Source: Sphaerisporangium rubeum (lineage in GTDB: Bacteria; Actinomycetota; Actinomycetes; Streptosporangiales; Streptosporangiaceae). From it: a DNA stretch of 64,000 bases. Below, piece by piece: positions 1-64,000 of the stretch. The notes beneath the pieces were generated by a model. The model was not told where the DNA came from, did no database searches, and saw only the letters and a list, made by a program, of their open reading frames with translations. Position 1 is the stretch's first letter, and each line of letters opens with the position of its first letter. Location: the NCBI RefSeq assembly GCF_014207705.1, contig NZ_JACHIU010000001.1:124001-188000 (forward strand), written 5' to 3'. The position numbers and the translations under genes were made by a program.

Positions 1-86
1 CCGTTGCCGATCGGCAGGGCCAGCCGTTCCCAGGCTTCGTGTTCCTCGGGCCCGTCCGCGGGACGGTCGTACCACAGGGTCAGCAT
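1..86 (-). CDS. GH95-type glycoside hydrolase, N-terminal fragment (runs off the window)
   Basis: Only the first 28 complete codons are visible, from an ATG at 86 preceded by GGGGAGAG. The peptide starts MLTLWYDRPAD and continues to LALPIGNG. The LWYDRPA...W...LPIGNG pattern is typical of the extreme N-terminus of family 95 glycoside hydrolases (alpha-L-fucosidase/galactosidase type), where it opens the beta-sandwich domain. No catalytic residue can be checked because the gene continues past the left edge. It lies 78 bp downstream of the P450 gene on the same strand and has its own ribosome binding site, so it need not belong to the biosynthetic operon. Confidence 0.6.
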   Translation of the reverse strand, partial: MLTLWYDRPADGPEEHEAWERLALPIGN

Positions 87-164
87 CTCTCCCCGCTCGA
101 TGATCGAAACCAGATCCTAACGGGGTGAATCAGATCGAGTGACGAAATGGTGTAAGTGCCGAGG

Positions 165-1340
165 TCACCAGGTCACCGGCACCTCGGAGAACCCACCGGT
201 CAGCCTTCCCGTACGCCGGGGCAGTGCCTCCAGCGGGACCGCGAGCTCCAAGGTGGGGAACCGCCGTGGCAGGGTCGCGAACGCCGAGCGCAGCTCGACG
301 CGGGCCAGGCTCGCGCCGACGCAGTAGTGCCGCGCGTAGCCGAAGGCGATGTGCGGGTCCTCGGGACGCCGTGTCGTGTCGAACTCGTCCGGCCGGTCGA
401 AGATCCGTTCGTCGCGGTTCGCCGCCGTCGGGCTGACCACCACGGCGTCGCCGCGCCGGATCGTCACCCCGCCGAACTCCAGGTCCTCCTTGGCGTACCG
501 CACCAGTCCGTGGTCGGACGGCGACGCCACCCGCAGGATCTCCTCCACCGCCGCCGGAGCGCGTGCGGGGTCGGCGGCCAGCGCGTCCCACTGGGGCCGG
601 TCGCCGAGCAGCAGGAGCACACCGAGGTCGATGCGGTTGACCGTGGTCTCGTGACCGGCGAACAGCAGGGCCGCGCCGAGCATCGCGACCTGCTCGCGTG
701 GCGCGTCCATGGTGGCGAGGTCGGAGAACAGGTCCTCGGCGGGGTTCTCCCGTTTCCTCTCCAGCAGGGTGCCGATGTAGGCGCAGAGCTCGTCCTTGGC
801 GGCGCTCGCCGCCACCGGGTCGAGCACGTCGGTCATGCCGTCGGCGAGCGACTGGAACAGGTCGCGGTCCTGGTACGGCACGCCGAGCAGTTCACAGATC
901 ACCAGGGCCGGCAGGGGGAGGGAGAAGTGCGCGTGCAGGTCGAGCGGCGGCGTCTTGCCGGCCATCTCGTCGAGCAGCCCGTCGACCAGCTCCTGGACGT
1001 GTCCGGCGAGCGCCTGCATGCGGCGGGCCGAGAAGGCGGGGGCCACCAGCTTGCGCATCATCTCGTGGTCGGCGCGCTCGGTCGCGAAGTCCCCGCTCGG
1101 GCCGCCGAGCAGCACCGAGCCCGAGACGCGCGCCGCGGTCTCCGGCGCCGGATGGGAACGGCCGAGGCGGGGGTCGGCGAGCAGCGCGCGTACCTCCTCG
1201 TAGCCGGTGACCAGCCAGGCCTCGTCCCCGGCCTGGGTGCGGACGAGGGTGACGGGGCCGGTCGCGCGCAGCTCGCGGTACTCCTGCGGCACCTGGAGAG
1301 GGTGCCGACGGGGAAACGGCAACTGAGGAAGATCGGACAC
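165..1340 (-). CDS. Cytochrome P450 (bacterial class I)
   Basis: A soluble haem monooxygenase of 391 residues, the normal length for bacterial P450s. Visible landmarks are the I-helix AGHETT (about residues 228-233), the K-helix ExxR (E267, R270) and the haem-binding loop FGYARHYCVG with the thiolate cysteine near residue 340. The loop has alanine where most P450s have the glycine of FGxGxHxC. I chose the GTG at 1340 because AGAAGGGG sits just upstream; the reading frame also allows a longer start at 1415. The gene is 121 bp downstream of the reductase and on the same strand, so it is probably the last gene of the Ole-like operon or closely tied to it. Substrate unknown. Confidence 0.9.
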   Translation of the reverse strand: MSDLPQLPFPRRHPLQVPQEYRELRATGPVTLVRTQAGDEAWLVTGYEEVRALLADPRLGRSHPAPETAARVSGSVLLGGPSGDFATERADHEMMRKLVAPAFSARRMQALAGHVQELVDGLLDEMAGKTPPLDLHAHFSLPLPALVICELLGVPYQDRDLFQSLADGMTDVLDPVAASAAKDELCAYIGTLLERKRENPAEDLFSDLATMDAPREQVAMLGAALLFAGHETTVNRIDLGVLLLLGDRPQWDALAADPARAPAAVEEILRVASPSDHGLVRYAKEDLEFGGVTIRRGDAVVVSPTAANRDERIFDRPDEFDTTRRPEDPHIAFGYARHYCVGASLARVELRSAFATLPRRFPTLELAVPLEALPRRTGRLTGGFSEVPVTW

Positions 1341-1461
1341 CGGCGTGCCCCTTCTCTCGTCGGGTTTTCTTCGACGGTCGCACCCGAAGAAGTCGGACGC
1401 AACCACGATGGTCAAGAGATGTCATGACTAATGGTGATGATTGAGTCTTACTGCGGCTCGC

Positions 1462-2385
1462 TCACCAGTTCGCCGCTCCGGCGAAGGACGTCGGCGCGGG
1501 GACGTACCCGAGTCGTTCCCGCGCCGCCGTGATGTCCAGCGTGCGCTCCACGGCCAGATGCCCCGTCGCGTACCGGGTCAACGTCGGCGGATGCGGCCGG
1601 CGCAGCACACGGAACGCGGTCTCGGCCACCGCCGCGAGCGCCGTCACCGGGGCCGCCGGCAGGTAGCAGGGCCGTACGCCGAGACCGAGCTCGGCGATCA
1701 GCGCGCGCAGCGCCTCGTCGAGCGTCACCGGCTCGGCGTCGGTGATGTTGAACACCCCTGAGGCGACCGGCCCGTCCGCCGCGAGCAGGCACGCGCGCGC
1801 CAGGTTCGCCACGGACGTCAGGCTGATCCGCTGCCTGCCGTCACCCACCGCGAACAGCCGCCGGCCCCGCACGGCCCGCAGCACACGCGGCAGCAGCACC
1901 GTGTCCCCCGGGCCGTACACCGCGTGCGGCCTGAGCACCACGGCCGTCCCGGCGAGCACCTCCTCGGCACGTGCCTTCGACGCGCCGTACGCGTTGACGT
2001 GCCGCCGCGCGCGGCACTCGTGCTCGCCGGCCATGACGGTGGGCCGGAACGGGTCGTAGACGCTGGCCGTGCTGACGTGGACGAACCTGGCACCGGGGAA
2101 CGCCTCGCGTACCTTGCGCGTACCGTCGACGTTGACCGCGAAGATCCCGGCCGCGGGGCCCCAGTCGGACACGGCCCCCGCGCAGTGCACCACGGCGTCC
2201 ACCTCGGGAAGGTCGCGCGGCACCGGCCCGGTGACGTCCCACGAGCGGTAGACCCCCGGCGGGGTGTCGCGCAGCGCGCTCGCGGGACGCCGGCCGAACG
2301 CGTGCACCTGCCGGCCCTCGGCCGCGGCGAGCCGCCACACGGCGCCGCCGGTGAATCCGGACGCGCCGGTCACGGCGAGCCTCAT
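1462..2385 (-). CDS. NAD(P)-dependent epimerase/3beta-HSD-type reductase, OleD-like
   Basis: An extended short-chain dehydrogenase of 307 residues. The N-terminal Rossmann motif is TGASGFTGG (residues 5-13). The catalytic YxxxK is YGASK, with the upstream serine in HVSTASVYD. Sequence style and context fit OleD-type reductases, which reduce a 2-alkyl-3-ketoacid before beta-lactone formation. The ATG at 2385 overlaps the stop of the AMP ligase by 4 bp, so the two are probably translationally coupled. Assignment as OleD is an inference from the neighbouring KAS III and AMP ligase; a sterol or sugar-nucleotide substrate cannot be excluded from sequence alone. Confidence 0.8.
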   Translation of the reverse strand: MRLAVTGASGFTGGAVWRLAAAEGRQVHAFGRRPASALRDTPPGVYRSWDVTGPVPRDLPEVDAVVHCAGAVSDWGPAAGIFAVNVDGTRKVREAFPGARFVHVSTASVYDPFRPTVMAGEHECRARRHVNAYGASKARAEEVLAGTAVVLRPHAVYGPGDTVLLPRVLRAVRGRRLFAVGDGRQRISLTSVANLARACLLAADGPVASGVFNITDAEPVTLDEALRALIAELGLGVRPCYLPAAPVTALAAVAETAFRVLRRPHPPTLTRYATGHLAVERTLDITAARERLGYVPAPTSFAGAANW

Positions 2386-3851
2386 CGCGCAACCAGGTCG
2401 CGCAGCCGGTCGCGGTCCAGCTTGGCGGACCGGCCCGCGCGGGGAAAGCCGTCGAGTACGGCGACGCGGCCCGGCATGGCGGCGGCGTCCACGACCTCCG
2501 GCAGCGAGCGGCGCAGCGCGGTCAGGGAGAATCCGTCCTCGGGGACGACGGCGAGCACGACCTCCTCGTCGCCGGTCTCCGGGTCGGGGAGGCCGAGCAG
2601 CGCGGCCTCCGCCACTCCAGGCAGGGCCGCCACCGCGGGCTCGTAGAGGCCGGGGTAGATGTTCACCCCGTCCCTGATGATCATGTCTTTCTTGCGGCCG
2701 AGCAGCACCAGACGTCCATGGTCGTCCAGGCGGGCCAGGTCGCCGGTCGCCACCTCGGTCAGCGGCGGCCCGCCGAGGTAGGCCGCGGCGAGATGCGGGC
2801 CGGAGACGAACAGCTCCCCGTCGGCGGCGATCCGCGCGTGTACGCCGGGAAGCGGTGCGCCGAGCAGGTCGCCTTCGGTGACCTCCAGCTTCTCCTCGGC
2901 CGAGGCGATCGCGATCGGCAGCGCCTCGGTGGTGGCGTAGACGCTGAGCACCTCGGCGTGCGGCGCGGCGGCGCGTGCGCGGCGCAGCACGCCGGCCGGC
3001 GCGGGGGCCGTGCCGAGCAGCAGGCACCGCAGCGTGGCAGGCGGCTCAGGGCCGGCGTCCAACGCCGGGCCGAGGCGCGCGGGGACGCAGAACGCGTGCG
3101 TGGCGCCGCGCGTGGCCAGCTCCTCGGTGAACGGCCGCGACCCCGGCAGGGACCAGGTGGCGCCGGCCATCAGCGCCGGCAGGCCCAGCATGAGCTGGTC
3201 GGTGTGCACGACGTCCCCCGGCGTCAGCGGCACGGCCCGCTGGAACAGGGTGGCCCCCTCCCCGAGGGAGCCGCGCGTGTGCACCACCCCACGGGGACGG
3301 CCGGTCGTGCCGGAGGTGAAGGCCACCACGGCCGGTTGGCCCGCGTCCCCACCGGAGGGGACGCCGTCCGCCGGCGGAAGGTGGCGCAGGCGCGCCGCGC
3401 CGCGAGGGACGCCGGGGAGCCATCGGCCTGCGGTCATGTGGCGTACCGGACGGCCGGGGATCGGCTCGCGCAGGTCCGGCAGCCAGAGGCCGCGGCGTCT
3501 GGCGAGGCCGCGCAGCGGGCCGGCGAAGGCGTAGGCGACCGAGTCCGCGACGACCCAGGCGGGAGGCGCGAGGGCCAGACGCGCGTCGGCCGCCGCCGGG
3601 GTGAGCCCCGGATCGGCGAGCACCAGCATGCCACCGGCCGCCACGGCGCCGAGCGCCGCCACCACCGCGTCCGGGCCCGGCCGCACCACGAACAACACCG
3701 CCTCCCCGTGAAGCGGCCCCATGGCCGCCGCGACGGCGCGGACCCCCGCGGCGAGGTCACGGTAGGTCAGTTCGCGGCCGTCGATCACGGCCGTACGGCC
3801 GGGGTGCCGGCCGGCCGCGGCCAGCACCGCGTCCACCACGTCACGGCTCAT
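2382..3851 (-). CDS. AMP-dependent ligase (ANL superfamily), OleC-like
   Basis: An adenylate-forming enzyme of 489 residues. The phosphate-binding loop is AFTSGTTGRPRG, the hinge-region motif is GRKKDMIIRDGVNIYP, and the C-terminal lysine lies in RAGRSAKLDR. Members next to a KAS III and an OleD-like reductase act as beta-lactone synthetases (OleC, NltC) or activate fatty acids as acyl-AMP. The start ATG at 3851 follows AGGAGGGA and overlaps the upstream P450 stop (ATGA). The C-terminus overlaps the reductase start in the same way. No carrier-protein domain is fused. OleC-like rather than a generic acyl-CoA ligase is my inference from context. Confidence 0.85.
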   Translation of the reverse strand: MSRDVVDAVLAAAGRHPGRTAVIDGRELTYRDLAAGVRAVAAAMGPLHGEAVLFVVRPGPDAVVAALGAVAAGGMLVLADPGLTPAAADARLALAPPAWVVADSVAYAFAGPLRGLARRRGLWLPDLREPIPGRPVRHMTAGRWLPGVPRGAARLRHLPPADGVPSGGDAGQPAVVAFTSGTTGRPRGVVHTRGSLGEGATLFQRAVPLTPGDVVHTDQLMLGLPALMAGATWSLPGSRPFTEELATRGATHAFCVPARLGPALDAGPEPPATLRCLLLGTAPAPAGVLRRARAAAPHAEVLSVYATTEALPIAIASAEEKLEVTEGDLLGAPLPGVHARIAADGELFVSGPHLAAAYLGGPPLTEVATGDLARLDDHGRLVLLGRKKDMIIRDGVNIYPGLYEPAVAALPGVAEAALLGLPDPETGDEEVVLAVVPEDGFSLTALRRSLPEVVDAAAMPGRVAVLDGFPRAGRSAKLDRDRLRDLVAR

Positions 3852-5131
3852 CTGCTGTGTCCCTCCTCGGTGCGCGCGCGGCGGCGGATCCACAGGTGCC
3901 GGTAGGCGGGGAGCAGGACCCGGCGCGCGGGTCCGCGGGCCACCACCTCGACGTCGTGGGTGAGCAGGACCTCGGTGACGGCGCGGATCTCGGCGAGCGC
4001 GAGCGGGTAGCCGATGCAGAAGTGCGGGCCCGCGCCGAACCACAGGCGGCGCAGTTCCGGTGGATGGCGCCGGTCCGGCCGGAAGGGGCCGTACGCGCGG
4101 GTGCAGTTCAAGGTCGCCACGACGACGCGGTCCCCGGGCCGTACCGCCACCCGTCCCACACGGGACGGCGCCGCCACCGACCGCAGCATCACCGGCGTCG
4201 GCGTGGTGTACCGCAACGCCTCCTCGATGAGCCGGTCCAGGTCGAGCCCGCTCCTGGCGTATGGCGACGGATCCTCGGCGGGGACCGGCGCGGCGCGGAG
4301 GGTGCCGGTGTCGTGCAGCAACGCGGCCAGGCGGGGGACGAAGGACGCGACGGTCTCGGTGCCGGTCAGGAAGAACGCGCCGGCCGCGCCGCGGGCCTCG
4401 GCGGCGGAGAGTCCGAGCGCGCGCATGCGGCCCATGACGGTGGTCTCGTCGCCGGTCTCGTAGGCCGCGGCGGCGATGGCGCCGACCCGGTCGAGCACCC
4501 GGCGTGCGACGGCGACCTGCCGTGGGGTGAGGCCGCGTGAGCGGAGCGACACCATGGACACGACACGTTCCCCGTCGGCGAACAGAGCGCGCGCGTCGGC
4601 GGCCGATACCTCCCCCATGCCGATCACCCGGCAGATGACCGCACCGGCCATCAGCCGCATCTCGTCCGCAAGGTCGACCGTCTCCCCCTCGCGCAGCCGC
4701 GTGGACAACGCGGCGAGCGGGCCCGCGAGCACGCCGGACACCAGCGACGCCACCGCGTCGGGGGTGAACAGCGGGGCCAGCTTCCTGCGCAGTGCCGTGT
4801 GCGCCTCGCCTTCCATGTTGAGGAGCACGGACGGGCCAAGCACCGGGGTCCACAGGTCGCCGGGTGAGCCGGGGCCGTCCTTGCGGAACGCCGCCTGGTC
4901 CATCAGGACGACTCGTGCGGTGGCGGCGTCGCTGACCACCACCCCGACCCCCGGCACCCGCACGACGGGGCCGAGCCTCGCGACCGCGCGCAGCAGCGGG
5001 TACGCCAGCGGGTGCGCGGCCAGGTGGAGGCGCGTCTCGTGATTCACGGGAAATATCCGGAAGGAGACACGCGCGAGATCCGGACGCCGGGACGGGGCCG
5101 GCTCGGGATCGGGAAGACCGGAAGAGGACAT
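3848..5131 (-). CDS. Cytochrome P450 (second of the cluster)
   Basis: A 427-residue P450 only distantly similar to the one at 165-1340. The I-helix reads FFLTGTETV (around residues 254-261), ExxR is E304/R307 in EEALRY, and the haem loop is FGAGPHFCIG with cysteine near 372, a fully canonical motif. The first 30 residues form a polar extension without a membrane anchor. It sits between the glycosyltransferase (5-bp gap) and the AMP ligase (4-bp overlap), so it is an integral step of the operon, probably oxidising the alkyl chain or the lactone precursor. Start ATG at 5131 is preceded by AGCGGATCCTC-type sequence without a strong ribosome site, consistent with coupling to the gene before it. 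Confidence 0.9.
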   Translation of the reverse strand: MSSSGLPDPEPAPSRRPDLARVSFRIFPVNHETRLHLAAHPLAYPLLRAVARLGPVVRVPGVGVVVSDAATARVVLMDQAAFRKDGPGSPGDLWTPVLGPSVLLNMEGEAHTALRRKLAPLFTPDAVASLVSGVLAGPLAALSTRLREGETVDLADEMRLMAGAVICRVIGMGEVSAADARALFADGERVVSMVSLRSRGLTPRQVAVARRVLDRVGAIAAAAYETGDETTVMGRMRALGLSAAEARGAAGAFFLTGTETVASFVPRLAALLHDTGTLRAAPVPAEDPSPYARSGLDLDRLIEEALRYTTPTPVMLRSVAAPSRVGRVAVRPGDRVVVATLNCTRAYGPFRPDRRHPPELRRLWFGAGPHFCIGYPLALAEIRAVTEVLLTHDVEVVARGPARRVLLPAYRHLWIRRRARTEEGHSR

Positions 5132-5136
5132 GAGGA

Positions 5137-5901
5137 TCAGCGGATGTCGACCACGTCGGGACGGTAGTGGTGGTCGGCGTACCAGGCCAGGGTGCCGGTG
5201 AGGCCGTACGCGCGCAGGCGGCGGACCGAGCCGTACACCACCACGTCGCGGCGGGTGCCGTACGCGCCGGTGAGGCGGCGGACCTGGTTGACCAGGGCAC
5301 GGTCCTCGTGCATCTCCTCGATGGCGACGCGGGGGAAGCCACCGGAACGCTCGTACAACGCGGCGGTGATGGCCACGGTGGCGCCGGGCATCATGACGTA
5401 CGGGCCGAGGTAGGCGGGGTCGCGGTTGCCGGGCCGGAACCGGCCGAACGTCGCGGCCACCTCGACGAGGAACGGGATCAGGTGGCGCTCCCACAGCTTG
5501 AGCGGGAACTCGTCGGTGCGGGGCCGCAGCAGGCCGCCGACCATCTCCAGGCCGTCGGCGAAGCCCCTTCTGATCGCGCGCACCCAGTCGGGCCGCGGCA
5601 GGCAGTCGGCGTCGGTGCGCGCCAGGTGGGTGGCGCCGCGGGCCATGGCGTGCCGCATGCCGGTGTCGGCGGCGGCCCCGGTGCCCTTGCGCGGCTCGGT
5701 GATCACCTCGATCGTCATGCGGGACGTCCCGGCGTAGGCCCGCACGACGTCACCGGTGCCGTCGGTGCTGGTGTTGTCCACCACGACGAGCCGGAAGCGG
5801 TCGTCGTCCTGCGCCTCGAGCGCGCGCAGCGTCGCCTCGATGCCCTTGGCCTCGTTGTAGGCCGGGACGATCACCCACAGGTCCATCGGTGCCGCCTTCA
5901 C
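5137..5901 (-). CDS. Glycosyltransferase family 2
   Basis: A GT-A fold glycosyltransferase of 254 residues. The N-terminal strand WVIVPAYNEAKGIEATL, the VVDNTSTDGT nucleotide-binding segment and the metal-binding DAD in ARTDADCLPRPDW are all visible; MHEDRALVNQV supplies the likely acceptor-site ED. There are no clear transmembrane helices. The GTG start at 5901 overlaps the TGA of the ketosynthase gene (GTGA), so translation is coupled. In this operon it may glycosylate the acyl-derived product. An alternative ATG six codons in (MDLWVIVP) would remove the overlap. Confidence 0.85.
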   Translation of the reverse strand: MKAAPMDLWVIVPAYNEAKGIEATLRALEAQDDDRFRLVVVDNTSTDGTGDVVRAYAGTSRMTIEVITEPRKGTGAAADTGMRHAMARGATHLARTDADCLPRPDWVRAIRRGFADGLEMVGGLLRPRTDEFPLKLWERHLIPFLVEVAATFGRFRPGNRDPAYLGPYVMMPGATVAITAALYERSGGFPRVAIEEMHEDRALVNQVRRLTGAYGTRRDVVVYGSVRRLRAYGLTGTLAWYADHHYRPDVVDIR

Positions 5902-6857
5902 AGGTCCGCGAACATCACGCCGAGGCTGATGCCGCCGCCGAGCCCGAGCAACGCCACCCGGTCCCCCGGACCGGCGGCACCGGCGTGCAACTGGAGCGGC
6001 AGGCTCGCCGACGCGCAGTTGCCGTGCTCCGGCAGCGTCACGACCAGGCGGTCGCGGGGAATGCCGAGCACGCGCACCAGCGCGTCGAGGTACGGCACCG
6101 CGACCTGGTGCACCGCCACGAGCGAGAAGTCGTCCCAGGTGAGGCCGGTGCGTTTCAGCGCGTCCAGGAAGATCTCCGGGCCGAGGAGCTCGAACGCCTC
6201 ACGCAGCCGCCGTCCGTCGCCGCGGAAGAACGAGTGCTCGGGGTCACGAGGATGCGCCGAGCCGCCGCCTGGCAGCGTGCCGACGGCCCAGGCCGTGGAG
6301 TCGGCGCGGAACTCGCGGTAGAAGACGCCGCGCGCCGGATCGGCCGTGACGAGCACGGCGGCTCCGGCGTCGGACAGGGTGTATCCGGCGAACGCCTCGA
6401 CGAACTGCGTGCGGCTCGACACCTGCCACCGCACGGCACGCGACGGCACCTCGCCGGTGCAGACCAGCACGGTGCGGTGCGCGCCGGTGCGGATCAGCGC
6501 CTCGGCGACCTGCACGCCGTTGAGCAGGCTGTTGCAGGCGTTCTTGACGTCGAACACGGGGCACGACAGGCCGAGCCGGGCCGCGACCATGTGCGCGGTC
6601 GCGGGTTCGACCATGTCCTGCGAGGCCGAGGCGAAGATGAGCAGGTCGGCGGCCCGGTGGTCGAGCCCGCGGGCCGCGGCGGCGGCGAGGTCGGACGCCT
6701 GTTCGTCCGGCGCGGCGACGTGCCGCCGCCTGATGCCGGTCATGCGTTCCACGATGCCGCGGTGCGGGACGTAGCCGTCGATCCGCGCCTCCACCTCGGC
6801 ACTGGTGAGGGTGCTCTCTGGCAGGTATGTGGAGACAGCTGAGATGCGGGCCCACAT
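5898..6857 (-). CDS. 3-oxoacyl-ACP synthase III family protein, OleA-like
   Basis: A thiolase-fold ketosynthase of 319 residues. The Cys-His-Asn triad is present: C108 in VKNACNSLL, H250 in VAVHQVAVP and N280 in EHGNCASAS. The C-terminus has the glycine-rich GLGGGISLG turn. FabH proteins prime fatty-acid synthesis, whereas OleA homologues join two acyl chains head to head. Linkage to an OleC-like ligase and an OleD-like reductase favours the OleA role. It is the first gene of the operon, with GGGGG five bases before ATG 6857 and an 86-bp gap to uppP that must hold the promoter. No second KAS subunit (NltB or LstB type) is seen. Confidence 0.85.
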   Translation of the reverse strand: MWARISAVSTYLPESTLTSAEVEARIDGYVPHRGIVERMTGIRRRHVAAPDEQASDLAAAAARGLDHRAADLLIFASASQDMVEPATAHMVAARLGLSCPVFDVKNACNSLLNGVQVAEALIRTGAHRTVLVCTGEVPSRAVRWQVSSRTQFVEAFAGYTLSDAGAAVLVTADPARGVFYREFRADSTAWAVGTLPGGGSAHPRDPEHSFFRGDGRRLREAFELLGPEIFLDALKRTGLTWDDFSLVAVHQVAVPYLDALVRVLGIPRDRLVVTLPEHGNCASASLPLQLHAGAAGPGDRVALLGLGGGISLGVMFADL

Positions 6858-6943
6858 GGCGACCCCCCGTGATGACCTGAACCGATCCCCCTGTGCGGGG
6901 CAATCTACCGAAATATCCAGATCATCGGGTGGTCAGGGACCGG

Positions 6944-7771
6944 TCAGCTCGCGGGGATCCAGCCGAGGCCGACCGCGGCGATGATCACGACGCCGAGCGC
7001 GACGCGGTAGACGATGAACGGGGTGAACCTGTGGCTGCTGATGTACCGCAGGAACCACGCGATGGCGGCGTACCCGACCGCGAAGGACACGATGGTGGCG
7101 AGGATGGTCGGACCCCAGGCCGGGGTCTCGCCGCCGCCGATCTCGAACAGCTCCAGCACGCCGGACATCAGCACCGCGGGGATGGCGAGCAGGAACGAGT
7201 ACTCCGCCGCCTCCTCACGCCGGTACCCGAGCAGCAGGCCCGCGCCGGTCGTGCCACCCGACCGGGAGACGCCGGGGATCAGGGCCAGCGCCTGCGCGAG
7301 GCCGTACGTCAGCGCGTGCGGCAGATTGAGGTTCTTGTCCAGGGTGAGCTCGTTGCGCGCGAGGCGGTCGGCCACGGCGAGCAGCAGGCCGAAGACGATC
7401 AGGCAGGCGCCGACCAGCCGCAGGTCGCGCACCGTGGTCTCGATCTGGTCCTTGAACGCCAGGCCGAGCACCCCGATCGGCACGCTGCCGGCGATGACAT
7501 ACCACCCCATGCGGGCCGCCGGGTACTCGCGCAGCTCGGGGGTCCACAGCGAGCGGGTCCAGGTGGAGATGATGTCCCAGATGCGCTTGCGGAAGTAGAT
7601 GAGCACCGCGGTCTCGGTGCCGAGCTGGATGACGGCGGTGAAGGCGGCTCCCGGGTCCTCCCAGCCGAAGAACGCGGACACCACACGGATGTGCGCGCTG
7701 GACGAGATGGGCAGGAACTCGGTGAGGCCCTGCACGAGGCCGAGCACGAGCGCCTCAAACCAGCCGATCAA
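6944..7771 (-). CDS. uppP: Undecaprenyl-diphosphatase UppP/BacA
   Basis: An integral membrane phosphatase of 275 residues that recycles undecaprenyl pyrophosphate to the monophosphate carrier for peptidoglycan and wall glycans. Both family signatures are intact: GLVQGLTEFLPISSSAH near the N-terminus and PGVSRSGGT in the second half, the latter holding the catalytic Ser/Arg. Several hydrophobic helices follow the expected pattern. It also confers bacitracin tolerance when overexpressed. It is a stand-alone gene between the ketosynthase operon and the XRE regulator, with about 80 bp upstream. Confidence 0.95.
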   Translation of the reverse strand: MIGWFEALVLGLVQGLTEFLPISSSAHIRVVSAFFGWEDPGAAFTAVIQLGTETAVLIYFRKRIWDIISTWTRSLWTPELREYPAARMGWYVIAGSVPIGVLGLAFKDQIETTVRDLRLVGACLIVFGLLLAVADRLARNELTLDKNLNLPHALTYGLAQALALIPGVSRSGGTTGAGLLLGYRREEAAEYSFLLAIPAVLMSGVLELFEIGGGETPAWGPTILATIVSFAVGYAAIAWFLRYISSHRFTPFIVYRVALGVVIIAAVGLGWIPAS

Positions 7772-7852
7772 TGAAGGACACCTTCCGGGAACGCGCGGCG
7801 GCGCCGCGAGCGTGACGCGAGGCTAGTGAGGCTACCGAAAACCCGGGCCCGC

Positions 7853-9157
7853 TCAGGCCCGGATCGGACGCGCGGCCGAGGCGGGGCCGGACGGCGCGGG
7901 GAGCGGGGGCCGGTCCCGCGCGGCGACGGCGGCCGACAGCTCACGAGCGAGATCGGTCATGCCGCACTCGCGCAGGTGGCCGATCATCATGCGGAGGTCC
8001 TTGGCGACCCGCATGGACGGCACGTCGGCGGCCTGCTCGACCGCGTGCCTGGCCTGGTCGGCGCCACCGTCGCGATCACCCTCCTTGACGCGCAGCACGG
8101 CGAGACGGGTCTGGCATCGCAGGCTGGTGCGGGTGCGGTTCTCGCCGAGGACGGCCAAGGCGGACGCCAGGCGTTCACGTGCGCGCCGGTCCTCGCCGAG
8201 ATGGAAGAGCGCGAGGCCGAGCGCGCTGTCGTGGTGGCCGGGGGACACCGTGATGTGCCGGGCCCAGGCCGGCACATCACCGGTGGCCGGGACCGCCTCG
8301 CCGGTCAGGGTCTCCTCGGCGAGCGTGATGTGGCGAAGGCCGATGGCGACGTCGCCGGCGGCGGCGCAGTGGCGGGCCGCCACGGCATGGAGGTTGGCGC
8401 GTTCGGCGGCCGAGACGCGCTCGTCGCCGAGGGCCAGGCGCAGGATCTCGACGCCGTCCCGTGGCCGGCCGAGATCGGCGAACACGGCCGACAGGTCGAG
8501 CATGGTGTGGGCCCGCAGGTCGCGGTCGGCGCCACGGGCCGCGGAGTCGAGCGCGAAGGTGAGCAGGCGCGTCGCGCGCTCCGGCTGGCCCTGGTCGTAG
8601 GTGGCCCAGCCGAGGCGGTCGGCGAGCAGGCCGATGGCCGAGCCGAGCCGCTCGCGGGTCGTGGTGGCCATCGGCTGGTCGCAGAGTTTCACGGCCCACT
8701 CGATGGTGCCGCGTGCCATGGCGACCGCCGCGCCGCTCCCCTTGGATAAGTCCATCCGCAAGGCGAGATCGGCCGCGGCCTCGACGGCCTCGACCTCCGA
8801 CAGCCCCACGCGGGACGGCGGCAGCGCGGCCAGGCCGTCGAGCAGGCGGGTCAGCGGCTCACCTCCGGCGGCCCCTACGGATGCGGCTGCGATGACCGAG
8901 AGTAGGCCCCGTCGCTTCATGTCATCGACGTTACCCATTTCGGGGGTGTCGGCATCGGGGGTTTCCGGCAAGCCGTGACCCGAGAGAAGCAGACCTGTGG
9001 CGACTTCGTAGCGGTGCAGGAGCGACGGGGTGACCTCGCGGTCGCCTCGCTCCACCCTGCTCAGGTGACCTGCGGAGACGCCGATCATCTCGGCGAGGCG
9101 GCCCAGGCTGAGACCCGCACGTGTGCGGAGGTCGCGCAACTCGGCCCCGCTGGTCAT
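7853..9157 (-). CDS. XRE-family regulator with TPR-like C-terminal region
   Basis: A 434-residue protein with an N-terminal helix-turn-helix (about residues 4-55: LRDLRTRAGLSLGRLAEMIG...SAGHLSRVERGDREVT). A segment near residue 78-95 (RRGLLSVIAAASVGAAGG) follows, then an alpha-helical tetratricopeptide-like region to the end. This architecture is common in actinomycete developmental or antibiotic-linked regulators and often pairs with a small divergent or neighbouring gene. I chose ATG 9157 because GAGGGG lies five bases upstream; a GTG two codons earlier is possible. It is divergent from the small gene at 9338, so they may share regulation. Confidence 0.85.
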   Translation of the reverse strand: MTSGAELRDLRTRAGLSLGRLAEMIGVSAGHLSRVERGDREVTPSLLHRYEVATGLLLSGHGLPETPDADTPEMGNVDDMKRRGLLSVIAAASVGAAGGEPLTRLLDGLAALPPSRVGLSEVEAVEAAADLALRMDLSKGSGAAVAMARGTIEWAVKLCDQPMATTTRERLGSAIGLLADRLGWATYDQGQPERATRLLTFALDSAARGADRDLRAHTMLDLSAVFADLGRPRDGVEILRLALGDERVSAAERANLHAVAARHCAAAGDVAIGLRHITLAEETLTGEAVPATGDVPAWARHITVSPGHHDSALGLALFHLGEDRRARERLASALAVLGENRTRTSLRCQTRLAVLRVKEGDRDGGADQARHAVEQAADVPSMRVAKDLRMMIGHLRECGMTDLARELSAAVAARDRPPLPAPSGPASAARPIRA

Positions 9158-9337
9158 GGTCACCCCTCGTGTTGCGGCAATGACGGTGCGGCATGACCGC
9201 AACGGTGACAGCCCGTCATCGAGCACTCACACTGACGGTAGCGCGGAAGTCACCGCGTGGACTGACGAAGCCACAAATGGCAGGCAGCGTAACCCTCGAT
9301 CGGCCTGCCTTTCGTGCCTGGAAGTGAACGAGGTCCG

Positions 9338-9649
9338 ATGCGTGAATCGCCGGCGGCCGTCCGCCACCCCCTGTTATCGGTGCGTCTCGACGAGATGAAC
9401 CGGCTCGACGAACTCGACGAGTTCGACGAATGTGACGAACACCGTCCCACCGTCCTCGCGTCCGCGCCGCCGTCCCCGCCGGGCTGGAGCGTCTTCCGGT
9501 CCGACACCGGCCGCTACTGGGCCACCCGGCGGCGGTTCCGCGAGGCCGACGAGGCCGCAGGCGTGTGGCGCACCGTGGACGCGGACGACCCGGTGACCCT
9601 CACCCGGCTGATCGCCGAGCAGGAGCACCGGGCCGGCGCCACGTCCTGA
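9338..9649 (+). CDS. Small hypothetical protein divergent from the XRE regulator
   Basis: A 103-residue protein with an acidic stretch (LDEMNRLDELDEFDECDEHR) followed by a basic/aromatic segment RSDTGRYWATRRRFREADE. No membrane segment or known catalytic motif is visible. Similar small proteins with a GRYWATR-like core often sit beside XRE regulators in actinomycetes, which is the only functional hint. The ATG at 9338 has GAGG five bases upstream; an earlier in-frame ATG at 9314 lacks one. Function unknown. Confidence 0.65.
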   Translation: MRESPAAVRHPLLSVRLDEMNRLDELDEFDECDEHRPTVLASAPPSPPGWSVFRSDTGRYWATRRRFREADEAAGVWRTVDADDPVTLTRLIAEQEHRAGATS

Positions 9650-9652
9650 GCG

Positions 9653-9684
9653 GCGCCGGCCGTCTCACCGGGACGGACCGGCGC
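9653..9684. terminator. Hairpin between convergent genes
   Basis: A GC-rich inverted repeat: GCGCCGG-CCGTC pairs with GACGG-(A)-CCGGCGC around a 7-base loop. It lies between the converging ends of the small gene (9649) and gnd (9693), so it can act for both. There is no T-run. Confidence 0.5.
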
Positions 9685-9692
9685 GCGGCGGG

Positions 9693-11132
9693 TCAGATGT
9701 CGACCCGGCTCTCCGGCCGGTCCGGCAGCTCCCAGTGGGTGTGGTAGGTGCCGTCGCGGTCGGCCCTGCGGTACGTGTGCGCGCCGAAGAAGTCGCGCTG
9801 TCCCTGCACCAGCGCGGCCGGCAGGCGCTCGGACCGCAGCGCGTCGTAGTACGACAAGGCGCTCGCGAAACCTGGCACCGGGATGCCGGTGCGGGTCGCG
9901 GCCACCACCACGTCACGCCACGAGTCCTGCGCGGCCCCCACCTCGGCGGCGAAGTTGGCGTCCGACAGCAACGTGGCCGCACGCGGGTCCGCCTCGTAGG
10001 CGGAGCGGATGCGGTCGAGGAAGCGGGCCCTGATGATGCAGCCGCCACGCCAGATGGTCGCCATCGCCCCGAGGTCGATGTCCCAGCCGTACTCGGCGCT
10101 GCCGGCCTGGATCTGGTGGAAGCCCTGCGCGTAGGCGACGACCTTGGAGGCGTACAGCGCCTGCTCCACCTTGTCGGGGAAGTCGCCGGCGAACGACGAC
10201 GCGGCGCCGGACGGCCCGGGCAGCTCACGTGCGACGGCGCGGGTGTCGGCGTGGCCGGAGATGGACCGCGCGAACACCGCCTCGGCGATGCCGGTGACCG
10301 GCACCCCGAGGTCGAGCGCCGTCTGCACCGTCCAGCGTCCGGTGCCCTTCTGCTCGGCGCGGTCCAGCACGACGTCCACGAACGGCGCGCCGGTGGCCTG
10401 GTCGGTGTGCGACAGCACCTCGGCGGTGATGTCGATGAGGTAGGAGTCCAGGCGTCCGGTGTTCCAGGTGCGGAAGACCTCGGCGATCTCGGCCGGCGCC
10501 AGCTCCGCTCCCTTGCGCAGCAGGTCATAGGACTCCGCGATGAGCTGCATGTCGGCGTACTCGATGCCGTTGTGCACCATCTTCACGAAGTGTCCCGCGC
10601 CGTCCGGCCCCACGTACGCGCAGCACGGCACACCGTCCACCTTGGCGGCGATGTCCTCAAGGATCGGACCGAGCGACTCGTACGCCTCACGGGTGCCGCC
10701 GGGCATGATGCTCGGTCCTTCGAGGGCTCCCTGCTCGCCGCCGGAGATGCCGGCGCCGACGAAGTGGATGCCGCGCTCGCGCAGCGCGGCCTCCCGCCGC
10801 CGGGTGTCCAGGTAGTGCGCGTTGCCGCCGTCGACCAGGATGTCGCCTGGTTCGAGCAGCGGAGCGAACTCCTCGATCACCGCGTCGGTGGCGGGCCCCG
10901 CCTGGACCATGATCACCATCTTGCGCGGACGGGCCAGCGCGGCCACGAACGCCTCCGGCGTCTCGGCCGGGTGGAAGTCCCCCTCGTGGCCGAACTCCTC
11001 CATCAGCGCCTTGGTCTTGGCCTCGGTCCGGTTGTGCACCGCGACCGCGTAACCGTGACGTGCGAAGTTGCGCGCCAGGTTGCGGCCCATCACCCCGAGC
11101 CCGGTGACGCCGATGACCGCCTGTTGTGCCAT
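9693..11132 (-). CDS. gnd: 6-phosphogluconate dehydrogenase, decarboxylating
   Basis: A 479-residue NADP-dependent enzyme of the oxidative pentose phosphate pathway, converting 6-phosphogluconate to ribulose 5-phosphate and CO2. The N-terminal nucleotide-binding motif is GVTGLGVMGRNLARN. Substrate-site segments are SGGEQGALEGPSIMPGG and FVKMVHNGIEYADMQLIAE, the latter containing the catalytic lysine and its asparagine partner. The C-terminal tail with the dimer-swapping region (AHTYRRADRDGTYHTHW) is intact. The length matches the long, homodimeric class. It is followed on the same strand by nothing in its operon and preceded by a HAD phosphatase gene 93 bp upstream. Confidence 0.96.
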   Translation of the reverse strand: MAQQAVIGVTGLGVMGRNLARNFARHGYAVAVHNRTEAKTKALMEEFGHEGDFHPAETPEAFVAALARPRKMVIMVQAGPATDAVIEEFAPLLEPGDILVDGGNAHYLDTRRREAALRERGIHFVGAGISGGEQGALEGPSIMPGGTREAYESLGPILEDIAAKVDGVPCCAYVGPDGAGHFVKMVHNGIEYADMQLIAESYDLLRKGAELAPAEIAEVFRTWNTGRLDSYLIDITAEVLSHTDQATGAPFVDVVLDRAEQKGTGRWTVQTALDLGVPVTGIAEAVFARSISGHADTRAVARELPGPSGAASSFAGDFPDKVEQALYASKVVAYAQGFHQIQAGSAEYGWDIDLGAMATIWRGGCIIRARFLDRIRSAYEADPRAATLLSDANFAAEVGAAQDSWRDVVVAATRTGIPVPGFASALSYYDALRSERLPAALVQGQRDFFGAHTYRRADRDGTYHTHWELPDRPESRVDI

Positions 11133-11225
11133 ATGGGACCACCCTCCTTTGTTTCGGCAGTACGCCCCGGACCACGATCCGGTTCATGTACGAGCCAACG
11201 CTACGCGGAGGGTCCGAGCCGCCTG

Positions 11226-11894
11226 TCACCCGGTGAGCAGCCTGGCGATGGGGCTCTGGTCCAGGTGGTCGAGCAGTTCCGCGCAGTCCTTGTAGACCAC
11301 ACGCGCACCGGCGTCTGTGAGGGAGGCGGTGTCGATGCCGCCGGTCCGCACCCCCACGCACTCCACACCGGCGCCGCGCGCGGCGAGCGCGTCCCACACG
11401 CTGTCCCCGACGAAGACCGCGTCGCCGGGGGCCAGGCCGGCCTTGTCCAGGGCCTGGCGCACCGGCTCGGGGTCGGGCTTGGAGCGCTCGACGTCCTGCG
11501 CGTGCACGATGGCCGTCACCGCGTCCTGCGCGCCGGCGACGCCGATCAGTCGCTCCGCGTCGTCCTTGTGCGCGCTCGTCCCGACCACGACCTGCAGGCC
11601 GGCGCGGGCCAGCCGGTGCAGGAGCTCCCCCGCGCCGGGCACGGGACGCACCTCGCCGAGCCTCGGCTTGTACAGCTCGGCGTGCGCGTCCGTGAGCGCC
11701 TGCGCCTCCTCGTCGTCGGCGGACGGCAGGAGGTACTCGATCAGGGCACGGTCCGCACGGCCGATGGCGCCGTGGATGTCCATCATGAGGATGTCGTGTC
11801 CCCTGCGGCGGAACGCCTCCCACCACGTGACCACATGCAGATAGTTCGTGTCGACCAGGGTGCCGTCCAGGTCGAAGATCACACCGTTGCTCAT
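11226..11894 (-). CDS. HAD-family hydrolase (phosphoglycolate phosphatase/beta-PGM-like)
   Basis: A 222-residue haloacid-dehalogenase phosphatase. Motif I is FDLDGTLVD, motif II is the threonine/serine in VVVGTSAHKDD, motif III lysine is in SKPDPEPV and motif IV is VFVGDSVWD. A helical cap lies between motifs I and II, typical of subclass IA. The start at ATG 11894 is eight bases after GAGGA; a GTG two codons earlier is less well placed. It lies beside gnd but the 93-bp gap leaves co-transcription uncertain. The substrate cannot be predicted from the sequence. Confidence 0.88.
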   Translation of the reverse strand: MSNGVIFDLDGTLVDTNYLHVVTWWEAFRRRGHDILMMDIHGAIGRADRALIEYLLPSADDEEAQALTDAHAELYKPRLGEVRPVPGAGELLHRLARAGLQVVVGTSAHKDDAERLIGVAGAQDAVTAIVHAQDVERSKPDPEPVRQALDKAGLAPGDAVFVGDSVWDALAARGAGVECVGVRTGGIDTASLTDAGARVVYKDCAELLDHLDQSPIARLLTG

Positions 11895-11948
11895 CGCCAC
11901 CGTCCTCGGATATCCCCTGCACCTGGCAATTACCCGAGGTGTCTGGTG

Positions 11949-13382
11949 CTAGTCGGCCGAGCAGGAATCCTGGGTCGCGTCGATGCCCTTGAGGCTCTCC
12001 TGGGAGACCGGTGCGGGCTTGACGCCACGCCAGTCGTCGCCGATGAGCAGCACGAGCCGGGTGGTCGTCGTGTCGGTCACCTCGGCGTAGTGGGAGGTCA
12101 CGAGGTCGCGGGCCAGCGTGGGGGCCCTGGACCTGCCGTTCGGCGAGTACCTGACCTGCGTCTTCGGGTACGGCTTGTGGGGTGCGTCGCCGACCAGCAC
12201 GACGCTGTAGCCGCGCTGCTCCAAGGTGGCGGCGACCTCGGCGGCGAGGCCGGAACGGTTGGTGCCGTTGCGCACCACGACCTCGATCTTGGACTTCGGC
12301 ACGTCACCCTGGCGGCCCGTCTTGATGTGCGAACCCTTGATCTTGGTGTCGGTGGCGACCAGCCGGAAGAGCTGCCTGGCCTGCGGCTGCACCCACTCGA
12401 CCCGGCCCCGCTGCGCCAAGGAGTACCGCCACGGCGTTGTGACGAACCTGATGTTCCCCGCGCTGAGACCCTCGGCGCTCGACGCGAGCTCCCGCAGCAC
12501 CCCGATGTCGAGGCCGGGGTCGGTCGTCACGGACTTGGTGGCCGCGTCGAGGAAGGCGAACAACTTGGCCGGGTCGGTGAGCGTGGCGCCGCTCATGGCC
12601 TTCTTGACCATGGAGGCCAGGAACATCTGCTGGCGCTGGATGCGGCCGATGTCGGACCCGTCACCGAGGCTGTAGCGAGCCCTGACGTAGCCGAGCGCCT
12701 GCTCACCCTGGAGCGTCTGCCGGCCGGCGGGGAGCTTCAGCAGCGCCTTGGGGTCGTCGATCGGCTTCGGCACGCAGACCTCGACGCCGCCGAGAGCGTT
12801 CACCATGCTCTTGAAGCCGGTGAAGTCGACCTTGGCGAAGTGGTCGATGTGGATGCCGGTGAGCGTCTCGACGGTCTTCCAGGTGCAGGCGATGCCGCCG
12901 AAGTTGAACGACTCGTTGATCATGCCGACGTGCGCGCGCTGACCCGGCAGGCCTCTGCGCGCGGGACAGGACGGCAGCGCGACCAGCGAGTCGCGCGGGA
13001 AGCTGATCAGCAGCGCGTTGTCCCGCTGCGGTGACAGGTGAGCGAGGATGATCGTGTCGGTGCGCTCGCCGTACTCGTGGTGGCCGTACTTGATGTTGGC
13101 GCCGGCGCGGGTGTCGGAGCCGACGAGCAGGATGTTCAGCGCCTTGCCGACCTTGACCGGACGGGTGCCGAGCGCGGACGTCGGGACGTCGTCGTGCTTG
13201 ATGTTGCCGCTGAGCCGCACATAGGCGCCGGTCAGCGTGACCGCGACGGCGACGGCCACACCGGTGGCCGCAGCGACCAGGCACCACACCCATGCCATCC
13301 ACGGACGCGCGCGCCGGCCGGCGGGCCGCTCCGTGGTGCCTTCCGGACGCGAGGGACGCGTGTCGACTAGCCCGCCGTTCAT
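11949..13382 (-). CDS. LytR-CpsA-Psr (LCP) family protein
   Basis: A membrane-anchored enzyme of about 477 residues that transfers wall polymers from lipid carrier to peptidoglycan. After a short cytoplasmic tail and one transmembrane helix (about residues 29-53), the LCP core begins with NILLVGSDTRAG; the arginine/aspartate-rich pocket follows in RTDTIILAHL and SFPRDSLVALP. The ARYSLGDGSDIGRIQRQQ block closes the core. The C-terminal part (VVVRNGTNRSGLAAEVAATLEQRGY) is a LytR_C domain, common in actinomycetes. I chose ATG 13382; an ATG at 13421 would extend it by 13 residues. The stop is at 11949. Confidence 0.9.
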   Translation of the reverse strand: MNGGLVDTRPSRPEGTTERPAGRRARPWMAWVWCLVAAATGVAVAVAVTLTGAYVRLSGNIKHDDVPTSALGTRPVKVGKALNILLVGSDTRAGANIKYGHHEYGERTDTIILAHLSPQRDNALLISFPRDSLVALPSCPARRGLPGQRAHVGMINESFNFGGIACTWKTVETLTGIHIDHFAKVDFTGFKSMVNALGGVEVCVPKPIDDPKALLKLPAGRQTLQGEQALGYVRARYSLGDGSDIGRIQRQQMFLASMVKKAMSGATLTDPAKLFAFLDAATKSVTTDPGLDIGVLRELASSAEGLSAGNIRFVTTPWRYSLAQRGRVEWVQPQARQLFRLVATDTKIKGSHIKTGRQGDVPKSKIEVVVRNGTNRSGLAAEVAATLEQRGYSVVLVGDAPHKPYPKTQVRYSPNGRSRAPTLARDLVTSHYAEVTDTTTTRLVLLIGDDWRGVKPAPVSQESLKGIDATQDSCSAD

Positions 13383-13469
13383 GATCCCCACGAGAGGCCG
13401 GGGCTGTGGCCCCCAGGCCACCCGCCGCTCCAGGCGCCGGGTCCACCGCCCGGCAAGCCGTGGGTCAGT

Positions 13470-14801
13470 CTAGCGACGGGATGTTTCGCGGGAATCGTCG
13501 GTCGCGGTATTGACCGGAAAGTGGTGGGTTTTCACCTCAGGGGCTGGTCCCGCGGCGCGCGCCAGCCGTCGGCCGATGCGCTGGCCGGGAAGCTCGACGT
13601 ACCGGTGGCCGAGTGCGGCGCAGGCGACGACGGCCGCGAACAGCAGGACCTCCCAGCCGAGCCGGGCCGGCAGCGACAGTCCCGCGGCGTCGGACGTGAC
13701 GCGCCGGACGACCTGCACCACCAGCGGATGCAGCAGGTAGACGGAGTAGCTGACCAGCCCCAGCCATGCCAGAGCAGGCGCGGTGGCGCGGTGACGCCAC
13801 GCGAGGCCGGCGGCGAAGGTCAGCCAGGCCGCCACGACGGCCGTCGACCAGCCCTGGACGAACTCACGCGCGGCGGCCTCGGTCATGCCCCACCCCGGTC
13901 CGTGCCACACCGCCGCGGCCACCGACAGCACCGGGACCGCCAGGACCGGCAGCAGCGTGGCGGGCCGTACGCCGGAGCGCTCCATGCGGTACAGAGCGGT
14001 CCCCGCGAACATGGTCGCCAGGATGATGAGGCTCTGCCAGGCGCCGATCCTGCTGTTGAGGACCAGCAGGACGAGGCCGAGGGCCGCGATCGCGACGGCG
14101 CCGCGCCGCCGCGTCGTCTCGCCGCCGGCGACCACCGCCGCGAGCCCCGCGACGAGGACGACGGCGGCGACCGCCGCCACCACCGGTGCGCCGAGCATCG
14201 TGGAGATCAGGCCGGCCGGCACGACGGCCCCGGCCACGACGGCGCAGCACGCGAGACCCGCCGAGGCGGCGGTGCTCGCCTTGTGCATGCCGAACACGAA
14301 CATCGCGGTGACCAGCAGGTAGAACACCATCTCGTAGGAAAGGGTCCAGAAGACGTTGACCACGCTGTCGACCCCGAGCAGGTCCTGCAGCATGGTCACG
14401 TGGGCCAGTGCGGACGTCACCGGCTGCTCGCCGGCGTCCGGCGGCAGGCGGGTGTACACCTCGGCGAGCGCGAACACGGTGCCGAGCACGGCCGTCACCA
14501 GCCACAGCGGGTACAGGCGGAACACCCGGTTGACCCAGAACCCGCGGACGTCGCCGCGGCGTTCCAGCGAGACGGGGATCACGTAGCCGCTGACCAGGAA
14601 GAACACGAGCACGCCGTACTGGCCGAAGTTGAACCACGGGCTGACCGTGTTCCTGATCTCCGGCAGGAGCGCGTCCAGGGAGTGCTCGAACACGACGATC
14701 AGCGCGGCGACGCCGCGCAGCGCGTCGAGCCAGGACTGCCGGCCGGTCCGCGGTGGGGGTGGAGACGAAGGTGATGGGTACGGACGGGTCAGGACGTGCA
14801 T
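13470..14801 (-). CDS. Acyltransferase family 3 membrane protein
   Basis: A 443-residue, multi-helix membrane acyltransferase. The family signature appears at the N-terminus: LDALRGVAALIVVFEHS with the catalytic histidine, and later FWVNRVFRLYPLW, the conserved RxxRxxP-like segment. About ten hydrophobic helices follow. Such enzymes O-acetylate or acylate cell-wall polysaccharides, sugars or natural products. The proline/serine-rich first 25 residues suggest that the start could be slightly internal, but no better ATG/GTG with a ribosome site precedes the LDALRG motif. Neighbouring LCP and CNNM genes support an envelope role. Confidence 0.85.
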   Translation of the reverse strand: MHVLTRPYPSPSSPPPPRTGRQSWLDALRGVAALIVVFEHSLDALLPEIRNTVSPWFNFGQYGVLVFFLVSGYVIPVSLERRGDVRGFWVNRVFRLYPLWLVTAVLGTVFALAEVYTRLPPDAGEQPVTSALAHVTMLQDLLGVDSVVNVFWTLSYEMVFYLLVTAMFVFGMHKASTAASAGLACCAVVAGAVVPAGLISTMLGAPVVAAVAAVVLVAGLAAVVAGGETTRRRGAVAIAALGLVLLVLNSRIGAWQSLIILATMFAGTALYRMERSGVRPATLLPVLAVPVLSVAAAVWHGPGWGMTEAAAREFVQGWSTAVVAAWLTFAAGLAWRHRATAPALAWLGLVSYSVYLLHPLVVQVVRRVTSDAAGLSLPARLGWEVLLFAAVVACAALGHRYVELPGQRIGRRLARAAGPAPEVKTHHFPVNTATDDSRETSRR

Positions 14802-14929
14802 TTCGCTCGCCCTACCCGAAGCCGCTCATCTCTCACCATCCCGGACACGATAGGAGGCCCTTGACGGTGAGGTCGAACCGATCATCACACAGTGTGGTGA
14901 ACCTCGCCGTGAAGTCCGCCGGCGGTCGA

Positions 14930-14985
14930 CTCGCCTGCCTGACCTGGTGCGAGAAGGCGGTCAGCTCGCCTGCCTGACCTGGTGC
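14930..14985. repeat. 21-bp direct repeat spanning a gene 3' end
   Basis: CTCGCCTGCCTGACCTGGTGC occurs at 14930-14950 and again at 14965-14985. The second copy encodes the last residues (HQVRQAS) of the CNNM gene; the first lies just beyond its stop. The 35-bp offset looks like slippage or a small tandem duplication. Confidence 0.7.
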
Positions 14986-15977
14986 AGGAGGCCGGTGAGC
15001 ACGTCCTCCAGTGTCACCACCCCGAGCACCGAGCCGTCGTCCCCGGTGATCGCGGCGAGCTGGGCCCTGCGCCTGCGCATCTGCGCGAGCACCTCCGCCA
15101 GGGTGGTGCGGTGATGCGCGTGCGGCAGTTCACGGGCCGGCAGCGGGCTGCCGGGGGCATGGCCGTTCAGCGCGTCGAGGACGTGCAGATATCCGCACAG
15201 CGACCCCGGCGCCTCGCCGCGCACCGGGAAGCGCGAGTGGCCGTACTTGCCGGCGTGGTGCTGCAACTCGGCGACCCCCGTCGTGGCCGGCACGCTGATC
15301 ACCTCGTCGATCGGCACCATCACCGACGCCACCGGCCGCGCGTGCAGGGCCAGGCTCGCGATCATGCGGTCGTGCTCGTCCTGGTCGAGTAATCGGTGCT
15401 GACGCGACTCACGGATCAGCGCCGGCATCTCGTCGGAGGTGTAGACGGTGCGGATCTCCTCGGCCCGGGGGACGCGAAGCAGTCGCAGCACCGCCGAGGA
15501 GAGCGCGTCGATCACGACGAGCAGCGGCCGGGTGGCGCTCGCGGTCACGCGCAGCGGCGGCACCAGCCACATGGCCGCGCGGTCCGGCCCGGCGAGCGCG
15601 AGGTTCTTCGGCACCATCTCGCCGATGATCACGTGTCCCGAGACCACGACGAACAGGGCCAAGGCGAACGCGGCCGGGTGGACCAGGCCGTGTGGCACGC
15701 CGGTCGCGGCGAAGACGGGTTCGAGAGCGTGCGCCAGCACCGGTTCCCCCACCGCGCCGAGCGCCAGCGAGGCCAGGGTGACGCCGAGCTGCGCCGCCGC
15801 GAGCATCAGCGGCACCGAGTCCATGGCGGCGAGCACCGACTCGGCCCGGCGCGACCCCTCCCTGGCCAGCGGCTCGATCTGCGTCCTGCGTACCGAGATG
15901 AGCGCGAACTCCGCGCCGACGAAGAAGCCGTTCAGCCCCAGCAGCACCACGATGACCAGCCCGTCGAGCGGCGTCAT
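14961..15977 (-). CDS. CNNM/CBS-domain membrane protein (HlyC/CorC family), second of pair
   Basis: A 338-residue protein with an N-terminal CNNM transmembrane domain (hydrophobic helices to about residue 140, including GHVIIGEMVPKNLAL) and a C-terminal pair of CBS motifs (ARPVASVMVPIDEVISVP and DDGSVLGVVTLEDVLTGLL). The C-terminal CorC_HlyC domain seen in the partner is missing. The family is linked to divalent cation (Mg/Co) efflux or stress tolerance. The ATG at 15977 follows GGGAGGG and overlaps the stop of the small ORF upstream by 4 bp, so all three genes form one operon with the CNNM gene at 17577. Confidence 0.88.
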   Translation of the reverse strand: MTPLDGLVIVVLLGLNGFFVGAEFALISVRRTQIEPLAREGSRRAESVLAAMDSVPLMLAAAQLGVTLASLALGAVGEPVLAHALEPVFAATGVPHGLVHPAAFALALFVVVSGHVIIGEMVPKNLALAGPDRAAMWLVPPLRVTASATRPLLVVIDALSSAVLRLLRVPRAEEIRTVYTSDEMPALIRESRQHRLLDQDEHDRMIASLALHARPVASVMVPIDEVISVPATTGVAELQHHAGKYGHSRFPVRGEAPGSLCGYLHVLDALNGHAPGSPLPARELPHAHHRTTLAEVLAQMRRRRAQLAAITGDDGSVLGVVTLEDVLTGLLHQVRQAS

Positions 15978-16252
15978 CGAGCCCTCCCGGCACTTCTCCC
16001 GGCCGGCGCGGTGCGGGCCGGCGCGGTTCCCGGAGGAGCGATCCCCGATGGTGCGACCCCGGTCGGCGCCGCTCCCGGTGGCGCGGCTCCCGGTGGCGCG
16101 GCCTTGTGGGTCACCGCCGGTCGAGCGGTGTCCCACCGGGGGGTGGCGGGTTCGAGAGGGTCGCCGGAGTCGGTATCGGCGGGGTCGGCGGTATCGGAGG
16201 GTTCGTCCCTGCCGGTGGTACCGGCGGGATCCGAGGGGCCGGCGGTGGTCAC
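15974..16252 (-). CDS. Pro/Ala-rich small ORF coupled between two CNNM genes
   Basis: A 92-codon frame that starts with a GTG overlapping the stop of the upstream CNNM gene (GTGA at 16252) and ends with a TGA overlapping the ATG of the downstream one (ATGA at 15977). AAGGAG lies in the upstream gene end. The N-terminal half is acidic/polar (DEPSDTADPADTDSGD); the C-terminal half is a run of PPGAAP-like repeats. No membrane helix or domain is visible. The perfect double overlap argues for translation, but low complexity means it could also be an accident of repeats. Function unknown. Confidence 0.45.
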   Translation of the reverse strand: MTTAGPSDPAGTTGRDEPSDTADPADTDSGDPLEPATPRWDTARPAVTHKAAPPGAAPPGAAPTGVAPSGIAPPGTAPARTAPAGRSAGRAR

Positions 16253-17577
16253 CTGTCGTGCTCCTTCTCGCCACCTGGTGCGGTGAGCGTGATCTGCTCG
16301 ATCCTGCGGCGCCGCACGGTGTCGGCGCGTAACGTCCATCCGTCCACGATCACGGAGTCCCCCGGTACGGGGAGGCGGCCGAGGCGGCTGACCACCAGGC
16401 CGGCCAGGGTCTCGTACGGGCCCTCCGGCATCTGGAAGCCGAAGCGCTCCTCGGCCTCGTGTCCGCGCAGCATGGCGGGGACCTTCGCGGAGGAACCCGG
16501 AGCGAGCAGGCCGGCCACCGGGCCGTCCGAGCCCTCCTCGGGGAGGTCGTACTCGTCGGCGATGTCCCCGACCAGTTCCTCGGCCAGGTCCTCGACCGTG
16601 ACGATGCCGGCGAAGCCGCCGTACTCGTCCACGACCACCGCCATCTCGGCACGCGCCGCGAACAGCCGGTCCTGCAGCGCCGCGAGATCGAGCGACTCCG
16701 GCACCAGCACGGGTGTGCGTGCGATGCGCGAGACCGGTGTGGCCGTGCGGCCCGCCTCGGGTACGGCGAACGCGTCGACCACGGAGGCCACACCGACGAT
16801 GTCGTCGAGCTCGCCGCCGGTGACAGGGAGCCGCAGGTGCCGCTCGGCGCGGGCCAGCACGAGGAACTCCGCCACGGTGCGGTCCGCCGAGATGGTCACG
16901 CAGACCGGCCGGGGTGTCATCGCCTCGGCGGCGCTGCGGTCGCCGAAGAGCAGAGCGCGGCGCAGCATGGCCGCGGTGCCGGTCGGCAGCGTGCCGGCCT
17001 CCGCCGACATGCTCATCAGCATGCTGAGCTCGTCAGGTGAGCGGGCCGAGGCCAGCTCGTCCTGCGGCTCCGCGCCGAACGCGCGCACGACGGCGTTCGC
17101 GGTGGCGTTGCACGCCTTGATCAGGGGGGAGAACACCGCGGAGAAGACCCGCTGCGGCGGGGTGGAGAGCCTGGCGACCGCCATCGGCCTGGACAGACCG
17201 GCGTTCTTCGGCACCAGCTCGCCGAGCACCATCTGGCTCACCGTGGCGACCAGCAGCGCGAGCATCGTGGACACACTGTCGGCCGCTCCGTCCGGCAGCA
17301 CGCCGAGCGCGGGCCGCAGCAGATGCGCCATCGACGGCTCGGCGACCACCCCGAGCAGCAGTGAAGTGATCGTGATGCCGAGCTGCGCGCCGGAGAGCTG
17401 GAACGACAGGCGGCGCAGCGCGGCCTGGATGCCCTGTGCGCCGCGGTCTCCGGCGTGCGCGAGACGGTTGATCTCGCCGCGTTCCACGGTGACCAGGGAG
17501 AACTCGGCGGCGACGAACAGGCCGTTGGCCATGATCAGCGCCAGCGCGGCCAGGAGGAACAACAGATCGACGATCAC
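16249..17577 (-). CDS. CNNM/CBS/CorC_HlyC membrane protein, first of pair
   Basis: A full-length 442-residue member of the HlyC/CorC family. CNNM domain at about residues 1-190 (MANGLFVAAEFSLV; VLGELVPKNAGLS), two CBS motifs (EAMTPRPVCVTI; VVVDEYGGFAGIVTVEDLAEELVGDI) and a C-terminal CorC/HlyC domain with GPYETLAGLVVSRLGRLPVPGD. Proteins of this type act in magnesium/cobalt homeostasis at the membrane. It begins with GTG 17577 and is the first gene of a three-gene coupled operon. The tandem arrangement of a full-length and a shorter CNNM protein is common in actinobacteria. Confidence 0.9.
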   Translation of the reverse strand: MIVDLLFLLAALALIMANGLFVAAEFSLVTVERGEINRLAHAGDRGAQGIQAALRRLSFQLSGAQLGITITSLLLGVVAEPSMAHLLRPALGVLPDGAADSVSTMLALLVATVSQMVLGELVPKNAGLSRPMAVARLSTPPQRVFSAVFSPLIKACNATANAVVRAFGAEPQDELASARSPDELSMLMSMSAEAGTLPTGTAAMLRRALLFGDRSAAEAMTPRPVCVTISADRTVAEFLVLARAERHLRLPVTGGELDDIVGVASVVDAFAVPEAGRTATPVSRIARTPVLVPESLDLAALQDRLFAARAEMAVVVDEYGGFAGIVTVEDLAEELVGDIADEYDLPEEGSDGPVAGLLAPGSSAKVPAMLRGHEAEERFGFQMPEGPYETLAGLVVSRLGRLPVPGDSVIVDGWTLRADTVRRRRIEQITLTAPGGEKEHDR

Positions 17578-17765
17578 CGTGGCGCCTTCCCGCGAGACCC
17601 GCCCCTGGGCCGCGCGACGTGTGCGGTGCCTTCGCCGGAACCGTACCGGCCCGGCACCACACCGGGGAATGCCGCAGCCGTTACCCCGTCACAGTTTCTT
17701 CAACCCCACCACGAACCGACACCCGAACCGGCCCCTCGACCGGCCACCCGGACCAGCCGGCCGAA

Positions 17766-17869
17766 CCGGCCACCTGATCCGGCCACCTGATCCGGCCACC
17801 TGATCCGGCCACCTGATCCGGCCACCTGATCCGGCCACCTGATCCGGCCACCTGATCCGGCCACCTGAT
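17766..17869. repeat. Eight perfect 13-bp tandem repeats
   Basis: CCGGCCACCTGAT is repeated eight times without a mismatch, then decays into CCGGCCACTCG and related variants. The period of 13 is not a multiple of three, so the array is not selected as coding sequence. It has the form of a minisatellite likely to vary in copy number. Confidence 0.95.
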
Positions 17870-18260
17870 CCGGCCACTCGAACCGGCCACCTGACCCGGA
17901 CGGCCAACCGGCACCCGAGTCGGCTACCTCAACCAGTCGGCCAACCGACACCCGAGTCGGGTCGGCTGGCCGGCATCCGAGTCGGGTCGGCCGACCGGCA
18001 CCACTTGAACCGGCCACCTGAACCGGTCGGCCGACCGCCACCCGAACCGGCTTACCGAGTCGCTACCTGAACCGGCTGACCGAGCCGGCCCACCAACCGG
18101 TACCCCGAGCCGGAGGACCGGCCCTGGATCCCCACACGTCAACCGCGGCACAGACAACGGTCATGGATTCCGTGGCACCGATCCCGGCGCACGAGTCCGA
18201 TGAGTCGGCTCCGGCACGCGACCGCCGTCCGGGATCTCGGTGGGGAGGCCGGACAGGGAA

Positions 18261-18295
18261 ACGGTGAGGGCTCCGGGTGCCGGAGCCCTCACCGT
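18261..18295 (-). terminator. Rho-independent-like hairpin after csbD-like gene
   Basis: A perfect 16-bp stem (ACGGTGAGGGCTCCGG with its complement) and a 3-base loop, ending 8 bp beyond the CsbD-like stop codon at 18304. There is no T-tract, as usual in high-GC genomes. Confidence 0.8.
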
Positions 18296-18303
18296 CAGGT
18301 GTT

Positions 18304-18498
18304 TCAGTCCTTGAAGGCCTTCTTGACGTTCTTCGCGGCGTCCTTCACGCGCTCGCCTGCCTCCTTCATGCGGCCGGAGGACTCGTCGGCGCGGCCTTCG
18401 GCTCGCAGGTCCTCGTCGCCGGTCGCCTCGCCGATGCCCTTCTTGGCCTTGCCCTTGAGCTGCTCGGCCTTGTTGGAGATCTTGTCGTCCGCCCCCAT
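18304..18498 (-). CDS. CsbD-like stress protein
   Basis: A 64-residue, highly charged protein matching the CsbD fold: MGADDKISNKAEQLKGKAKK, then GIGEATGDEDLRAEGRADES and a lysine-rich amphipathic tail. CsbD proteins are small, soluble and induced by general stress (SigB regulon in Bacillus); their biochemical role is unknown. ATG 18498 follows AAAGGAACCGTC, a good ribosome site. It is monocistronic, followed at once by a strong hairpin. Confidence 0.9.
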   Translation of the reverse strand: MGADDKISNKAEQLKGKAKKGIGEATGDEDLRAEGRADESSGRMKEAGERVKDAAKNVKKAFKD

Positions 18499-18761
18499 GA
18501 CGGTTCCTTTCGTGCGATGGATCGCTTCCCTAGTGCACCTCTCCGAGGACGTGGGGGATAAACGCAGTTCCTGCCTATCTGATGGGTTCAAGTCCTGCTA
18601 TAACCCGTAAAGCCAGATATCGAGGTGCGCGACGGAAAGTTTCATCACGTGACCCGGCGTGATGAGGGGCTCCCGCCGTACGTTCCCCGAGCGCCTCGCT
18701 CCACCGGGGCCGCGTGGAGATACTCGATCACGGCGGCGACCGGGAACGGGAAGGCGGGAGA

Positions 18762-20603
18762 ATGACCACCCCCTCACAGCGGCGGCCGGCGGTCTACGCG
18801 CTCATGGCCGCCGGTGCGGTGCTCGTGTTGTTCCTCGCCATGTGGTTCGGCGGAGCGTGGCCGGGCACCGAGATCCCGGGGCTGCCGACGCCTGGTGCCC
18901 TCACCACCTTGGGGCTGCCGGTGGTGCGTGTCGCGCACGACGTCTGTGCCGCTGTGACGATCGGCCTGCTGCTGGCCGCGGCCGCGTTCGGCGGCGGACC
19001 GGCGGAACGGCGCGGGGCCGGCCGGGCCGCCGCGCTGTGGGGGATCGGGTGGGCCGTGACCGCGGCGCTGACCTTGCTGCTGACCCTGTCGGACCTGCTG
19101 GGGCTGCCGATCGGGGAGGCGCTGGACTCCGGTTTCCTGCCGACCTTCGCCCTGGAGGTGCCGCAGGGCCGGGCCTTCCTGATCGTCGCCGTGGCCGCGC
19201 TGGTCATCGCGGCGGCCTCATGGCTGCTGGCGGGCCGGGCCTGGTGCGTCGTGCTGCCGTTGGCGGCGGTGCTCGCCGTGCTGCCTCCCGCGTACGTCGG
19301 CCACTCGGCGTCGGCCGCCGACCACAACATCGCGGTGTCCAGCCTGATGCTCCACATCGGCGCGATGGCCCTGTGGGTCGGGGGGTTGATCGCTCTGGTG
19401 GCCCGCAGAGGCGGTGAGAACCCCGAGACCGCGGCGAACCGGTTCAGCGCGCTCGCGCTCTGCTGCTTCGTGGCGGTCGGGGTGTCCGGGCTGGTCAACG
19501 CCTGGGTACGCCTCGGCTCGGTCGCGGCGTTCCTCGACTCGCGCTACGGCCTGCTCGTGCTGGCCAAGGTGGCGGCGCTGGCCGTGCTCGGCTGGTTCGG
19601 GTACCGGCACCGGGGACGCACGCTCGCCGCGATGCGGTCGGGCCAGGGCTCCCGGCCCTTCCTGCGGCTCGCCACCGGCGAGGTCGCCGTCATGGCAGGC
19701 ACGTTGGCACTCGCCGTCGCGCTGTCCCGCACCCCGCCGCCGCGCGCCGAACAGGTGCACGGGCTGCACGAACTGCTCGGCTACGTGCTGCCGCCGCTCA
19801 CGACCGGCCGGCTGTTCACCGTGCTGCGTCCCGACCCGATCCTGGTGCTCGCCGTTCTCGGTGTGGCCGCCGCCTATCTGCTCGGTGTGCGCCGCCTCGG
19901 CGGGCAAGGTGTGGCGTGGCCGATCGCACGGACCGCCGCCGCGTTCGCCGGCCTGGTCGTGATCCTGTACGCCGCCTCCGGGGGCCTCGCGGCCTACGGA
20001 CCGGCCGTGTTCTCCGTGCACGCGGTCCAGTACGCGCTGCTCGGCACGGTGGGCCCCGCGCTGTTCGCCGTCGGCGCGCCGCTCGCGCCACTGCGTGTCG
20101 CCGCGCCGCTGGCCGGAGCGGCGCTCACCGGCAAGGTCGCGGCCAGGGCGGCGCATCCGCTGGTGGCCACGGCCCTGTACGCGGTCCCCTATCTGGTGCT
20201 GTACGTCACCGGCGTCTTCGAGGCCACCCAGTCCAGCCTCGCCGTCCGCCTGACGTCCCAGCTCGTCGTGGTGCTCACCGGCGCCTGGTTCTTCTTCGTG
20301 GCCTTCGCCGTGGACCCGCCACCGGCGGGGAACACCCCCGAGGTGCGCACCATGATGATCGTCGGCGCGCTCGCCACCCAGGCCTGGATCGCTCTGGTGC
20401 TGCTCATCGGCCCGATCCAGGGCCAGGACTGGTACGCGGCCCTGGCTCTTCCCTGGGCTCCCGACCGGTTCGCCGACCAGGGCACCGGCGTGCTCACCGG
20501 GCCGGTCGTGGCCGCGGCCGCCATCGTGATCCTGTTCGGCCTGCTGTCACTGCGCCGCCGCGAGCGTTCCCCCGAGCCGGAGAAGGCCGCGATCGGGGTG
20601 TGA
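18762..20603 (+). CDS. CopD-CtaG fusion membrane protein
   Basis: A 613-residue integral membrane protein. The first half has the CopD (copper resistance D) pattern: helices with conserved histidines in RVAHDVCAA, VGHSASAADHNIAVSSLMLHIGAMALWVGG and a C-terminal helix after FLRLATGEVAVMAG. The second half (from about residue 340: GRLFTVLRPDPILVL...) matches CtaG/caa3-type assembly proteins, with HAVQYALLGTVGPALFAVGAP and HPLVATALYAVPYLVLYVTG. The fusion is widespread in actinobacteria and is thought to move copper across the membrane for cytochrome oxidase assembly. ATG 18762 is preceded by GGCGGGAGA. Confidence 0.9.
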   Translation: MTTPSQRRPAVYALMAAGAVLVLFLAMWFGGAWPGTEIPGLPTPGALTTLGLPVVRVAHDVCAAVTIGLLLAAAAFGGGPAERRGAGRAAALWGIGWAVTAALTLLLTLSDLLGLPIGEALDSGFLPTFALEVPQGRAFLIVAVAALVIAAASWLLAGRAWCVVLPLAAVLAVLPPAYVGHSASAADHNIAVSSLMLHIGAMALWVGGLIALVARRGGENPETAANRFSALALCCFVAVGVSGLVNAWVRLGSVAAFLDSRYGLLVLAKVAALAVLGWFGYRHRGRTLAAMRSGQGSRPFLRLATGEVAVMAGTLALAVALSRTPPPRAEQVHGLHELLGYVLPPLTTGRLFTVLRPDPILVLAVLGVAAAYLLGVRRLGGQGVAWPIARTAAAFAGLVVILYAASGGLAAYGPAVFSVHAVQYALLGTVGPALFAVGAPLAPLRVAAPLAGAALTGKVAARAAHPLVATALYAVPYLVLYVTGVFEATQSSLAVRLTSQLVVVLTGAWFFFVAFAVDPPPAGNTPEVRTMMIVGALATQAWIALVLLIGPIQGQDWYAALALPWAPDRFADQGTGVLTGPVVAAAAIVILFGLLSLRRRERSPEPEKAAIGV

Positions 20604-20620
20604 CGGCCCGCCGCGGCGCG

Positions 20621-21493
20621 TCAGAACAGCCAGTCGAGCAGACCGTCGCGTTCCTTCTCCGTGGGGGTCGGCGCCGGAGGCTTGGTGGTGGGAGGCGGCG
20701 GCGGGGAGGTGGAGGGAGGCGGGGTGGGGGTCGGCTCCTCCTCGACGCGCGGCTCCCGCTCATCGCGAGGCGGTGCGCTGGAACGCGGCGGGTCGGCGGG
20801 ACGGTCGCGGGTGCGGGTGGGTTCCGGCTCCGCGGTCGTGGGGTCGGGTGCGCTCTGCGAGCGGGTGCCGCTCGGGACCGCCGCCGGAGTTCCGGACGGC
20901 GCCGAGGGGGTCGGCTCCGGGGTGAGCTCGGGGTCCACGGCAGGCGGAGTGGTCGCGTCCGGTTCGGTGTCGTCCGTGGGGCCGGGGACCGGGGGTGGCG
21001 TGGCGCCGCAGTCGGCGGCGGTGCAGGTGGCCTCGGGGGCGGGGCTCGCCGAGGAGGAGACGATCCAGCCGCCGGCGACCGCCAGGACGACCACGGCGAG
21101 CATGGCGAGGATCAGGCGGCGGTTCTGGTTGGGGCCTTCCTCATCCTCGGAGCCGTCGTCGCCGCGCCAGCCCGAGCCGAGGAAACCGCGGCGATCCTCG
21201 GCATCGGTGTCGTCGGGGCCGGGCCAGTCGCCGTCGTGGCCCTCGGGGCCGAGGTCGTCACCATGGTCCTCGGCAACGCGGCCGGGATCGCCGGGGACGT
21301 CCAGGTGGTAGCGCTCGCCGGTGGAGACGATCCCGTCGGCCACCACCGTGGCGCCGGACTCATGGCCGTCGCGCCAGTCGTCGGACAGCACGTCGCCAGG
21401 TGGGTCCGTCTCGTCGCGCCACTCCATGCCGAGTGGACCCGTCTGGTTGATGGGGTCCTCGTCGTGGTTCCTTGGCGTGCCGTCGCGGTCCAT
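20621..21493 (-). CDS. Single-pass membrane protein with Pro/Thr-rich tail, unknown function
   Basis: A 290-residue protein. Residues 1-125 are acidic and hydrophilic (many D, G, E), a single transmembrane helix lies at about 127-147 (RLILAMLAVVVLAVAGGWIVSSS), and the remaining external part is proline, threonine and serine rich (PTPTPPPSTSPPPPPTT). Two cysteines (CTAADC) just outside the membrane could form a disulphide. I recognise no domain. The start ATG 21493 follows GGAGG. It converges on the CopD-CtaG gene. It could be a cell-wall-spanning anchor or sensor, but nothing proves this. Confidence 0.75.
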   Translation of the reverse strand: MDRDGTPRNHDEDPINQTGPLGMEWRDETDPPGDVLSDDWRDGHESGATVVADGIVSTGERYHLDVPGDPGRVAEDHGDDLGPEGHDGDWPGPDDTDAEDRRGFLGSGWRGDDGSEDEEGPNQNRRLILAMLAVVVLAVAGGWIVSSSASPAPEATCTAADCGATPPPVPGPTDDTEPDATTPPAVDPELTPEPTPSAPSGTPAAVPSGTRSQSAPDPTTAEPEPTRTRDRPADPPRSSAPPRDEREPRVEEEPTPTPPPSTSPPPPPTTKPPAPTPTEKERDGLLDWLF

Positions 21494-21856
21494 GTTCGAT
21501 CCTCCGTAAGGTCCGCCGCTTGACAGGTCACCGCGTGGCGCGTGGTCCGGCGCCGCGAGTTTTCGGCCCGCGCAACTTCTTAGCAGGTTCGACTACGCGC
21601 TGTCCGGAAACTTCACAGTTTGCGTCGACAACCGCAACCTTAACGATAGTCACTTCAGTCACACTCATCTCAAACCGGACCCCGTGTCGGTGCGGCGTCA
21701 AGCACGTCGTACGTTGGTGGTGAGCCCGTCACATTGCGTGCGTACGACCAGGTGACGGGCAGGGCCGGACGTCCCCTCGGTGGATGCCGGACGACCCTGC
21801 CGGGAGGGGGCCGGACGGCGCGACGCTGAAGGGGACAGACCCATAGGAGGTGCGAG
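21494..21856. other. Divergent intergenic region, no gene seen
   Basis: 363 bp between divergent genes. It is locally less GC-rich (21570-21680) and must hold promoters for both flanking genes, but I could not assign -35/-10 boxes with confidence. Confidence 0.5.
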
Positions 21857-22459
21857 ATGGGAGTCTGCCCCGACTGGGTGGTGCGATGCGCACGCCGTTA
21901 CCGGTTCGACCGTAACCCCCTGCGCCGGCGATCGGACCGGATCGAAGGAGTCGCCGTCCTGCTCATTCTGCTGATCCTGCTCGCATGCCTGTGGCCCGCG
22001 CTCGCGGTCGCCGGTCAGGTCTACCGGCGGGGGATGGCCGAGGAACAGGCCGCGCCGGAGGTGCGGCAGCCCGTTGTAGCGGTCCTGCTCCAGGACGCCA
22101 CGAGCACCACCACCGTCACGGCCCAGGGCACGGTCGTGCAGGTCAAGGCGAAGGTGCGCTGGCAGGCGCCGGACGGCAGCGAGCACGTCGCCGTCCGCAC
22201 GGTGCCGGCCCAGGCGCGCGCCGGCTCGGTGACACGGATGTGGGTCGACGAGGCCGGCGACCCGGTGGCGGCGCCGCGCCAGCACGTGCAGACGGTCACC
22301 GACGCGGCGGTGGCCGGGTTCGGGGTGATGGTCGCGGCATCCGGCCTGCTGTTCTCCGGCCTCATGGTGGTCCGCTGGCTGCTCGACCGCCGCAGGTACG
22401 CCGACTGGGACGCCGCGTGGGAGTCGGCCGAGCAGCGGTGGCGGCCGAGGAAGCAGTGA
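21857..22459 (+). CDS. Rv1733c-like membrane protein
   Basis: A 200-residue protein with two transmembrane helices (about residues 30-54 and 148-172) around an extracytoplasmic segment, the layout of the mycobacterial Rv1733c family. The N-terminal DRNPLRRRSDRIEG just before the first helix is the family signature. Function is unknown; the mycobacterial protein belongs to the dormancy regulon. ATG 21857 follows AGGAGGTGCGAG. The next gene, 130 bp downstream on the same strand, is a universal stress protein, a pairing that fits a hypoxia/stress context. Confidence 0.85.
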   Translation: MGVCPDWVVRCARRYRFDRNPLRRRSDRIEGVAVLLILLILLACLWPALAVAGQVYRRGMAEEQAAPEVRQPVVAVLLQDATSTTTVTAQGTVVQVKAKVRWQAPDGSEHVAVRTVPAQARAGSVTRMWVDEAGDPVAAPRQHVQTVTDAAVAGFGVMVAASGLLFSGLMVVRWLLDRRRYADWDAAWESAEQRWRPRKQ

Positions 22460-22513
22460 CCCGCCAGGGTCCGGTCCCACTGGGTCGTCATCGGGTCGTC
22501 ACAGGATCCCCAC

Positions 22514-22568
22514 GGTGTCGTCGCGGTGTCGTCGCGGTGTCGTCGCGGGGTCGGCTCGGGGTCGGCTC
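22514..22568. repeat. Five 11-bp tandem units upstream of the stress-protein gene
   Basis: GGTGTCGTCGC three times (22514-22546) followed by GGGGTCGGCTC twice (22547-22568), all at a period of 11 bp. It ends 20 bp before the ATG of the universal stress protein and so lies in its leader or promoter. Confidence 0.9.
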
Positions 22569-22588
22569 GGCGCTGAGAGGAACGACGC

Positions 22589-23533
22589 ATGAACGGACAT
22601 GTCGTGGTGGCGGCCGACGGCTCGCCTCCCTCGCTCGACGCGGTGCGCTTCGCGGCCGGCGACGCCGTGCGGCGCGGCGGCGGACTGCGGATCGCGCACG
22701 TCACCGAGACCTGGGTCACCGGGGTGCCGATCGCCTCGGCGCCTGCTCTCGGCCAGACGCTGGCCGAGCAGTCCGAGGAAGTGCTCGCCGCGGCGGCGGC
22801 CGTGGCGCGGGCCGAGGCCCCGGGTCTGCTCGTCGAGACCGTGCCGCTCACCGGCCAGGTCAAGGTCGAGCTGCTGCGTGAGGCGCGGGAAGCCGACGAA
22901 CTCGTGGTCGGCACCAGAGGGCTCGGCGGCTTCATGGGCCTGATGGTCGGCTCGGTGTCGATCGGACTCGCCGGTCACACGGCATGTCCGCTCGTGGTGG
23001 CCGGTCACCCGCACGACAAGGTGCACGGACGGATCGTGGTGGGCCACGACGCCGCACCCGACTCCGAGGCCGCGCTGGAGTACGCGTTCGAAGAGGCGGT
23101 ACGGCGCGGCGCACGGCTGCACGCCGTCTACGCCTGGCAGGTGTCGGCGTTCCTGCCGACGTTCCAGACCTACACCCCCGCGGCCGAGGAGGCGTTCGAC
23201 TGGGGAAAGCAGGCCGCCAGGGACCAGCTCACCCCGTGGCGGGAGAAATACCCCCAGGTGGACGTACGCGACACGGCGGTGTGCGCGCACCCGGTAGAGG
23301 CGCTGGCCGAGGCGTCGAGCACGGCGGACCTGCTGGTGGTCGGCTCGCGTGGACGTGGCGCGCTCGGCTCGGCCGTGCTCGGCTCGGTCGTGCACGGCGT
23401 GCTGCACCACGCGCGGGGCCCGGTGGCGGTGGTCCCGTCGCGCACGGGGGAACGGCGAACGGAACCGGCCGCCGCGGTGGTCCGGTCGCGCACCGGGGAA
23501 CGGCGAGCGGATCCGGCCGCGGGGGACGGCTGA
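22589..23533 (+). CDS. Universal stress protein with two Usp domains
   Basis: A 314-residue tandem UspA protein. Domain 1 covers about residues 3-137 and ends with the ATP-loop pattern VVGTRGLGGFMGLMVGS; domain 2 covers about 146-283 with VVGSRGRGALGSAVLGSV. Both loops keep the G-2X-G-9X-G-S spacing of ATP-binding members. The last 30 residues contain a 16-residue duplication (VVPSRTGERRTEPAAA then VVRSRTGERRADPAAG) produced by a 48-bp tandem repeat. The ATG follows GAGAGGAACGACGC. Likely induced by stress or low oxygen with its neighbours. Confidence 0.92.
   Translation: MNGHVVVAADGSPPSLDAVRFAAGDAVRRGGGLRIAHVTETWVTGVPIASAPALGQTLAEQSEEVLAAAAAVARAEAPGLLVETVPLTGQVKVELLREAREADELVVGTRGLGGFMGLMVGSVSIGLAGHTACPLVVAGHPHDKVHGRIVVGHDAAPDSEAALEYAFEEAVRRGARLHAVYAWQVSAFLPTFQTYTPAAEEAFDWGKQAARDQLTPWREKYPQVDVRDTAVCAHPVEALAEASSTADLLVVGSRGRGALGSAVLGSVVHGVLHHARGPVAVVPSRTGERRTEPAAAVVRSRTGERRADPAAGDG
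23427..23522 (+). repeat. 48-bp in-frame tandem duplication
   Basis: Two copies (23427-23474 and 23475-23522) that differ at only a few positions lengthen the C-terminus of the universal stress protein by 16 residues. The frame is preserved. Confidence 0.85.
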
Positions 23534-23541
23534 GCGCCGGC

Positions 23542-24600
23542 TCAGCCCTCGCGGAACCGGAGAAGGAGCATCGCCGCGTCGTCGTGGAGCGGAGCGTCGA
23601 CGTGCGCGACCAGGTCGAGGCGCAGAGCCTCCAGCGCGGCCTCCGGGTCGTCGTCCTTGAGCAGGAACGCGCGGTCGGTGAGCGGGTAGAACCGGCCCGC
23701 GCGGTCGCGCGCCTCGATGACGCCGTCGGTGTACAGCAGGATCTGATCACCCGGGCCGAAGGCGATGCGGTGCGGCGCGGGACCCTCCACCTTGAGGTCG
23801 GCGAGGCCGAGCGGCGGAGCGGTGTCGCTCAGCTCGACGAGCTCGATCGTGCCGTCGGCGTGCAGGATCAACGGCGGCGGGTGGCCGTAGTTGAGCAAGG
23901 TGAGCGTGCCGTCGGGGTCGGCGTCGACCAGGATGGCCGTGACGAACTCCTCGCCGGACAGCCGCCGGTTGAGCGCTTTCTCGAGCCGGCCGCTCACCGC
24001 ACGCAGGTCCGCCTCGTCGTGCGCGGCCTCACGGAACGCGCCGAGCACGAGGGCCGCGGTCTCGACGGCGGCGAGCCCCTTGCCCTGCACGTCGCCGACG
24101 ATGGCGCGCACCACCCCGGGCCCGGTCACGACCTCGTACAGGTCGCCGCCGATGCGGGCCTCGGCGGTGGCGGAGGTGTAGGACACGGCGGCGCGCAGGT
24201 GGCCGGCCCGCCGGGGCACCGGCCGCAGCAGCACCCGCTGGGCCACCTCGGCGACCGAGCGCACGCTGGCGAGCTCGCGCTCGCGGCGCTGCCGGCCGAC
24301 CGTGGCGAGGATGCTCGCCGCGGTGACCCCCGCGATGGAGATCAGGCTCATGTCGCTGCGCCGGTCGCCGAGCATTTCGTCGTAGACCGACAGGGCCAGG
24401 GAGAGGCCGAGCGCCACCCCGCCGATGAGCACGGTGCGCCGGACGTCGCCGACCAGGCTGGCGAACGCCGGCCCCACGGCCAGCAGCGACAGGTAGCCGG
24501 GTTCCGGTCCGGTCAGCGCGTCGAGCGCGGCGACCAGGCACAGCGCGCCGAAGGGCAGTGCGGCCATCAGGCGTTGGGTTCTGCGGTTGACCTGGGTCAT
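23542..24600 (-). CDS. SpoIIE/PP2C-type serine phosphatase with membrane N-terminus
   Basis: A 352-residue protein. Residues about 12-105 contain several hydrophobic helices, then a short linker rich in arginine leads into a PP2C_SIG/SpoIIE domain (about 135-350). Metal-binding signatures are IGGDLYEVV, GDVQGKGLAA, LLYTDGVIEARD and DDAAMLLL. Phosphatases of this kind dephosphorylate anti-sigma-factor antagonists in partner-switching stress pathways. No adjacent anti-sigma gene is present. ATG 24600 follows GGAGGGTCC. It converges on the universal stress protein with only 8 bp between stop codons. Confidence 0.92.
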   Translation of the reverse strand: MTQVNRRTQRLMAALPFGALCLVAALDALTGPEPGYLSLLAVGPAFASLVGDVRRTVLIGGVALGLSLALSVYDEMLGDRRSDMSLISIAGVTAASILATVGRQRRERELASVRSVAEVAQRVLLRPVPRRAGHLRAAVSYTSATAEARIGGDLYEVVTGPGVVRAIVGDVQGKGLAAVETAALVLGAFREAAHDEADLRAVSGRLEKALNRRLSGEEFVTAILVDADPDGTLTLLNYGHPPPLILHADGTIELVELSDTAPPLGLADLKVEGPAPHRIAFGPGDQILLYTDGVIEARDRAGRFYPLTDRAFLLKDDDPEAALEALRLDLVAHVDAPLHDDAAMLLLRFREG

Positions 24601-25209
24601 GGACCCTCCGCGCGTGTGACGCTCGGCTCGCGATCCGCGCCGGCCGCCGCGGGGGGCCGCCTCCACGGATCGGGTCGATTCCCGACGGGTAAGCGAACTT
24701 CCCAGCGTTCCGCGGTCACTGTAACAGGGGATGTGGCGCGCGGACAGCGCGGTGGCCGGGTGAATCGCGTGCCTGCCTGCCGCATACCTGGGCATATGGT
24801 CATCGGTGCCGAAACACGAGGTGTTACGGCCCGGGCCGCCGAGGTCATTCGGCGGGGCCGCCGGTGCGCCGGGGGACGTCCGGTGGTATCCGGCATTTTC
24901 ACGTAGAAGGATAAGTCGGACAATTTTCTGTGTGCGTGAACCAGCACTTCGAGGACCTCACCACACGAACGGACGGGACGCGGCTCCGCGCGCCGGATAA
25001 CCCTTTGAGCCTGCCCTGTCGCCTTGCGGACCGGGGGATCTCTGAAAGGCTCATGAATCGAACCTTACTCTGGGTTGAGAGCAGCGGTACGCGTTCGGCG
25101 GAGGTGGGAGAATATCCCCGCGACAGTGGTTTAACCTGTCGGGATAATCATTGTCATATGCCGATATAAATTGATCGGCTCGGGATCGGGATTTCCCGAC
25201 CCTCTGGGC
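24601..25209. other. Intergenic region without a recognised gene
   Basis: 609 bp with no frame that looks coding. It is relatively AT-rich at 24890-25170. Two small inverted repeats are visible: CGACAG...CTGTCG around 25120-25139 and TCGGGA-TT-TCCCGA at 25186-25199; the second could help terminate the DUF2277 gene. Confidence 0.5.
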
Positions 25210-25434
25210 TCAGACCTGAGGCCGGGGCACCCGGCGCAGGTCGAGCTCGTCGAGCAACGTCTGGGTGGCGGCGGCCACGGCGGCGACGGCGCGGTCGAAC
25301 GCCTCGGCGTTGCGCGCCGACGGCGCGCGGAAGCCGGAGATCTTGCGGACGTACTGCAGAGCGGCGGCGTGGACGTCCTCGTCGGTGACGTCGGCGGCGT
25401 ACGGCTCACGGAGGGTCTTGATGCTCCTGCACAT
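25210..25434 (-). CDS. DUF2277 family protein
   Basis: A 74-residue protein that begins MCRSIKTLREPYAADVTDEDVHAAALQYVRKISGF, the signature of DUF2277. The N-terminal MCR with a conserved cysteine, the acidic middle and the AAALQYVRK helix are all present. The family is widespread in actinobacteria and has no known function. The gene stands alone, with divergent spacing to the membrane protein at 25577. Confidence 0.88.
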   Translation of the reverse strand: MCRSIKTLREPYAADVTDEDVHAAALQYVRKISGFRAPSARNAEAFDRAVAAVAAATQTLLDELDLRRVPRPQV

Positions 25435-25576
25435 GCCACCGACGCTATGTCATGGCACCGACAGCCTGAGGACGCGGCCGAGGACGGTCAGACGGTAAGA
25501 AATCCCGCCAAGCGGCGTTACCGGCCGGGCCGCGGGGGGATGGCCCGGTGCGGTGCCGAGTTCAGGGGAGGTCGCC

Positions 25577-26065
25577 ATGGCCGGGAGGGTCAGCCGGAGG
25601 CGTGGGGTGTGCGGCTCTGTGACGGCAGGGCTGCTCGCGGGGGCCGCGGGGACCACTGCGCTCACCATGGTCACCTATCTGGACCAGGCGACACGCGGCC
25701 GTCCGGCGAGTGACATGCCGGAGCGGACCGCCGAGCGGCTCGCGGAGGCCGCCGGAGTGCCGCTCGGGGAGCAGGACGCGGCGCGGGGCCGCGCGCAAGG
25801 TCTCGGCGGGCTGCTCGGCATCCTGACCGGGCTCGGCGTGGGGGCCGCGTACGGCGCGCTGCGCACGGTGGCGCCCCGGCCGTCCCCGATGGTGGCCGCG
25901 GCCGGGCTCGGCGTGGCGGTCGTGGTGGCGAGCTCGGCGCCGATGACGGCGCTCGGGCTGACCGATCCGCGCACCTGGGGTGTGCGGGGATGGCTGTCCG
26001 ACCTGGCGCCGCACTTCGCGTACGGCCTGGTCACGGCGTACGCGTTCGAGGCGGTCGGCGGCTGA
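25577..26065 (+). CDS. Small membrane protein, unknown function
   Basis: A 162-residue protein with hydrophobic segments near residues 12-35 (VTAGLLAGAAGTTALTMVTYL), 75-95 (LGGLLGILTGLGVGAAYGAL) and 105-130, and a C-terminal helix (HFAYGLVTAYAFEAV). The first helix is glycine/alanine rich. I recognise no characterised family. ATG 25577 is preceded by GGGGAGG. It is 75 bp upstream of the ferritin-like gene on the same strand and may be co-transcribed with it. Confidence 0.7.
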   Translation: MAGRVSRRRGVCGSVTAGLLAGAAGTTALTMVTYLDQATRGRPASDMPERTAERLAEAAGVPLGEQDAARGRAQGLGGLLGILTGLGVGAAYGALRTVAPRPSPMVAAAGLGVAVVVASSAPMTALGLTDPRTWGVRGWLSDLAPHFAYGLVTAYAFEAVGG

Positions 26066-26140
26066 CGAGCCGGATTGCCGTCCGGAGGTGGCGGGTATCA
26101 ACCGACAAACCCGGCCAAAACGGACAAAGGGGTCACGTCT

Positions 26141-27352
26141 ATGACCTTCAATCCTTTGGAGCAGCAGGGAATCCCGCTGGAGCGGCAGGTACGCAACTGG
26201 CGGGAGCTGAACGTGCCGCAGCTCGACCCGGACCACTCCGATCCCTACGCACGGTGCCGCGTCATCGCCATGAACGGCATCGAGATCGAGGCGATCATGT
26301 TCAGCCACCACTTCACCCGGCACTGCCGGGACCTCGAGGTCCGGCGGCGGCTGGCCGAGGTGCGGGTGATCGAGGCGCAGCAGCAGAAGGCCGTCAACTG
26401 GCTGCTGCCGGGCCTCGCCTCGGTGCTGGAGACCACGATCGCCTACGAGCAGGTGGCCGTGGACCTCACCGCCTGGGTGGCGCGGATGGAACCCGACCCC
26501 TACATCAAGCAGGCGTTCGAGTTCGGCCTGCTGGAGGACTTCGACCACCTCTACCGGTACGCCAACCTGTACGAGCTGATCGAGCACCGCAAGGCCGAGA
26601 AGATCGTCGACGGCCTCACCGAGGTCATGCCGGGACGTCCCACGCCGCTGCACCACCGGCATCCCATCGACAACGTGCGGGACCACTACGACAAGAACAC
26701 CGTCCACCCGGCCTCGCGGCTGCACGCGCTCACCATCATGGCGGCCGAGCAGCAGACCATGAACTTCTACATGAACGTCGGACCCGAGTACATGGAGCCG
26801 ATCGCACGCCAGCTCTACCAGGAGATCGGGATGATCGAGGAGGAGCACGTCACGCACTACGAGACGCTCCTCGACCCGGCGGAGAGCTGGTGGGAGCAGC
26901 TCGTGCACCACGAGTACAACGAGTGCTACATGTACTACTCCTTCATGGAGACCGAGTCCGACCGCCGGCTGCGGTCGCTGTGGGAGCTGCACCTCGCCAT
27001 GGAACTGGAGCACCTGCGCATCGCCTGCGAGCTGCTGCGGCAGCACGACGACAAGGAGCCGGAGCAGATCCTCGCGCCGTCCCTGCCCGAGCCGGTGACC
27101 TTCGAGCCGAACAAGCACTACGTCCGTGAGCTGCTCGCCACCCAGGTGGACCTGACCACGCTCGGCACCGGGTACGTGCGGGACGCGCACGAGCGGTTCC
27201 AGCGCTGGCAGGAGGCCGTCCACGGCGGCGAGACCCCGCCGAGCGACCAGGTGCTGGAGGAGGCCCGGCACAAGTTCGGCTCGGACTACCGCATGGAGAC
27301 CGAGGGCCCGCACCCGGTTCCCAGCATGCGGAGCACTCCGACCCCTCCCTGA
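26141..27352 (+). CDS. Ferritin-like, all-alpha protein (putative di-iron)
   Basis: A 403-residue, largely helical soluble protein. Carboxylate/histidine pairs typical of di-iron four-helix bundles are visible: NGIEIEAIMFSHHF, IEEEHVTHYETLL and MELEHLRIACELL. The repeated E-x-x-H motifs suggest a ferritin/rubrerythrin-like fold, though I cannot name a family. ATG 26141 lies after AAAGGGGTCACGTCT. It converges on a hemerythrin-type gene; the two putative oxygen/iron proteins share a bidirectional terminator. A role in iron or oxygen handling is an inference. Confidence 0.65.
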   Translation: MTFNPLEQQGIPLERQVRNWRELNVPQLDPDHSDPYARCRVIAMNGIEIEAIMFSHHFTRHCRDLEVRRRLAEVRVIEAQQQKAVNWLLPGLASVLETTIAYEQVAVDLTAWVARMEPDPYIKQAFEFGLLEDFDHLYRYANLYELIEHRKAEKIVDGLTEVMPGRPTPLHHRHPIDNVRDHYDKNTVHPASRLHALTIMAAEQQTMNFYMNVGPEYMEPIARQLYQEIGMIEEEHVTHYETLLDPAESWWEQLVHHEYNECYMYYSFMETESDRRLRSLWELHLAMELEHLRIACELLRQHDDKEPEQILAPSLPEPVTFEPNKHYVRELLATQVDLTTLGTGYVRDAHERFQRWQEAVHGGETPPSDQVLEEARHKFGSDYRMETEGPHPVPSMRSTPTPP

Positions 27353-27397
27353 CACCGGCGCCGCGAGGCCCGCACGCCGGGAGAGCGCCGGGGACGA

Positions 27398-27434
27398 CGT
27401 ACGGCCGTGCGCAGCGAATGCGCACGGCCGTACG
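27398..27434. terminator. Bidirectional hairpin terminator
   Basis: A perfect 15-bp stem (CGTACGGCCGTGCGC and its complement) with a 7-base loop AGCGAAT, between converging stop codons at 27352 and 27452. Symmetry allows it to serve both genes. Confidence 0.85.
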
Positions 27435-27451
27435 GCCGGACCGGTCAGGGC

Positions 27452-28093
27452 TCAGGGCTTCTTGGAGCCTTTGCCGCCCTTGCCGCCCTCCTTCTTCTCC
27501 CTGGTGGAGCTCTTGGCCTTGCTCATCGCCTGGCGGATCACGTCCCGTGCTCTGTCCATGATCGCCGTCGGGGTCCCCACCACGATGTTCATGGTGGCCG
27601 ACTCGACCCCAGGGTGCGGGTGCGTCGGCGCGATCGCCTCGGCGGCCTTGACGCCGAGCGCCATGGTGCGCCGCTCGGCGTCGCTGGTCTCCCTGACGAG
27701 CTGGTTGAACTCGTACCTTTCCTCGGCGCGAGCGTGCTCCATGACGGCCTTGCGCAGCTTCTCCAGGTGGGAGGCGAAGGACGGGTCGTCCGTCCCGCGT
27801 TCCTCCATCAAGGAGAGCAGCTCCTTGGCCTCGTTCTCCTCACGCAGGCGTTCGTCGACGATCTCGTCCCCACCGTCGAGTGTGCGCCTGGCGTAGGGGT
27901 GCACGATCTCCTCCTCCGCCGTCTCGTGGACGGCGAGAAGCCGCACCAGCCGCTCGAAGGCCTCCGCTCGCGCGCCGCCGGTGGCCTGTTCCACTTCGGC
28001 GAACAGGTCGCGGATCATGGCGTGCTGACGGATGAGCAACCCCACCACGTCGTTCTCGTCGAGCAGTTCCGGCATTGTCTTGCTGTCTGCCAT
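27452..28093 (-). CDS. Hemerythrin HHE-domain protein
   Basis: A 213-residue protein with a hemerythrin-like four-helix domain at about residues 16-150. Likely iron ligands are H26 in IRQHAMIRDLF, H/E in LAVHETAEEEIVHPYA and H in MEHARAEERYEF. The C-terminal region ends in a lysine/glycine-rich basic tail (KEGGKGGKGSKKP) that could bind nucleic acid or simply be flexible. Such proteins bind oxygen, NO or iron under stress. ATG 28093 follows GGAGGAATGCC. Confidence 0.88.
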   Translation of the reverse strand: MADSKTMPELLDENDVVGLLIRQHAMIRDLFAEVEQATGGARAEAFERLVRLLAVHETAEEEIVHPYARRTLDGGDEIVDERLREENEAKELLSLMEERGTDDPSFASHLEKLRKAVMEHARAEERYEFNQLVRETSDAERRTMALGVKAAEAIAPTHPHPGVESATMNIVVGTPTAIMDRARDVIRQAMSKAKSSTREKKEGGKGGKGSKKP

Positions 28094-28241
28094 GGCATTC
28101 CTCCCAATGGGGGCAAATCCCCAGAGGTTCGCCGAGCGGAACCGGCACGACCTTCCCGATCGGGTAAGGAAAGCCATCGAACGGCTGGTGCGGCCGTGTT
28201 CACGGAGCTGTGCTCACAGACCCGTGTTCACGGAGCTGTGC

Positions 28242-30152
28242 TCACAACGCGGTGCAGGTGAACGCGGACGGCAGCGTCGTGCTGTTGTCCGGACGGCCAC
28301 CCTGGAACCCGAACGACGCGGTCTGACCGGCCGCGACCGTGCCGTTGTAGCTCACGTTGCGCGCGGTCAGGGTGCCGCTGCCGGTGGTCAGGTTCGCGTT
28401 CCACGACCCGGTGATCGTGTGGCCGGACGGGAGCGTCGCGGTCACCGTCCAGCCGCTCATGGTCGTGGTCCCGTTGTTGGTGACGACGACCTGCATCACG
28501 TAGCCGTTGCCCCACTGGCTCTGCGCGGTCGCGGTGGCCGTACAGCCGGTGGTGCCGCCGCCTGTGGTGGTGAACGTCACCGTCGGCGAGTTGGCGGAGA
28601 GGTTGCCGGCGCCGTCGCGCGCGCGGACGTAGACCCGGTACACGAGCCCGGCGGTCAGACCGGTCAGGGTGATGGAGTTGGTCGTGCTCTGGCCGAGCAG
28701 CGCGCCGCCTTCACGGTAGACGTTGTAGCCCGCGAGGCCGGAGCCGCCGGTGTCGGTGGAGGCGGCCCAGGTCAAGGTGGCGCTCGTGGTGGTCACGTTG
28801 GAGGCCGCCGGGGTGCCGGGGGTGCTCGGCGGTGTCGTGTCGGTGCCGCCGCCGGAGGTGGTGGTGAAGGTCGTGACCGGCGAGTTGCCGGAAAGGTTCC
28901 CCGCGCCGTCGCGTGCGCGGACGAGGACCTGGTAGGAGGTGTTCGGCGTCAGGCCGGTGAGGGTGATGGTGTTGGTGGTGCTCTGGCCGATCAGTGTGTC
29001 GGCCGTTCCCTGCCTGCGGTAGACGTTGTAGCCCGCGAGACCCGAGCCGCCGGTGTCGGTGGAGATGCTCCAGGTCAGGGTGGCGCCGGTCGAGGTGATG
29101 TTCGCCACGGACGGTGTGCTCGGTATGCTCGGCGGGGTGGTGTCGGTGCCGCCGCCGCCGAAGATGGTGGCCTCGCGCGACGTGGACTTGATGCCGTTGG
29201 CGCCGTTGAAGATGCGCTCACCCCACGAGGTGAGGCTGCTCGCGTTGAAGTTGTTGGTCATGTCCAGGTAGCCGACGTCGCTGCTGTTGCCGCTCCACGA
29301 CCAGCCGATGTAGCCGATGCCGCGGGTCTGCGCCTGCGCCATGATCGTGTCCTCGTCGGGGTTGCCGTCCGAGTGGTTGTGGCCGAACTCGCCGATCACC
29401 AGCGGGAGCTGAGCGGTGCGGAAGGCGTCGAGGTAGGCGTTGATCTCCGAGGCGGTGTCGAACACGCCGTACATGTGGATGGAGAAGACGGTGTTGCGCT
29501 GCGGGTCGGCGTTGAAGACGGTGCGCGCGTTGTCGCGCATCGTGAACGACCAGTCCTGGCCCCAGTTCGGCGCGTCGACCATGAGCAGGTGCTGGAAGCC
29601 GGCGGTGCGCAGCCGGGTGATCGCCGAGGAGGTGGCCTGGGCCCAGCCGGGGGTGACGGCGTTGTTGCCGATGGGCTCGTTGCCGATGTTGACGACCACG
29701 TAGTCTTCCTGGCCGGTCAGCGCGCTCTGCACGCTGAGCCAGTAGTTGACCGCCGCGTCGAGCGTGACGGCGCCACCCTGCTCGCCGTAGCCGGTGGTGT
29801 CGTGGTTCTCCAGCACGCAGATCAGCTTGTTGGCCTTGCACTGCGCGACCACGTTGGCGACGTCGGCGGCGTTGTTGGCGGGGGTCCAGCGGCCGCCGCT
29901 GAGCACCACGCGCACCGAGTTGGCGCCGAGCGACTTGATGCCGGCGAGGGAGGTGGCGAGCCGGTCCTGGTACCAGACGTGCGCGTGGCTGACGCCGCGG
30001 AAGATGAAGTTGGTGCCGTTGGCCTCGGTGATGTTCGTGCCGCTCACCCGCAGGCCCACGGCGGCGCTCGCCGCCGGCGGAGCGACGAGCGTGGCGCAGA
30101 ACAGAGCGGCCAGCAGGGCCAGGAGGGTGGCCTGCCGTGGTCTCCTTCGCAT
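28242..30152 (-). CDS. Secreted GH5 beta-mannanase with two FnIII domains and CBM2
   Basis: A 636-residue secreted enzyme. Signal peptide at residues 1-30 (RRRPRQ then a hydrophobic run to PPAASA). The catalytic GH5 domain spans about 31-325; the acid/base is E159 in NIGNEPIGN and the nucleophile E255 in LPLVIGEFGHN. The pattern (RGVSHAHVWY, CVLENHDTTGYGE, APNWGQDW) matches actinomycete endo-1,4-beta-mannanases of subfamily 8. Two near-identical fibronectin III domains (about 338-428 and 433-522) lead to a C-terminal cellulose-binding CBM2 (about 530-636). ATG 30152 follows AAAGG. A CebR-type operator and a second palindrome upstream suggest control by a LacI-family repressor responding to plant sugars. 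Confidence 0.93.
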   Translation of the reverse strand: MRRRPRQATLLALLAALFCATLVAPPAASAAVGLRVSGTNITEANGTNFIFRGVSHAHVWYQDRLATSLAGIKSLGANSVRVVLSGGRWTPANNAADVANVVAQCKANKLICVLENHDTTGYGEQGGAVTLDAAVNYWLSVQSALTGQEDYVVVNIGNEPIGNNAVTPGWAQATSSAITRLRTAGFQHLLMVDAPNWGQDWSFTMRDNARTVFNADPQRNTVFSIHMYGVFDTASEINAYLDAFRTAQLPLVIGEFGHNHSDGNPDEDTIMAQAQTRGIGYIGWSWSGNSSDVGYLDMTNNFNASSLTSWGERIFNGANGIKSTSREATIFGGGGTDTTPPSIPSTPSVANITSTGATLTWSISTDTGGSGLAGYNVYRRQGTADTLIGQSTTNTITLTGLTPNTSYQVLVRARDGAGNLSGNSPVTTFTTTSGGGTDTTPPSTPGTPAASNVTTTSATLTWAASTDTGGSGLAGYNVYREGGALLGQSTTNSITLTGLTAGLVYRVYVRARDGAGNLSANSPTVTFTTTGGGTTGCTATATAQSQWGNGYVMQVVVTNNGTTTMSGWTVTATLPSGHTITGSWNANLTTGSGTLTARNVSYNGTVAAGQTASFGFQGGRPDNSTTLPSAFTCTAL

Positions 30153-30178
30153 GACGTGCCTTTCTTTGGTCACACCAA

Positions 30179-30190
30179 TTAACCGGTTAA
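30179..30190. promoter_or_regulatory. Palindrome TTAACCGGTTAA, LacI-type operator candidate
   Basis: A perfect 12-bp palindrome with a central CG, 27 bp upstream of the mannanase start. The central CCGG symmetry is typical of LacI-family sites. The regulator is not encoded in this window. Confidence 0.55.
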
Positions 30191-30223
30191 GTTCTGAGGC
30201 GCAGCCGAGGCCTGAGAACGCTT

Positions 30224-30237
30224 TGGGAGCGCTCCCA
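30224..30237. promoter_or_regulatory. CebR-type operator TGGGAGCGCTCCCA
   Basis: An exact match to the 14-bp CebR consensus known from Streptomyces cellulose/cellobiose genes, about 72 bp upstream of the mannanase ATG. It implies repression released by cello- or manno-oligosaccharides. The remaining 30238-30485 up to the MFS gene end holds nothing recognisable. Confidence 0.85.
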
Positions 30238-30485
30238 TAGTGGGTGTGTTTCCTGCGCGTGTACAGCGTGTGTCACACGGGCCACGCGCGGGGCCGCGCG
30301 TCGACCCGCTCCCGCGCCGTGTGCCACATCGAAAGACATGGTCAGGCGGGTCCAGGGCCGCCGCGCGACCCACCGGCCTCCGGCGCGATATCCGTTGAAA
30401 GTTTCAAAACCGCACGTCCGAGGTGCCGTGGACGCCGGGTGGGCCGAGCGCCTGCGGAGCGCTCGGCCTCATGCCGCCGGCGCGA

Positions 30486-31733
30486 TCAGGACGCCGTGCT
30501 CACGGCGGGAGCGGGACGTACGGCGAAGGTGAGGACGGCGGCGAGAACGGCCATGCCGGCGGCCACGAGGAAGCCGCCGCCGGGGTGGCCGCCTGCGGCG
30601 AGGCTTCCCGCCGCCGCGGCGGCCAGCGCGCCGCCACCCTGGCCGAGCGCGTTCAGCCAGGCGAACGACTCGGTCATGGCGTCCTCAGGCGCGACCTCCT
30701 CCATCGCGGTGAACTGCGCCGTCATCATGGGTGCGAGCGCCACCCCGGTCACCGCGAACAGCAGCGCGAGCAGCCACAGGCTCGCGACGACGGAGGCCAC
30801 GGCGTACCCGCAGGCGAGCACGACGAGGAACACCCCGAGGTGCTGCGCGCTGGTGCCGCGCAGCTTCGACGCGCCGTACGCCAGGCCGCCGAACACGCTC
30901 CCCACGGAGAACGCCGCGATCAGCAGGCCGCCGGCGTCCGCGTTGCCGAAGGCGTCGGCGGTGGCGAGCAGCGCGACCTCCACCCCGATGATGCCGCCGG
31001 TCGCCAGCGCGCCGATCGGCAGCATCCAGCGCACCCCGGACGCGCGCAGCGGGCCGCGCCAGTCACGGGGGCCGTCACCGCCGGCGGGCCCGACCGCGCG
31101 TACCGCACGGGCCGTCGCCAGCGCGAGGCATCCGGCGGCGGTCAGCGCGGCCGTGACGCCGAGCGCGACCCGCGCGTCGCCGAGCACCAGCAGCAGGGCC
31201 ACCGTGGAGGGCCCGGCGATGTAGACCGCGTCCACGACGATGGACTCCAGCGCGAACGCCGCGGCGCGCACCCCCTTGTCGGTGAGCGACCTGCTCCACA
31301 GCGTCCGCATGATCGGCGAGATCGGCGGCAGCATCACGCCGATCAGGAAACTCGCCGTCAGCGGCACGGCGACCGGAGCGCGCACGGCCAGCGCGACCAG
31401 CAGGCCGAGCATCGCCAGAGCCTGGCCGAGGCCCGAGACGACCAGCACGATCGCCGGGCCCCGCCGGTCGGCGGCACGGCCACGCAGCGGTCCAGAGACG
31501 CCGACGCCGACCGCGTACAGGGCCGCGGCCAGGCCGGCCACGCCGTAGGAGCCGGTGGCCTGCACGATGCCGACGACCAGGACCAGGCCGATCATGCCGC
31601 TCGGCAGGCGGCCGACCAGCGCCGCCAGCGTCATGGTCGCCACGCCAGGCGTGGCGAACAGCCTGTGGTACCGGCGCAGGCCGGTCGTGGGGGCCTCGGC
31701 CGACCCGGCGTCGGGTGAGGTCTCGGTCGTCAT
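30486..31733 (-). CDS. MFS transporter, probable exporter of the PEARL cluster
   Basis: A 415-residue major facilitator with about twelve hydrophobic helices. After a polar N-terminus come GRLPSGMIGLVLVVGIV and the loop LRGRAADRRGPAIVLV, which matches the MFS motif A (GxxxDRxGRR-like). The C-terminal helices are alanine/glycine rich. Drug:proton antiporter-like proteins of this form export small metabolites. The gene starts 35 bp after the last PEARL gene of the minus-strand operon, with GAGGGAACGC before ATG 31733, so it probably exports or gives resistance to the product. Confidence 0.88.
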   Translation of the reverse strand: MTTETSPDAGSAEAPTTGLRRYHRLFATPGVATMTLAALVGRLPSGMIGLVLVVGIVQATGSYGVAGLAAALYAVGVGVSGPLRGRAADRRGPAIVLVVSGLGQALAMLGLLVALAVRAPVAVPLTASFLIGVMLPPISPIMRTLWSRSLTDKGVRAAAFALESIVVDAVYIAGPSTVALLLVLGDARVALGVTAALTAAGCLALATARAVRAVGPAGGDGPRDWRGPLRASGVRWMLPIGALATGGIIGVEVALLATADAFGNADAGGLLIAAFSVGSVFGGLAYGASKLRGTSAQHLGVFLVVLACGYAVASVVASLWLLALLFAVTGVALAPMMTAQFTAMEEVAPEDAMTESFAWLNALGQGGGALAAAAAGSLAAGGHPGGGFLVAAGMAVLAAVLTFAVRPAPAVSTAS

Positions 31734-31768
31734 GCGTTCCCTCCTCGTGCGGGCAGGGTGTGCGGCTT

Positions 31769-34060
31769 TCAGGGGCGGGATGGTGCGGGACGGGTCAGTT
31801 GCATCCGTAGTTCACAGGTGTAGCGGCCGGCGTCGTCGCGCAGCCAGAGCTCGTCGGGACCGGGATACATCTCCTCCACCATGACGCGGGTTCCCGGCCC
31901 GCCGCCGAGCAGATGGCCGAGCAGTTCGGCCGCGAACGGCGACGCGGTGTCCACCAGGACGGGCTTGCGCTCGGACTCGACCCTGGCGAACACGAAACGC
32001 GGCAGTCCCTGTGCGCGCGCCAGGCGGCGCAGGCCGAGCAGCGCGGCCGGGCCGCGGCCACCCGCGGGGAACGCGGCGGCGTCGAGGGTCCAGCGTTCGC
32101 GCTGGTAGCAGGCGTCGCCGATCGTCACCCTGCCGAGGTGGCCGGTGTCGCCGCGCACCGGCGCGTGCAGCACCGCTGGGTGGGAGAGCGCGGCGAACGG
32201 TGGGTAGGTGGTGAGGTCGTTGAGCATCGGGTACAGCGTGATGGCGGCGCCGTCCGGATCGCGCAGGACCGGACGGCCGTCGTTCAGGGTCACCGTGCAC
32301 TCCGCCGCGGAGACGTTGTCGTCGCGTCCCTCGGGGTCGGTGGCGGTGAAGACGAGCCTGCGTCCGGGGAAACGGTAGAAGCCCTTGTTGCGGCGGCTGG
32401 TGGCGAGTCCGGTCACGCCTTCCCCGTCGCGGGCCAGCCAGCCCGCCGCCACCTGGTCGAACGCGCCGGGGTCGGGGTGGAAGGTCGTGAGCCAGCCGCG
32501 CAGCAGCAGGTGGTGGTGCACGCGCGCGAGCACCACACGCCACGACCCGTCCACGGCCTCCTCGGGGCTCGTCATCGCGAGGCACACGTCGGGGAGCGAG
32601 TAGCGGGGGCCGGGTGCTGAGGCGCCGAGGGTGTCCGCGGCGAGCTTGACCGGTTCACCGTCGGCGGCCGGCACGTCCACCGGCCGCACCGGTGAGAAAC
32701 GGCCCCCTTCCTGGTGCTCGGGCCTGGCGCGCGCCGCGTAGTCGAGGAAGCCGAGCGTGCCGCCTGCGGCCTCGACGACGGCGGCCATGGCCGCGCGGTC
32801 ACCGTCCTGCACCTGGTCGCCGAAGGCGGCCGACAGTTCGAGCGCCGGGCTGAGCGCGCGGGCCAGCCGCCGCGCGGTGTCCGTGCCGACCGCCAGGCGG
32901 AACGGCGACGAGGCCTCCTCGAACAGCACCAGCCGGTCGGCGTACACCGCTCCCGCGCCGCGCCGCGCGGCGACGCCGGTCAGCTCCGTGAAGACCGTCT
33001 CCAGCTCGGTGAGCACCGCACGCCGCGTGCCGACGTCCCCCCCGGCGGCGGCGAACCGTCCGCACAGGTCCGCGAGGCCGTCGAGGCGCGCGAGCCACAG
33101 GTCCCTGCCTGGCGACTCAGGCAGCTCAGCGATCGAGGCGCGCAGGCCCGGCAGCGGGTCGACCGTCTCACCGGGCACCTCAAGGCCGCGTACCGCGACG
33201 CCGGCCGCGAGCAGCGGCCGTACCGCCTCGGCGACCCGCCGCACCGGCACCCCGGTGGCCTCGGCCAGGCGCGCGAGGCCCGCCGGACCGCGTTCGAGTT
33301 CCGCGACCACCTGTGCCGCCGGCGACCCCTCAGGCAGCGGCACCTCACGGTCCTCCGTGGCGATCCCGGCGGACGTGCGGACGGCGAGCAGGCTCAGCCG
33401 TACCGGGACGTGCGCGGCCAGCGCCTTGTCGCGGGCCGCGGCCCTCGACAGCTCGACGACGGCCCAGTGCGCGATGAACGCGCGCCGTACCTGCGGCCCC
33501 GCGGGCTCGACCGCGAAACCGGTGCCGCCGACCTCGCCGTAGGCCATCGGCCCGAACGCGCCTGCCGTCTCGTTCTTGGCGCAGAACCGCTGCAGGTAGT
33601 TGTAGAGCTGCCGTTCCACCCGCCGGTACTTGGCCGTGTCAGGGACCTCCTCCAGCGCGAGGTAGCTCGTCACCATCCCGTCGTACATCCCCGGGTTGGA
33701 CGTGAACACCGCGTCCTGGAACCGGTCGGTCCCCGCCAGCTCACGCAGCCTGGCCCGCAGCCGAGGCGATTCCGCCGCGTACACCTCGCCGAGCCGGCCG
33801 AACGCCTCCTGCCACCGGCGCACCAGCCCCTTGGCCCGCGCCGGCACCGGTGGCGCGCCGCCTTGCGCCAGCACGCCGACGACCTCACCCACCGCGTCCC
33901 CGAGCACCTCCGCCAGCTCGTCCTCGACCGCCAGCACCTCGGCGCACGCCGCCAGCACCTCGGGACCGGCCCCGAGCGACTCGACCCAGTCGAACGGCAT
34001 GCCGGCGTGCCGCATCACGAAGATCGCGCCGAGCTCCCAGTCCACGCCGTCACCACTCAT
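31769..34060 (-). CDS. LanB-like peptide aminoacyl-tRNA ligase (PEARL) 1
   Basis: A 763-residue lantibiotic-dehydratase N-terminal-type protein, the shortest of five paralogues here. Family landmarks in order: MRHAGMPFDW (residue 16), LQRFCAKNETAGAFGP (KNET at 162-165), VYADRLVLFEEA (YADR at 373-376), YQRERW, ESERKPVLVDT and EMYPGPDELWLRDD near the C-terminus. It lacks the SpaB_C elimination domain of true Ser/Thr dehydratases, as PEARLs do; those use aminoacyl-tRNA to extend a scaffold peptide. In this paralogue the YADR block ends in EEA rather than the E(D/E)C of the other four, and GAFGP replaces SFFGP. ATG 34060 follows GAAGGAG. Amino-acid specificity cannot be read from sequence. Confidence 0.85.
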   Translation of the reverse strand: MSGDGVDWELGAIFVMRHAGMPFDWVESLGAGPEVLAACAEVLAVEDELAEVLGDAVGEVVGVLAQGGAPPVPARAKGLVRRWQEAFGRLGEVYAAESPRLRARLRELAGTDRFQDAVFTSNPGMYDGMVTSYLALEEVPDTAKYRRVERQLYNYLQRFCAKNETAGAFGPMAYGEVGGTGFAVEPAGPQVRRAFIAHWAVVELSRAAARDKALAAHVPVRLSLLAVRTSAGIATEDREVPLPEGSPAAQVVAELERGPAGLARLAEATGVPVRRVAEAVRPLLAAGVAVRGLEVPGETVDPLPGLRASIAELPESPGRDLWLARLDGLADLCGRFAAAGGDVGTRRAVLTELETVFTELTGVAARRGAGAVYADRLVLFEEASSPFRLAVGTDTARRLARALSPALELSAAFGDQVQDGDRAAMAAVVEAAGGTLGFLDYAARARPEHQEGGRFSPVRPVDVPAADGEPVKLAADTLGASAPGPRYSLPDVCLAMTSPEEAVDGSWRVVLARVHHHLLLRGWLTTFHPDPGAFDQVAAGWLARDGEGVTGLATSRRNKGFYRFPGRRLVFTATDPEGRDDNVSAAECTVTLNDGRPVLRDPDGAAITLYPMLNDLTTYPPFAALSHPAVLHAPVRGDTGHLGRVTIGDACYQRERWTLDAAAFPAGGRGPAALLGLRRLARAQGLPRFVFARVESERKPVLVDTASPFAAELLGHLLGGGPGTRVMVEEMYPGPDELWLRDDAGRYTCELRMQLTRPAPSRP

Positions 34061-34159
34061 CCGGCCTGCTCCTTCGCTGACATCATGAACACACGGAAAG
34101 CCCGTCGCACACCCGTACGGCACCCCAGTCCGATGTCCGGAAGCGGCGCCGCCGTGTCG

Positions 34160-35605
34160 TCATGTGCGGACCAGGAGGCCGTTGCCGACCAAGGTGTCGA
34201 GGATTCTGGTGCGGCTCGCGGGGGAGACGCCGGGGAGCGCGTCCGCCTCCGGCACGGGATGGCGGGTGGTGCGCAGGCGGGTCGCGACGCGGGGGTCGAG
34301 GCGGATGACGCGGCCCTGGCGCAGGTCGACGGCGTACCACTCCGGCGCGGGGCCCGCCACCAGCACGGTGTCGGGGGCCAGCGCGATCCCCGGGGCCCCG
34401 GCGGCGCGGGGGTCCTCGGCGAGGTAGGCGGCGGCGACCCGCGCGGGGATCAGGGTGCCGGTGCTCGCGAGCGTGGGGCCGATCTCGGCGATCAGGGCCT
34501 GGACGCCGGCAGGAGGCAGGGTGCCTTCCGCGTCGAAGCGGTGGTGGCGGGCCAGGTCTCCCGCGGCTGGGGTGACCTCCACCGGGGTGCCGGCCCAGTG
34601 GAGGCCGGTCCAGTGCACGGGCCAGTCGAACGGCCGCAGGCCGACGAGGCGGTCGACGGGGCCGTCGGCGGCGGTCAGCGTGGCGACGGCCGTGCGCGCG
34701 CGGCCGGCGCCGATGCCTGGCGCGCCGAGCCACAGTTCGGCCAGCACCGTGACGCCGGCGGCGCGCAGCCGGTCCACGGCGGCCCGCAGGCGTTCCATCG
34801 GCACCCTGCCGCCGCCACGGCCGACCACCTCGTGATCGGCGGCGCAGATCCCGAGGACGACCGTCGTGCAGCCGGACGCGATCAGCGCGTCCGGGTCGGC
34901 CACCGTCCTCGCGAGCCCGGCGCGACCGGCCCACGGCCCCGGTGGCACGGGGTCGCCGGCGCGTTCCCGCCAGTACGGGCCGGGGCCGTCCGCCGGCGGC
35001 AGCCCGGTCACCCGGTACCGCAGCGGCGCGGGAGGTTCGGCCAGGCGCGCCTGGCGCAGCGGTGGCAGGCCGGACAGCACCGGCCAGTACGCGCGCGCGA
35101 AACGGCCGGTGACCAGCGGCGGGGTGGTGAGCCGCGCGGCCATGGCGAGCGCGGCGGGGAGTTGCTGGTCCCGGTCGAGCACCAGCCAGACGTCACCGCC
35201 TGCCGACTCCGCCTCGGCGACGGCCTCGTCCACCTCGGGGTCGTACGGCGCCGCGCCGAGCGAGGCCCGCAGCGCCGCCGCCGAATCCTCGGTGGTGCCG
35301 TCGCGCAACTCCAGATCGTCCAGGGTGATCTCGACCGCCGCGTCCGCCTGGTGCACCGCGGCGGCCACGAGCACCGCGGCGGCCCGCAGCCGGCCGAGCG
35401 GCCCGGCCGGGTCGGCGAGCCCCGCGAGCCCGGCCCGCAACCGTACGACCAGTTCACCGCTGTCGTGCGGACCGGTGGCCGTCGCGTCCGCGGCGAGCAG
35501 ACGCGCGGCGAAACGGCGACCCGGGTCGAGAACGCGGTGGCCTTCGGCCTGAGTCACCAGGGTGACGTCGGCCAGCGGGGGGACGACGACCGTCGCGGGG
35601 GTCAT
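34160..35605 (-). CDS. Radical-SAM/B12-like barrel protein lacking the FeS cysteines, with C-terminal winged-helix-like region
   Basis: A 481-residue protein that I could not assign with confidence. Residues about 110-170 resemble a B12-binding-type Rossmann half (GGDVWLVLDRDQQLPAALAMAARL), and about 265-330 resemble the second half of a radical-SAM barrel (LIASGCTTVVLGICAADHEV; RLRAAGVTVLAELWLGAPGIG). The CxxxCxxC cluster motif is absent; the only cysteine pair is in SGCTTVVLGIC. The last 60 residues (WYAVDLRQGRVIRL...ILDTLVGNGLL) look like a PqqD/RRE winged helix, which would bind a leader peptide. It overlaps PEARL 2 by 4 bp and so belongs to the cluster. It may be a scaffold-binding or pseudo-enzyme subunit. 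Confidence 0.6.
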   Translation of the reverse strand: MTPATVVVPPLADVTLVTQAEGHRVLDPGRRFAARLLAADATATGPHDSGELVVRLRAGLAGLADPAGPLGRLRAAAVLVAAAVHQADAAVEITLDDLELRDGTTEDSAAALRASLGAAPYDPEVDEAVAEAESAGGDVWLVLDRDQQLPAALAMAARLTTPPLVTGRFARAYWPVLSGLPPLRQARLAEPPAPLRYRVTGLPPADGPGPYWRERAGDPVPPGPWAGRAGLARTVADPDALIASGCTTVVLGICAADHEVVGRGGGRVPMERLRAAVDRLRAAGVTVLAELWLGAPGIGAGRARTAVATLTAADGPVDRLVGLRPFDWPVHWTGLHWAGTPVEVTPAAGDLARHHRFDAEGTLPPAGVQALIAEIGPTLASTGTLIPARVAAAYLAEDPRAAGAPGIALAPDTVLVAGPAPEWYAVDLRQGRVIRLDPRVATRLRTTRHPVPEADALPGVSPASRTRILDTLVGNGLLVRT

Positions 35606-38001
35606 GGGGTGGGTCCGACGCGTGCGGTGAGCGCCACGCGGAACTCGCTGGTGTGGCCGCCGGTGGAGCGGTGGAGCCACAGCTCCTCAGGTCCGGGGAG
35701 CATCTCCGAGATCGCGAGCGGGCCGGCGGCGGCCAGCGTGCGGAGGTGCTCCTGGGCCTGCGGGACGTCGAGGTCCAGGCAGACGGGCTTGGTCTCGGCG
35801 GGGCTGAGCGCGAAGACGTGGCGCGGCCAGCCGCGGCGTTCCCGCTCGGCGACCACGGCGGCGAACAGTTCGAGGCGGGTGGCGGCGGCCAGGACATCGG
35901 GGAGAGCGCCGGCGGGGAGGTCCCAGCGTTCACGCTGGACCACCAGGTCGCCGAGCACGAGCCTCGGGGTGTGCTCGCCGGCGCGCAGCCGGGGGAAGTC
36001 CACCGGGACGGGAGCGAAGACCCGCAGGTGCGGGTGATCGTCCTCACCGATGTACAGCGACAGCGGGCCGTTCGGACCGACCAGCTCGGGGACGCCGTCC
36101 CGCAGCACGGCACGCAGCTCGCCGGCGGCGACCGCGCGGCCGTCCGGAGCGCCGGACCGGCCGGTGACCTCGATGAACGTGCCGGGGTAGGTCGAGCCGA
36201 CGAGACCCTTGTGCTGACGGCGGTGCAGCACCGTGGCCGCGTGCTCCCTGCCTCCCCACACCTCCAGCACCGGCTCGACGTCCCCGGCCAGCTCGGCGGG
36301 GTCAGGAGCGAAGTGGGCCTGCAGGCCCCAGGCGAAGACGTACGGGTGGATCTCGCCGAGCACCAGCGGCGCGTCGTCGGCCGCCTGGAGCATCACGTCG
36401 GGGCTGACGAAGAACGCGCCGTCCGGCGGGTCGGTGAGATCGGCGACCGCCTCGGGGGTGAGGAAGGCCCGGCGGCCGTCGGAGACCGCGAGGAACCGGT
36501 CGAGCAGCGCGGTCCGCCACCGGCCCCAGGTGTCGAGCACGGGCTCGAAGGCGCCGGTCGCGAGGCGCGCGGCGAACACGTCGGCGAAGTCGAGGAACGG
36601 CAGCGATCCGCCGTGCTCGGCCAGCACCTCGGCCGCGAGTGCGCGCAGGCCTTCGTGCTGGACACGGCCGCCGGTGAGGCCGAGGCGCAGCACCGGGTCC
36701 AGGGCCCGCTCCAGCCGCCGCGCGGTCGCGGCGGGCCACCGTACCGGCTGGCCGTCGGCGTGGCAGTCCTCGAACAGGATGAACCGGTCGGCGTAGGTGC
36801 GTCCCTGGTTGCGGCGCGCGTCCGCGCCGGTGACCGACGTGAACAGCTCCTCGGCGGCTTCCAGGATCTTGGCGCGCTCGGCCACGCCGGGTTCCTCGGC
36901 GAACCGCGCGAGCAGCGCGTCGAAGTCCTCGGCGGCGTCTTTGAACCGCGCGGCGGCCGGGACGTCCGGCAGGCGTTCCACCACGTCGCGCAGGGGATAC
37001 ACGGTGGTCGAGCTCGGTTCCAGGTCCCGGCGCAGCAGCAGCGTGCGTTCCAGCGCGGCGACGCGACGCTCGGCCTCCTCAGGCCCGATCCCGGTGACGT
37101 CCCCGAGCTCGGCGGCCGTCCGCACGCCGTCGGCGGCGCGCACCAGCGCGAGATCGGCGCCGGTCAGCGGCACGGGGGTCCGGCCGGGTACGCGCGCGGT
37201 CCCGGTCTCGTCGATGATCGCGACCGGCAGCCGGCGTGGCGGCAGCCGCCTGCGGATGGACGGGATCGCGGCGGCGGCCCGGCCCCAGGCGACCGCCACC
37301 CAGAACGTCGCGAATGTTTCCCGTGAAGCAACGCCGGACGGCGTCTCGGGGCCGCACGCGATGGCGTCGGCCTCGGGGTCGACCCGGCCGAAGCAGACGG
37401 GGCCGAAGAAGCTCGTGGTCTCGTTCTTGGCGCCGAGACGCTGCAGGTAGGCGTACTCGCGCCGTTCGATCGCGCGGTCCCGCGCCGTACGCGAGGCGTC
37501 CACCGGTCGCTCGTCCCTGCGGACCAGCGAGTCCAGGAAGTCCGGCGAGAGCAGGAACACCGCCTCCCGCACGTCGGTCCGTCCGGTCGCGGCCCGCAGC
37601 CCCGCGGCGGCCGGCGGCTCCTCCTGCGCGAGCAGCTCACCGGCCCGCGCGGTGTGCGCGGCGGCCTCGTCCGACGCGCCGGTCCACTCCCGGTGGCCGG
37701 ACACCAGCTCCGCCGACCACGGCCCGGCCGGCAGCTCGGCCGGCGCGCGCCGGCCGACACGGGCCCGCAGCTTGGACAGAGCGCGCAGCGCGGCCTTGTC
37801 GCCGTGCGCGCGCAGCCGCTCGACCTCCGCCGGAATCGTGCTCTCCAGCAGCCCGGCGCGGGCCGCCTCGGCACGCTTGCCGCACCGGTGCGCCGCACGC
37901 AGCGCCGCCGCGGTGCGCGGGCAGTCCAGTCCGGCCAGCAGGCCGAACGGGAAGCCCGCGCGCCGCAGCACGAAGGTGTCGAGCATCCGGAACGCGGTCA
38001 T
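35602..38001 (-). CDS. LanB-like peptide aminoacyl-tRNA ligase (PEARL) 2
   Basis: A 799-residue paralogue. Landmarks: VLRRAGFPFGLL (residue 11), LQRLGAKNETTSFFGP (KNET 192-195), TYADRFILFEDC, FFVSPDVMLQA, LGEIHPYVFAWGLQAHFAPD, VVQRERWDLP, AETKPVCLDLD and EMLPGPEELWLHR. No C-terminal elimination domain. It has the expected all-family order and no insertions, so I regard it as functional. It is coupled on both sides: its ATG overlaps the TPR gene stop and its stop overlaps the start of the barrel protein. Which amino acid it loads, and onto which scaffold intermediate, is unknown. Confidence 0.87.
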   Translation of the reverse strand: MTAFRMLDTFVLRRAGFPFGLLAGLDCPRTAAALRAAHRCGKRAEAARAGLLESTIPAEVERLRAHGDKAALRALSKLRARVGRRAPAELPAGPWSAELVSGHREWTGASDEAAAHTARAGELLAQEEPPAAAGLRAATGRTDVREAVFLLSPDFLDSLVRRDERPVDASRTARDRAIERREYAYLQRLGAKNETTSFFGPVCFGRVDPEADAIACGPETPSGVASRETFATFWVAVAWGRAAAAIPSIRRRLPPRRLPVAIIDETGTARVPGRTPVPLTGADLALVRAADGVRTAAELGDVTGIGPEEAERRVAALERTLLLRRDLEPSSTTVYPLRDVVERLPDVPAAARFKDAAEDFDALLARFAEEPGVAERAKILEAAEELFTSVTGADARRNQGRTYADRFILFEDCHADGQPVRWPAATARRLERALDPVLRLGLTGGRVQHEGLRALAAEVLAEHGGSLPFLDFADVFAARLATGAFEPVLDTWGRWRTALLDRFLAVSDGRRAFLTPEAVADLTDPPDGAFFVSPDVMLQAADDAPLVLGEIHPYVFAWGLQAHFAPDPAELAGDVEPVLEVWGGREHAATVLHRRQHKGLVGSTYPGTFIEVTGRSGAPDGRAVAAGELRAVLRDGVPELVGPNGPLSLYIGEDDHPHLRVFAPVPVDFPRLRAGEHTPRLVLGDLVVQRERWDLPAGALPDVLAAATRLELFAAVVAERERRGWPRHVFALSPAETKPVCLDLDVPQAQEHLRTLAAAGPLAISEMLPGPEELWLHRSTGGHTSEFRVALTARVGPTP

Positions 38002-39884
38002 GCCGGTGTGGCCAGGTCGAGGGCGATCAGGCGGAAGGGACGGTTGAGCTTGGTGGTCGGCCGGGGAAGCGCGGCGGCCGGCGCCGCCGGGTCGTCGTCG
38101 TCCAGTGCGGCGATCAGCGCGGCGGCCTCCTTACGGAAGGCGAGACTCGCCGCGGCGAGTTCCCGCACGTCAGGCCCCGGCGTCTCACCGGCGGCGACGG
38201 CCCTGCCGGTGCGGGCCAGCGCCAAGGCGTAGGGGTCGCCGAGCGTGGTGGCCGCGGTCTCGGCCAGCGCGTACCACTCGCCGGCCCGCTCCCTGTCGCC
38301 GAGGTCCAGCAGCATGCCGCCGATCTCGGTGGCCAGGATCTGCTGGTGGAGCTGGTCGTCGAGCTTGCGTGCCAGCTCGTACGCGGAGGCGTACCCGGTG
38401 AGGGCCTCCTCGTCGCGTCCCGCGCGGTAGGCGAGCCCGGCGGCGCGGTAGGTGTGGTGCTTGAAGAAGCTGTCCCCCCACCCGGAGCTGATCTTGGCGA
38501 AGTGGTCCCACGTGCCGCTCGCCGTCTCGTACTTCTTCGCCATCTCCTGAAGCACACTGATGTTGGAGATCAGGTTGATCTTCAGGTGGGTCGCGTCGGC
38601 CGAGTGCAGCTTCGAGATCAGCGCGACGGCCTTCTTCTCCTCGCGCATCGCCTGCGGGTACTCCTTGGCCCGCACGTGGGCCAGCGCGCGGACGTTGCGC
38701 AGCCACGCCTGCTCGACCGAGGACACCTCCGACGGCACCTCGGCGAGCCGCCGCAGGCCGTGCTCGATGTCGGCGACACCGAGCGGCAGCGTGCCGGCGC
38801 GCTTGACGGCGAGCAGCGCGCGCAGCAGCAGCACCTGCGCCTCGCTCACCGCGTCCGGCGCGACGGCGGCGGCCTCGTCGAACTCCGTACGCGCGCCGTC
38901 GATGTCCTGCACCAGCGCGCGGACGACACCGATGGAGCGCCGCGCGAACGCGCGCAGGTGCTCGGGGGAGGCGGCGAGGTCCACGTGGACGCCGATGGCG
39001 GGGGTGCCGTCGCCGGGGTCGAGCGCCGTGAAGTGCTCGCGCACCGCGGCGCAGTCGAGCTCCGGCACCGTGTCGAGCAGCGCGAGCAGGGCCTCGGCGG
39101 CGAGGATGCCGCCTACGTGGTTGGCGCTGAAGAAGCAGGACCGGATGGCGAGCAGCGCCGACGCGGCCGTACGCTCCGGCGGCCCGGCGGGCTCACCGAG
39201 GACCTCCGACAACTGGCGGTGCTCAGGCACGTCGGCGGCCGGCAGGTCGTCGGCGAAGCCGGCGGACCCGGTGGACGGCTCGGGGACCGTCGCGTCGAGA
39301 CCGAGCCGGTCGAGCAGCGCCGTGAGGGTCGCGTGCCGCACGGCGGCGGCACGCGCGGACGTCGCGGCCGGCTGGTCCAGGCCGGTGAGCCACAGGCCGG
39401 TGCCGGTGGCGCCGCTCAGCGAGAGCCGTTCGGCGATCCGTGGCAGGGCCCGCAGGCTCACCACGTCGGCCTGACCGACGCCGCGCAGCAGCAACGGACG
39501 GCCCACCGCCACCAGGGCCGCGGTCACCGCCTCCGCGCCGGCGTCGAGCACCCGGAACACCTGCTCGGACTCGGCGTGCAGCCGCCGCTCCGACGGCGTG
39601 CCGGCGAGGTCGGCGAGCAGCGGCGCGCCGGGGAACGTCCCGGGGAACAACCATTCCCACTCCGGCGCGCGGCGCCGCGCGACCGCGTCCACGGCCTCGG
39701 GGGCCAGCGCGGTCAGCGCGGTCAGCACGGCACGCAGGGACGAGAAGGCGACGGGGAGCCGGGTACCCACGGCCACGACGACGGGCTCCGCGCCGGCCGC
39801 GGCCGGCGCGAGGCCGCCGACGTGCAGCACGTCACGCGGGGACTCCACCAAAGTATTCGTGACCATTCGCACCAGGGCTCCCAT
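37998..39884 (-). CDS. TPR-repeat protein in the PEARL operon
   Basis: A 628-residue protein. The N-terminal 200 residues form a mixed domain I do not recognise (VVVAVGTRLPVAF...PLLLRGVGQADVVSLRALPRIAERL). From about residue 240 to the end it is helical with tetratricopeptide-like pairs (AQVLLLRALLAVKRAG; HHTYRAAGLAYRAGRDEEALTGYASAYELARKL; LLDLGDRERAGEWYALAETAATTLG). No helix-turn-helix or nucleotide-binding motif was seen. It lies directly after the scaffold peptide gene and is coupled to PEARL 2, so it could present the scaffold or assemble the ligases, or act as a sensor. ATG 39884 follows CACAGGATCGCG. Confidence 0.75.
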   Translation of the reverse strand: MGALVRMVTNTLVESPRDVLHVGGLAPAAAGAEPVVVAVGTRLPVAFSSLRAVLTALTALAPEAVDAVARRRAPEWEWLFPGTFPGAPLLADLAGTPSERRLHAESEQVFRVLDAGAEAVTAALVAVGRPLLLRGVGQADVVSLRALPRIAERLSLSGATGTGLWLTGLDQPAATSARAAAVRHATLTALLDRLGLDATVPEPSTGSAGFADDLPAADVPEHRQLSEVLGEPAGPPERTAASALLAIRSCFFSANHVGGILAAEALLALLDTVPELDCAAVREHFTALDPGDGTPAIGVHVDLAASPEHLRAFARRSIGVVRALVQDIDGARTEFDEAAAVAPDAVSEAQVLLLRALLAVKRAGTLPLGVADIEHGLRRLAEVPSEVSSVEQAWLRNVRALAHVRAKEYPQAMREEKKAVALISKLHSADATHLKINLISNISVLQEMAKKYETASGTWDHFAKISSGWGDSFFKHHTYRAAGLAYRAGRDEEALTGYASAYELARKLDDQLHQQILATEIGGMLLDLGDRERAGEWYALAETAATTLGDPYALALARTGRAVAAGETPGPDVRELAAASLAFRKEAAALIAALDDDDPAAPAAALPRPTTKLNRPFRLIALDLATPA

Positions 39885-39951
39885 CGCGATCCTGTGGAAT
39901 TGGAAAAAGATGTCTCAGCGGTGAACCGCCGTTTTTCACAGGCCCGATGTG

Positions 39952-40092
39952 TCAGGCGAGCGGAGCGATGCGGTTCTCGATTTCCTCGAGCAGGAACTCC
40001 ATGTCGTCCAGGTCGCCGAGTTCATCGTCGTCCGCGGCGTCCTCCACCACGGAATCGACCGCGGATTCCGGAGCGATCTCCTCGTCGGCCAT
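39952..40092 (-). CDS. Scaffold (precursor) peptide of the PEARL pathway
   Basis: A 46-residue, very acidic peptide that is easily missed because of its size. ATG 40092 has an excellent ribosome site, AAGGAG seven bases upstream. It begins MADEEIAPESAVD, continues with an acidic run (AADDDELGDLDD) and ends MEFLLEEIENRIAPLA. There is no cysteine, and no Ser or Thr after residue 14, so it is not a lanthipeptide core. The FxLxEIENRIAPLA-like end is what I recall for scaffold peptides of ammosamide- and bha-type PEARL systems, where amino acids are added to the C-terminal residue. It heads the minus-strand operon, 67 bp before the TPR gene. Confidence 0.85.
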   Translation of the reverse strand: MADEEIAPESAVDSVVEDAADDDELGDLDDMEFLLEEIENRIAPLA

Positions 40093-40467
40093 ATGATGGC
40101 TCCTTTTCGAAGGTCGGTGGCGACCCGCTCATGACGCGTGTCACCAGGGTGTTCCTTGACCGTGCCGCCGCACGCACGGCGCGGGGCCAGGCATGGTGAA
40201 ACGGCGGGCCCCGCACTTCCCGGCGTCCCGGTAGCGCGGTGCCTGTCGTTCACAGATCCTGCTAACGGCGGCCCCTCGGTGTCTTCTTCTGACGTGCCGA
40301 GTTCGAGGCGTGCGGCGGCAGGAACGCAGCATTCTGGAAGACGGGCCGCGCGGCCTGGTCGGCTTACGGTTGGCGTCGAGCCCGTTCCGGTTCACGGCAC
40401 CGGCGACCTCTCACGCGACCCCGGAGTTCACGCACCATGGAACGGCCCTTGATTTCCAGGCGGCGCC
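40093..40467. promoter_or_regulatory. Divergent control region of the PEARL cluster
   Basis: 375 bp between the scaffold peptide gene (minus) and PEARL 3 (plus). It must contain both promoters. I could not identify reliable -35/-10 boxes or a clear operator, and no regulator gene is present in the cluster. Confidence 0.55.
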
Positions 40468-43032
40468 ATGACGCCTGATCCGGCCCGGTGGCACCCCGCG
40501 CCGCTGGCCCTGCTGCGCCGCACCGGCTTCCCCTTCGAGTCGCTCGGTCACCTCACCTCCGGTGAGGTGACCGGGTCCCTGACGGCGTACCGAGCGGCCC
40601 GCCGGCACGCCGAGGAGCTGTACGCGGAGTTCACCGGCGAGGTCTTCGCGAACGCCGTGCGCGAGCAGGAGGAGGCCGGGGCCGCGCCGCCGGTGTTCAA
40701 GGCCCTGTACCGAGTGCGCCGCGCCGCGGAACGGGCCGAGCCGCCACCGGCTCAGGCACTGACCGCACTGGAGTCCTTGGGTCCTGAGACCGCCGGGTGG
40801 GCCGCACGGCTGCGCGCCGCCTCGGCCCGGCTGGACGCCTGCCGTACCGAGGTGGAGACCACCGCCGAGAAGGCGCTGGCCCGGTCCCGCGCACTGCTGT
40901 GGGAGACCGCCGCCACCGAGGACTTCCGCGAGGCCGTCCTGCTGTCCAACCCCGGCGCCTACGAACGCGTGCTCCACCGGCACACCTCCACCGGCAGGCC
41001 CGTCCCCGCGCCTGCCTTGTCCGCTGGGAACGGCGCGACCCCGGACAATCGGGAGGTCGCGGTCACCGCAGCCGGTTCCTCCACCCCCACTGCCCCGGCC
41101 ACCCCCCTTCCCGCCACGCGGAACGCGAAGACGCGGCGTGAGGAGGGGCTGCTGTACGCGTACCTGCAGCGGTTCTGCGCCAAGAACGAGTCGGTGAGCT
41201 TCTTCGGGCCGGTGGACGCCGTGCGGGTCGAGCCGGAGTCGGCGGTCTCGCTGGAGATGACCCGGCGGCCCGGCACCTTGCAGGCGCGCTGGACGCGGGC
41301 CGCGCACTGGGCCGCCGAGGCGCTGGCGGCCCGTGCCGCCGCCGATCTCGCCGACCTGATCCCGCTGCGCCTGGCCCCGGGTCTCGCGGCCACCCCGGAC
41401 GGACGGCGGCTCACCCTGCCGGACGGCCGCGCCGCGCGCCTCGACCCGGCCTCCGCCGCCGCGGTACGCGCGTGCGACACCGGTCTCACCCTGACGCGTT
41501 TCACCGAGAAGGCCACCGGCGAGGAGGCCGCCGCCGCGCGGCGCCTGGTGGACCGCGGCGTCATCCGCCGCGACATCCCCCTCCCCACCGCTGTGGACGA
41601 CCCGCTCGCCACGCTCCGCGCCGCGCTCGCCGAACTCGGCGACGAGCGGTGGACGGCGGAACTGGACCGGTTCGCGGCGGCCGTGGCGCGGTTCGCGGCG
41701 GCGGGGGACGCCGAGCGGCTCTCGGCGTTGCAGGCGGCGGAGCAGGTGTTCGCCGAGCTGAGCGGGACCGAGCCGCGGCGGGCCGCCGGCACGATCTACG
41801 CCGACCGGCTGATCGTCACAGAGGACTGCCGTGGCGACGTCGTGGACGCCGCGATCGGCGGGCCGCTGCTCGCCGAGGTCTCCGCGAACCTCGATCCGGT
41901 GCTTCGGCTGTGCGCGGGTTACGGGCTGACCGTCGCCGACGCCGTCCACGAAAAGGCGCTGGAGCTGCACACCGAGCTGGCCACCGGTGGCGTGATCGGT
42001 TTCCTGCCGTTCATCGCGGCGCTCGACGCGCGGGTGGACATGGCGGCGATCACGGCCGCGCCGCAGGTCGCCGCCTGGCTGACCCGGCTCGCGGGCCTCG
42101 TGAGAGACCGGGACCGCGACGGCCTGGCCGAGCTGCCCCCGTCCGACGTCGCACCGCTCACCCGGCCCCTGCCACCCGGTCTCAGCGTCTCGCCGGACAT
42201 CTTCCTCGCCGCACCGGACGAGGAGGCGCTGCGTGACGGCGCCGCCGAACTGATCGTCGGCGAGATCCACCACGGCACCCAGATCTGGACGCACCTCGGC
42301 GCGCTGCTGCCGGACCACGACCGCGTCGCCGCCGGCCTCTCCGCGCTGCTCACCGTGGACGGCGAGCTCCCGGCGGCCCTCGTGCACCGCCGCACCCAGG
42401 GCAAGGCCTTCGAGCGCGACCTGCCGGGCCTCGACATCGAGGTGCTCGGCCGGTCCGCCAAGGACCCCGGCCGCCGACTTCGTGCCGCCGACGTGACGGT
42501 GGTGCGCGGCCCGGCGGGCCTGCGGCTGCGTCACCCCGGCCACGCGGAGCTGTTCCTGCGGCCGAGGGATCCGCGCGCCGCGTCGAGCTGGCTGTTCGGC
42601 CCGCCGCCTGTGGTCGCGCCGCCGCTCGCCGTGGAAGGCGGCTCCCCGCGTGTGCGCCTCGGTGGCGTCACGCTGTGGCGCCGCGCGTGGGACGTCCCCG
42701 CCGCCGCGCTCGACGACCTGCTGCGCGCCGCCGGCCCGGCGGACGCGCTGCTCGCCGCGGACGGGCTGCGTGCCGCGTACGGCCTGCCGTCCCGGGTCTT
42801 CGTCCGGGTGCCGGGTGAACGCAAGCCGTTCTTCGCCGACCTGACGGAACCGCTCAGCCTGGAGCACCTCGCGCACATGGCGCGCTCGGCGCCGGGCCCG
42901 CTGCGGTGCACCGAACTGCTGCCGGGACCGGACGGCTGGTGGCTGGCCGACCGGCGGGGCCGTTACAGCACCGAACTGCGGATGACGTACGTGACCAGCA
43001 CCGAGGGACCTCGCGGAAAGGGAAACCCATGA
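40468..43032 (+). CDS. LanB-like peptide aminoacyl-tRNA ligase (PEARL) 3
   Basis: An 854-residue paralogue, first gene of the plus-strand operon. Landmarks: LLRRTGFPFESL (residue 15), LQRFCAKNESVSFFGP (KNES 239-242), IYADRLIVTEDC, LSVSPDIFLAA, VGEIHHGTQIW, LWRRAWDVP, GERKPFFADLTEP and ELLPGPDGWWL. Two features set it apart: a Pro/Ala/Thr-rich insertion at about residues 175-222 before the KNE motif, and RRAW instead of the RERW seen in the other four. Either could reflect a different acceptor or tRNA. ATG 40468 has AGGCGG upstream. Its stop overlaps the oxidase start (ATGA). Confidence 0.86.
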   Translation: MTPDPARWHPAPLALLRRTGFPFESLGHLTSGEVTGSLTAYRAARRHAEELYAEFTGEVFANAVREQEEAGAAPPVFKALYRVRRAAERAEPPPAQALTALESLGPETAGWAARLRAASARLDACRTEVETTAEKALARSRALLWETAATEDFREAVLLSNPGAYERVLHRHTSTGRPVPAPALSAGNGATPDNREVAVTAAGSSTPTAPATPLPATRNAKTRREEGLLYAYLQRFCAKNESVSFFGPVDAVRVEPESAVSLEMTRRPGTLQARWTRAAHWAAEALAARAAADLADLIPLRLAPGLAATPDGRRLTLPDGRAARLDPASAAAVRACDTGLTLTRFTEKATGEEAAAARRLVDRGVIRRDIPLPTAVDDPLATLRAALAELGDERWTAELDRFAAAVARFAAAGDAERLSALQAAEQVFAELSGTEPRRAAGTIYADRLIVTEDCRGDVVDAAIGGPLLAEVSANLDPVLRLCAGYGLTVADAVHEKALELHTELATGGVIGFLPFIAALDARVDMAAITAAPQVAAWLTRLAGLVRDRDRDGLAELPPSDVAPLTRPLPPGLSVSPDIFLAAPDEEALRDGAAELIVGEIHHGTQIWTHLGALLPDHDRVAAGLSALLTVDGELPAALVHRRTQGKAFERDLPGLDIEVLGRSAKDPGRRLRAADVTVVRGPAGLRLRHPGHAELFLRPRDPRAASSWLFGPPPVVAPPLAVEGGSPRVRLGGVTLWRRAWDVPAAALDDLLRAAGPADALLAADGLRAAYGLPSRVFVRVPGERKPFFADLTEPLSLEHLAHMARSAPGPLRCTELLPGPDGWWLADRRGRYSTELRMTYVTSTEGPRGKGNP

Positions 43033-44117
43033 CCCGATACGACATCGCCGTCATCGGCGCCGGAGTGGTGGGTGCGTCCACCGCGCGCCTGCTCGCCGAC
43101 CAAGGCGCCTCGGTATGTGTGCTCGACGCCGGTGCGCGCGGCGGACGCGGCTCGCGCGCCGCGGCAGGCGTCGGGGTGCCGTCGGTGCGCCTGCTCGCCG
43201 ACCCGGTGATGCTCGGCTTCGCCGAGGCCGGCCGCAAGCAGTTGCTCGCCGACCTGGACGAGCTCACGGGGAACGACCCCGGCAGGCTGCGCACCGAGGC
43301 CGGGGTGATCCGGGTGGTGCGGACACCGCAGCACCGTGAGGAGCTGGAGACCGCCGCCGCCGGCCACCCCGGCTACCTCGGCGAGTGGCTGGAAGGCGAG
43401 CGGCTGACCGCCACCGAGCCGCTGCTGAGCATCGCCAAGATCCACGGCGCGTACTTCGACCCCACCGGCCTGGTGATGGACGCCGACGGTTACGTCACGC
43501 TGCTCCAGCAGGCCGCCGTCGCCGCCGGCGCGCAGCTGCGGCTCGGCACCCAGGTGTTCGGCGTCGAGTCGTCGGCGAGCGGTGTTCAGCTGCGCACGCA
43601 GGACGGCGCCATCGAGGCCGACCGGGTCGTCGTCGCCGCCGGCGCGTGGTCCGGCGCCATCCCCGGCCTCACACCGTTGCCGGTCCGTCCGCTGCGCGGC
43701 CAGATGCTGCGCCTGGACGCCACCGTCACCCTGCGGCACGTCGTGTCCGGTTCGGTGTACGCCGCGCCGAGCAGGTCCGGCACGGTCGTCGTCGGCGCCA
43801 CCGAGGAGAACGCGGGCTTCGCCGAGTCGGTGACCCCCGAGGGCCTGCTGGTGCTGACCGCGTTCCTCGGCCGCATGCTGCCGCGCCTCGCCTCCGGCAC
43901 CCTGCGCGATGCCTGGAGCGGCCTGCGCGCCACCGCGCCTGGCGGCCGTCCCCTGATCGGCACGGTTCCCGGCGACGACCGCGTGATCGCCGCCACCGGT
44001 CACGGCGGCCAGGGCATCCTCACCGGGGGGCTCACCGGACGCGCCGTCGCCGGTTACCTCGCCACCGGTGACGACGAGTGGGTGAGAGCGTTCACCCCGG
44101 CGCTGGAGCGCGGGTGA
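43029..44117 (+). CDS. FAD-dependent glycine/D-amino-acid oxidase (ThiO-like)
   Basis: A 362-residue flavoenzyme of the DAO family. The FAD-binding GxGxxG is IAVIGAGVVGASTARLLADQG (residues 6-26), with the acidic residue in CVLDAG. The substrate domain and the C-terminal FAD loop GHGGQGILTGGLTGRAVAGYL are present. In ammosamide-type pathways a glycine-oxidase homologue cleaves a PEARL-installed glycine so that its nitrogen stays as an aromatic amine; a similar role is proposed here. Start ATG 43029 overlaps the stop of PEARL 3; the stop overlaps the GTG of PEARL 4. This double coupling is strong evidence that it acts with the ligases. Thiamine synthesis is unlikely: no thi gene is near. Confidence 0.88.
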   Translation: MTRYDIAVIGAGVVGASTARLLADQGASVCVLDAGARGGRGSRAAAGVGVPSVRLLADPVMLGFAEAGRKQLLADLDELTGNDPGRLRTEAGVIRVVRTPQHREELETAAAGHPGYLGEWLEGERLTATEPLLSIAKIHGAYFDPTGLVMDADGYVTLLQQAAVAAGAQLRLGTQVFGVESSASGVQLRTQDGAIEADRVVVAAGAWSGAIPGLTPLPVRPLRGQMLRLDATVTLRHVVSGSVYAAPSRSGTVVVGATEENAGFAESVTPEGLLVLTAFLGRMLPRLASGTLRDAWSGLRATAPGGRPLIGTVPGDDRVIAATGHGGQGILTGGLTGRAVAGYLATGDDEWVRAFTPALERG

Positions 44118-46684
44118 CCCCGGCGGAGCCTTTGTCCGCCGGAGCGCGGGTGAGCGCGGTGGAGGAGCACCTGTCCGCCGGCGCACCCCGCTGGGAGCTG
44201 CATCCGTCGTTCATCCTGCGCAGCACCGGGTTTCCGTTCGCCGTGCTCGACCGCGTCTCCTTCCCGCGTACGGCCGCGCTGATCGACGCGGCACTCGACG
44301 CCGAGGACGCGGTGGCGCACGCGGCGGCGGAGGCCGTGGCGCACCTGCGCGACCACGACGGGGTGACCGACGGCCGGCTGCGGCGCAGGCTGTGGAAGAG
44401 CCTGTCGCGGCACCGGCCGCTGCCGGCCGGGGAAGGTGAGGACGCCGACGCCGCGACCCGTGCGCTGCTCGCGCGGTACACGGTGGCACTGGAGACGCGT
44501 GAGCAGGCGTGGGAGGCGGCCCGTGCGGGACTCGCCGCCGAGCTGCCGGTGCGGCGTGAGGCGCTGCGGGACGCCGCGGCGGACGAACGGTTCCAGGAAG
44601 CGGTGTGGTTGTCCAGCCCTCAGATGTACGAACGGGGGCTGCGCGGCCACGTCGCCGGGGACCTCACCGGCCCGCGCACCGGCAGGGTGCGGTCGCTGGA
44701 ACGCCAGATCGCCGGGTACCTGCAGCGGGTCGCCGCCAAGAACGAGACCGCGTCGTTCTTCGGCCCCATCAACTACGGCGACTTCAGCTCCCCAGGCGCG
44801 GAACGGCCCCGCGGCGGCACGGTGACCCGGCGGCACGCCTACGTCGCCTACTGGGTGGTGCGCGCGCTCGCCGACCGGATCGCACAGGAGCCGTCGGTAC
44901 GTCCTCATCTGCGGCCCCGCCTGTCCCCGCTCGCCACCGTGTCGGTCGCGGCACCGGTCGCGGGGCCGGCCCCGGGCTCCCCTCCGGCCGGTGCGCGTGT
45001 CGAGGTCACCTTGGCGCGCAGCCGCACGGTGCGCGTCACCGGACGGGCCGCCGAGGTGCTGCCGCTGGTGGACGGCCTGCGGGACGCCGCCGAGCTGGCC
45101 CGCCTGACCGGCGCACCGGTCGCCGAGGTCGTGGCCGCGCTGGACCGGCTCGCCGGAGCACGGTTGCTGACGTTCGGCCTGGACCTGCCGGTCACCGAGC
45201 CGCGCGCGCTGGAAGCCCTGTTCGGCCGGGTCGCGGAGCTGCCGGGAGACTGCGCGGCACGCGAGGAGTGGCTCGGACACCTGACCGCGTTGCGTGCCAC
45301 GCAGCAGGAGTTCGCGCAGGCCGGCTTCTCCCGCCGCCAGGACCTGCTCGACGACCTTGAGCGGACGGTGGCCGGTCTCACCGGGCTCGAACCCCGGCGC
45401 GAAGGCGGCCGCCTGTACGCGGACCGGCTGGTGATCACCGAGGAGTGCCTCGGTGACGCCACCCCGCTCAGGCTCGGCGGCGCCGTGCTCGACCGGCTCA
45501 CCGCCGAGCTCGGCCCCGTGCTCGACCTGCTGGCCGCCGCCGCGATCGGCTCGCACGCCGCGCTGACCGCGACCGCCACGACCGCGCTCGGCCTGACGGA
45601 AGGCGGTCGCGTCCCGCTGACCCGGTACCTGGCCGACCCCTGGCCGGAGCGGCCCGTGCCGCCGGTGCCTCCGGCCCGGTGGCGCACGCTGATCGAGGAG
45701 AAGGCGGCAGGCGGCGAGCCGGTCGTGCTCGACCCGGCGGACGTCGCGGTGCCGCCGGACACGCTGGCCGGACAGGCGCTGGTCTGCTCGCCGGACGTCA
45801 TGATCGTGGCACGGGACCTGGACGCCGTCAGAGCGGGGGACTTCACCCTCGTGCTGGCCGAGTCGCACGACACCGCCTTGATGTGGGGGTGGGCCCTGCA
45901 GTTCGCCGAGGACCCCGCCGCCGCGCAGGCCGAGGTGGCGGCGTTGCTCGACCGGCTGGACACGACCCACCCGCTGGCGAACATGCTCACCGCCAAACGC
46001 GCGAAGATCGTGCCGTTCGAGTTCCCCGGCCCCACCGTGGAGGCCGCGCAGCCGAGCCACCGCACCGACGGCCGCACCATCCCCGCCGGTCAGGTGGACG
46101 TCGTGGCGCGAGACGGCAGGCTGCTGCTCGCCGCGCCTGGTCACGACGGCTTCCTGCTGTACAACGGCGAGCTGGACTCCCCGGCGCACAACGTGCTGGC
46201 CCCGCCTCGGGTGCGGCCGGTCGCGTTCGGCGGCGACGACGGCGCGCGGCACGTTCCCCGTGTCACGGTCGGCCGCACCGTGATCCAGCGTGAGCGGTGG
46301 CTCGTGGCCCGCGACGAGCTCACCCCGGACTCCCCGCCTGGCACCCCCGGCGAGGAGTCGGCGTTCGCGCTGTTCGTGGCGGTGCGCCGCGCGGTACGCC
46401 GGCACGGGCTGCCACGCTGGTCGTTCGTCAAGATCCCCGGAGAGCGCAAGCCGGTGCTGCTGGACACCGAGAGCCTGTTCCTCGCCGAACTCGTCGCGCA
46501 TCTCGGCGAGCCCGGCAGTGATCTGACCCTTTCCGAGATGCTTCCCGGCCCCGGCGACCTGTGGCTCCCCGGACCGGACGGCGCGCACTGCGCGGAACTG
46601 CGCCTGGTCGCGGCACGCGCCGTCCCCCTGCCGCGGGAAAGCGCGGCGGCCCCGGTGCTCCAGACGGCCGGGGTACCCGGATGA
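44114..46684 (+). CDS. LanB-like peptide aminoacyl-tRNA ligase (PEARL) 4
   Basis: An 856-residue paralogue. Landmarks: ILRSTGFPFAVL, LQRVAAKNETASFFGP (KNET 209-212), LYADRLVITEEC, LVCSPDVMIVA, LAESHDTALMWGWALQFAED, IQRERWLVA, GERKPVLLDTE and EMLPGPGDLWLP. I chose GTG 44114 because it overlaps the oxidase stop (GTGA); upstream in-frame codons would lie inside that gene. The first 27 residues are a low-complexity lead with a repeated LSAGA motif. The stop overlaps the TldD start by 4 bp. Most similar in style to PEARLs 1 and 2 by eye, although a tree is needed. Confidence 0.86.
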   Translation: MTPAEPLSAGARVSAVEEHLSAGAPRWELHPSFILRSTGFPFAVLDRVSFPRTAALIDAALDAEDAVAHAAAEAVAHLRDHDGVTDGRLRRRLWKSLSRHRPLPAGEGEDADAATRALLARYTVALETREQAWEAARAGLAAELPVRREALRDAAADERFQEAVWLSSPQMYERGLRGHVAGDLTGPRTGRVRSLERQIAGYLQRVAAKNETASFFGPINYGDFSSPGAERPRGGTVTRRHAYVAYWVVRALADRIAQEPSVRPHLRPRLSPLATVSVAAPVAGPAPGSPPAGARVEVTLARSRTVRVTGRAAEVLPLVDGLRDAAELARLTGAPVAEVVAALDRLAGARLLTFGLDLPVTEPRALEALFGRVAELPGDCAAREEWLGHLTALRATQQEFAQAGFSRRQDLLDDLERTVAGLTGLEPRREGGRLYADRLVITEECLGDATPLRLGGAVLDRLTAELGPVLDLLAAAAIGSHAALTATATTALGLTEGGRVPLTRYLADPWPERPVPPVPPARWRTLIEEKAAGGEPVVLDPADVAVPPDTLAGQALVCSPDVMIVARDLDAVRAGDFTLVLAESHDTALMWGWALQFAEDPAAAQAEVAALLDRLDTTHPLANMLTAKRAKIVPFEFPGPTVEAAQPSHRTDGRTIPAGQVDVVARDGRLLLAAPGHDGFLLYNGELDSPAHNVLAPPRVRPVAFGGDDGARHVPRVTVGRTVIQRERWLVARDELTPDSPPGTPGEESAFALFVAVRRAVRRHGLPRWSFVKIPGERKPVLLDTESLFLAELVAHLGEPGSDLTLSEMLPGPGDLWLPGPDGAHCAELRLVAARAVPLPRESAAAPVLQTAGVPG

Positions 46685-48066
46685 GCACGCCGCTCGTCGA
46701 CGGGGACGCCGCGGTGCGGCTCGCGGCCACCGCGGGGACCGGACGCAGAGCGGAGGTGTTCGCCGAGTCCTGGGTGCTGTCGCGGGTCGTGGCCGAACAG
46801 GACGGCCTGCGGCTCGGACAGCGCCGCAGGGAGGGAATGGGGTTGTCCCTCGTCACCGAGCGGGGGGTGCACCACAGGCACCTGCCGTGGCTGGCGAGCG
46901 AACGGCTGCCGTTGCTGCTGAACGACGCCGCGCGCGGCGCCGACGTGTACGGCCCGCCAGGCGCCGACTGGGACGGCCCCGACGTGGCCACCGACACCGA
47001 CATCGCGACCTCCGCCACGCTGGCCCGCATGGTGGGGGTCGCCGCGGCCGAGGCCGGCGCGGCGTACCCGGGGGTGACGGTCGCGCGGGTCACCGGTGAG
47101 TTCACCGAGCGGTCCACGCTGGTCGCCAGGGAGGACGGTGTGCTGCGCCACGGCGCGCACGCGCATGTGGAGCTGCGGGTCCACGTCACCGCCAGGCGCG
47201 GCGGTGCGACCGCGCGGGTGATGCGTGTCGCGGGGGCCGAGGTGCGCGACCCGGGGACCCTCGCCACGTCGGTCGGCGACGAGGTGATCCGGGCCGCGGC
47301 GCGCGCGGCGGCCGACGCGGCGGTGCGCGACCTGGACGCCGTCGATCCCCCCGCGGGTGAACTGCCGGTGGTGCTCGCGGCCGGCGGGCCCGGCGCGTTG
47401 CTGCACGAGGTGTGCGGCCACGGGCTGGAGGCCGACGTCGCGCTGCAGCCAGGCGCGGCGTACGGAGGGGTGCTCGGGGAACTGCTCGCGCCTTCGGGGC
47501 TGACGCTCGTCGACTCGCCGCGCGCGCCGGCCGGCGCCGGGCTGTACCGCTTCGACGACGAAGGGGAACCCGCCGCGTCGGTGGCCCTGCTCGAAGGCGG
47601 TGTGCTGCGCTCCTACCTGCACGACCGGCGCACGGCCGCCGCGGCGGGGACGCGGCCCCATGGCCACGGCAGGCGCCTCAGCTACGCCTACCCCGCGCTG
47701 CCGCGCATGAGCTGCACGTACGTCGTCCCCGGCGCGCTGGCACCCGAGGAGATCATCGCGGCGACCCCCTTCGGGCTGTACGTCGAGTCCATCGTGTCCG
47801 GCGAGACCGACATGAGCTCCGGCCGGTTCAGCGTGCGGGTCACCTCGGGCCGTCTCATCGAGAACGGCAGGCTCACCGCGCCGATCCGCGAGGCCACCCT
47901 GTCGGGTACGGGTCTCGGTGTGCTGCGCGACATCGACCTGATCGGTGACGACCTGCGTTTCATGCCGTACGGCTATCAGTGCAACAAGCTCGGCCAGTTC
48001 CCCGTCACCGTCTCGGTCGGCCAGCCGACGCTGCGGGTGGCCGCGATGGGGGTGAGCGGCCCGTGA
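46681..48066 (+). CDS. TldD-like zinc metalloprotease subunit
   Basis: A 461-residue protein of the TldD/PmbA family. The zinc motif HEVCGH (about residues 242-247) is the active HExxxH version, so this is the catalytic subunit. The C-terminal signature CNKLGQFPVTVSVGQPTLRV is typical of TldD. TldD/E heterodimers degrade unfolded peptides through a narrow pore and mature microcin B17 and other modified peptides. Here it would trim the scaffold and release the modified C-terminal amino acid. ATG 46681 overlaps the PEARL 4 stop; the stop overlaps the TldE GTG. Confidence 0.92.
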   Translation: MSTPLVDGDAAVRLAATAGTGRRAEVFAESWVLSRVVAEQDGLRLGQRRREGMGLSLVTERGVHHRHLPWLASERLPLLLNDAARGADVYGPPGADWDGPDVATDTDIATSATLARMVGVAAAEAGAAYPGVTVARVTGEFTERSTLVAREDGVLRHGAHAHVELRVHVTARRGGATARVMRVAGAEVRDPGTLATSVGDEVIRAAARAAADAAVRDLDAVDPPAGELPVVLAAGGPGALLHEVCGHGLEADVALQPGAAYGGVLGELLAPSGLTLVDSPRAPAGAGLYRFDDEGEPAASVALLEGGVLRSYLHDRRTAAAAGTRPHGHGRRLSYAYPALPRMSCTYVVPGALAPEEIIAATPFGLYVESIVSGETDMSSGRFSVRVTSGRLIENGRLTAPIREATLSGTGLGVLRDIDLIGDDLRFMPYGYQCNKLGQFPVTVSVGQPTLRVAAMGVSGP

Positions 48067-49379
48067 CCGCCGAGCACCTGCTCACGTCGGCGAGACGGCT
48101 GCTCGACGCGGTGGCGGACGCCGGAGGCGACGCGGCTGACGTGCAGACCGTCACCACGTCGGTGCGCGCCACCCAGATGTTCGCCGACGGCACCCACAGC
48201 AGCCGCGACGGCGTCACCACGGTCACGGGTCTGCGGGTCCGCGCCGAAGGCGGCGTCGCCGGCCTGCTGCTCGGCGCGCCACCCGGTTCACCCGCGCAGG
48301 TGGCGCGGCTCGCCGTCGAGATGGCCCGTCGTTCCCGGCTCACCACCGATCCCCACGACCTGCCGCCGCCGGTCGCGGCGCGCCGGCCGGTCGAGGCCGC
48401 GATCCACCCGTCGGCCGTGGAGCCGGACGTGCCGTTCGACTACTGCCGTGCTCTGCTGTCCCGGCTGCTGACCCCCGTGGAGGGCCCCGTCGCGCTCGGC
48501 GCCGAGCATGTGCGCAGCCGGAGCTGGACGGTGGTCGCGGACGCCGCGGGGACGGCCGTGGCGTACGAGCAGGCGGGCCACCACGCGTGGCACTGGCTGG
48601 AAGGGCTCGGCGGCCACATGGTGGACGGGCTCGCCGCCACCCGCTTCGGCGAGCTGAGCTGGGACGTCCTCGCGGACCGCGCGCGCGAGTTCCGTGCCGT
48701 CCACCTCGCGGGGCCGCGCGCGGTCGTGGAGAGCGGATCGCACCGCGTGCTGCTGCACCCCGAGGTCGCCGCGCATCTGGTGCGCAGCCTCGGATTCCTG
48801 CTCAGCGCCGGCAACGTGCTCGCCGGCATGCGTCCCCTGCTGACCCGGGTGGGCCGCAGGATCGCGGCCCCCGCCGTCACCCTCGTGGACGACCCACCCA
48901 CCCCGGTGGACGCGCAGGGCACGCCGACCCGGCCGCAGACGCTCCTGGAGAACGGGGTGCTGCGCGGTTTCCTCACCGGCCGGGACAACGCGGCGGCGCT
49001 CGGCGTGGCCCCGTCCGGCTCGGCACGCCGCGAGGCGCCGGACAAACCGGCCGTGGAGAGCCCGTCCCGCATCGCGCTCGTCCCCGGCCACCAGTCCATG
49101 GACGAGTTGCGGTCCGCCATGGACGACGGCATCGAAGCCGTCGGGGTCGTGCATCCCGGCGCCATCAGGGGCCGCCGCGGCACGTTTTCCACGGTGGTGC
49201 TCGGCTGGCGGGTGCGCGGCGGTCGCCGCACGCACGCACTCGGCCCGGTGCGGCTGTCTCTCGGCGTGTTCGAGCTGCTCCGCTCCATCGAGGCGGTGGC
49301 CGACGAACCGGCCCGTTCGTTCCTCGCCGCCGGCGCCTCCACCCCCGGTGTGCTCGTCTCGCGCATGGACGCCGGCTGA
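48063..49379 (+). CDS. TldE/PmbA-like subunit
   Basis: A 438-residue partner of TldD with the same fold and no HExxxH motif. The middle has SHRVLLHPEVAAHLVRSLG in place of the zinc helix, and the C-terminus shows VVHPGAIRGRRGTFSTVVLGWRV followed by a DUF-like tail. TldE is needed for the activity of TldD. The GTG at 48063 overlaps the TldD stop (GTGA), guaranteeing balanced synthesis. Having its own dedicated TldD/E pair in the cluster, rather than relying on a chromosomal one, matches other PEARL loci. Confidence 0.9.
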   Translation: MTAEHLLTSARRLLDAVADAGGDAADVQTVTTSVRATQMFADGTHSSRDGVTTVTGLRVRAEGGVAGLLLGAPPGSPAQVARLAVEMARRSRLTTDPHDLPPPVAARRPVEAAIHPSAVEPDVPFDYCRALLSRLLTPVEGPVALGAEHVRSRSWTVVADAAGTAVAYEQAGHHAWHWLEGLGGHMVDGLAATRFGELSWDVLADRAREFRAVHLAGPRAVVESGSHRVLLHPEVAAHLVRSLGFLLSAGNVLAGMRPLLTRVGRRIAAPAVTLVDDPPTPVDAQGTPTRPQTLLENGVLRGFLTGRDNAAALGVAPSGSARREAPDKPAVESPSRIALVPGHQSMDELRSAMDDGIEAVGVVHPGAIRGRRGTFSTVVLGWRVRGGRRTHALGPVRLSLGVFELLRSIEAVADEPARSFLAAGASTPGVLVSRMDAG

Positions 49380-49508
49380 GCGCGCCTGACAGCAACCGGC
49401 ATGCGGCTGACAACTAGCTGACATCGTCTCACCTGGTCCGGGGCTCACGAAGCTCGGAGAGTTACTGCTAGCGACAGCGAACTCCTCCAGCCCCGTGAAG
49501 AGGCCCAG

Positions 49509-52046
49509 ATGACGCATGCCCTGCCACGTCCCGCTCCGTGGTCGTTGCTCGACCACCTGGTGGTGCGCACGACCGGGTTCCCCTACGAGGCGGTCGAGGA
49601 GCTGAGGCTGCCGGCGTCGGCCGAGGCCATCGACGCCGTGCTCGCCGCGGAACGCGCGGCCGGTGAGCACCGTGCGACGCTGCTGCGCGACACGTTCCCC
49701 GCCGCGGTGCGCGCCGCCGCCGGTGACAAGGCCGCGGGACGGCTGCTCAGCAGGCAGCGTGCGGCGGTGGGCCGCTTCCGTCCCGTCGCCGTCCCCGAGG
49801 CGTACGGCGCGGCCGTACCGACCGAGGCGCTGACCGAGGCGCTGACCGAGTGGAACCGGCTGCTGGCGGTGACGGCGGAACTGGCCGAGCGCGCCGAGGC
49901 CGCGCACCCCGCCGAGCTGGCCCTGTGCGGTGAACGGCTGAGGGCCGTCGCCGCCGATCCGCGCCTGCAGGACGCGATCTTGCTGCTCAGTCCGGCCTTC
50001 CACGACAGCCTGCGCAAGTACGCCGCCGGATCGGCCAAGGACGCGCGCCAGGTGGAACGGCGGCTCGCGGCCTACCTGCAACGCCTCGCCGCCAAGAACG
50101 AGACCAACAGCCACTACGGCCCGGTCAACCACGGCAGGCTGGACCCCGGGCTGACCGCGCCGCTGCGCGTGGTTCGTGACCCGTCGCGGGTGACCCGCAC
50201 GGTGTTCGCCGCCGCGCGGCTCGCCGACGCGCTGACCGCCGCCGTCCACGCCGACCCCCGCATGCGTCCGCACCTGCGGCCCCGCCGCTCGGTGGCCTTC
50301 CAGGTGGCGGACGGCCGCGCGACCCACACCGGCACCGGCCGGGCCGTGGCGCTGTCCCCTGAGGACGTACGACTGATCGAGGCCGCCGACGGCACGCGCG
50401 GGGTGGCCGAGCTCGCGGCGGACCTCGGCGAGCCGTGGACGTCGGTCGCGGCCCGGGTCGCGGCGCTCGTCCACCGCCGCCTGCTGGTCTTCGCGCCACC
50501 CGCCGCGCCGGACACCGCGTACCCGCTCGCGGCGGTGGCCGGCTGGCTCGCGAGTTGTCCACAGGCTGTGGACGACGATGCCGACCAGGCCGTCAAGGAG
50601 TGGAGTTCCACCGCGCAGGAGCTGACCGGCCTCGTCGCCGCGTGCGCCGCCGAGCCGCGCACCACCGCGATGACCGCGCTGCGGCGGCTGGAGGAGCGGT
50701 ACGAGGAACTGTCGGGGGAGGCCGCGCGGCGCGGTGGCGGGACGATGTACGCCGACCGGACACTGGTCTTCGAGGAGTGCAGAGGCGACCTCGCGCGGTT
50801 CGAGCTCGGCGGCGGCACCGCGCGGCGCGTCGGCGACGACCTGGTCCCGGTGATCGAGCTGTGGCGCACCGCGGCCCTGCTGCGGAGCCACGACCAGCGG
50901 CGGCAGGCCCGGCGGGTGCTCGACGCGCTCACGCCTCGCGGCGACGTCCCGCTGCTGCGCTACCTGCGCTCGGCCACCGCGGCCGTACCGGACGGCGGCC
51001 CGGTTGGCGGCCCGGTGGATGGCACGGTTGGTGGCACGGAGGACACCGCGCTCGCCGGCTTCGGCCGCGCGCTGCGCGGGCTGCTCGACGGCCACGGCGA
51101 CGCGCCGCACGTGGAGCTGGCCCCGGAGCGGCTGGCCGCCGTGTCGGCCGGCGCGCTCGCCGCGATCGACGACGTGAGCCATCCGTCGTTCACCTCGGTC
51201 GACCTGATGCTCGCGGCCGACGGGCCCGAGGCGGCGGCCGAGGGGAGGTTCCGGCTCGTGGTGGGTGAGGGCCACGCGCCGGCGTTGCTGTCGGTGTTCC
51301 CGACCGACCACTTCCGCCGTGAGTCCGGCGACCCCGACCGGGTGGCGGCGCTGCTCGCGAAGGTGTTCGCGGACGCCGGGGTGCGGGTGGGCCAGGTGCT
51401 CATCGGCCGCGGCACCAAGATCTTCCCGTACCGGCTGGCCGACACCCTGATCGAGCTGCGACCCCACCTGCCCGGCCCCGGCGGCGTTCCCGCGGCCGCG
51501 CTGCGCGTGCGCGCGGACGGCCACGGGGTGGCCCTGTACGACGACGACGGCCCCCTGCTGCTGCACCCCCAGTTGCGCCGCGCGCCGGGCTTCGACCCGT
51601 TCGCGCCGTTCACCTTGCCGGCGGTCGAGGACCATCCCGTCACGCTGCCTGAGCACACCCCGAGGATCACCGTCGGCGGTGTCGTCTACCAGCGGGAACG
51701 GTGGCGGGTGCCGGGCCTGCCGTGGGACGCCGGGCTCGGCGGCTGGGGGCTGCTGCGCGCCGCGCGCGAGTGGCGCGCGCGGTCCGGCATGCCGGAGCAG
51801 GTGTACTACCGCACGCCGGAGGAGCCGAAGCCGTTGCTGCTCGACTTCACCAGCCGCCACCTGGTGGAACTGTTCCACCGGCACGTGGCGCGCGGCGCGG
51901 GTCCGGTGACGGTGAGCGAGATGCTCCCCGCACCGGACGACCTGTGGCTGACGGGCCCGGACGGCCGCCACACCATGGAACTGCGCGCCTTCGCCGTGCA
52001 CCCCGGCGGCGCCGGCGCCACGGGCTGGCGCCTGCACCGCGGGTGA
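49509..52046 (+). CDS. LanB-like peptide aminoacyl-tRNA ligase (PEARL) 5
   Basis: An 845-residue paralogue and the last gene of the cluster. Landmarks: VVRTTGFPYEAV, LQRLAAKNETNSHYGP (KNET 196-199), MYADRTLVFEEC, FTSVDLMLAADG, VGEGHAPALLSV, YQRERWRVP, EEPKPLLLDFT and EMLPAPDDLWL. It is the most divergent: SHYGP replaces SFFGP and the SPDVM block reads SVDLM. A GPVGGPVDGTVGGTEDTA spacer occurs near residue 497. It has its own ribosome site (GAAGAGG) and a 129-bp gap after TldE, so it may be separately expressed. Confidence 0.85.
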   Translation: MTHALPRPAPWSLLDHLVVRTTGFPYEAVEELRLPASAEAIDAVLAAERAAGEHRATLLRDTFPAAVRAAAGDKAAGRLLSRQRAAVGRFRPVAVPEAYGAAVPTEALTEALTEWNRLLAVTAELAERAEAAHPAELALCGERLRAVAADPRLQDAILLLSPAFHDSLRKYAAGSAKDARQVERRLAAYLQRLAAKNETNSHYGPVNHGRLDPGLTAPLRVVRDPSRVTRTVFAAARLADALTAAVHADPRMRPHLRPRRSVAFQVADGRATHTGTGRAVALSPEDVRLIEAADGTRGVAELAADLGEPWTSVAARVAALVHRRLLVFAPPAAPDTAYPLAAVAGWLASCPQAVDDDADQAVKEWSSTAQELTGLVAACAAEPRTTAMTALRRLEERYEELSGEAARRGGGTMYADRTLVFEECRGDLARFELGGGTARRVGDDLVPVIELWRTAALLRSHDQRRQARRVLDALTPRGDVPLLRYLRSATAAVPDGGPVGGPVDGTVGGTEDTALAGFGRALRGLLDGHGDAPHVELAPERLAAVSAGALAAIDDVSHPSFTSVDLMLAADGPEAAAEGRFRLVVGEGHAPALLSVFPTDHFRRESGDPDRVAALLAKVFADAGVRVGQVLIGRGTKIFPYRLADTLIELRPHLPGPGGVPAAALRVRADGHGVALYDDDGPLLLHPQLRRAPGFDPFAPFTLPAVEDHPVTLPEHTPRITVGGVVYQRERWRVPGLPWDAGLGGWGLLRAAREWRARSGMPEQVYYRTPEEPKPLLLDFTSRHLVELFHRHVARGAGPVTVSEMLPAPDDLWLTGPDGRHTMELRAFAVHPGGAGATGWRLHRG

Positions 52047-52052
52047 CGGCGC

Positions 52053-54344
52053 TCAGAGCAGCTTGTCGAGCGTGATCGGCAGGTCGCGCACGCGCCTGCC
52101 GGTCGCGTGATGCACCGCGTTGGCCACCGCGGCGGCGACGCCGGTGATGCCGACCTCGCCGACGCCTACCAGGCCGAGCGGCATCGTGGGGTCGGGATCG
52201 TCCAGCCAGTGCACGTCGATCGGGGGGACGTCGGCGTGCACCGGGACGTGGTACTCCGACAGGCTCGGGTTCATGATCCGTCCCGTGCGCGGGTCGACCA
52301 GCGTGGCCTCCGACAGCGCCATGCCGATCCCCATCACGATGCCGCCGCGCAACTGGCTCGCCACCGTCTTGGCGTTGATCACGCGGCCAACGTCGAACGC
52401 CGCGGTCCAGCGCGTCACCCGCACCTCGCCGGTGTCCGGATCGACCCGCACCTCGCAGAACTGCGCACCGGACGCGGCACGCACGAACCGCCGCCGATCA
52501 CGCAGGAACCGCGCCATGAACCTCACCTGGCCGGCCACCTGACCGACCCTGCTCCGCGACCCCACGGCGGCCTCGGCGTGGTCGCGGCCCGCGCGGGCCA
52601 GGATCGCCGTATAGCTCTCGCCGGTGCCGGCGACCGGATGCAGGCCGCCGTCCCGCGCCACGACGTCACGCGGACGCAGGCCACGCAACGGCGAGCCAGG
52701 CGACCTTCTGGCCATGGTCAGCAGCGACCGCTTCAGCTTGTCCACCGCTTCGAGCAGCGCCGCCGCCACGGCCGCGGTCTGACCCGACCCGCCGGCCGGC
52801 GGCCCCGGCGGCAGGTCGGTGTCGCCGTACTCGACCCGCACCGCGCCGACCGGCACACCGATGGCGTCGGCCGCGATCTGCGCGTGCGCGGTCGCGCCAC
52901 CCATCCCCATCTCCTGGAACCCGCACCGCACGAGCACCGTGCCGTCCGCCGAGAGCCGCACCGTGATGTCCCCCCAGAACAGCCACGCGGGGTGGTACGC
53001 CGTCGCGACCCCCATGCCGACCAGCCAGCGGCCGTCCCGCATGGACCCCGGCTCCGGTGTGCGGTCCCGCCAGCCGAACCTGTCGGCGCCGAGCGCGTAC
53101 GCCTCGCGGAGCATGCGGTGCGAGAACCTCTTGCCGTCGATCGGGTTGCGCTCCGGCTCGTTGCGCATGCGCAGCTCGATCGGGTCCAGGCCGAGCCGGT
53201 ACGCCAGCTCGTCCATCGCCGCCTCGACGGCGAACGTGCCGATCGCCTCACCCGGCGCGCGCATGGTCGCGTTGGAGAGCATGTCCAGGTCGACGAGGCT
53301 CTGCCTGACCAGGATGTTCTCGGCGTCGTAGAGGTGGCGGGACTGCGACGTCACCTGCTCGGGGCCGCCACCCACCCGGCCCTTCGCGGTGACGCTCGTG
53401 TGGATCAGCGAGGTCAGCCGGCCGTCGGGCCGCGCGCCGAGCGCCACGCGCTGCGCCGACGGGGTGCGCGCGCCGACCGTGCGGTACACGCCTTCGCGGG
53501 TGAGCATCATGCGCACGGGACGGCCGGTCGCGCGGGCCGCCATCGCGGTGAGCAGCGTGCCGGCCCAGACCGACGCCTTGCCGCCGAACCCGCCGCCGAC
53601 GTACGGCGCGATGACGCGGATGTTCGCGGCCGGCACGCCGAACCGCACGGCCAGGTGGTCCCTGACCCAGACGATGCCCTGCGTGGCGTCGTGCACCGTG
53701 AGCCGGTCGCCGTCCCACACGGCGGTCGTGGCGTGCGGCTCGATGGCGTTGTGGTTCTGCGGCGGCGTGGTGAAACGCAGGTCGAGCGACACCGGCGCCG
53801 CGGCGAGCGCGGCCTCCGCGTCACCCTTCCTCTCCTCGCCGCTCGACAGCAGGTCGCTCTTCTGGAGGACGGCGTCCGGTTCGGCGGCGGTGAAGTCCAC
53901 CGTGGCGGGGAACTCCTCGTAGGTCACCTCGACCAGCGTGGCGGCGTGCCGTGCGGCCCCGATGGTCTCGGCGACCACCATCGCGACCGGCTGGCCGTTC
54001 CAGTGGACCTCGTCGGTGTTGAGGTAGGCCACCGACGTGCCGGACGCCAGCGTGCTCGGGTTCATGGGGGTCGGCTTCGGCGCCGGCTTCAGCGCAGGCG
54101 CGTTCAGGTGGGTGAGGACGGCGACCACACCGGGTACGGCGGCGGCCCGCTCGGTGCCGACGCGGGTGATCCGGCCCCTGGTGATCGTGGCGTGCACCAG
54201 CGCGCCGTGCGTGAGGCCGGGGTAGGGGTACTCGGCGGCGAACAGCGCGGCGCCGGTCGTCTTGGCCGTGCCGTCCACCCGGTCCAGCGGCCTGCCGACA
54301 TAGCTCTCGGCGGCCGGCGCGGGCCGGGTCTCGGTCTGGGTCAT
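52053..54344 (-). CDS. Molybdopterin-binding subunit of PaoABC-type aldehyde oxidoreductase
   Basis: A 763-residue large subunit of the xanthine oxidase family. Typical segments are GTAKTTGAALFAAEYPYPG at the N-terminus, VIAPYVGGGFGGKASVW, RAPGEAIGTFAVEAAMDELAYRLGLDPIELR, QEMGMGGATAHAQIAADAIG and the C-terminal GVGEVGITGVAAAVANAV that holds the catalytic glutamate. The enzyme oxidises aldehydes or N-heterocycles with a molybdenum cofactor. It is third in a coupled trio (2Fe-2S, FAD, Mo), the gene order of E. coli paoABC. ATG 54344 overlaps the FAD gene stop. It ends 6 bp from the PEARL 5 stop, so it is a separate unit. Confidence 0.93.
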   Translation of the reverse strand: MTQTETRPAPAAESYVGRPLDRVDGTAKTTGAALFAAEYPYPGLTHGALVHATITRGRITRVGTERAAAVPGVVAVLTHLNAPALKPAPKPTPMNPSTLASGTSVAYLNTDEVHWNGQPVAMVVAETIGAARHAATLVEVTYEEFPATVDFTAAEPDAVLQKSDLLSSGEERKGDAEAALAAAPVSLDLRFTTPPQNHNAIEPHATTAVWDGDRLTVHDATQGIVWVRDHLAVRFGVPAANIRVIAPYVGGGFGGKASVWAGTLLTAMAARATGRPVRMMLTREGVYRTVGARTPSAQRVALGARPDGRLTSLIHTSVTAKGRVGGGPEQVTSQSRHLYDAENILVRQSLVDLDMLSNATMRAPGEAIGTFAVEAAMDELAYRLGLDPIELRMRNEPERNPIDGKRFSHRMLREAYALGADRFGWRDRTPEPGSMRDGRWLVGMGVATAYHPAWLFWGDITVRLSADGTVLVRCGFQEMGMGGATAHAQIAADAIGVPVGAVRVEYGDTDLPPGPPAGGSGQTAAVAAALLEAVDKLKRSLLTMARRSPGSPLRGLRPRDVVARDGGLHPVAGTGESYTAILARAGRDHAEAAVGSRSRVGQVAGQVRFMARFLRDRRRFVRAASGAQFCEVRVDPDTGEVRVTRWTAAFDVGRVINAKTVASQLRGGIVMGIGMALSEATLVDPRTGRIMNPSLSEYHVPVHADVPPIDVHWLDDPDPTMPLGLVGVGEVGITGVAAAVANAVHHATGRRVRDLPITLDKLL

Positions 54345-55336
54345 GCCGCGCTCCCCTCGGTGAGCAGCCGCGTCAGCGTCGCGACGACGGTGCGGCGAGC
54401 CAGCTCGATCTTGAAGCCGTTGTGCGCGTCGCCGGTGGCGGCGGCCAGCTCGGCGTCGGCGGCCCGCAGGAACGTCTCCTCGGTGGCCGGAGCCCCGGTG
54501 AGCACCCGCTCGGCCTCGTGCGCGCGCCACGGCTTCGGGGCCACCCCGCCGAGCGCCAGCCGCGCCTCCCGCACGGCGCCGTCCCCGACGTCCAGCGCGG
54601 CGGCCACCGAGACCAGCGCGAACGCGTACGACGCGCGGTCGCGGACCTTGCGGTAGCGGGACACGGCCGCGATCGGCAGCGCCGGCAGCTCGACCGCGGT
54701 GATCAACTCGTCGGCGGCCTTCACCGTCTCGATGTGCGGGGTGTCCCCCGGCAGCCGGTGGAAGTCGCCGAGGGGGACGCGGCGGGTGCCGCGCACGCTC
54801 TCCAGCTCCACGGTGGCGTCCAGCATGGCGAGCGCGACACACATGTCGGAGGGGTGGGTCGCGGCGCAGTGCTCGCTCGTGCCGAGCACGGCGAGACCTC
54901 GGGTGAGACCGCCGGCGGCGTCGCAGCCGGCGCCGGGGTCGCGGCGGCCACAGGCGGCGGCCTCGTCGTAGAAGTACATGCAGCGGGTGCGTTGCATCAG
55001 GTTGCCGCCGACCGTGGCCATGTTGCGCAACTGCGCCGAGGCGCCGCTCAGGATCGCCTGGGCCAGCACCGGGTAGCGAGCCCGGATCGCGGGGTGCGCG
55101 GCGACGTGGCTGTTGCGCACCAGCGCGCCGATGCGCAGGCCTCCGTCCGGCAGCTCCTCGATCGCCGACAGCGGCAGGCGGGTGATGTCGATGACGGTGT
55201 CCGGCCGTTCGACCCCCTCGCGCATGAGGTCGACGAGGTTGGTGCCGCCGCCGAGGAACCGCGCGTTCGGCCGTTCGGCCACCTCGCGCACGGCCGTCGC
55301 GACGTCCGGCGCGCTCACGTAGTCGAACGTCCTCAT
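54341..55336 (-). CDS. FAD-binding subunit of PaoABC-type aldehyde oxidoreductase
   Basis: A 331-residue flavoprotein subunit. FAD contacts are in RFLGGGTNLVDLMREG and ATVGGNLMQRT. A cysteine-rich insertion follows (CMYFYDEAAACGRRDPGAGC ... SEHC), the feature of PaoB/YagS that binds an extra [4Fe-4S] cluster in E. coli; plain xanthine dehydrogenases lack it. The C-terminal CO-dehydrogenase-flavoprotein domain is complete. ATG 55336 overlaps the stop of the 2Fe-2S gene and its stop overlaps the Mo-subunit start. Confidence 0.92.
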   Translation of the reverse strand: MRTFDYVSAPDVATAVREVAERPNARFLGGGTNLVDLMREGVERPDTVIDITRLPLSAIEELPDGGLRIGALVRNSHVAAHPAIRARYPVLAQAILSGASAQLRNMATVGGNLMQRTRCMYFYDEAAACGRRDPGAGCDAAGGLTRGLAVLGTSEHCAATHPSDMCVALAMLDATVELESVRGTRRVPLGDFHRLPGDTPHIETVKAADELITAVELPALPIAAVSRYRKVRDRASYAFALVSVAAALDVGDGAVREARLALGGVAPKPWRAHEAERVLTGAPATEETFLRAADAELAAATGDAHNGFKIELARRTVVATLTRLLTEGSAA

Positions 55337-55839
55337 CGGGCCCCCTCCGCCGTCGCGACCTGCCGGATCGCGGCGACGATGCCGTTGTAGGCGCCGCACC
55401 GGCACAGGTTGCCGCTCATGCGCTCGCGGATCTCGGGCTCCGACAGCTCGCACGGGCCGGCCGCCAGGTGCTCGGTGACCGCGCTCGGCGCGCCTGCCGC
55501 GTGCTCGGCGAGCATGCCGGCGGCCGAGCAGAGCTGGCCGGAGGTGCAGTAGCCGCACTGGAAGCCGTCGTGCTCGACGAACGCCTCGCGCAGGCCCTCG
55601 GCCGCGAGGCCCTCGACCGTGGTGATCTCGCGGCCGTCGTACTGCACGGCGAGCGCCAGGCAGGAGTTGATCCTCGTCCCGTCCACCAGGACCGTGCAGG
55701 CGCCGCACGCGCCTTGGTCGCAGCCCTTCTTGGTGCCGGTGAGGCCGAGATGCTCGCGCAACGCGTCGAGCAGGCTGACCTCCGGTTGCAGGTCGAGCGG
55801 CGTGGTGACGCCGTTGACCCGTATGCGTACCTCGACCAC
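55333..55839 (-). CDS. 2Fe-2S subunit of PaoABC-type aldehyde oxidoreductase
   Basis: A 168-residue subunit with two [2Fe-2S] clusters. The plant-type ferredoxin motif is GCDQGACGACTVLVDGTRINSC and the helical one CGYCTSGQLC...NLCRCGAYNGI. No TAT signal precedes it, unlike periplasmic E. coli PaoA, so this enzyme is probably cytoplasmic. The GTG start at 55839 is chosen because GGAGGAAAC stands directly before it; a longer frame continues upstream without a better site. It is the first gene of the trio and lies divergent to a TetR regulator with a palindromic operator between them. Confidence 0.93.
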   Translation of the reverse strand: MVEVRIRVNGVTTPLDLQPEVSLLDALREHLGLTGTKKGCDQGACGACTVLVDGTRINSCLALAVQYDGREITTVEGLAAEGLREAFVEHDGFQCGYCTSGQLCSAAGMLAEHAAGAPSAVTEHLAAGPCELSEPEIRERMSGNLCRCGAYNGIVAAIRQVATAEGAR

Positions 55840-55903
55840 GTTTCCTCCATCAGCGGGCTTTCCGCCTCCCCAGGGGACGCTAACAGAACGCCGTATCCTT
55901 AAC

Positions 55904-55922
55904 AAGAGAACGTCGTTCTTTT
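55904..55922. promoter_or_regulatory. Inverted-repeat operator between the oxidoreductase and TetR genes
   Basis: AGAACG-T-CGTTCT (55907-55919) is a perfect 13-bp palindrome, extended by A/T pairs to 19 bp. A half-site AGAACG occurs again at 55885-55890. Its position between divergent genes suggests that the TetR protein binds here and controls both. Confidence 0.65.
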
Positions 55923-55965
55923 AAGCTGGGAGAATGTCCCCACGGAGTCGTATGCTTGCGTGGAC

Positions 55966-56619
55966 ATGAAGCAGGCACCGTTCGCCCGGGCCAGGCGGCC
56001 CGAGCAGAAGCTCCAGCGGCGGGAGGCCATCCTCGACGCGGCCAGAGACCTCGCCGTACGGCACGGGGTGCGCGACGTCAGCCTCGGCGGCGTCGCGAGC
56101 GCCGTCGGGCTGGCCAAGTCCAACGTCATCCGCTACTTCGGCACCCGCGAGGAGATCTACCTGGAGCTCGCGGCGGAGGAGTGGCGCGCCTGGCGCGACG
56201 ACGTCGTCTCCAAGCTCGGCCCCACGTCCGGCGCGTCCGGCGTCGTCGCCACGCTCGCCGGCACCCTGGAGTCCCGGCCCCTGCTGTGCGACCTGATCGG
56301 CCACGCGTCCCTCAGCCTGGAGTACAACGTCTCCCTGGAGGCGGCCCGCGCGTTCAAACGCGTCGTGCTCGGCGTCGTCGACGACCTCGGCACGGCCATC
56401 GCCGCGAGCGGCGCCGGCCTCACCGCCGGCGAAGGCGCCGAGCTGGCCGGTGCCGCCAGTGCGCTGGCCGGCACCCTCTACCCGATGGCCAACCCCTCGC
56501 CGGTCCTCAGCCGGCTCTACGCCGAGGACCCCGACATCGCGGCCGCCTGCCCCGCCTTCCGGCCGACGCTCGTCCGGGCCCTGTCCGCGCTCGCCGTCGG
56601 CATCCCGGCACTGCGCTGA
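55966..56619 (+). CDS. TetR-family transcriptional regulator
   Basis: A 217-residue repressor. The N-terminal helix-turn-helix is QRREAILDAARDLAVRHGVRDVSLGGVASAVGLAKSNVIRYFGTREEIYLELA, ending in the YF-x-T/S-R-E-E pattern. The C-terminal ligand domain is helical. I chose ATG 55966; a GTG two codons upstream is equally possible because no strong ribosome site precedes either. It is divergent from the molybdenum oxidoreductase operon and probably represses it in response to an aldehyde or aromatic substrate. Confidence 0.88.
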   Translation: MKQAPFARARRPEQKLQRREAILDAARDLAVRHGVRDVSLGGVASAVGLAKSNVIRYFGTREEIYLELAAEEWRAWRDDVVSKLGPTSGASGVVATLAGTLESRPLLCDLIGHASLSLEYNVSLEAARAFKRVVLGVVDDLGTAIAASGAGLTAGEGAELAGAASALAGTLYPMANPSPVLSRLYAEDPDIAAACPAFRPTLVRALSALAVGIPALR

Positions 56620-56640
56620 CCGGCCCGGTCCGGCCGGTCA
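56617..56640. terminator. Symmetrical hairpin containing both stop codons
   Basis: TGACCGGCC and GGCCGGTCA form a perfect 9-bp stem with a 6-base loop. The TGA of the TetR gene and the TGA of the converging thioredoxin gene are the outer ends of the stem. Confidence 0.7.
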
Positions 56641-57375
56641 GCCCTTGGTGGCCTCGGTGAGCGCCTGGCGCAGGCCGTCGGCCGACAGCGTCTCGCCGGT
56701 GCTGAGGGCCCGGCCGTCCAGGAACAGCGCCGGCGTGCCGTTGACCTTGCCGTCCTTGAACGTCGCGTCGGTCCGCTGCCGGACCGTCGCCGCGTGCTGC
56801 TGGGAGTCCATGCACGACAGGACCGACGAGTCGGTGATCCCCGCGTCGCCGGCGAAGCCCTTCAGGTCGCCGACGGTCAGCGCCGTACGCTCGTCCGGCT
56901 GCTTGGTGAAGACCGCGTCGTGGAACCGCATCCAGGAGTCCCCCGGCACGCACATCGACGCGGCGGCGGCCCGCAGCGAGCCCTCGGGGTTCACGAACGC
57001 GAGCAGGTGGTAGACGACCTTGATCTTGCCCTGCGCGGCGAACTCCTTGATGACACCGGAGCTCGTGTGCTCGAACTCCTTGCAGATGGGGCACTGGAAG
57101 TCCTCGTAGACGTCCAGCACCGGCGTGGTGACCCCCGGCTTCGCCATGGTCGCCGTGACCTGCGCCGGGTCGACGGTGACAGGGGCGAGTTCGCCGGCGT
57201 ACCGGCTCGGCTCCGCGCGGTTCAACGAGTAGACGACCCCGCCGGCCACCACGGCGATCACCACGGCGACCACAAGGCCGATCAGCAGCAGACGGCGCCG
57301 TTTGTCCTGCTGTTGCTGCCGGATCCGCTCCTCGCGCAGGCGATCGCGCGCCGACTGCCGGGACGCCTTGCTCAT
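56638..57375 (-). CDS. DsbA/DSBA-like thioredoxin-fold membrane-anchored protein
   Basis: A 245-residue protein: a basic, glutamine-rich cytoplasmic start (REERIRQQQQDKRRR), one transmembrane helix at about residues 32-53, then an extracytoplasmic thioredoxin fold. The redox motif is CPIC in EDFQCPICKEFE; the cis-proline is in VNGTPALFLDG. A further cysteine pair (MCVPGD, LSCMDS) is present. Actinobacterial proteins of this class form or isomerise disulphides in secreted proteins. ATG 57375 was preferred over one five codons upstream because CAGGG lies closer. Confidence 0.9.
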   Translation of the reverse strand: MSKASRQSARDRLREERIRQQQQDKRRRLLLIGLVVAVVIAVVAGGVVYSLNRAEPSRYAGELAPVTVDPAQVTATMAKPGVTTPVLDVYEDFQCPICKEFEHTSSGVIKEFAAQGKIKVVYHLLAFVNPEGSLRAAAASMCVPGDSWMRFHDAVFTKQPDERTALTVGDLKGFAGDAGITDSSVLSCMDSQQHAATVRQRTDATFKDGKVNGTPALFLDGRALSTGETLSADGLRQALTEATKG

Positions 57376-57513
57376 GACCCTGGAACCCATCTCTCGCCAG
57401 AATGGCGGCCCGAACCCCGCGGGCCCACCGGGACGTTCCTCACAAACGCTACCGGCTCAGGTGGGTGGTGCCGCCGTCAGGGCACCCCCTCGATCATGCG
57501 GCCCGGCCGTGAT

Positions 57514-57957
57514 TCAGGAGTGGTCCGGCCGGAACGCGACGGCCCGCACCCCACGCGGCCGCGCCGCGCCGGAGGGGCCGCGCAGCCGTCCGGCCTCCCG
57601 CCACGTCCACCGGTGCCGTCCCCCGTGCCGTACCAGCATCGACCGGCATTCCTCCGGTGTGAGGAACCGGTGCGCCGGCCGCGGCAACCGCCGCCTGCCG
57701 AGGCGTATCTCCACCGCCGGACCCGCCTGCAGGTCGCGGTACCAGTCGCTGCCGTCCCCCACGACGTACACCGTGCCCTCGGCCCGGTCGAGATGCACGA
57801 CCTTCAACGTGCTCTCCGCGGCCGTCTCCGTGCCGGCCCTCCGCGTCACCAGGTAGAGCACCCGCCGTCCGAGCGTCCACCCGAGCCCCAGCCGATAGAG
57901 CCACACCGGCGCGCGCAGCGCCTCCCAGACCCGTCCACGGCGGTCCATCGGCCCCAT
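57514..57957 (-). CDS. F420-type nitroreductase/deazaflavin-dependent oxidoreductase (Ddn-like)
   Basis: A 147-residue split beta-barrel protein. LYLVTRRAGTETAAESTLKVVHLD and VYVVGDGSDWYRDLQAGPAVEIRLG resemble the F420-binding core of DUF385/Ddn proteins (the GxxxxPxWxxNLxAxP region reads GSDWYRDLQAGP here). Such enzymes reduce nitroaromatics, quinones or biliverdin with F420H2. ATG 57957 follows GAGGAGAGCTGAG. It is isolated, with about 115 bp on each side. Confidence 0.8.
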   Translation of the reverse strand: MGPMDRRGRVWEALRAPVWLYRLGLGWTLGRRVLYLVTRRAGTETAAESTLKVVHLDRAEGTVYVVGDGSDWYRDLQAGPAVEIRLGRRRLPRPAHRFLTPEECRSMLVRHGGRHRWTWREAGRLRGPSGAARPRGVRAVAFRPDHS

Positions 57958-58073
57958 CTCAGCTCTCCTCGGCGGTTCACGACGGCCAGACGCGGCCACG
58001 GCGACCGCGCAGAGGAATGGTATGACCTGCGGCATTTGAGGTGGTATGTGGCTTTACACGAATTTTATCCGAA

Positions 58074-58442
58074 TCAACCCGGCAGTGCCTCTCCGGTAGC
58101 GGCAGGGAACTCATAGGTGTCCGCCAGGGACTTGGGGGCCGTCAGGTACCAGGCCTCGGTGACGAGCTCGGTCAGCTCGTCGAGCTCGATCTTGGCGAGG
58201 TGGACCACGACCCAGCCGAAGCGGTCGGTGGTGAACTGCTTCTCGAAGACGTCGGGACGCTCGGAGACGAGCGCGATCTGCTCGTCGATGGTGGCTTTGA
58301 GCCCCACGGTCTCGGTGCGCTCCCACAGGTAGCCGAAGCCCTTGTCCCGGACCTTCATCGCCACCCAGTCACCGCCAGGGACCTGCCGCACCTCGGGAAG
58401 CCGGTCCAGAATGCCGAGGAACTCATCGATGGTCACACCCAT
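58074..58442 (-). CDS. MmcQ/YjbR family protein
   Basis: A 122-residue protein that matches YjbR-like, DNA-binding-fold proteins: an N-terminal helix, WVAMKVRDKGFGYLWERT, then LKATIDEQIALVSERPDVFEKQF and FGWVVVHLAKIELDELTELVTEAWYLTAPK. The fold is a double-wing resembling the MotA C-terminal domain. No function is established. It is divergent from the Nramp-like operon. Confidence 0.85.
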   Translation of the reverse strand: MGVTIDEFLGILDRLPEVRQVPGGDWVAMKVRDKGFGYLWERTETVGLKATIDEQIALVSERPDVFEKQFTTDRFGWVVVHLAKIELDELTELVTEAWYLTAPKSLADTYEFPAATGEALPG

Positions 58443-58517
58443 GGGTCCGGTGTACCAGGCGGCTGTGACATTCCGGGAAACGGCATGGCTTCCCCCTGCG
58501 AGGGCAGGCGGTGTGGC

Positions 58518-58613
58518 GTGCTGGACGAAGGGCTGGTGCTGCTGCTCGCCTGGGGGCAGCTGATCGCGATGGTCGGCGCGCTCGCGTACTTCCTGCTACG
58601 GGGGAGGGTATGA
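58518..58613 (+). CDS. 31-residue membrane microprotein, coupled to the lipoprotein gene
   Basis: A GTG-started frame (MLDEGLVLLLAWGQLIAM...LLRGRV) that is one transmembrane helix followed by two arginines. Its TGA overlaps the lipoprotein ATG (ATGA at 58610). AGGCGG stands upstream. The size is below most gene callers, so I list it with moderate confidence. It may be a small subunit of the transporter system encoded next. Confidence 0.5.
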   Translation: MLDEGLVLLLAWGQLIAMVGALAYFLLRGRV

Positions 58614-59044
58614 GCGCGCGGGCCGTCCTCGTCGCCGTGCTGGTGGTCGCGCTCGGCGGCTGCGTCGCGCCGGCCTGGGGAGAGCGGGACTACGAACTGA
58701 AGGCCGCGGCGACGGCCGAAGCGGCGGCGTCCACCGTGGACCTGGCGCGGCTGGCGGTCGAGGCCGAGGACCGGCTCACCGGGCCGTACCTGAAGACGCT
58801 GCTCACCCGCGTGGTGGACGACCTCGGCACGGTGAACGACCAGTTCGGCGCGGTGCAGCCGCCGTCAGGCGAAGCCGACCGGCTGCGCACCGAGGTCACC
58901 GACCTCACCTCGGAGGCCGAGGTGAAGGCCCAGGACCTGCTCATCCAGGTCAAGAGGGACGGCATCGGCGACCCCGCCTCGGCGGGCCGTGAGCTGGGGG
59001 AGATCGCCGAACGGCTCAGGAGGGTCGAGGAGACCTACCAGTGA
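58610..59044 (+). CDS. Putative lipoprotein
   Basis: A 144-residue protein with a lipoprotein signal: a hydrophobic run (AVLVAVLVVALGGC) ending in LGGC at about residue 20, the cysteine being the lipid site. The remainder is helical and polar (AEAAASTVDLARLAVEAEDRL; VTDLTSEAEVKAQDLLIQVKRDG), possibly coiled-coil. No known family was recognised. It lies in a row with the Nramp-like transporter (55 bp gap) and the PRC protein, so it may be an accessory surface subunit. Confidence 0.75.
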   Translation: MSARAVLVAVLVVALGGCVAPAWGERDYELKAAATAEAAASTVDLARLAVEAEDRLTGPYLKTLLTRVVDDLGTVNDQFGAVQPPSGEADRLRTEVTDLTSEAEVKAQDLLIQVKRDGIGDPASAGRELGEIAERLRRVEETYQ

Positions 59045-59099
59045 AGGGCGGGAAGCGCGCGCGAGCCGCCGCCGAACGGGCCACGACGGGGGCCGTACG

Positions 59100-60323
59100 G
59101 TGAAGAAGCTCTTCGCGGTCACGCTCGGCATACTCACCGCGTTCGGCGGGTTCGTCGACATCGGGGACCTGGTCGCGAACGCGCTGGTCGGCGCGCGGTT
59201 CGGCATGTCGCTCGCCTGGGTCGTGCTGGTCGGGGTCATCGGCATCTGCCTGTTCGCCGAGATGTCCGGCCGGATCGCGGTCGCCTCGCAGCGGCCGGTG
59301 TTCGACCTCGTACGCGAACGGCTCGGACCGCGGGCCGGGCTGACCAACCTCGGGGCGTCGTTCTTCATCAACGTGCTCACCCTCGCCGCGGAGATCGGCG
59401 GCGCCGCGCTGGCGCTCGAACTGGCCACCGGGATCGACTACCTGCTGTGGGTGCCGGGTGTGGGGCTGGTGGCGTGGCTCATGATGTGGCGGGTGCGGTT
59501 CGAGACCATGGAGCGGGTCTTCGGGCTCGCCGGGCTGGCCCTGGTGGTGTTCGCCGTCGCGGTGTGGAAACTCGGCCCCGAGTGGGGCACGCTGGCGCAC
59601 CAGACGGTACGTCCGCCGCCGGACGAAGGCATACCGACCTACTGGTACTACGCCATCGCGCTGCTCGGCGGCGCCATGACGCCGTACGAGGTGTTCTTCT
59701 TCTCCTCCGGCGGCGTCGAGGAACGCTGGACACGCAAGGACCTCGTGACCTCGCGGGCCAACGTGTTCGTGGGCTTCCCGCTCGGCGGGTTCCTGTCCCT
59801 GGCCATCGCCGCCTGCGCGGCCACGGTGTTCCTGCCGGCCGGGATCCAGGTCGAATCGCTCGACCAGATGCTGCTGCCGGTGGGTCTCGGGCTCGGGCAG
59901 ATCGGGCTGGCGCTGGTCATCTTCGGGGTGTTCGCCGCGACCTTCGGCGCCACGCTCGAGACGGCGCTGTCGTCGGGGTACACGATCAGCCAGTACTTCG
60001 GCTGGCAGTGGGGCAAGTTCGTCCGGCCGCGGGACGCCGCGCGGTTCCACGTGGTGGTGCTCGTCGTCACGATCGTCGCCGTCGCGCTCGTGCTCACCAC
60101 CGTGGACCCGATCAAGGTGACCGAGTACTCGCTGGTGTTCTCCGCGATGGCGCTGCCCCTGACGTACCTGCCGGTGCTGATGATCGCCAACGACCCGGAC
60201 TACATGGGGGACCAGGTCAACGGCCGGTTCTCCAACGCGCTCGGCACCGTGTACATGGTGCTGCTGCTGGTGGTCGCCGCGGCGGCCGTACCGCTGATGA
60301 TCGCGACGAAGGCGGGTCAATGA
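59100..60323 (+). CDS. Nramp-like divalent-metal transporter with altered metal motifs
   Basis: A 407-residue membrane protein with about eleven helices. The overall order matches Nramp/SLC11: helix 1 FGGFVDIGDLVANAL, helix 6 LLGGAMTPYEVFFFSSGG, and helices with GFPLGGFLSLAI. In canonical Nramps helix 1 has DPGN and helix 6 has MPH as metal ligands; here they read DIGD and TPY. This is the pattern of Nramp-related proteins with other selectivity, so manganese/iron transport is not certain. The GTG start at 59100 was chosen because upstream codons in this frame lack a ribosome site. The stop overlaps the PRC gene (ATGA). Confidence 0.8.
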   Translation: MKKLFAVTLGILTAFGGFVDIGDLVANALVGARFGMSLAWVVLVGVIGICLFAEMSGRIAVASQRPVFDLVRERLGPRAGLTNLGASFFINVLTLAAEIGGAALALELATGIDYLLWVPGVGLVAWLMMWRVRFETMERVFGLAGLALVVFAVAVWKLGPEWGTLAHQTVRPPPDEGIPTYWYYAIALLGGAMTPYEVFFFSSGGVEERWTRKDLVTSRANVFVGFPLGGFLSLAIAACAATVFLPAGIQVESLDQMLLPVGLGLGQIGLALVIFGVFAATFGATLETALSSGYTISQYFGWQWGKFVRPRDAARFHVVVLVVTIVAVALVLTTVDPIKVTEYSLVFSAMALPLTYLPVLMIANDPDYMGDQVNGRFSNALGTVYMVLLLVVAAAAVPLMIATKAGQ

Positions 60324-61132
60324 CCGAGACGGCCAGAGTGCTGCACGCGCAGCTCCACCTGCTGGACCGGCAGGTGGTACGGGCCCGCGACGGCCGCATG
60401 GTGTGCAAGGTCGACGACCTGGAGACGGCGCTCGACGCCGGCGGCCGGCCGTACGTCACGGCCCTGCTGTACGGGCCGCTGGCGCTCGGGCCGCGCGTCG
60501 GCGGCGTCCCCGGCGCGCTGATGACCGCCGTCACCCGGCTGCTGCGGCCCGAGGAGGACCCCGCGCCGCGCCGCATCCCCATGTCGCTGGTGTCACAGAT
60601 CGGCAGCGCGGTCCAGGTCGGAGGCGAACCCGGCCACCCGGCGCTGGAGCGGTGGGCCAGGGACAACATCGTCTCCCGCATCCCGGGGAGCGGGGACGCC
60701 GCGACTGACACCGCCGAGGGACACGAGCATCCCGGCGAGAACACACCAGGCAGGGGACGGCTCAGCGCGCTGATCGGGCTCCAGGTCACCGACGCGTCCG
60801 GAGCCACGGCCGGCCAGGTGGCGGACGTGCGGCTGACCCAGGACGGGCCGCTGCTCGACGAGACGGGACAGGCGTTCCAGGTGGCGGGGTTCGTCGTGGT
60901 GCCGCGGCACACCGGCCAGCTGTTCGGGTACGAACGCGGCCCCGGCGGCCAGGCGCCGCTGCTGGTCCGCGTGATCATCCGCCGGCTGCACCGGGGGAGC
61001 CGCTACGTCCCCTGGTCCGCCGTCGGGTCGGCCGGCGCGGACGGCGTGCGCCTCACCGTCCCCTTCGATGAACTGCCTCCGCTGACCGAGCTCTACCGGC
61101 GCACCTCGCACAGCAACGCGTCCCAGTCCTGA
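60320..61132 (+). CDS. PRC-barrel domain protein
   Basis: A 270-residue soluble protein with two PRC-barrel-like regions: residues about 8-60 (LHLLDRQVVRARDGRMVCKVDDLE) and about 150-230 (ALIGLQVTDASGATAGQVADVRLTQDGP). PRC barrels are small beta-folds in photosynthetic, RNA and regulatory proteins. The linker is acidic and low complexity. Coupling to the transporter (ATG overlapping its stop) suggests that it regulates or senses metal or charge state there. Its last 40 bp overlap the tail of the convergent GT4 gene. Confidence 0.8.
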   Translation: MTETARVLHAQLHLLDRQVVRARDGRMVCKVDDLETALDAGGRPYVTALLYGPLALGPRVGGVPGALMTAVTRLLRPEEDPAPRRIPMSLVSQIGSAVQVGGEPGHPALERWARDNIVSRIPGSGDAATDTAEGHEHPGENTPGRGRLSALIGLQVTDASGATAGQVADVRLTQDGPLLDETGQAFQVAGFVVVPRHTGQLFGYERGPGGQAPLLVRVIIRRLHRGSRYVPWSAVGSAGADGVRLTVPFDELPPLTELYRRTSHSNASQS

Positions 61133-62031
61133 AGAAACCGCGTCAGACCGTACCGGCTCAGCGCGGCGGCGCGTGCCGCCTTCCCCGCCTGCGCGGCGCG
61201 CGCCGGATCGGCCGCGAACGACGCCAGGGCCGCCGTCAGCGTCGCGACCCTCGTGGACACCACCCCCGCCTCGGCCGGTACGGCCTCCACCGCCTCGGTG
61301 CAGGCAAGGGCCACCACCGGCATGCCGAGCAGCATGGCCTCGATCAGAGAGAGGCCGAGCGACGTCCAGCGGTACGGATGCAGGTAGACCCGGCGGCGGG
61401 CCAGCTCGGCGTGCATCGCGTGCTGCGGCAGGTCCTCGAACGTGTCGTAGGGAAGCCCGGTGACCTTCATGCCGAACACGTCCAGCGGCACGGCTTCCGC
61501 GAACCCCGGCAGCAGATCGGTCCCCGTGACCCGCGCACGCCGCACCGGTTCGTTGACCACGACCCCCGCGCGGGGCAGCTCACCGGTGTAGCGGTGCCCC
61601 GGGTCGACGACACCGTGCTCGATGACCCGGGCCGGCGCACGGCCGCTGTCCCAGAACAGGTCGTTGAAATGCGTCACGTGCACCAAAGGGATGTCGTCCC
61701 TGCCGGCCAGCGGATGCACGGTACGCGGCACGTCCCCCGCCGGCGCGTTGTGCTCCACGTACACCGCCGGCACGTCCACCCCTGGACGACGGCCCAGCCA
61801 GCGCTCGGCCAGTTCGATCTCGTGCGGCCGTTGCAGCACGACGACGTCGGGCTCCTCCTCACGCAGCCGATCGGCCGGCACCTCACGCACCGACCCCGGC
61901 CACACGTACGTCCGCGCTCGACCCCGTCCGTCCGGCCCCCTGCCGGGAACCAGCGGCACGACGTACTCGTGACCACCCTGCACGAACGCCGTCGTCCACG
62001 ACCCGTGCACATGCCAGAGCAGCACCCTCAT
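61093..62031 (-). CDS. GT4-type glycosyltransferase
   Basis: A 312-residue GT-B glycosyltransferase. MRVLLWHVHGSW opens the N-domain. The C-domain has the nucleotide-sugar loop around WTSLGLSLIEAMLLGMPVVAL, with the EX7E-like motif (two glutamates) and HPYRW. The last residues (QDWDALLCEVRR) lie inside the end of the PRC gene on the other strand. It is 10 bp downstream of the HAD-IIIA gene, within a tandem duplication, and is likely co-transcribed with it. Acceptor and donor are unknown; the neighbours point to surface glycan synthesis. Confidence 0.86.
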   Translation of the reverse strand: MRVLLWHVHGSWTTAFVQGGHEYVVPLVPGRGPDGRGRARTYVWPGSVREVPADRLREEEPDVVVLQRPHEIELAERWLGRRPGVDVPAVYVEHNAPAGDVPRTVHPLAGRDDIPLVHVTHFNDLFWDSGRAPARVIEHGVVDPGHRYTGELPRAGVVVNEPVRRARVTGTDLLPGFAEAVPLDVFGMKVTGLPYDTFEDLPQHAMHAELARRRVYLHPYRWTSLGLSLIEAMLLGMPVVALACTEAVEAVPAEAGVVSTRVATLTAALASFAADPARAAQAGKAARAAALSRYGLTRFLQDWDALLCEVRR

Positions 62032-62054
62032 CGCAGCACCCTCATCGCAGCACC
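62027..62054. repeat. 14-bp tandem duplication at a gene junction
   Basis: CTCATCGCAGCACC occurs twice in direct succession (62027-62040, 62041-62054). One copy holds the start codon of the GT4 gene, the other the stop codon of the HAD gene. Confidence 0.85.
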
Positions 62055-62566
62055 GCGTCCACCGCCGCGCTCAGGTCGGCGACCACCTCGGCCGCCGCCG
62101 CCACATCGTCCGGCGACGTCACCGGCGTCGGCACCAGGATGCCTCTGGCCCCCGCCGCACGCGCCGCCTCCATGTCCCGGCCGATGTCCCCGATCACCAC
62201 ACAGTCCTCAGGCGCGACACCGAGTGCCGCCGCCGCACCCCGCACCATCCCCGGCATCGGCTTCCTGCAGTCACACCCGTCACCGTCGTCGTGCGGACAC
62301 ACCATCCACACGTCGAACGGCCCCAGCAACTGCTCGACCCGCATGTTCACCTCCCGCAGCGCGTCCTCCCCGATCAAACCCCGCGCGACCCCCGCCTGGT
62401 TGGTCACCACGCCGATCGGGATCCCCGCTCTTCTCAGCCGGTCAAGCGCCTCCTTGGCCCCGGGGAACGGCCGCACCAGGTCGGGATCGGTGTTGAAGGG
62501 AACGTCGACGACCAAAGTCCCGTCCCGGTCGAACAGCACCGCGGCGGGCCGGGCATAGATCGGCAT
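62042..62566 (-). CDS. HAD-IIIA phosphatase (GmhB-like)
   Basis: A 174-residue phosphatase resembling D-glycero-D-manno-heptose 1,7-bisphosphate phosphatase. Motif I is LFDRDGTLVVD, motif II is VVTNQAGVARG, and motif IV is IGDIGRDMEAA. The zinc-binding cysteine/histidine loop CPHDDGDGCDCRKPMPG is complete, which is specific for GmhB/HisB-type members. The product is often an ADP- or GDP-heptose precursor, though in actinomycetes the substrate may differ. ATG 62566 follows GGAAGCCG. Pairing with a GT4 gene supports a glycan role. Confidence 0.88.
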   Translation of the reverse strand: MPIYARPAAVLFDRDGTLVVDVPFNTDPDLVRPFPGAKEALDRLRRAGIPIGVVTNQAGVARGLIGEDALREVNMRVEQLLGPFDVWMVCPHDDGDGCDCRKPMPGMVRGAAAALGVAPEDCVVIGDIGRDMEAARAAGARGILVPTPVTSPDDVAAAAEVVADLSAAVDAVLR

Positions 62567-62832
62567 CGGCTTCCGATACCCCGCCGGTCCCGTGACTAAC
62601 AACTACTTTCCGTAAAGAAGCGCAGCTCTTTCCCCCCGCGGCACCTCCGACCGCCTCAGCACCTGTTTGAACCCCCCTCCTCCAGGTAGTCGGAAGTGTC
62701 CGCACCATGCCATGCCTGGCATTCCTTGTGCCCCGATCGGTGTCCAGGCCCTCAAGGTGACCCTCGCCAGGCGCACCGGGAACAGACCCGAGCGGCCGGC
62801 GCGCGCCGCCATTTCCGGAAGGAAGTACCCGA

Positions 62833-63795
62833 ATGAGGATCGTCGTGACCGGAGGCGCCGGTTTCCTAGGCGCTCACTTGTGCGAACGCCTGCTCGACCG
62901 CGGCGACACGGTGATCTGCGTCGACAACTTCCTCACCGGCTCCCCCCGAAACGTCTCCCACCTGCTCGGCCGCCCCCCGTTCCGCCTGGTGGAATGCGAC
63001 ATCACCGGTTTCGTCCACGTCGCAGGCGACGTCGACATGGTCCTCCATTTCGCCTCCGCCGCCTCCCCCTTCGACTACCTGCGCTACCCCATAGAGACCC
63101 TGAAGGTCGGCAGCATAGGCACCCTGCACGCCTTAGGCCTGGCCAAGGAAAAAGAGGCCCGTTTCGTCCTCGCCTCCACCAGCGAGGTCTACGGCGACCC
63201 CATGGAACACCCCCAGCGCGAAACATACTGGGGCAACGTCAACCCGGTAGGACCCAGAAGCGTGTACGACGAAGCCAAACGTTTCGCCGAATCCCTCACC
63301 ACCGCCTACCGCACCGCACACGGCACCGACACCGCCATAGCCCGCATCTTCAACACCTACGGCCCCAGAATGCGCCCCTACGACGGCCGCGCCGTCCCCA
63401 CCTTCATCCGCCAGGCCCTCAACGGCGAACCCCTGACCGTCACCGGCGACGGCACCCAGACCCGCTCCATCTGCTACGTGGACGACACCATAGACGCCAT
63501 CCTCGCCTTGGCCGACAGCGATTACGCAGGCCCCGTCAACATCGGCAACCCCACCGAAATGTCCATCCTCCACCTGGCGGAAACCATCCGCGACCTGACC
63601 GGCTCAACCTCCCCCATCCACTACATAACCCGTCCAGAAGACGACCCCGCCATCCGCTGCCCCGACATAACCCTCGCCGGCAAACACCTGGGCTGGCACC
63701 CCCGGATCGACCACCTGGACGGCCTCCGCCGCACCATCGACTGGTTCGACGCCTACTTGCACGGCGGCCGTGCCCGTGCCACCAGCCGTCACTGA
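62833..63795 (+). CDS. NAD-dependent epimerase/dehydratase, UDP-glucuronate decarboxylase-like
   Basis: A 320-residue extended SDR. The Rossmann motif is VVTGGAGFLGAHL (residues 4-16); the serine and YxxxK are in LASTSEVYGDP and SVYDEAKRFAE. The RIFNTYGPRM block and the sequence EDDPAIRCPDITLA are typical of UDP-xylose synthase/UDP-glucuronate decarboxylase. It contains a TTA leucine codon (63133-63135, codon 101) and several ATA isoleucine codons, rare in this genome. ATG 62833 follows GGAAGGAAG. Divergent from the HAD gene, with 266 bp between them. Confidence 0.9.
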   Translation: MRIVVTGGAGFLGAHLCERLLDRGDTVICVDNFLTGSPRNVSHLLGRPPFRLVECDITGFVHVAGDVDMVLHFASAASPFDYLRYPIETLKVGSIGTLHALGLAKEKEARFVLASTSEVYGDPMEHPQRETYWGNVNPVGPRSVYDEAKRFAESLTTAYRTAHGTDTAIARIFNTYGPRMRPYDGRAVPTFIRQALNGEPLTVTGDGTQTRSICYVDDTIDAILALADSDYAGPVNIGNPTEMSILHLAETIRDLTGSTSPIHYITRPEDDPAIRCPDITLAGKHLGWHPRIDHLDGLRRTIDWFDAYLHGGRARATSRH

Positions 63796-64000
63796 CTTCG
63801 TCATGAAATATCCATGTGGTCTGGATCCTCGCACCGATCCATGACCGGCAGTCGCTTCGCGCGGTGAATTTGCCCTGTGACGGTGAATCAGGCATCATCG
63901 TCCTATCGGACATGTCACAGGAAAACCTCTCGCCTCATCTGTCACAGAAACGGCTGCGAAATCGCAATATAGAGGCAACGCCATAATGCAATGGTCTTAG
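63796..64000. promoter_or_regulatory. Right-edge intergenic segment with TGTCACAG repeats
   Basis: TGTCACAG occurs at 63913-63920 and 63940-63947, with an inverted CTGTGAC near 63874. They may be regulator half-sites for a gene beyond the window. No gene is seen here. Confidence 0.35.

Follow-up and report, generated by a model that had tools for sequence, protein, structure and literature searches.

A pyrroloiminoquinone-type pearlin cluster of Sphaerisporangium rubeum with a short scaffold end and two added ligase lineages

The closest described relatives of the locus reported here are the pearlin clusters amm of Streptomyces sp. CNR-698 and ame of S. uncialis DCA2648, which have in common with it the scaffold family, a TPR hydroxylase, ligases of the AmmB1-3 types, an Amm10-like protein, TldD/E and a glycine oxidase. 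Myxobacterial clusters (for example L017 and L018) likewise share the TPR protein, the Amm10-like protein, the glycine oxidase and ligases of the AmmB2 and AmmB3 types, and form the sister group in the TPR tree, but they differ in having two ligases in the stretch covered and, in the sole scaffold found (L040), a LALA end. The bha cluster of Halalkalibacterium halodurans C-125 resembles the locus in its short scaffold, in BhaC1 and in the glycine oxidase BhaG. Its scaffold BhaA, which is P0096 in our scaffold listing, is one residue short (APLAL), whereas the scaffold studied here is two short; tblastn with the BhaA peptide in plasmids gave no match.

Several published observations are relevant to these scaffold ends. 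According to PMC9850906, the Ala missing from BhaA is attached by the ligase BhaB1; BhaC1 requires Leu-Ala before Trp, does not accept a peptide from which both of these residues are deleted, which is the register APLA-Trp, and rejects every shortening tested. Ligases of bha and amm act after Trp, with Asn, Gly, Leu and Arg (PMC11117183, PMC12424672), and Amm12/13 act solely after Arg addition (PMC12424672). The Trp ligase BhaB7 is described in PMC11962472 as tolerating many changes of the peptide end.

The window, by which we mean the whole analysed stretch of 64,000 nucleotides, contains at 30486-52046 a pyrroloiminoquinone-type (ammosamide-type) pearlin cluster (Table 1), and its product is predicted from gene content to be of the pyrroloiminoquinone type. 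Of the features that characterize ammosamide/lymphostin-type clusters, a scaffold matching NF033737, a homologue of the TPR hydroxylase and orthologues of AmmB1, AmmB2 and AmmB3 (support values in Table 1) are present, and the AmmB4 lineage and the LALA before the Trp site are missing. The earlier note was right in taking the locus, with its scaffold, for a cluster of PEARLs (peptide aminoacyl-tRNA ligases) rather than a lanthipeptide system; its view that this gene set has no known product to go with it has to be given up, as counterparts of AmmA, AmmC1/BhaC1, Amm10, Amm12/13 and Amm14/BhaG all occur in published ammosamide or bha pathways. What survives of the supposed undescribed system is a subtype of a known cluster type, set apart by two ligase lineages (B3 and B5) and by a scaffold two residues short of LALA.

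Table 1. Genes of the cluster, with positions in the window
Feature	Position	Strand	Basis
MFS transporter that likely exports the product	30486..31733	-	Pfam MFS_1; gene context
B1, AmmB3-lineage PEARL, predicted to donate Gly to the quinone ring	31769..34060	-	Lant_dehydr_N; tree 100/100 with AmmB3; ARVHHHL loop
Amm10-like barrel, TsrM/AprD4-like fold, C-terminal RRE-like domain, no radical SAM cysteine motif	34160..35605	-	
B2, PEARL of the AmmB1 lineage, predicted donor of Leu-derived nitrogen	35602..38001	-	Lant_dehydr_N; tree 100/100 with AmmB1; HPYVFAW loop
TPR protein, predicted FMN-dependent indole hydroxylase of the AmmC1/BhaC1 kind	37998..39884	-	position, homology, conserved sites
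Scaffold peptide, 46 aa, C-terminus ...ENRIAPLA	39952..40092	-	translation; NF033737
B3, PEARL of a lineage confined to APLA-end scaffolds in the genomes compared, predicted to supply one missing residue	40468..43032	+	own 100/100 lineage; TbtB-like model
FAD glycine oxidase, Amm14/BhaG-like	43029..44117	+	Pfam DAO 206 bits; 37% identity to S. uncialis ame protein; tree
B4, AmmB2-lineage PEARL, predicted to attach Trp	44114..46684	+	Lant_dehydr_N; tree 96/91 with AmmB2; HDTALMWGWALQF loop
TldD-like metalloprotease subunit (Amm12/13-like)	46681..48066	+	PmbA_TldD_3rd 183 bits; PRK10735 211.8 bits
TldE-like partner subunit	48063..49379	+	PmbA_TldD_3rd 133 bits
B5, PEARL of a lineage confined to APLA-end scaffolds in the genomes compared, predicted to supply the second missing residue	49509..52046	+	own 100/100 lineage

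The span proposed earlier fits the unit: of 14 flanking genes of the window checked against 23 further cluster regions, just two found a match, a Usp protein in G858 and a SpoIIE-type protein in G994, each from a common family. The MFS gene, in turn, lies next to the cluster in G858 and in all five further complete regions of the Sphaerisporangium/huiliensis/buecherae type. Unlike amm and ame, the 30486-52046 unit holds no halogenase or methyltransferase gene, and an Rfam scan gave no match. ARAGORN placed a tRNA-Trp gene inside the glycine oxidase gene (43291-43382, minus strand), which was rejected because it overlaps a coding gene and is absent from six loci of related clusters.

The five LanB-like reading frames listed in the earlier note were all recovered, together with their shared ordered landmarks (R..G[FM]P, KNE[TS], YADR, RERW or RRAW, and E[FL]R in 5/5). 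As it had also asserted, the SpaB_C elimination domain (PF14028) is lacking, being matched by none of the five at E <= 0.1 and by 0/10 cluster proteins, and a scan of the 10 cluster proteins and of neighbouring genes revealed no LanC. Lant_dehydr_N exceeds the Pfam cut-off in B1, B2 and B4, and a genome search raises the count to four of the five, with B5 at 35.7 bits against a cut-off of 28; B3 itself matches no Pfam LanB model, although three of the six members of its lineage do. The AlphaFold2 model of B3 (mean pLDDT 69.7) best resembles the glutamylation domain of TbtB (6ec7, E 3.8e-18), and TbtB and GodF are its best structural matches. By the domain definition, a LanB glutamylation-type domain without an elimination domain, the five proteins are PEARLs; counterparts of the sites named for BhaB7/TglB are found in their motifs, and ATP- and aminoacyl-tRNA-dependent C-terminal addition is predicted for them.

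In the phylogeny, B1, B2 and B4 group with AmmB3, AmmB1 and AmmB2, and B3 and B5 stand as lineages of their own; the tree covers 53 of the 93 rows of the loop table and 12 of 24 regions, contains no bha ligase and leaves out three unassigned S. xanthophaeus ligases that had formed long branches earlier. Ligase pieces of <=500 residues were excluded from the loop table, and the 167-residue region-edge fragment Msed_19050 was dropped from the first ligase tree. The loop after the E-x-H motif varies by lineage and is a candidate determinant of amino acid choice. PDB sequence searches with B4, the TPR protein and the barrel protein returned no relevant match.

The TPR gene lies beside the counterparts of AmmA and AmmB1, in the same arrangement as in ame of S. 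uncialis, and its protein matches the ame protein at 35%. K361, N441 and K612 are invariant in 16 homologues and spaced as in AmmC1, features that assign it to the predicted AmmC1/BhaC1-type hydroxylases, of which BhaC1 gave +48 products. The barrel protein and nine aligned homologues are without the CX3CX2C iron-sulfur motif, as has been reported for Amm10. The PRK10735 score of the TldD-like subunit is under the equivalog cut-off.

That the cluster has its own scaffold peptide, as had been suggested, was confirmed by a match to NF033737 (NCBIfam "ammosamide/lymphostin RiPP family") at 39.8 bits, above the cut-off of 30. Its translation stops at ...RIAPLA, so that the final Leu-Ala of the LALA found before Trp in amm is missing, as is, compared with amm and ame, any tail; Ser10 and Ser14, both far from the C-terminus, are its sole Ser, Thr or Cys residues. 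An APLA end is present in 31 of the 120 scaffolds listed among 480 matches to the family, and in a class-wide scaffold search one of 394 was positive, namely the window itself. Because the myxobacterial scaffold and the amm type both have LALA, the short end looks derived. All eight short scaffold genes stop with TGA, and nothing after the stop is shared by both subgroups, so readthrough or frameshifting as a source of the LA was rejected.

Among the 22 clusters with a scaffold found, both B3 and B5 occur in all eight with the APLA end, and neither occurs in any of the 14 LALA cases, searched over 14 whole genomes, where the best B3 and B5 scores are 313 and 309 bits versus 1382 and 1424 in the genome of the window. 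In the trees of the TPR protein, the glycine oxidase and the barrel protein, the APLA clusters all fall to the same side of one branch; the co-occurrence therefore counts as one event and may reflect hitch-hiking. In S. xanthophaeus, seven ligases accompany a complete LALA scaffold, three of them outside the assigned lineages and one of the extra ones with a B3-like HHGxQxW loop; extra ligases therefore do not need a short scaffold.

On this basis, B3 and B5 may well draw on aminoacyl-tRNA to supply the missing Leu and Ala, after which the AmmB2-like ligase would attach Trp, a reading in which our confidence is evenly balanced. In S. rubeum, ...RIAPLA would first be extended to ...RIAPLALA by the two enzymes, with either pairing of residue and enzyme, the identity of Leu and Ala being inferred from the homologous motif; B4 would then attach Trp, and the TPR flavoenzyme would hydroxylate the indole toward the quinone. 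The AmmB3-like ligase would put Gly on the ring, where the glycine oxidase would leave its nitrogen, and a second nitrogen would come from Leu through the AmmB1-like ligase. Finally, TldD/E would release the modified Trp by cleavage, with the MFS protein as its possible exporter, and the scaffold would be reused; the RRE of the Amm10-like protein may serve to bind and present the peptide. The extension would be in keeping with the NF033737 match, the amm-like partners, the grouping with AmmB1-3, the 8/8 versus 0/14 distribution, the demand of BhaC1 for Leu-Ala and the one-residue precedent in bha; against it, the TPR enzyme of the short-end clade may tolerate a shorter peptide.

B3 and B5 might instead leave the unmodified scaffold alone and act after Trp, as bha and amm ligases are known to do. 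The extra ligases of S. xanthophaeus beside a full LALA scaffold, the confinement of the co-occurrence to one clade and the tolerance of BhaB7 all speak for such a role, which we nevertheless hold to be rather unlikely, since BhaC1 rejects this same two-residue deletion and any shortening tested, and the TPR protein of the window retains the sites named for AmmC1. That the five proteins glutamylate Ser/Thr, as in a split-LanB lanthipeptide or thiopeptide system, without C-terminal extension, is highly improbable: the overall fold is alike by the B3 model, but, in contrast to the TbtB and GodF systems, there is no elimination partner among the 10 cluster proteins, the partner genes are those of amm, and the two serines of the scaffold are remote from its end.

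A division of labour, in which scaffold extension falls to B3 alone (or to B5 alone) and B5 caps the modified Trp for TldD/E release in place of AmmB4, starts from the release step. The AmmB4 (Arg ligase) lineage is missing from the whole genomes G000, to which the window belongs, G191, G300 and G858 (best scores 220-243 bits, 239 in the genome of the window, versus 1151-1242 in two positive genomes); a further LanB-like gene of the window's genome, G000:C1:3944282-3946315, was rejected as a moved AmmB4 because its similarity to several lineages is no more than distant. Release is therefore left without an explanation, and B5, which adjoins TldD/E, might serve it, given that Amm12/13 depend on prior Arg addition. 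Yet AmmB4 and B5 occur together in S. album, S. krabiense and S. huiliensis, B5 falls outside the AmmB4 group, and a scaffold still one residue short would, by PMC9850906, be no BhaC1 substrate, so that we consider this arrangement improbable. AmmB4 is also missing from Asyz, Achi, G683 and G680, 4/12 of the LALA-type regions covered completely, and is therefore not needed for the wider family. Glu581 has been named for AmmB4 (PMC12424672), and the S. uncialis protein is numbered differently.

Returning to extension by both ligases, we tentatively propose, with slightly less than even confidence, a widespread pyrroloiminoquinone subtype in which the last two scaffold residues have moved out of the gene, and B3/B5 followed by B4 write a template-free Leu-Ala-Trp on a truncated ribosomal primer before the chemistry on Trp. 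The cluster predicts a pyrroloiminoquinone-type product in Sphaerisporangium, a genus for which none was found in the literature searched, and B3 and B5 bear on the question of what determines which amino acid a PEARL selects. If two ligases do finish the scaffold, template-free tRNA-dependent synthesis on a ribosomal primer would form a longer relay than the published one-residue case of bha.

The genome of Sphaerisporangium rubeum is a single contig of 7.5 Mb (C1), on which the window occupies positions 124001-188000, and codon bias together with ORF calls divides the cluster into two divergent gene runs (see the table). In the rightward run, with starts as chosen here, neighbouring genes overlap by four bases at 4 of 5 junctions, which points to co-expression. 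A tRNA-Trp called by ARAGORN inside the glycine oxidase gene is absent from six related loci and was taken as spurious. The surroundings hold a GH5 cellulase of secreted type that carries fibronectin III repeats and a CBM2, and a molybdenum hydroxylase set in which Pfam identifies the Mo-binding and FAD subunits and the small subunit looks 2Fe-2S by eye. It is adjoined by a TetR-like regulator, likewise assigned by eye; neither set nor regulator has a homologue in the other cluster regions compared.

Features of the cluster, its surroundings and related loci (window positions unless a contig or locus is named)
Feature	Position (strand)	Run, place	Ligase lineage; its loop after E-x-H
GH5 cellulase	28242-30152 (-)		
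MFS		leftward, 6	
Ligase B1	31769-34060	leftward, 5	AmmB3; HHHL
Barrel protein (Amm10-like)		leftward, 4	
Ligase B2	35602-38001	leftward, 3	AmmB1; HPY[VM][FY][AG]W
TPR protein (AmmC1/BhaC1-like)		leftward, 2	
Scaffold	39952-40092 (-)	leftward, 1	
Ligase B3	40468-43032	rightward, 1	B3; HHGxQ[VI]W
Glycine oxidase		rightward, 2	
tRNA-Trp call	43291-43382 (-)		
Ligase B4	44114-46684	rightward, 3	AmmB2; HD[AT]xxxxxWA[LM]QF
TldD		rightward, 4	
TldE		rightward, 5	
Ligase B5	49509-52046	rightward, 6	B5; LLSVFPTDHF
Molybdenum hydroxylase set	52053-55920 (-)		
Its small subunit	55333-55836		
TetR-like regulator	55956-56619 (+)		
Further LanB-like protein (L071)	G000:C1:3944282-3946315		
S. xanthophaeus region	L062/L063, joined stretch 12844-37445		
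Myxobacterial relative	L040:6555-6806		
Second LanB-like site	G1096:C95:210626-217143		

The earlier claim of five LanB-like proteins, all without the elimination domain, has held: a Pfam scan matched SpaB_C in none of the five and Lant_dehydr_N over cut-off in three, a fourth being added by genome search. B3, the fifth, was recognised via its lineage, 3 of whose 6 members match a Pfam LanB model, and its predicted fold (a moderate model, mean pLDDT 69.7) has TbtB as top match (E 3.8e-18). Of the sites given for BhaB7 and TglB in a 2026 review, three (the N-terminal Arg, YADR and Glu-x-Arg) find matching motifs in each of the five ligases; E-x-H is kept in four, and B1 has ARVH instead, as its AmmB3-lineage relatives likewise have AR or SR.

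According to PMC8210675, the LanB-like proteins of the ammosamide (amm) cluster are Amm8, 9, 11 and 18, AmmB2 being Amm9, and the ammosester (ame) cluster of S. uncialis DCA2648 is organised nearly identically; we took Amm8, 11 and 18, in gene order, as AmmB1, AmmB3 and AmmB4. In a 53-row tree (IQ-TREE, LG+C20) three enzymes group with ammosamide-type ligases: B2 joins AmmB1 (100/100), B1 AmmB3 (100/100) and B4 AmmB2 (96/91). B3 and B5 each form a separate 100/100 lineage outside all four, and a quicker 69-row tree gave the same grouping. By profile the five score 1131-1473 bits in their own lineage versus at most 426 in the next best, and the loop after E-x-H differs between lineages (HDD in AmmB4); a B3-like loop, HHGIQPW, also occurs in one Streptomyces xanthophaeus ligase that fits none of the lineages. 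That species' amm-type region has three ligases, out of seven, fitting none of seven lineages. L071 is a 959-residue frame of another type, and the genome of locus L029 has, apart from its APLA cluster on C25, a second site with several LanB-like matches.

Scaffolds were located in 22 of 24 cluster regions compared, none being found in the two myxobacterial regions of this set. The exact end ...ENRIAPLA occurs in eight (the window, S. album, S. krabiense, S. siamense, Streptomyces huiliensis, S. buecherae, genome G858 and Streptomyces sp. I05A-00742), in all of which the stop codon is TGA, and IAPLALA in 14, 8 of them with a tail. Both the B3 and the B5 lineage are present in 8/8 APLA clusters, the eighth B5 (728 bits) being located by genome search just outside the region compared. 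Neither was found in 14 whole LALA genomes and one Myxococcus, where the best profile scores (B3, 313 bits; B5, 309) belong to paralogues, against 1382 and 1424 bits in the window's genome. A scaffold search over ~5.8 billion proteins returned 480 matches; among the 120 listed, 31 stop at APLA, 35 stop at APLALA and 49 carry a tail after APLALA, while one, BhaA, stops at APLAL and four have other ends.

In overlapping samples, scaffolds of this family occur in 7/297 genomes of the host's family (including 4 of 11 listed from the same genus), 11/345 of its order, 1/394 sampled from its class and 6/392 sampled from the genus to which S. huiliensis belongs, itself included. Minimal amm-type clusters (L080-L087; regions G683, G698, G676, G680) carry only AmmB2- and AmmB3-type ligases, with TPR, Amm10-like, TldD and glycine oxidase genes; myxobacterial relatives and one labelled Comamonas (L017-L020, L022-L024, L026, L027, L042, L043) combine glycine oxidase and Amm10-like genes with ligases resembling AmmB2 and AmmB3. 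Literature found on the subject covers amm, ame, bha and the 3-thia-amino acids, besides reviews and an NRPS-linked PEARL; the Sphaerisporangium papers found mention no such cluster in their titles or abstract openings. Family membership is already known to annotators, because NCBI labels part of these scaffolds, among them those of S. album and S. huiliensis, as ammosamide/lymphostin RiPP family; in the open-access papers searched, neither the APLA subtype nor the B3 and B5 lineages were found described.

Because a single branch sets the APLA clusters apart in each of three trees, for the TPR protein (100/100, 8 APLA rows), the glycine oxidase (81/73, 8 rows) and the barrel protein (93, 7 rows), the co-occurrence of short end, B3 and B5 is, by these phylogenies, one evolutionary event, so that hitch-hiking is a possible explanation of it; seven ligases beside a full LALA scaffold in S. 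xanthophaeus also speak against completion of the scaffold by B3 and B5. As to polarity, the TPR tree places the APLA group next to myxobacterial proteins as its sister, and one of these (L040, a short stretch showing TPR and scaffold only) adjoins a LALA scaffold; with LALA on both sides, loss of two codons in the APLA group is suggested, under midpoint rooting only. B5, which adjoins TldD/E, is also a candidate for a release step in place of the Arg step, since the window's genome as a whole lacks the AmmB4 lineage (as do G191, G300 and G858; best 220-243 bits versus 1151 and 1242 in two positive genomes), leaving release without an Arg step unexplained, but S. album, S. krabiense and S. huiliensis retain AmmB4.

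The proposed completion of the scaffold has a one-residue precedent in the bha cluster. According to PMC9850906, the hydroxylase BhaC1 is highly specific for Leu-Ala preceding Trp, refuses four substitutions of that Leu, and does not accept peptides lacking Ala19, or Leu18 and Ala19, or shorter ones; the double deletion is the register that the window scaffold would present if Trp were added directly. Because BhaC1 rejects this register, and BhaB1 installs the Ala lacking from BhaA (PMC9850906), we infer that B3 and B5 would supply what is missing here, two residues that would be Leu and Ala for a restored LALA end. Since PMC11962472 describes greater tolerance in the Trp ligase BhaB7, the hydroxylase would be the likelier reason for requiring a full end.
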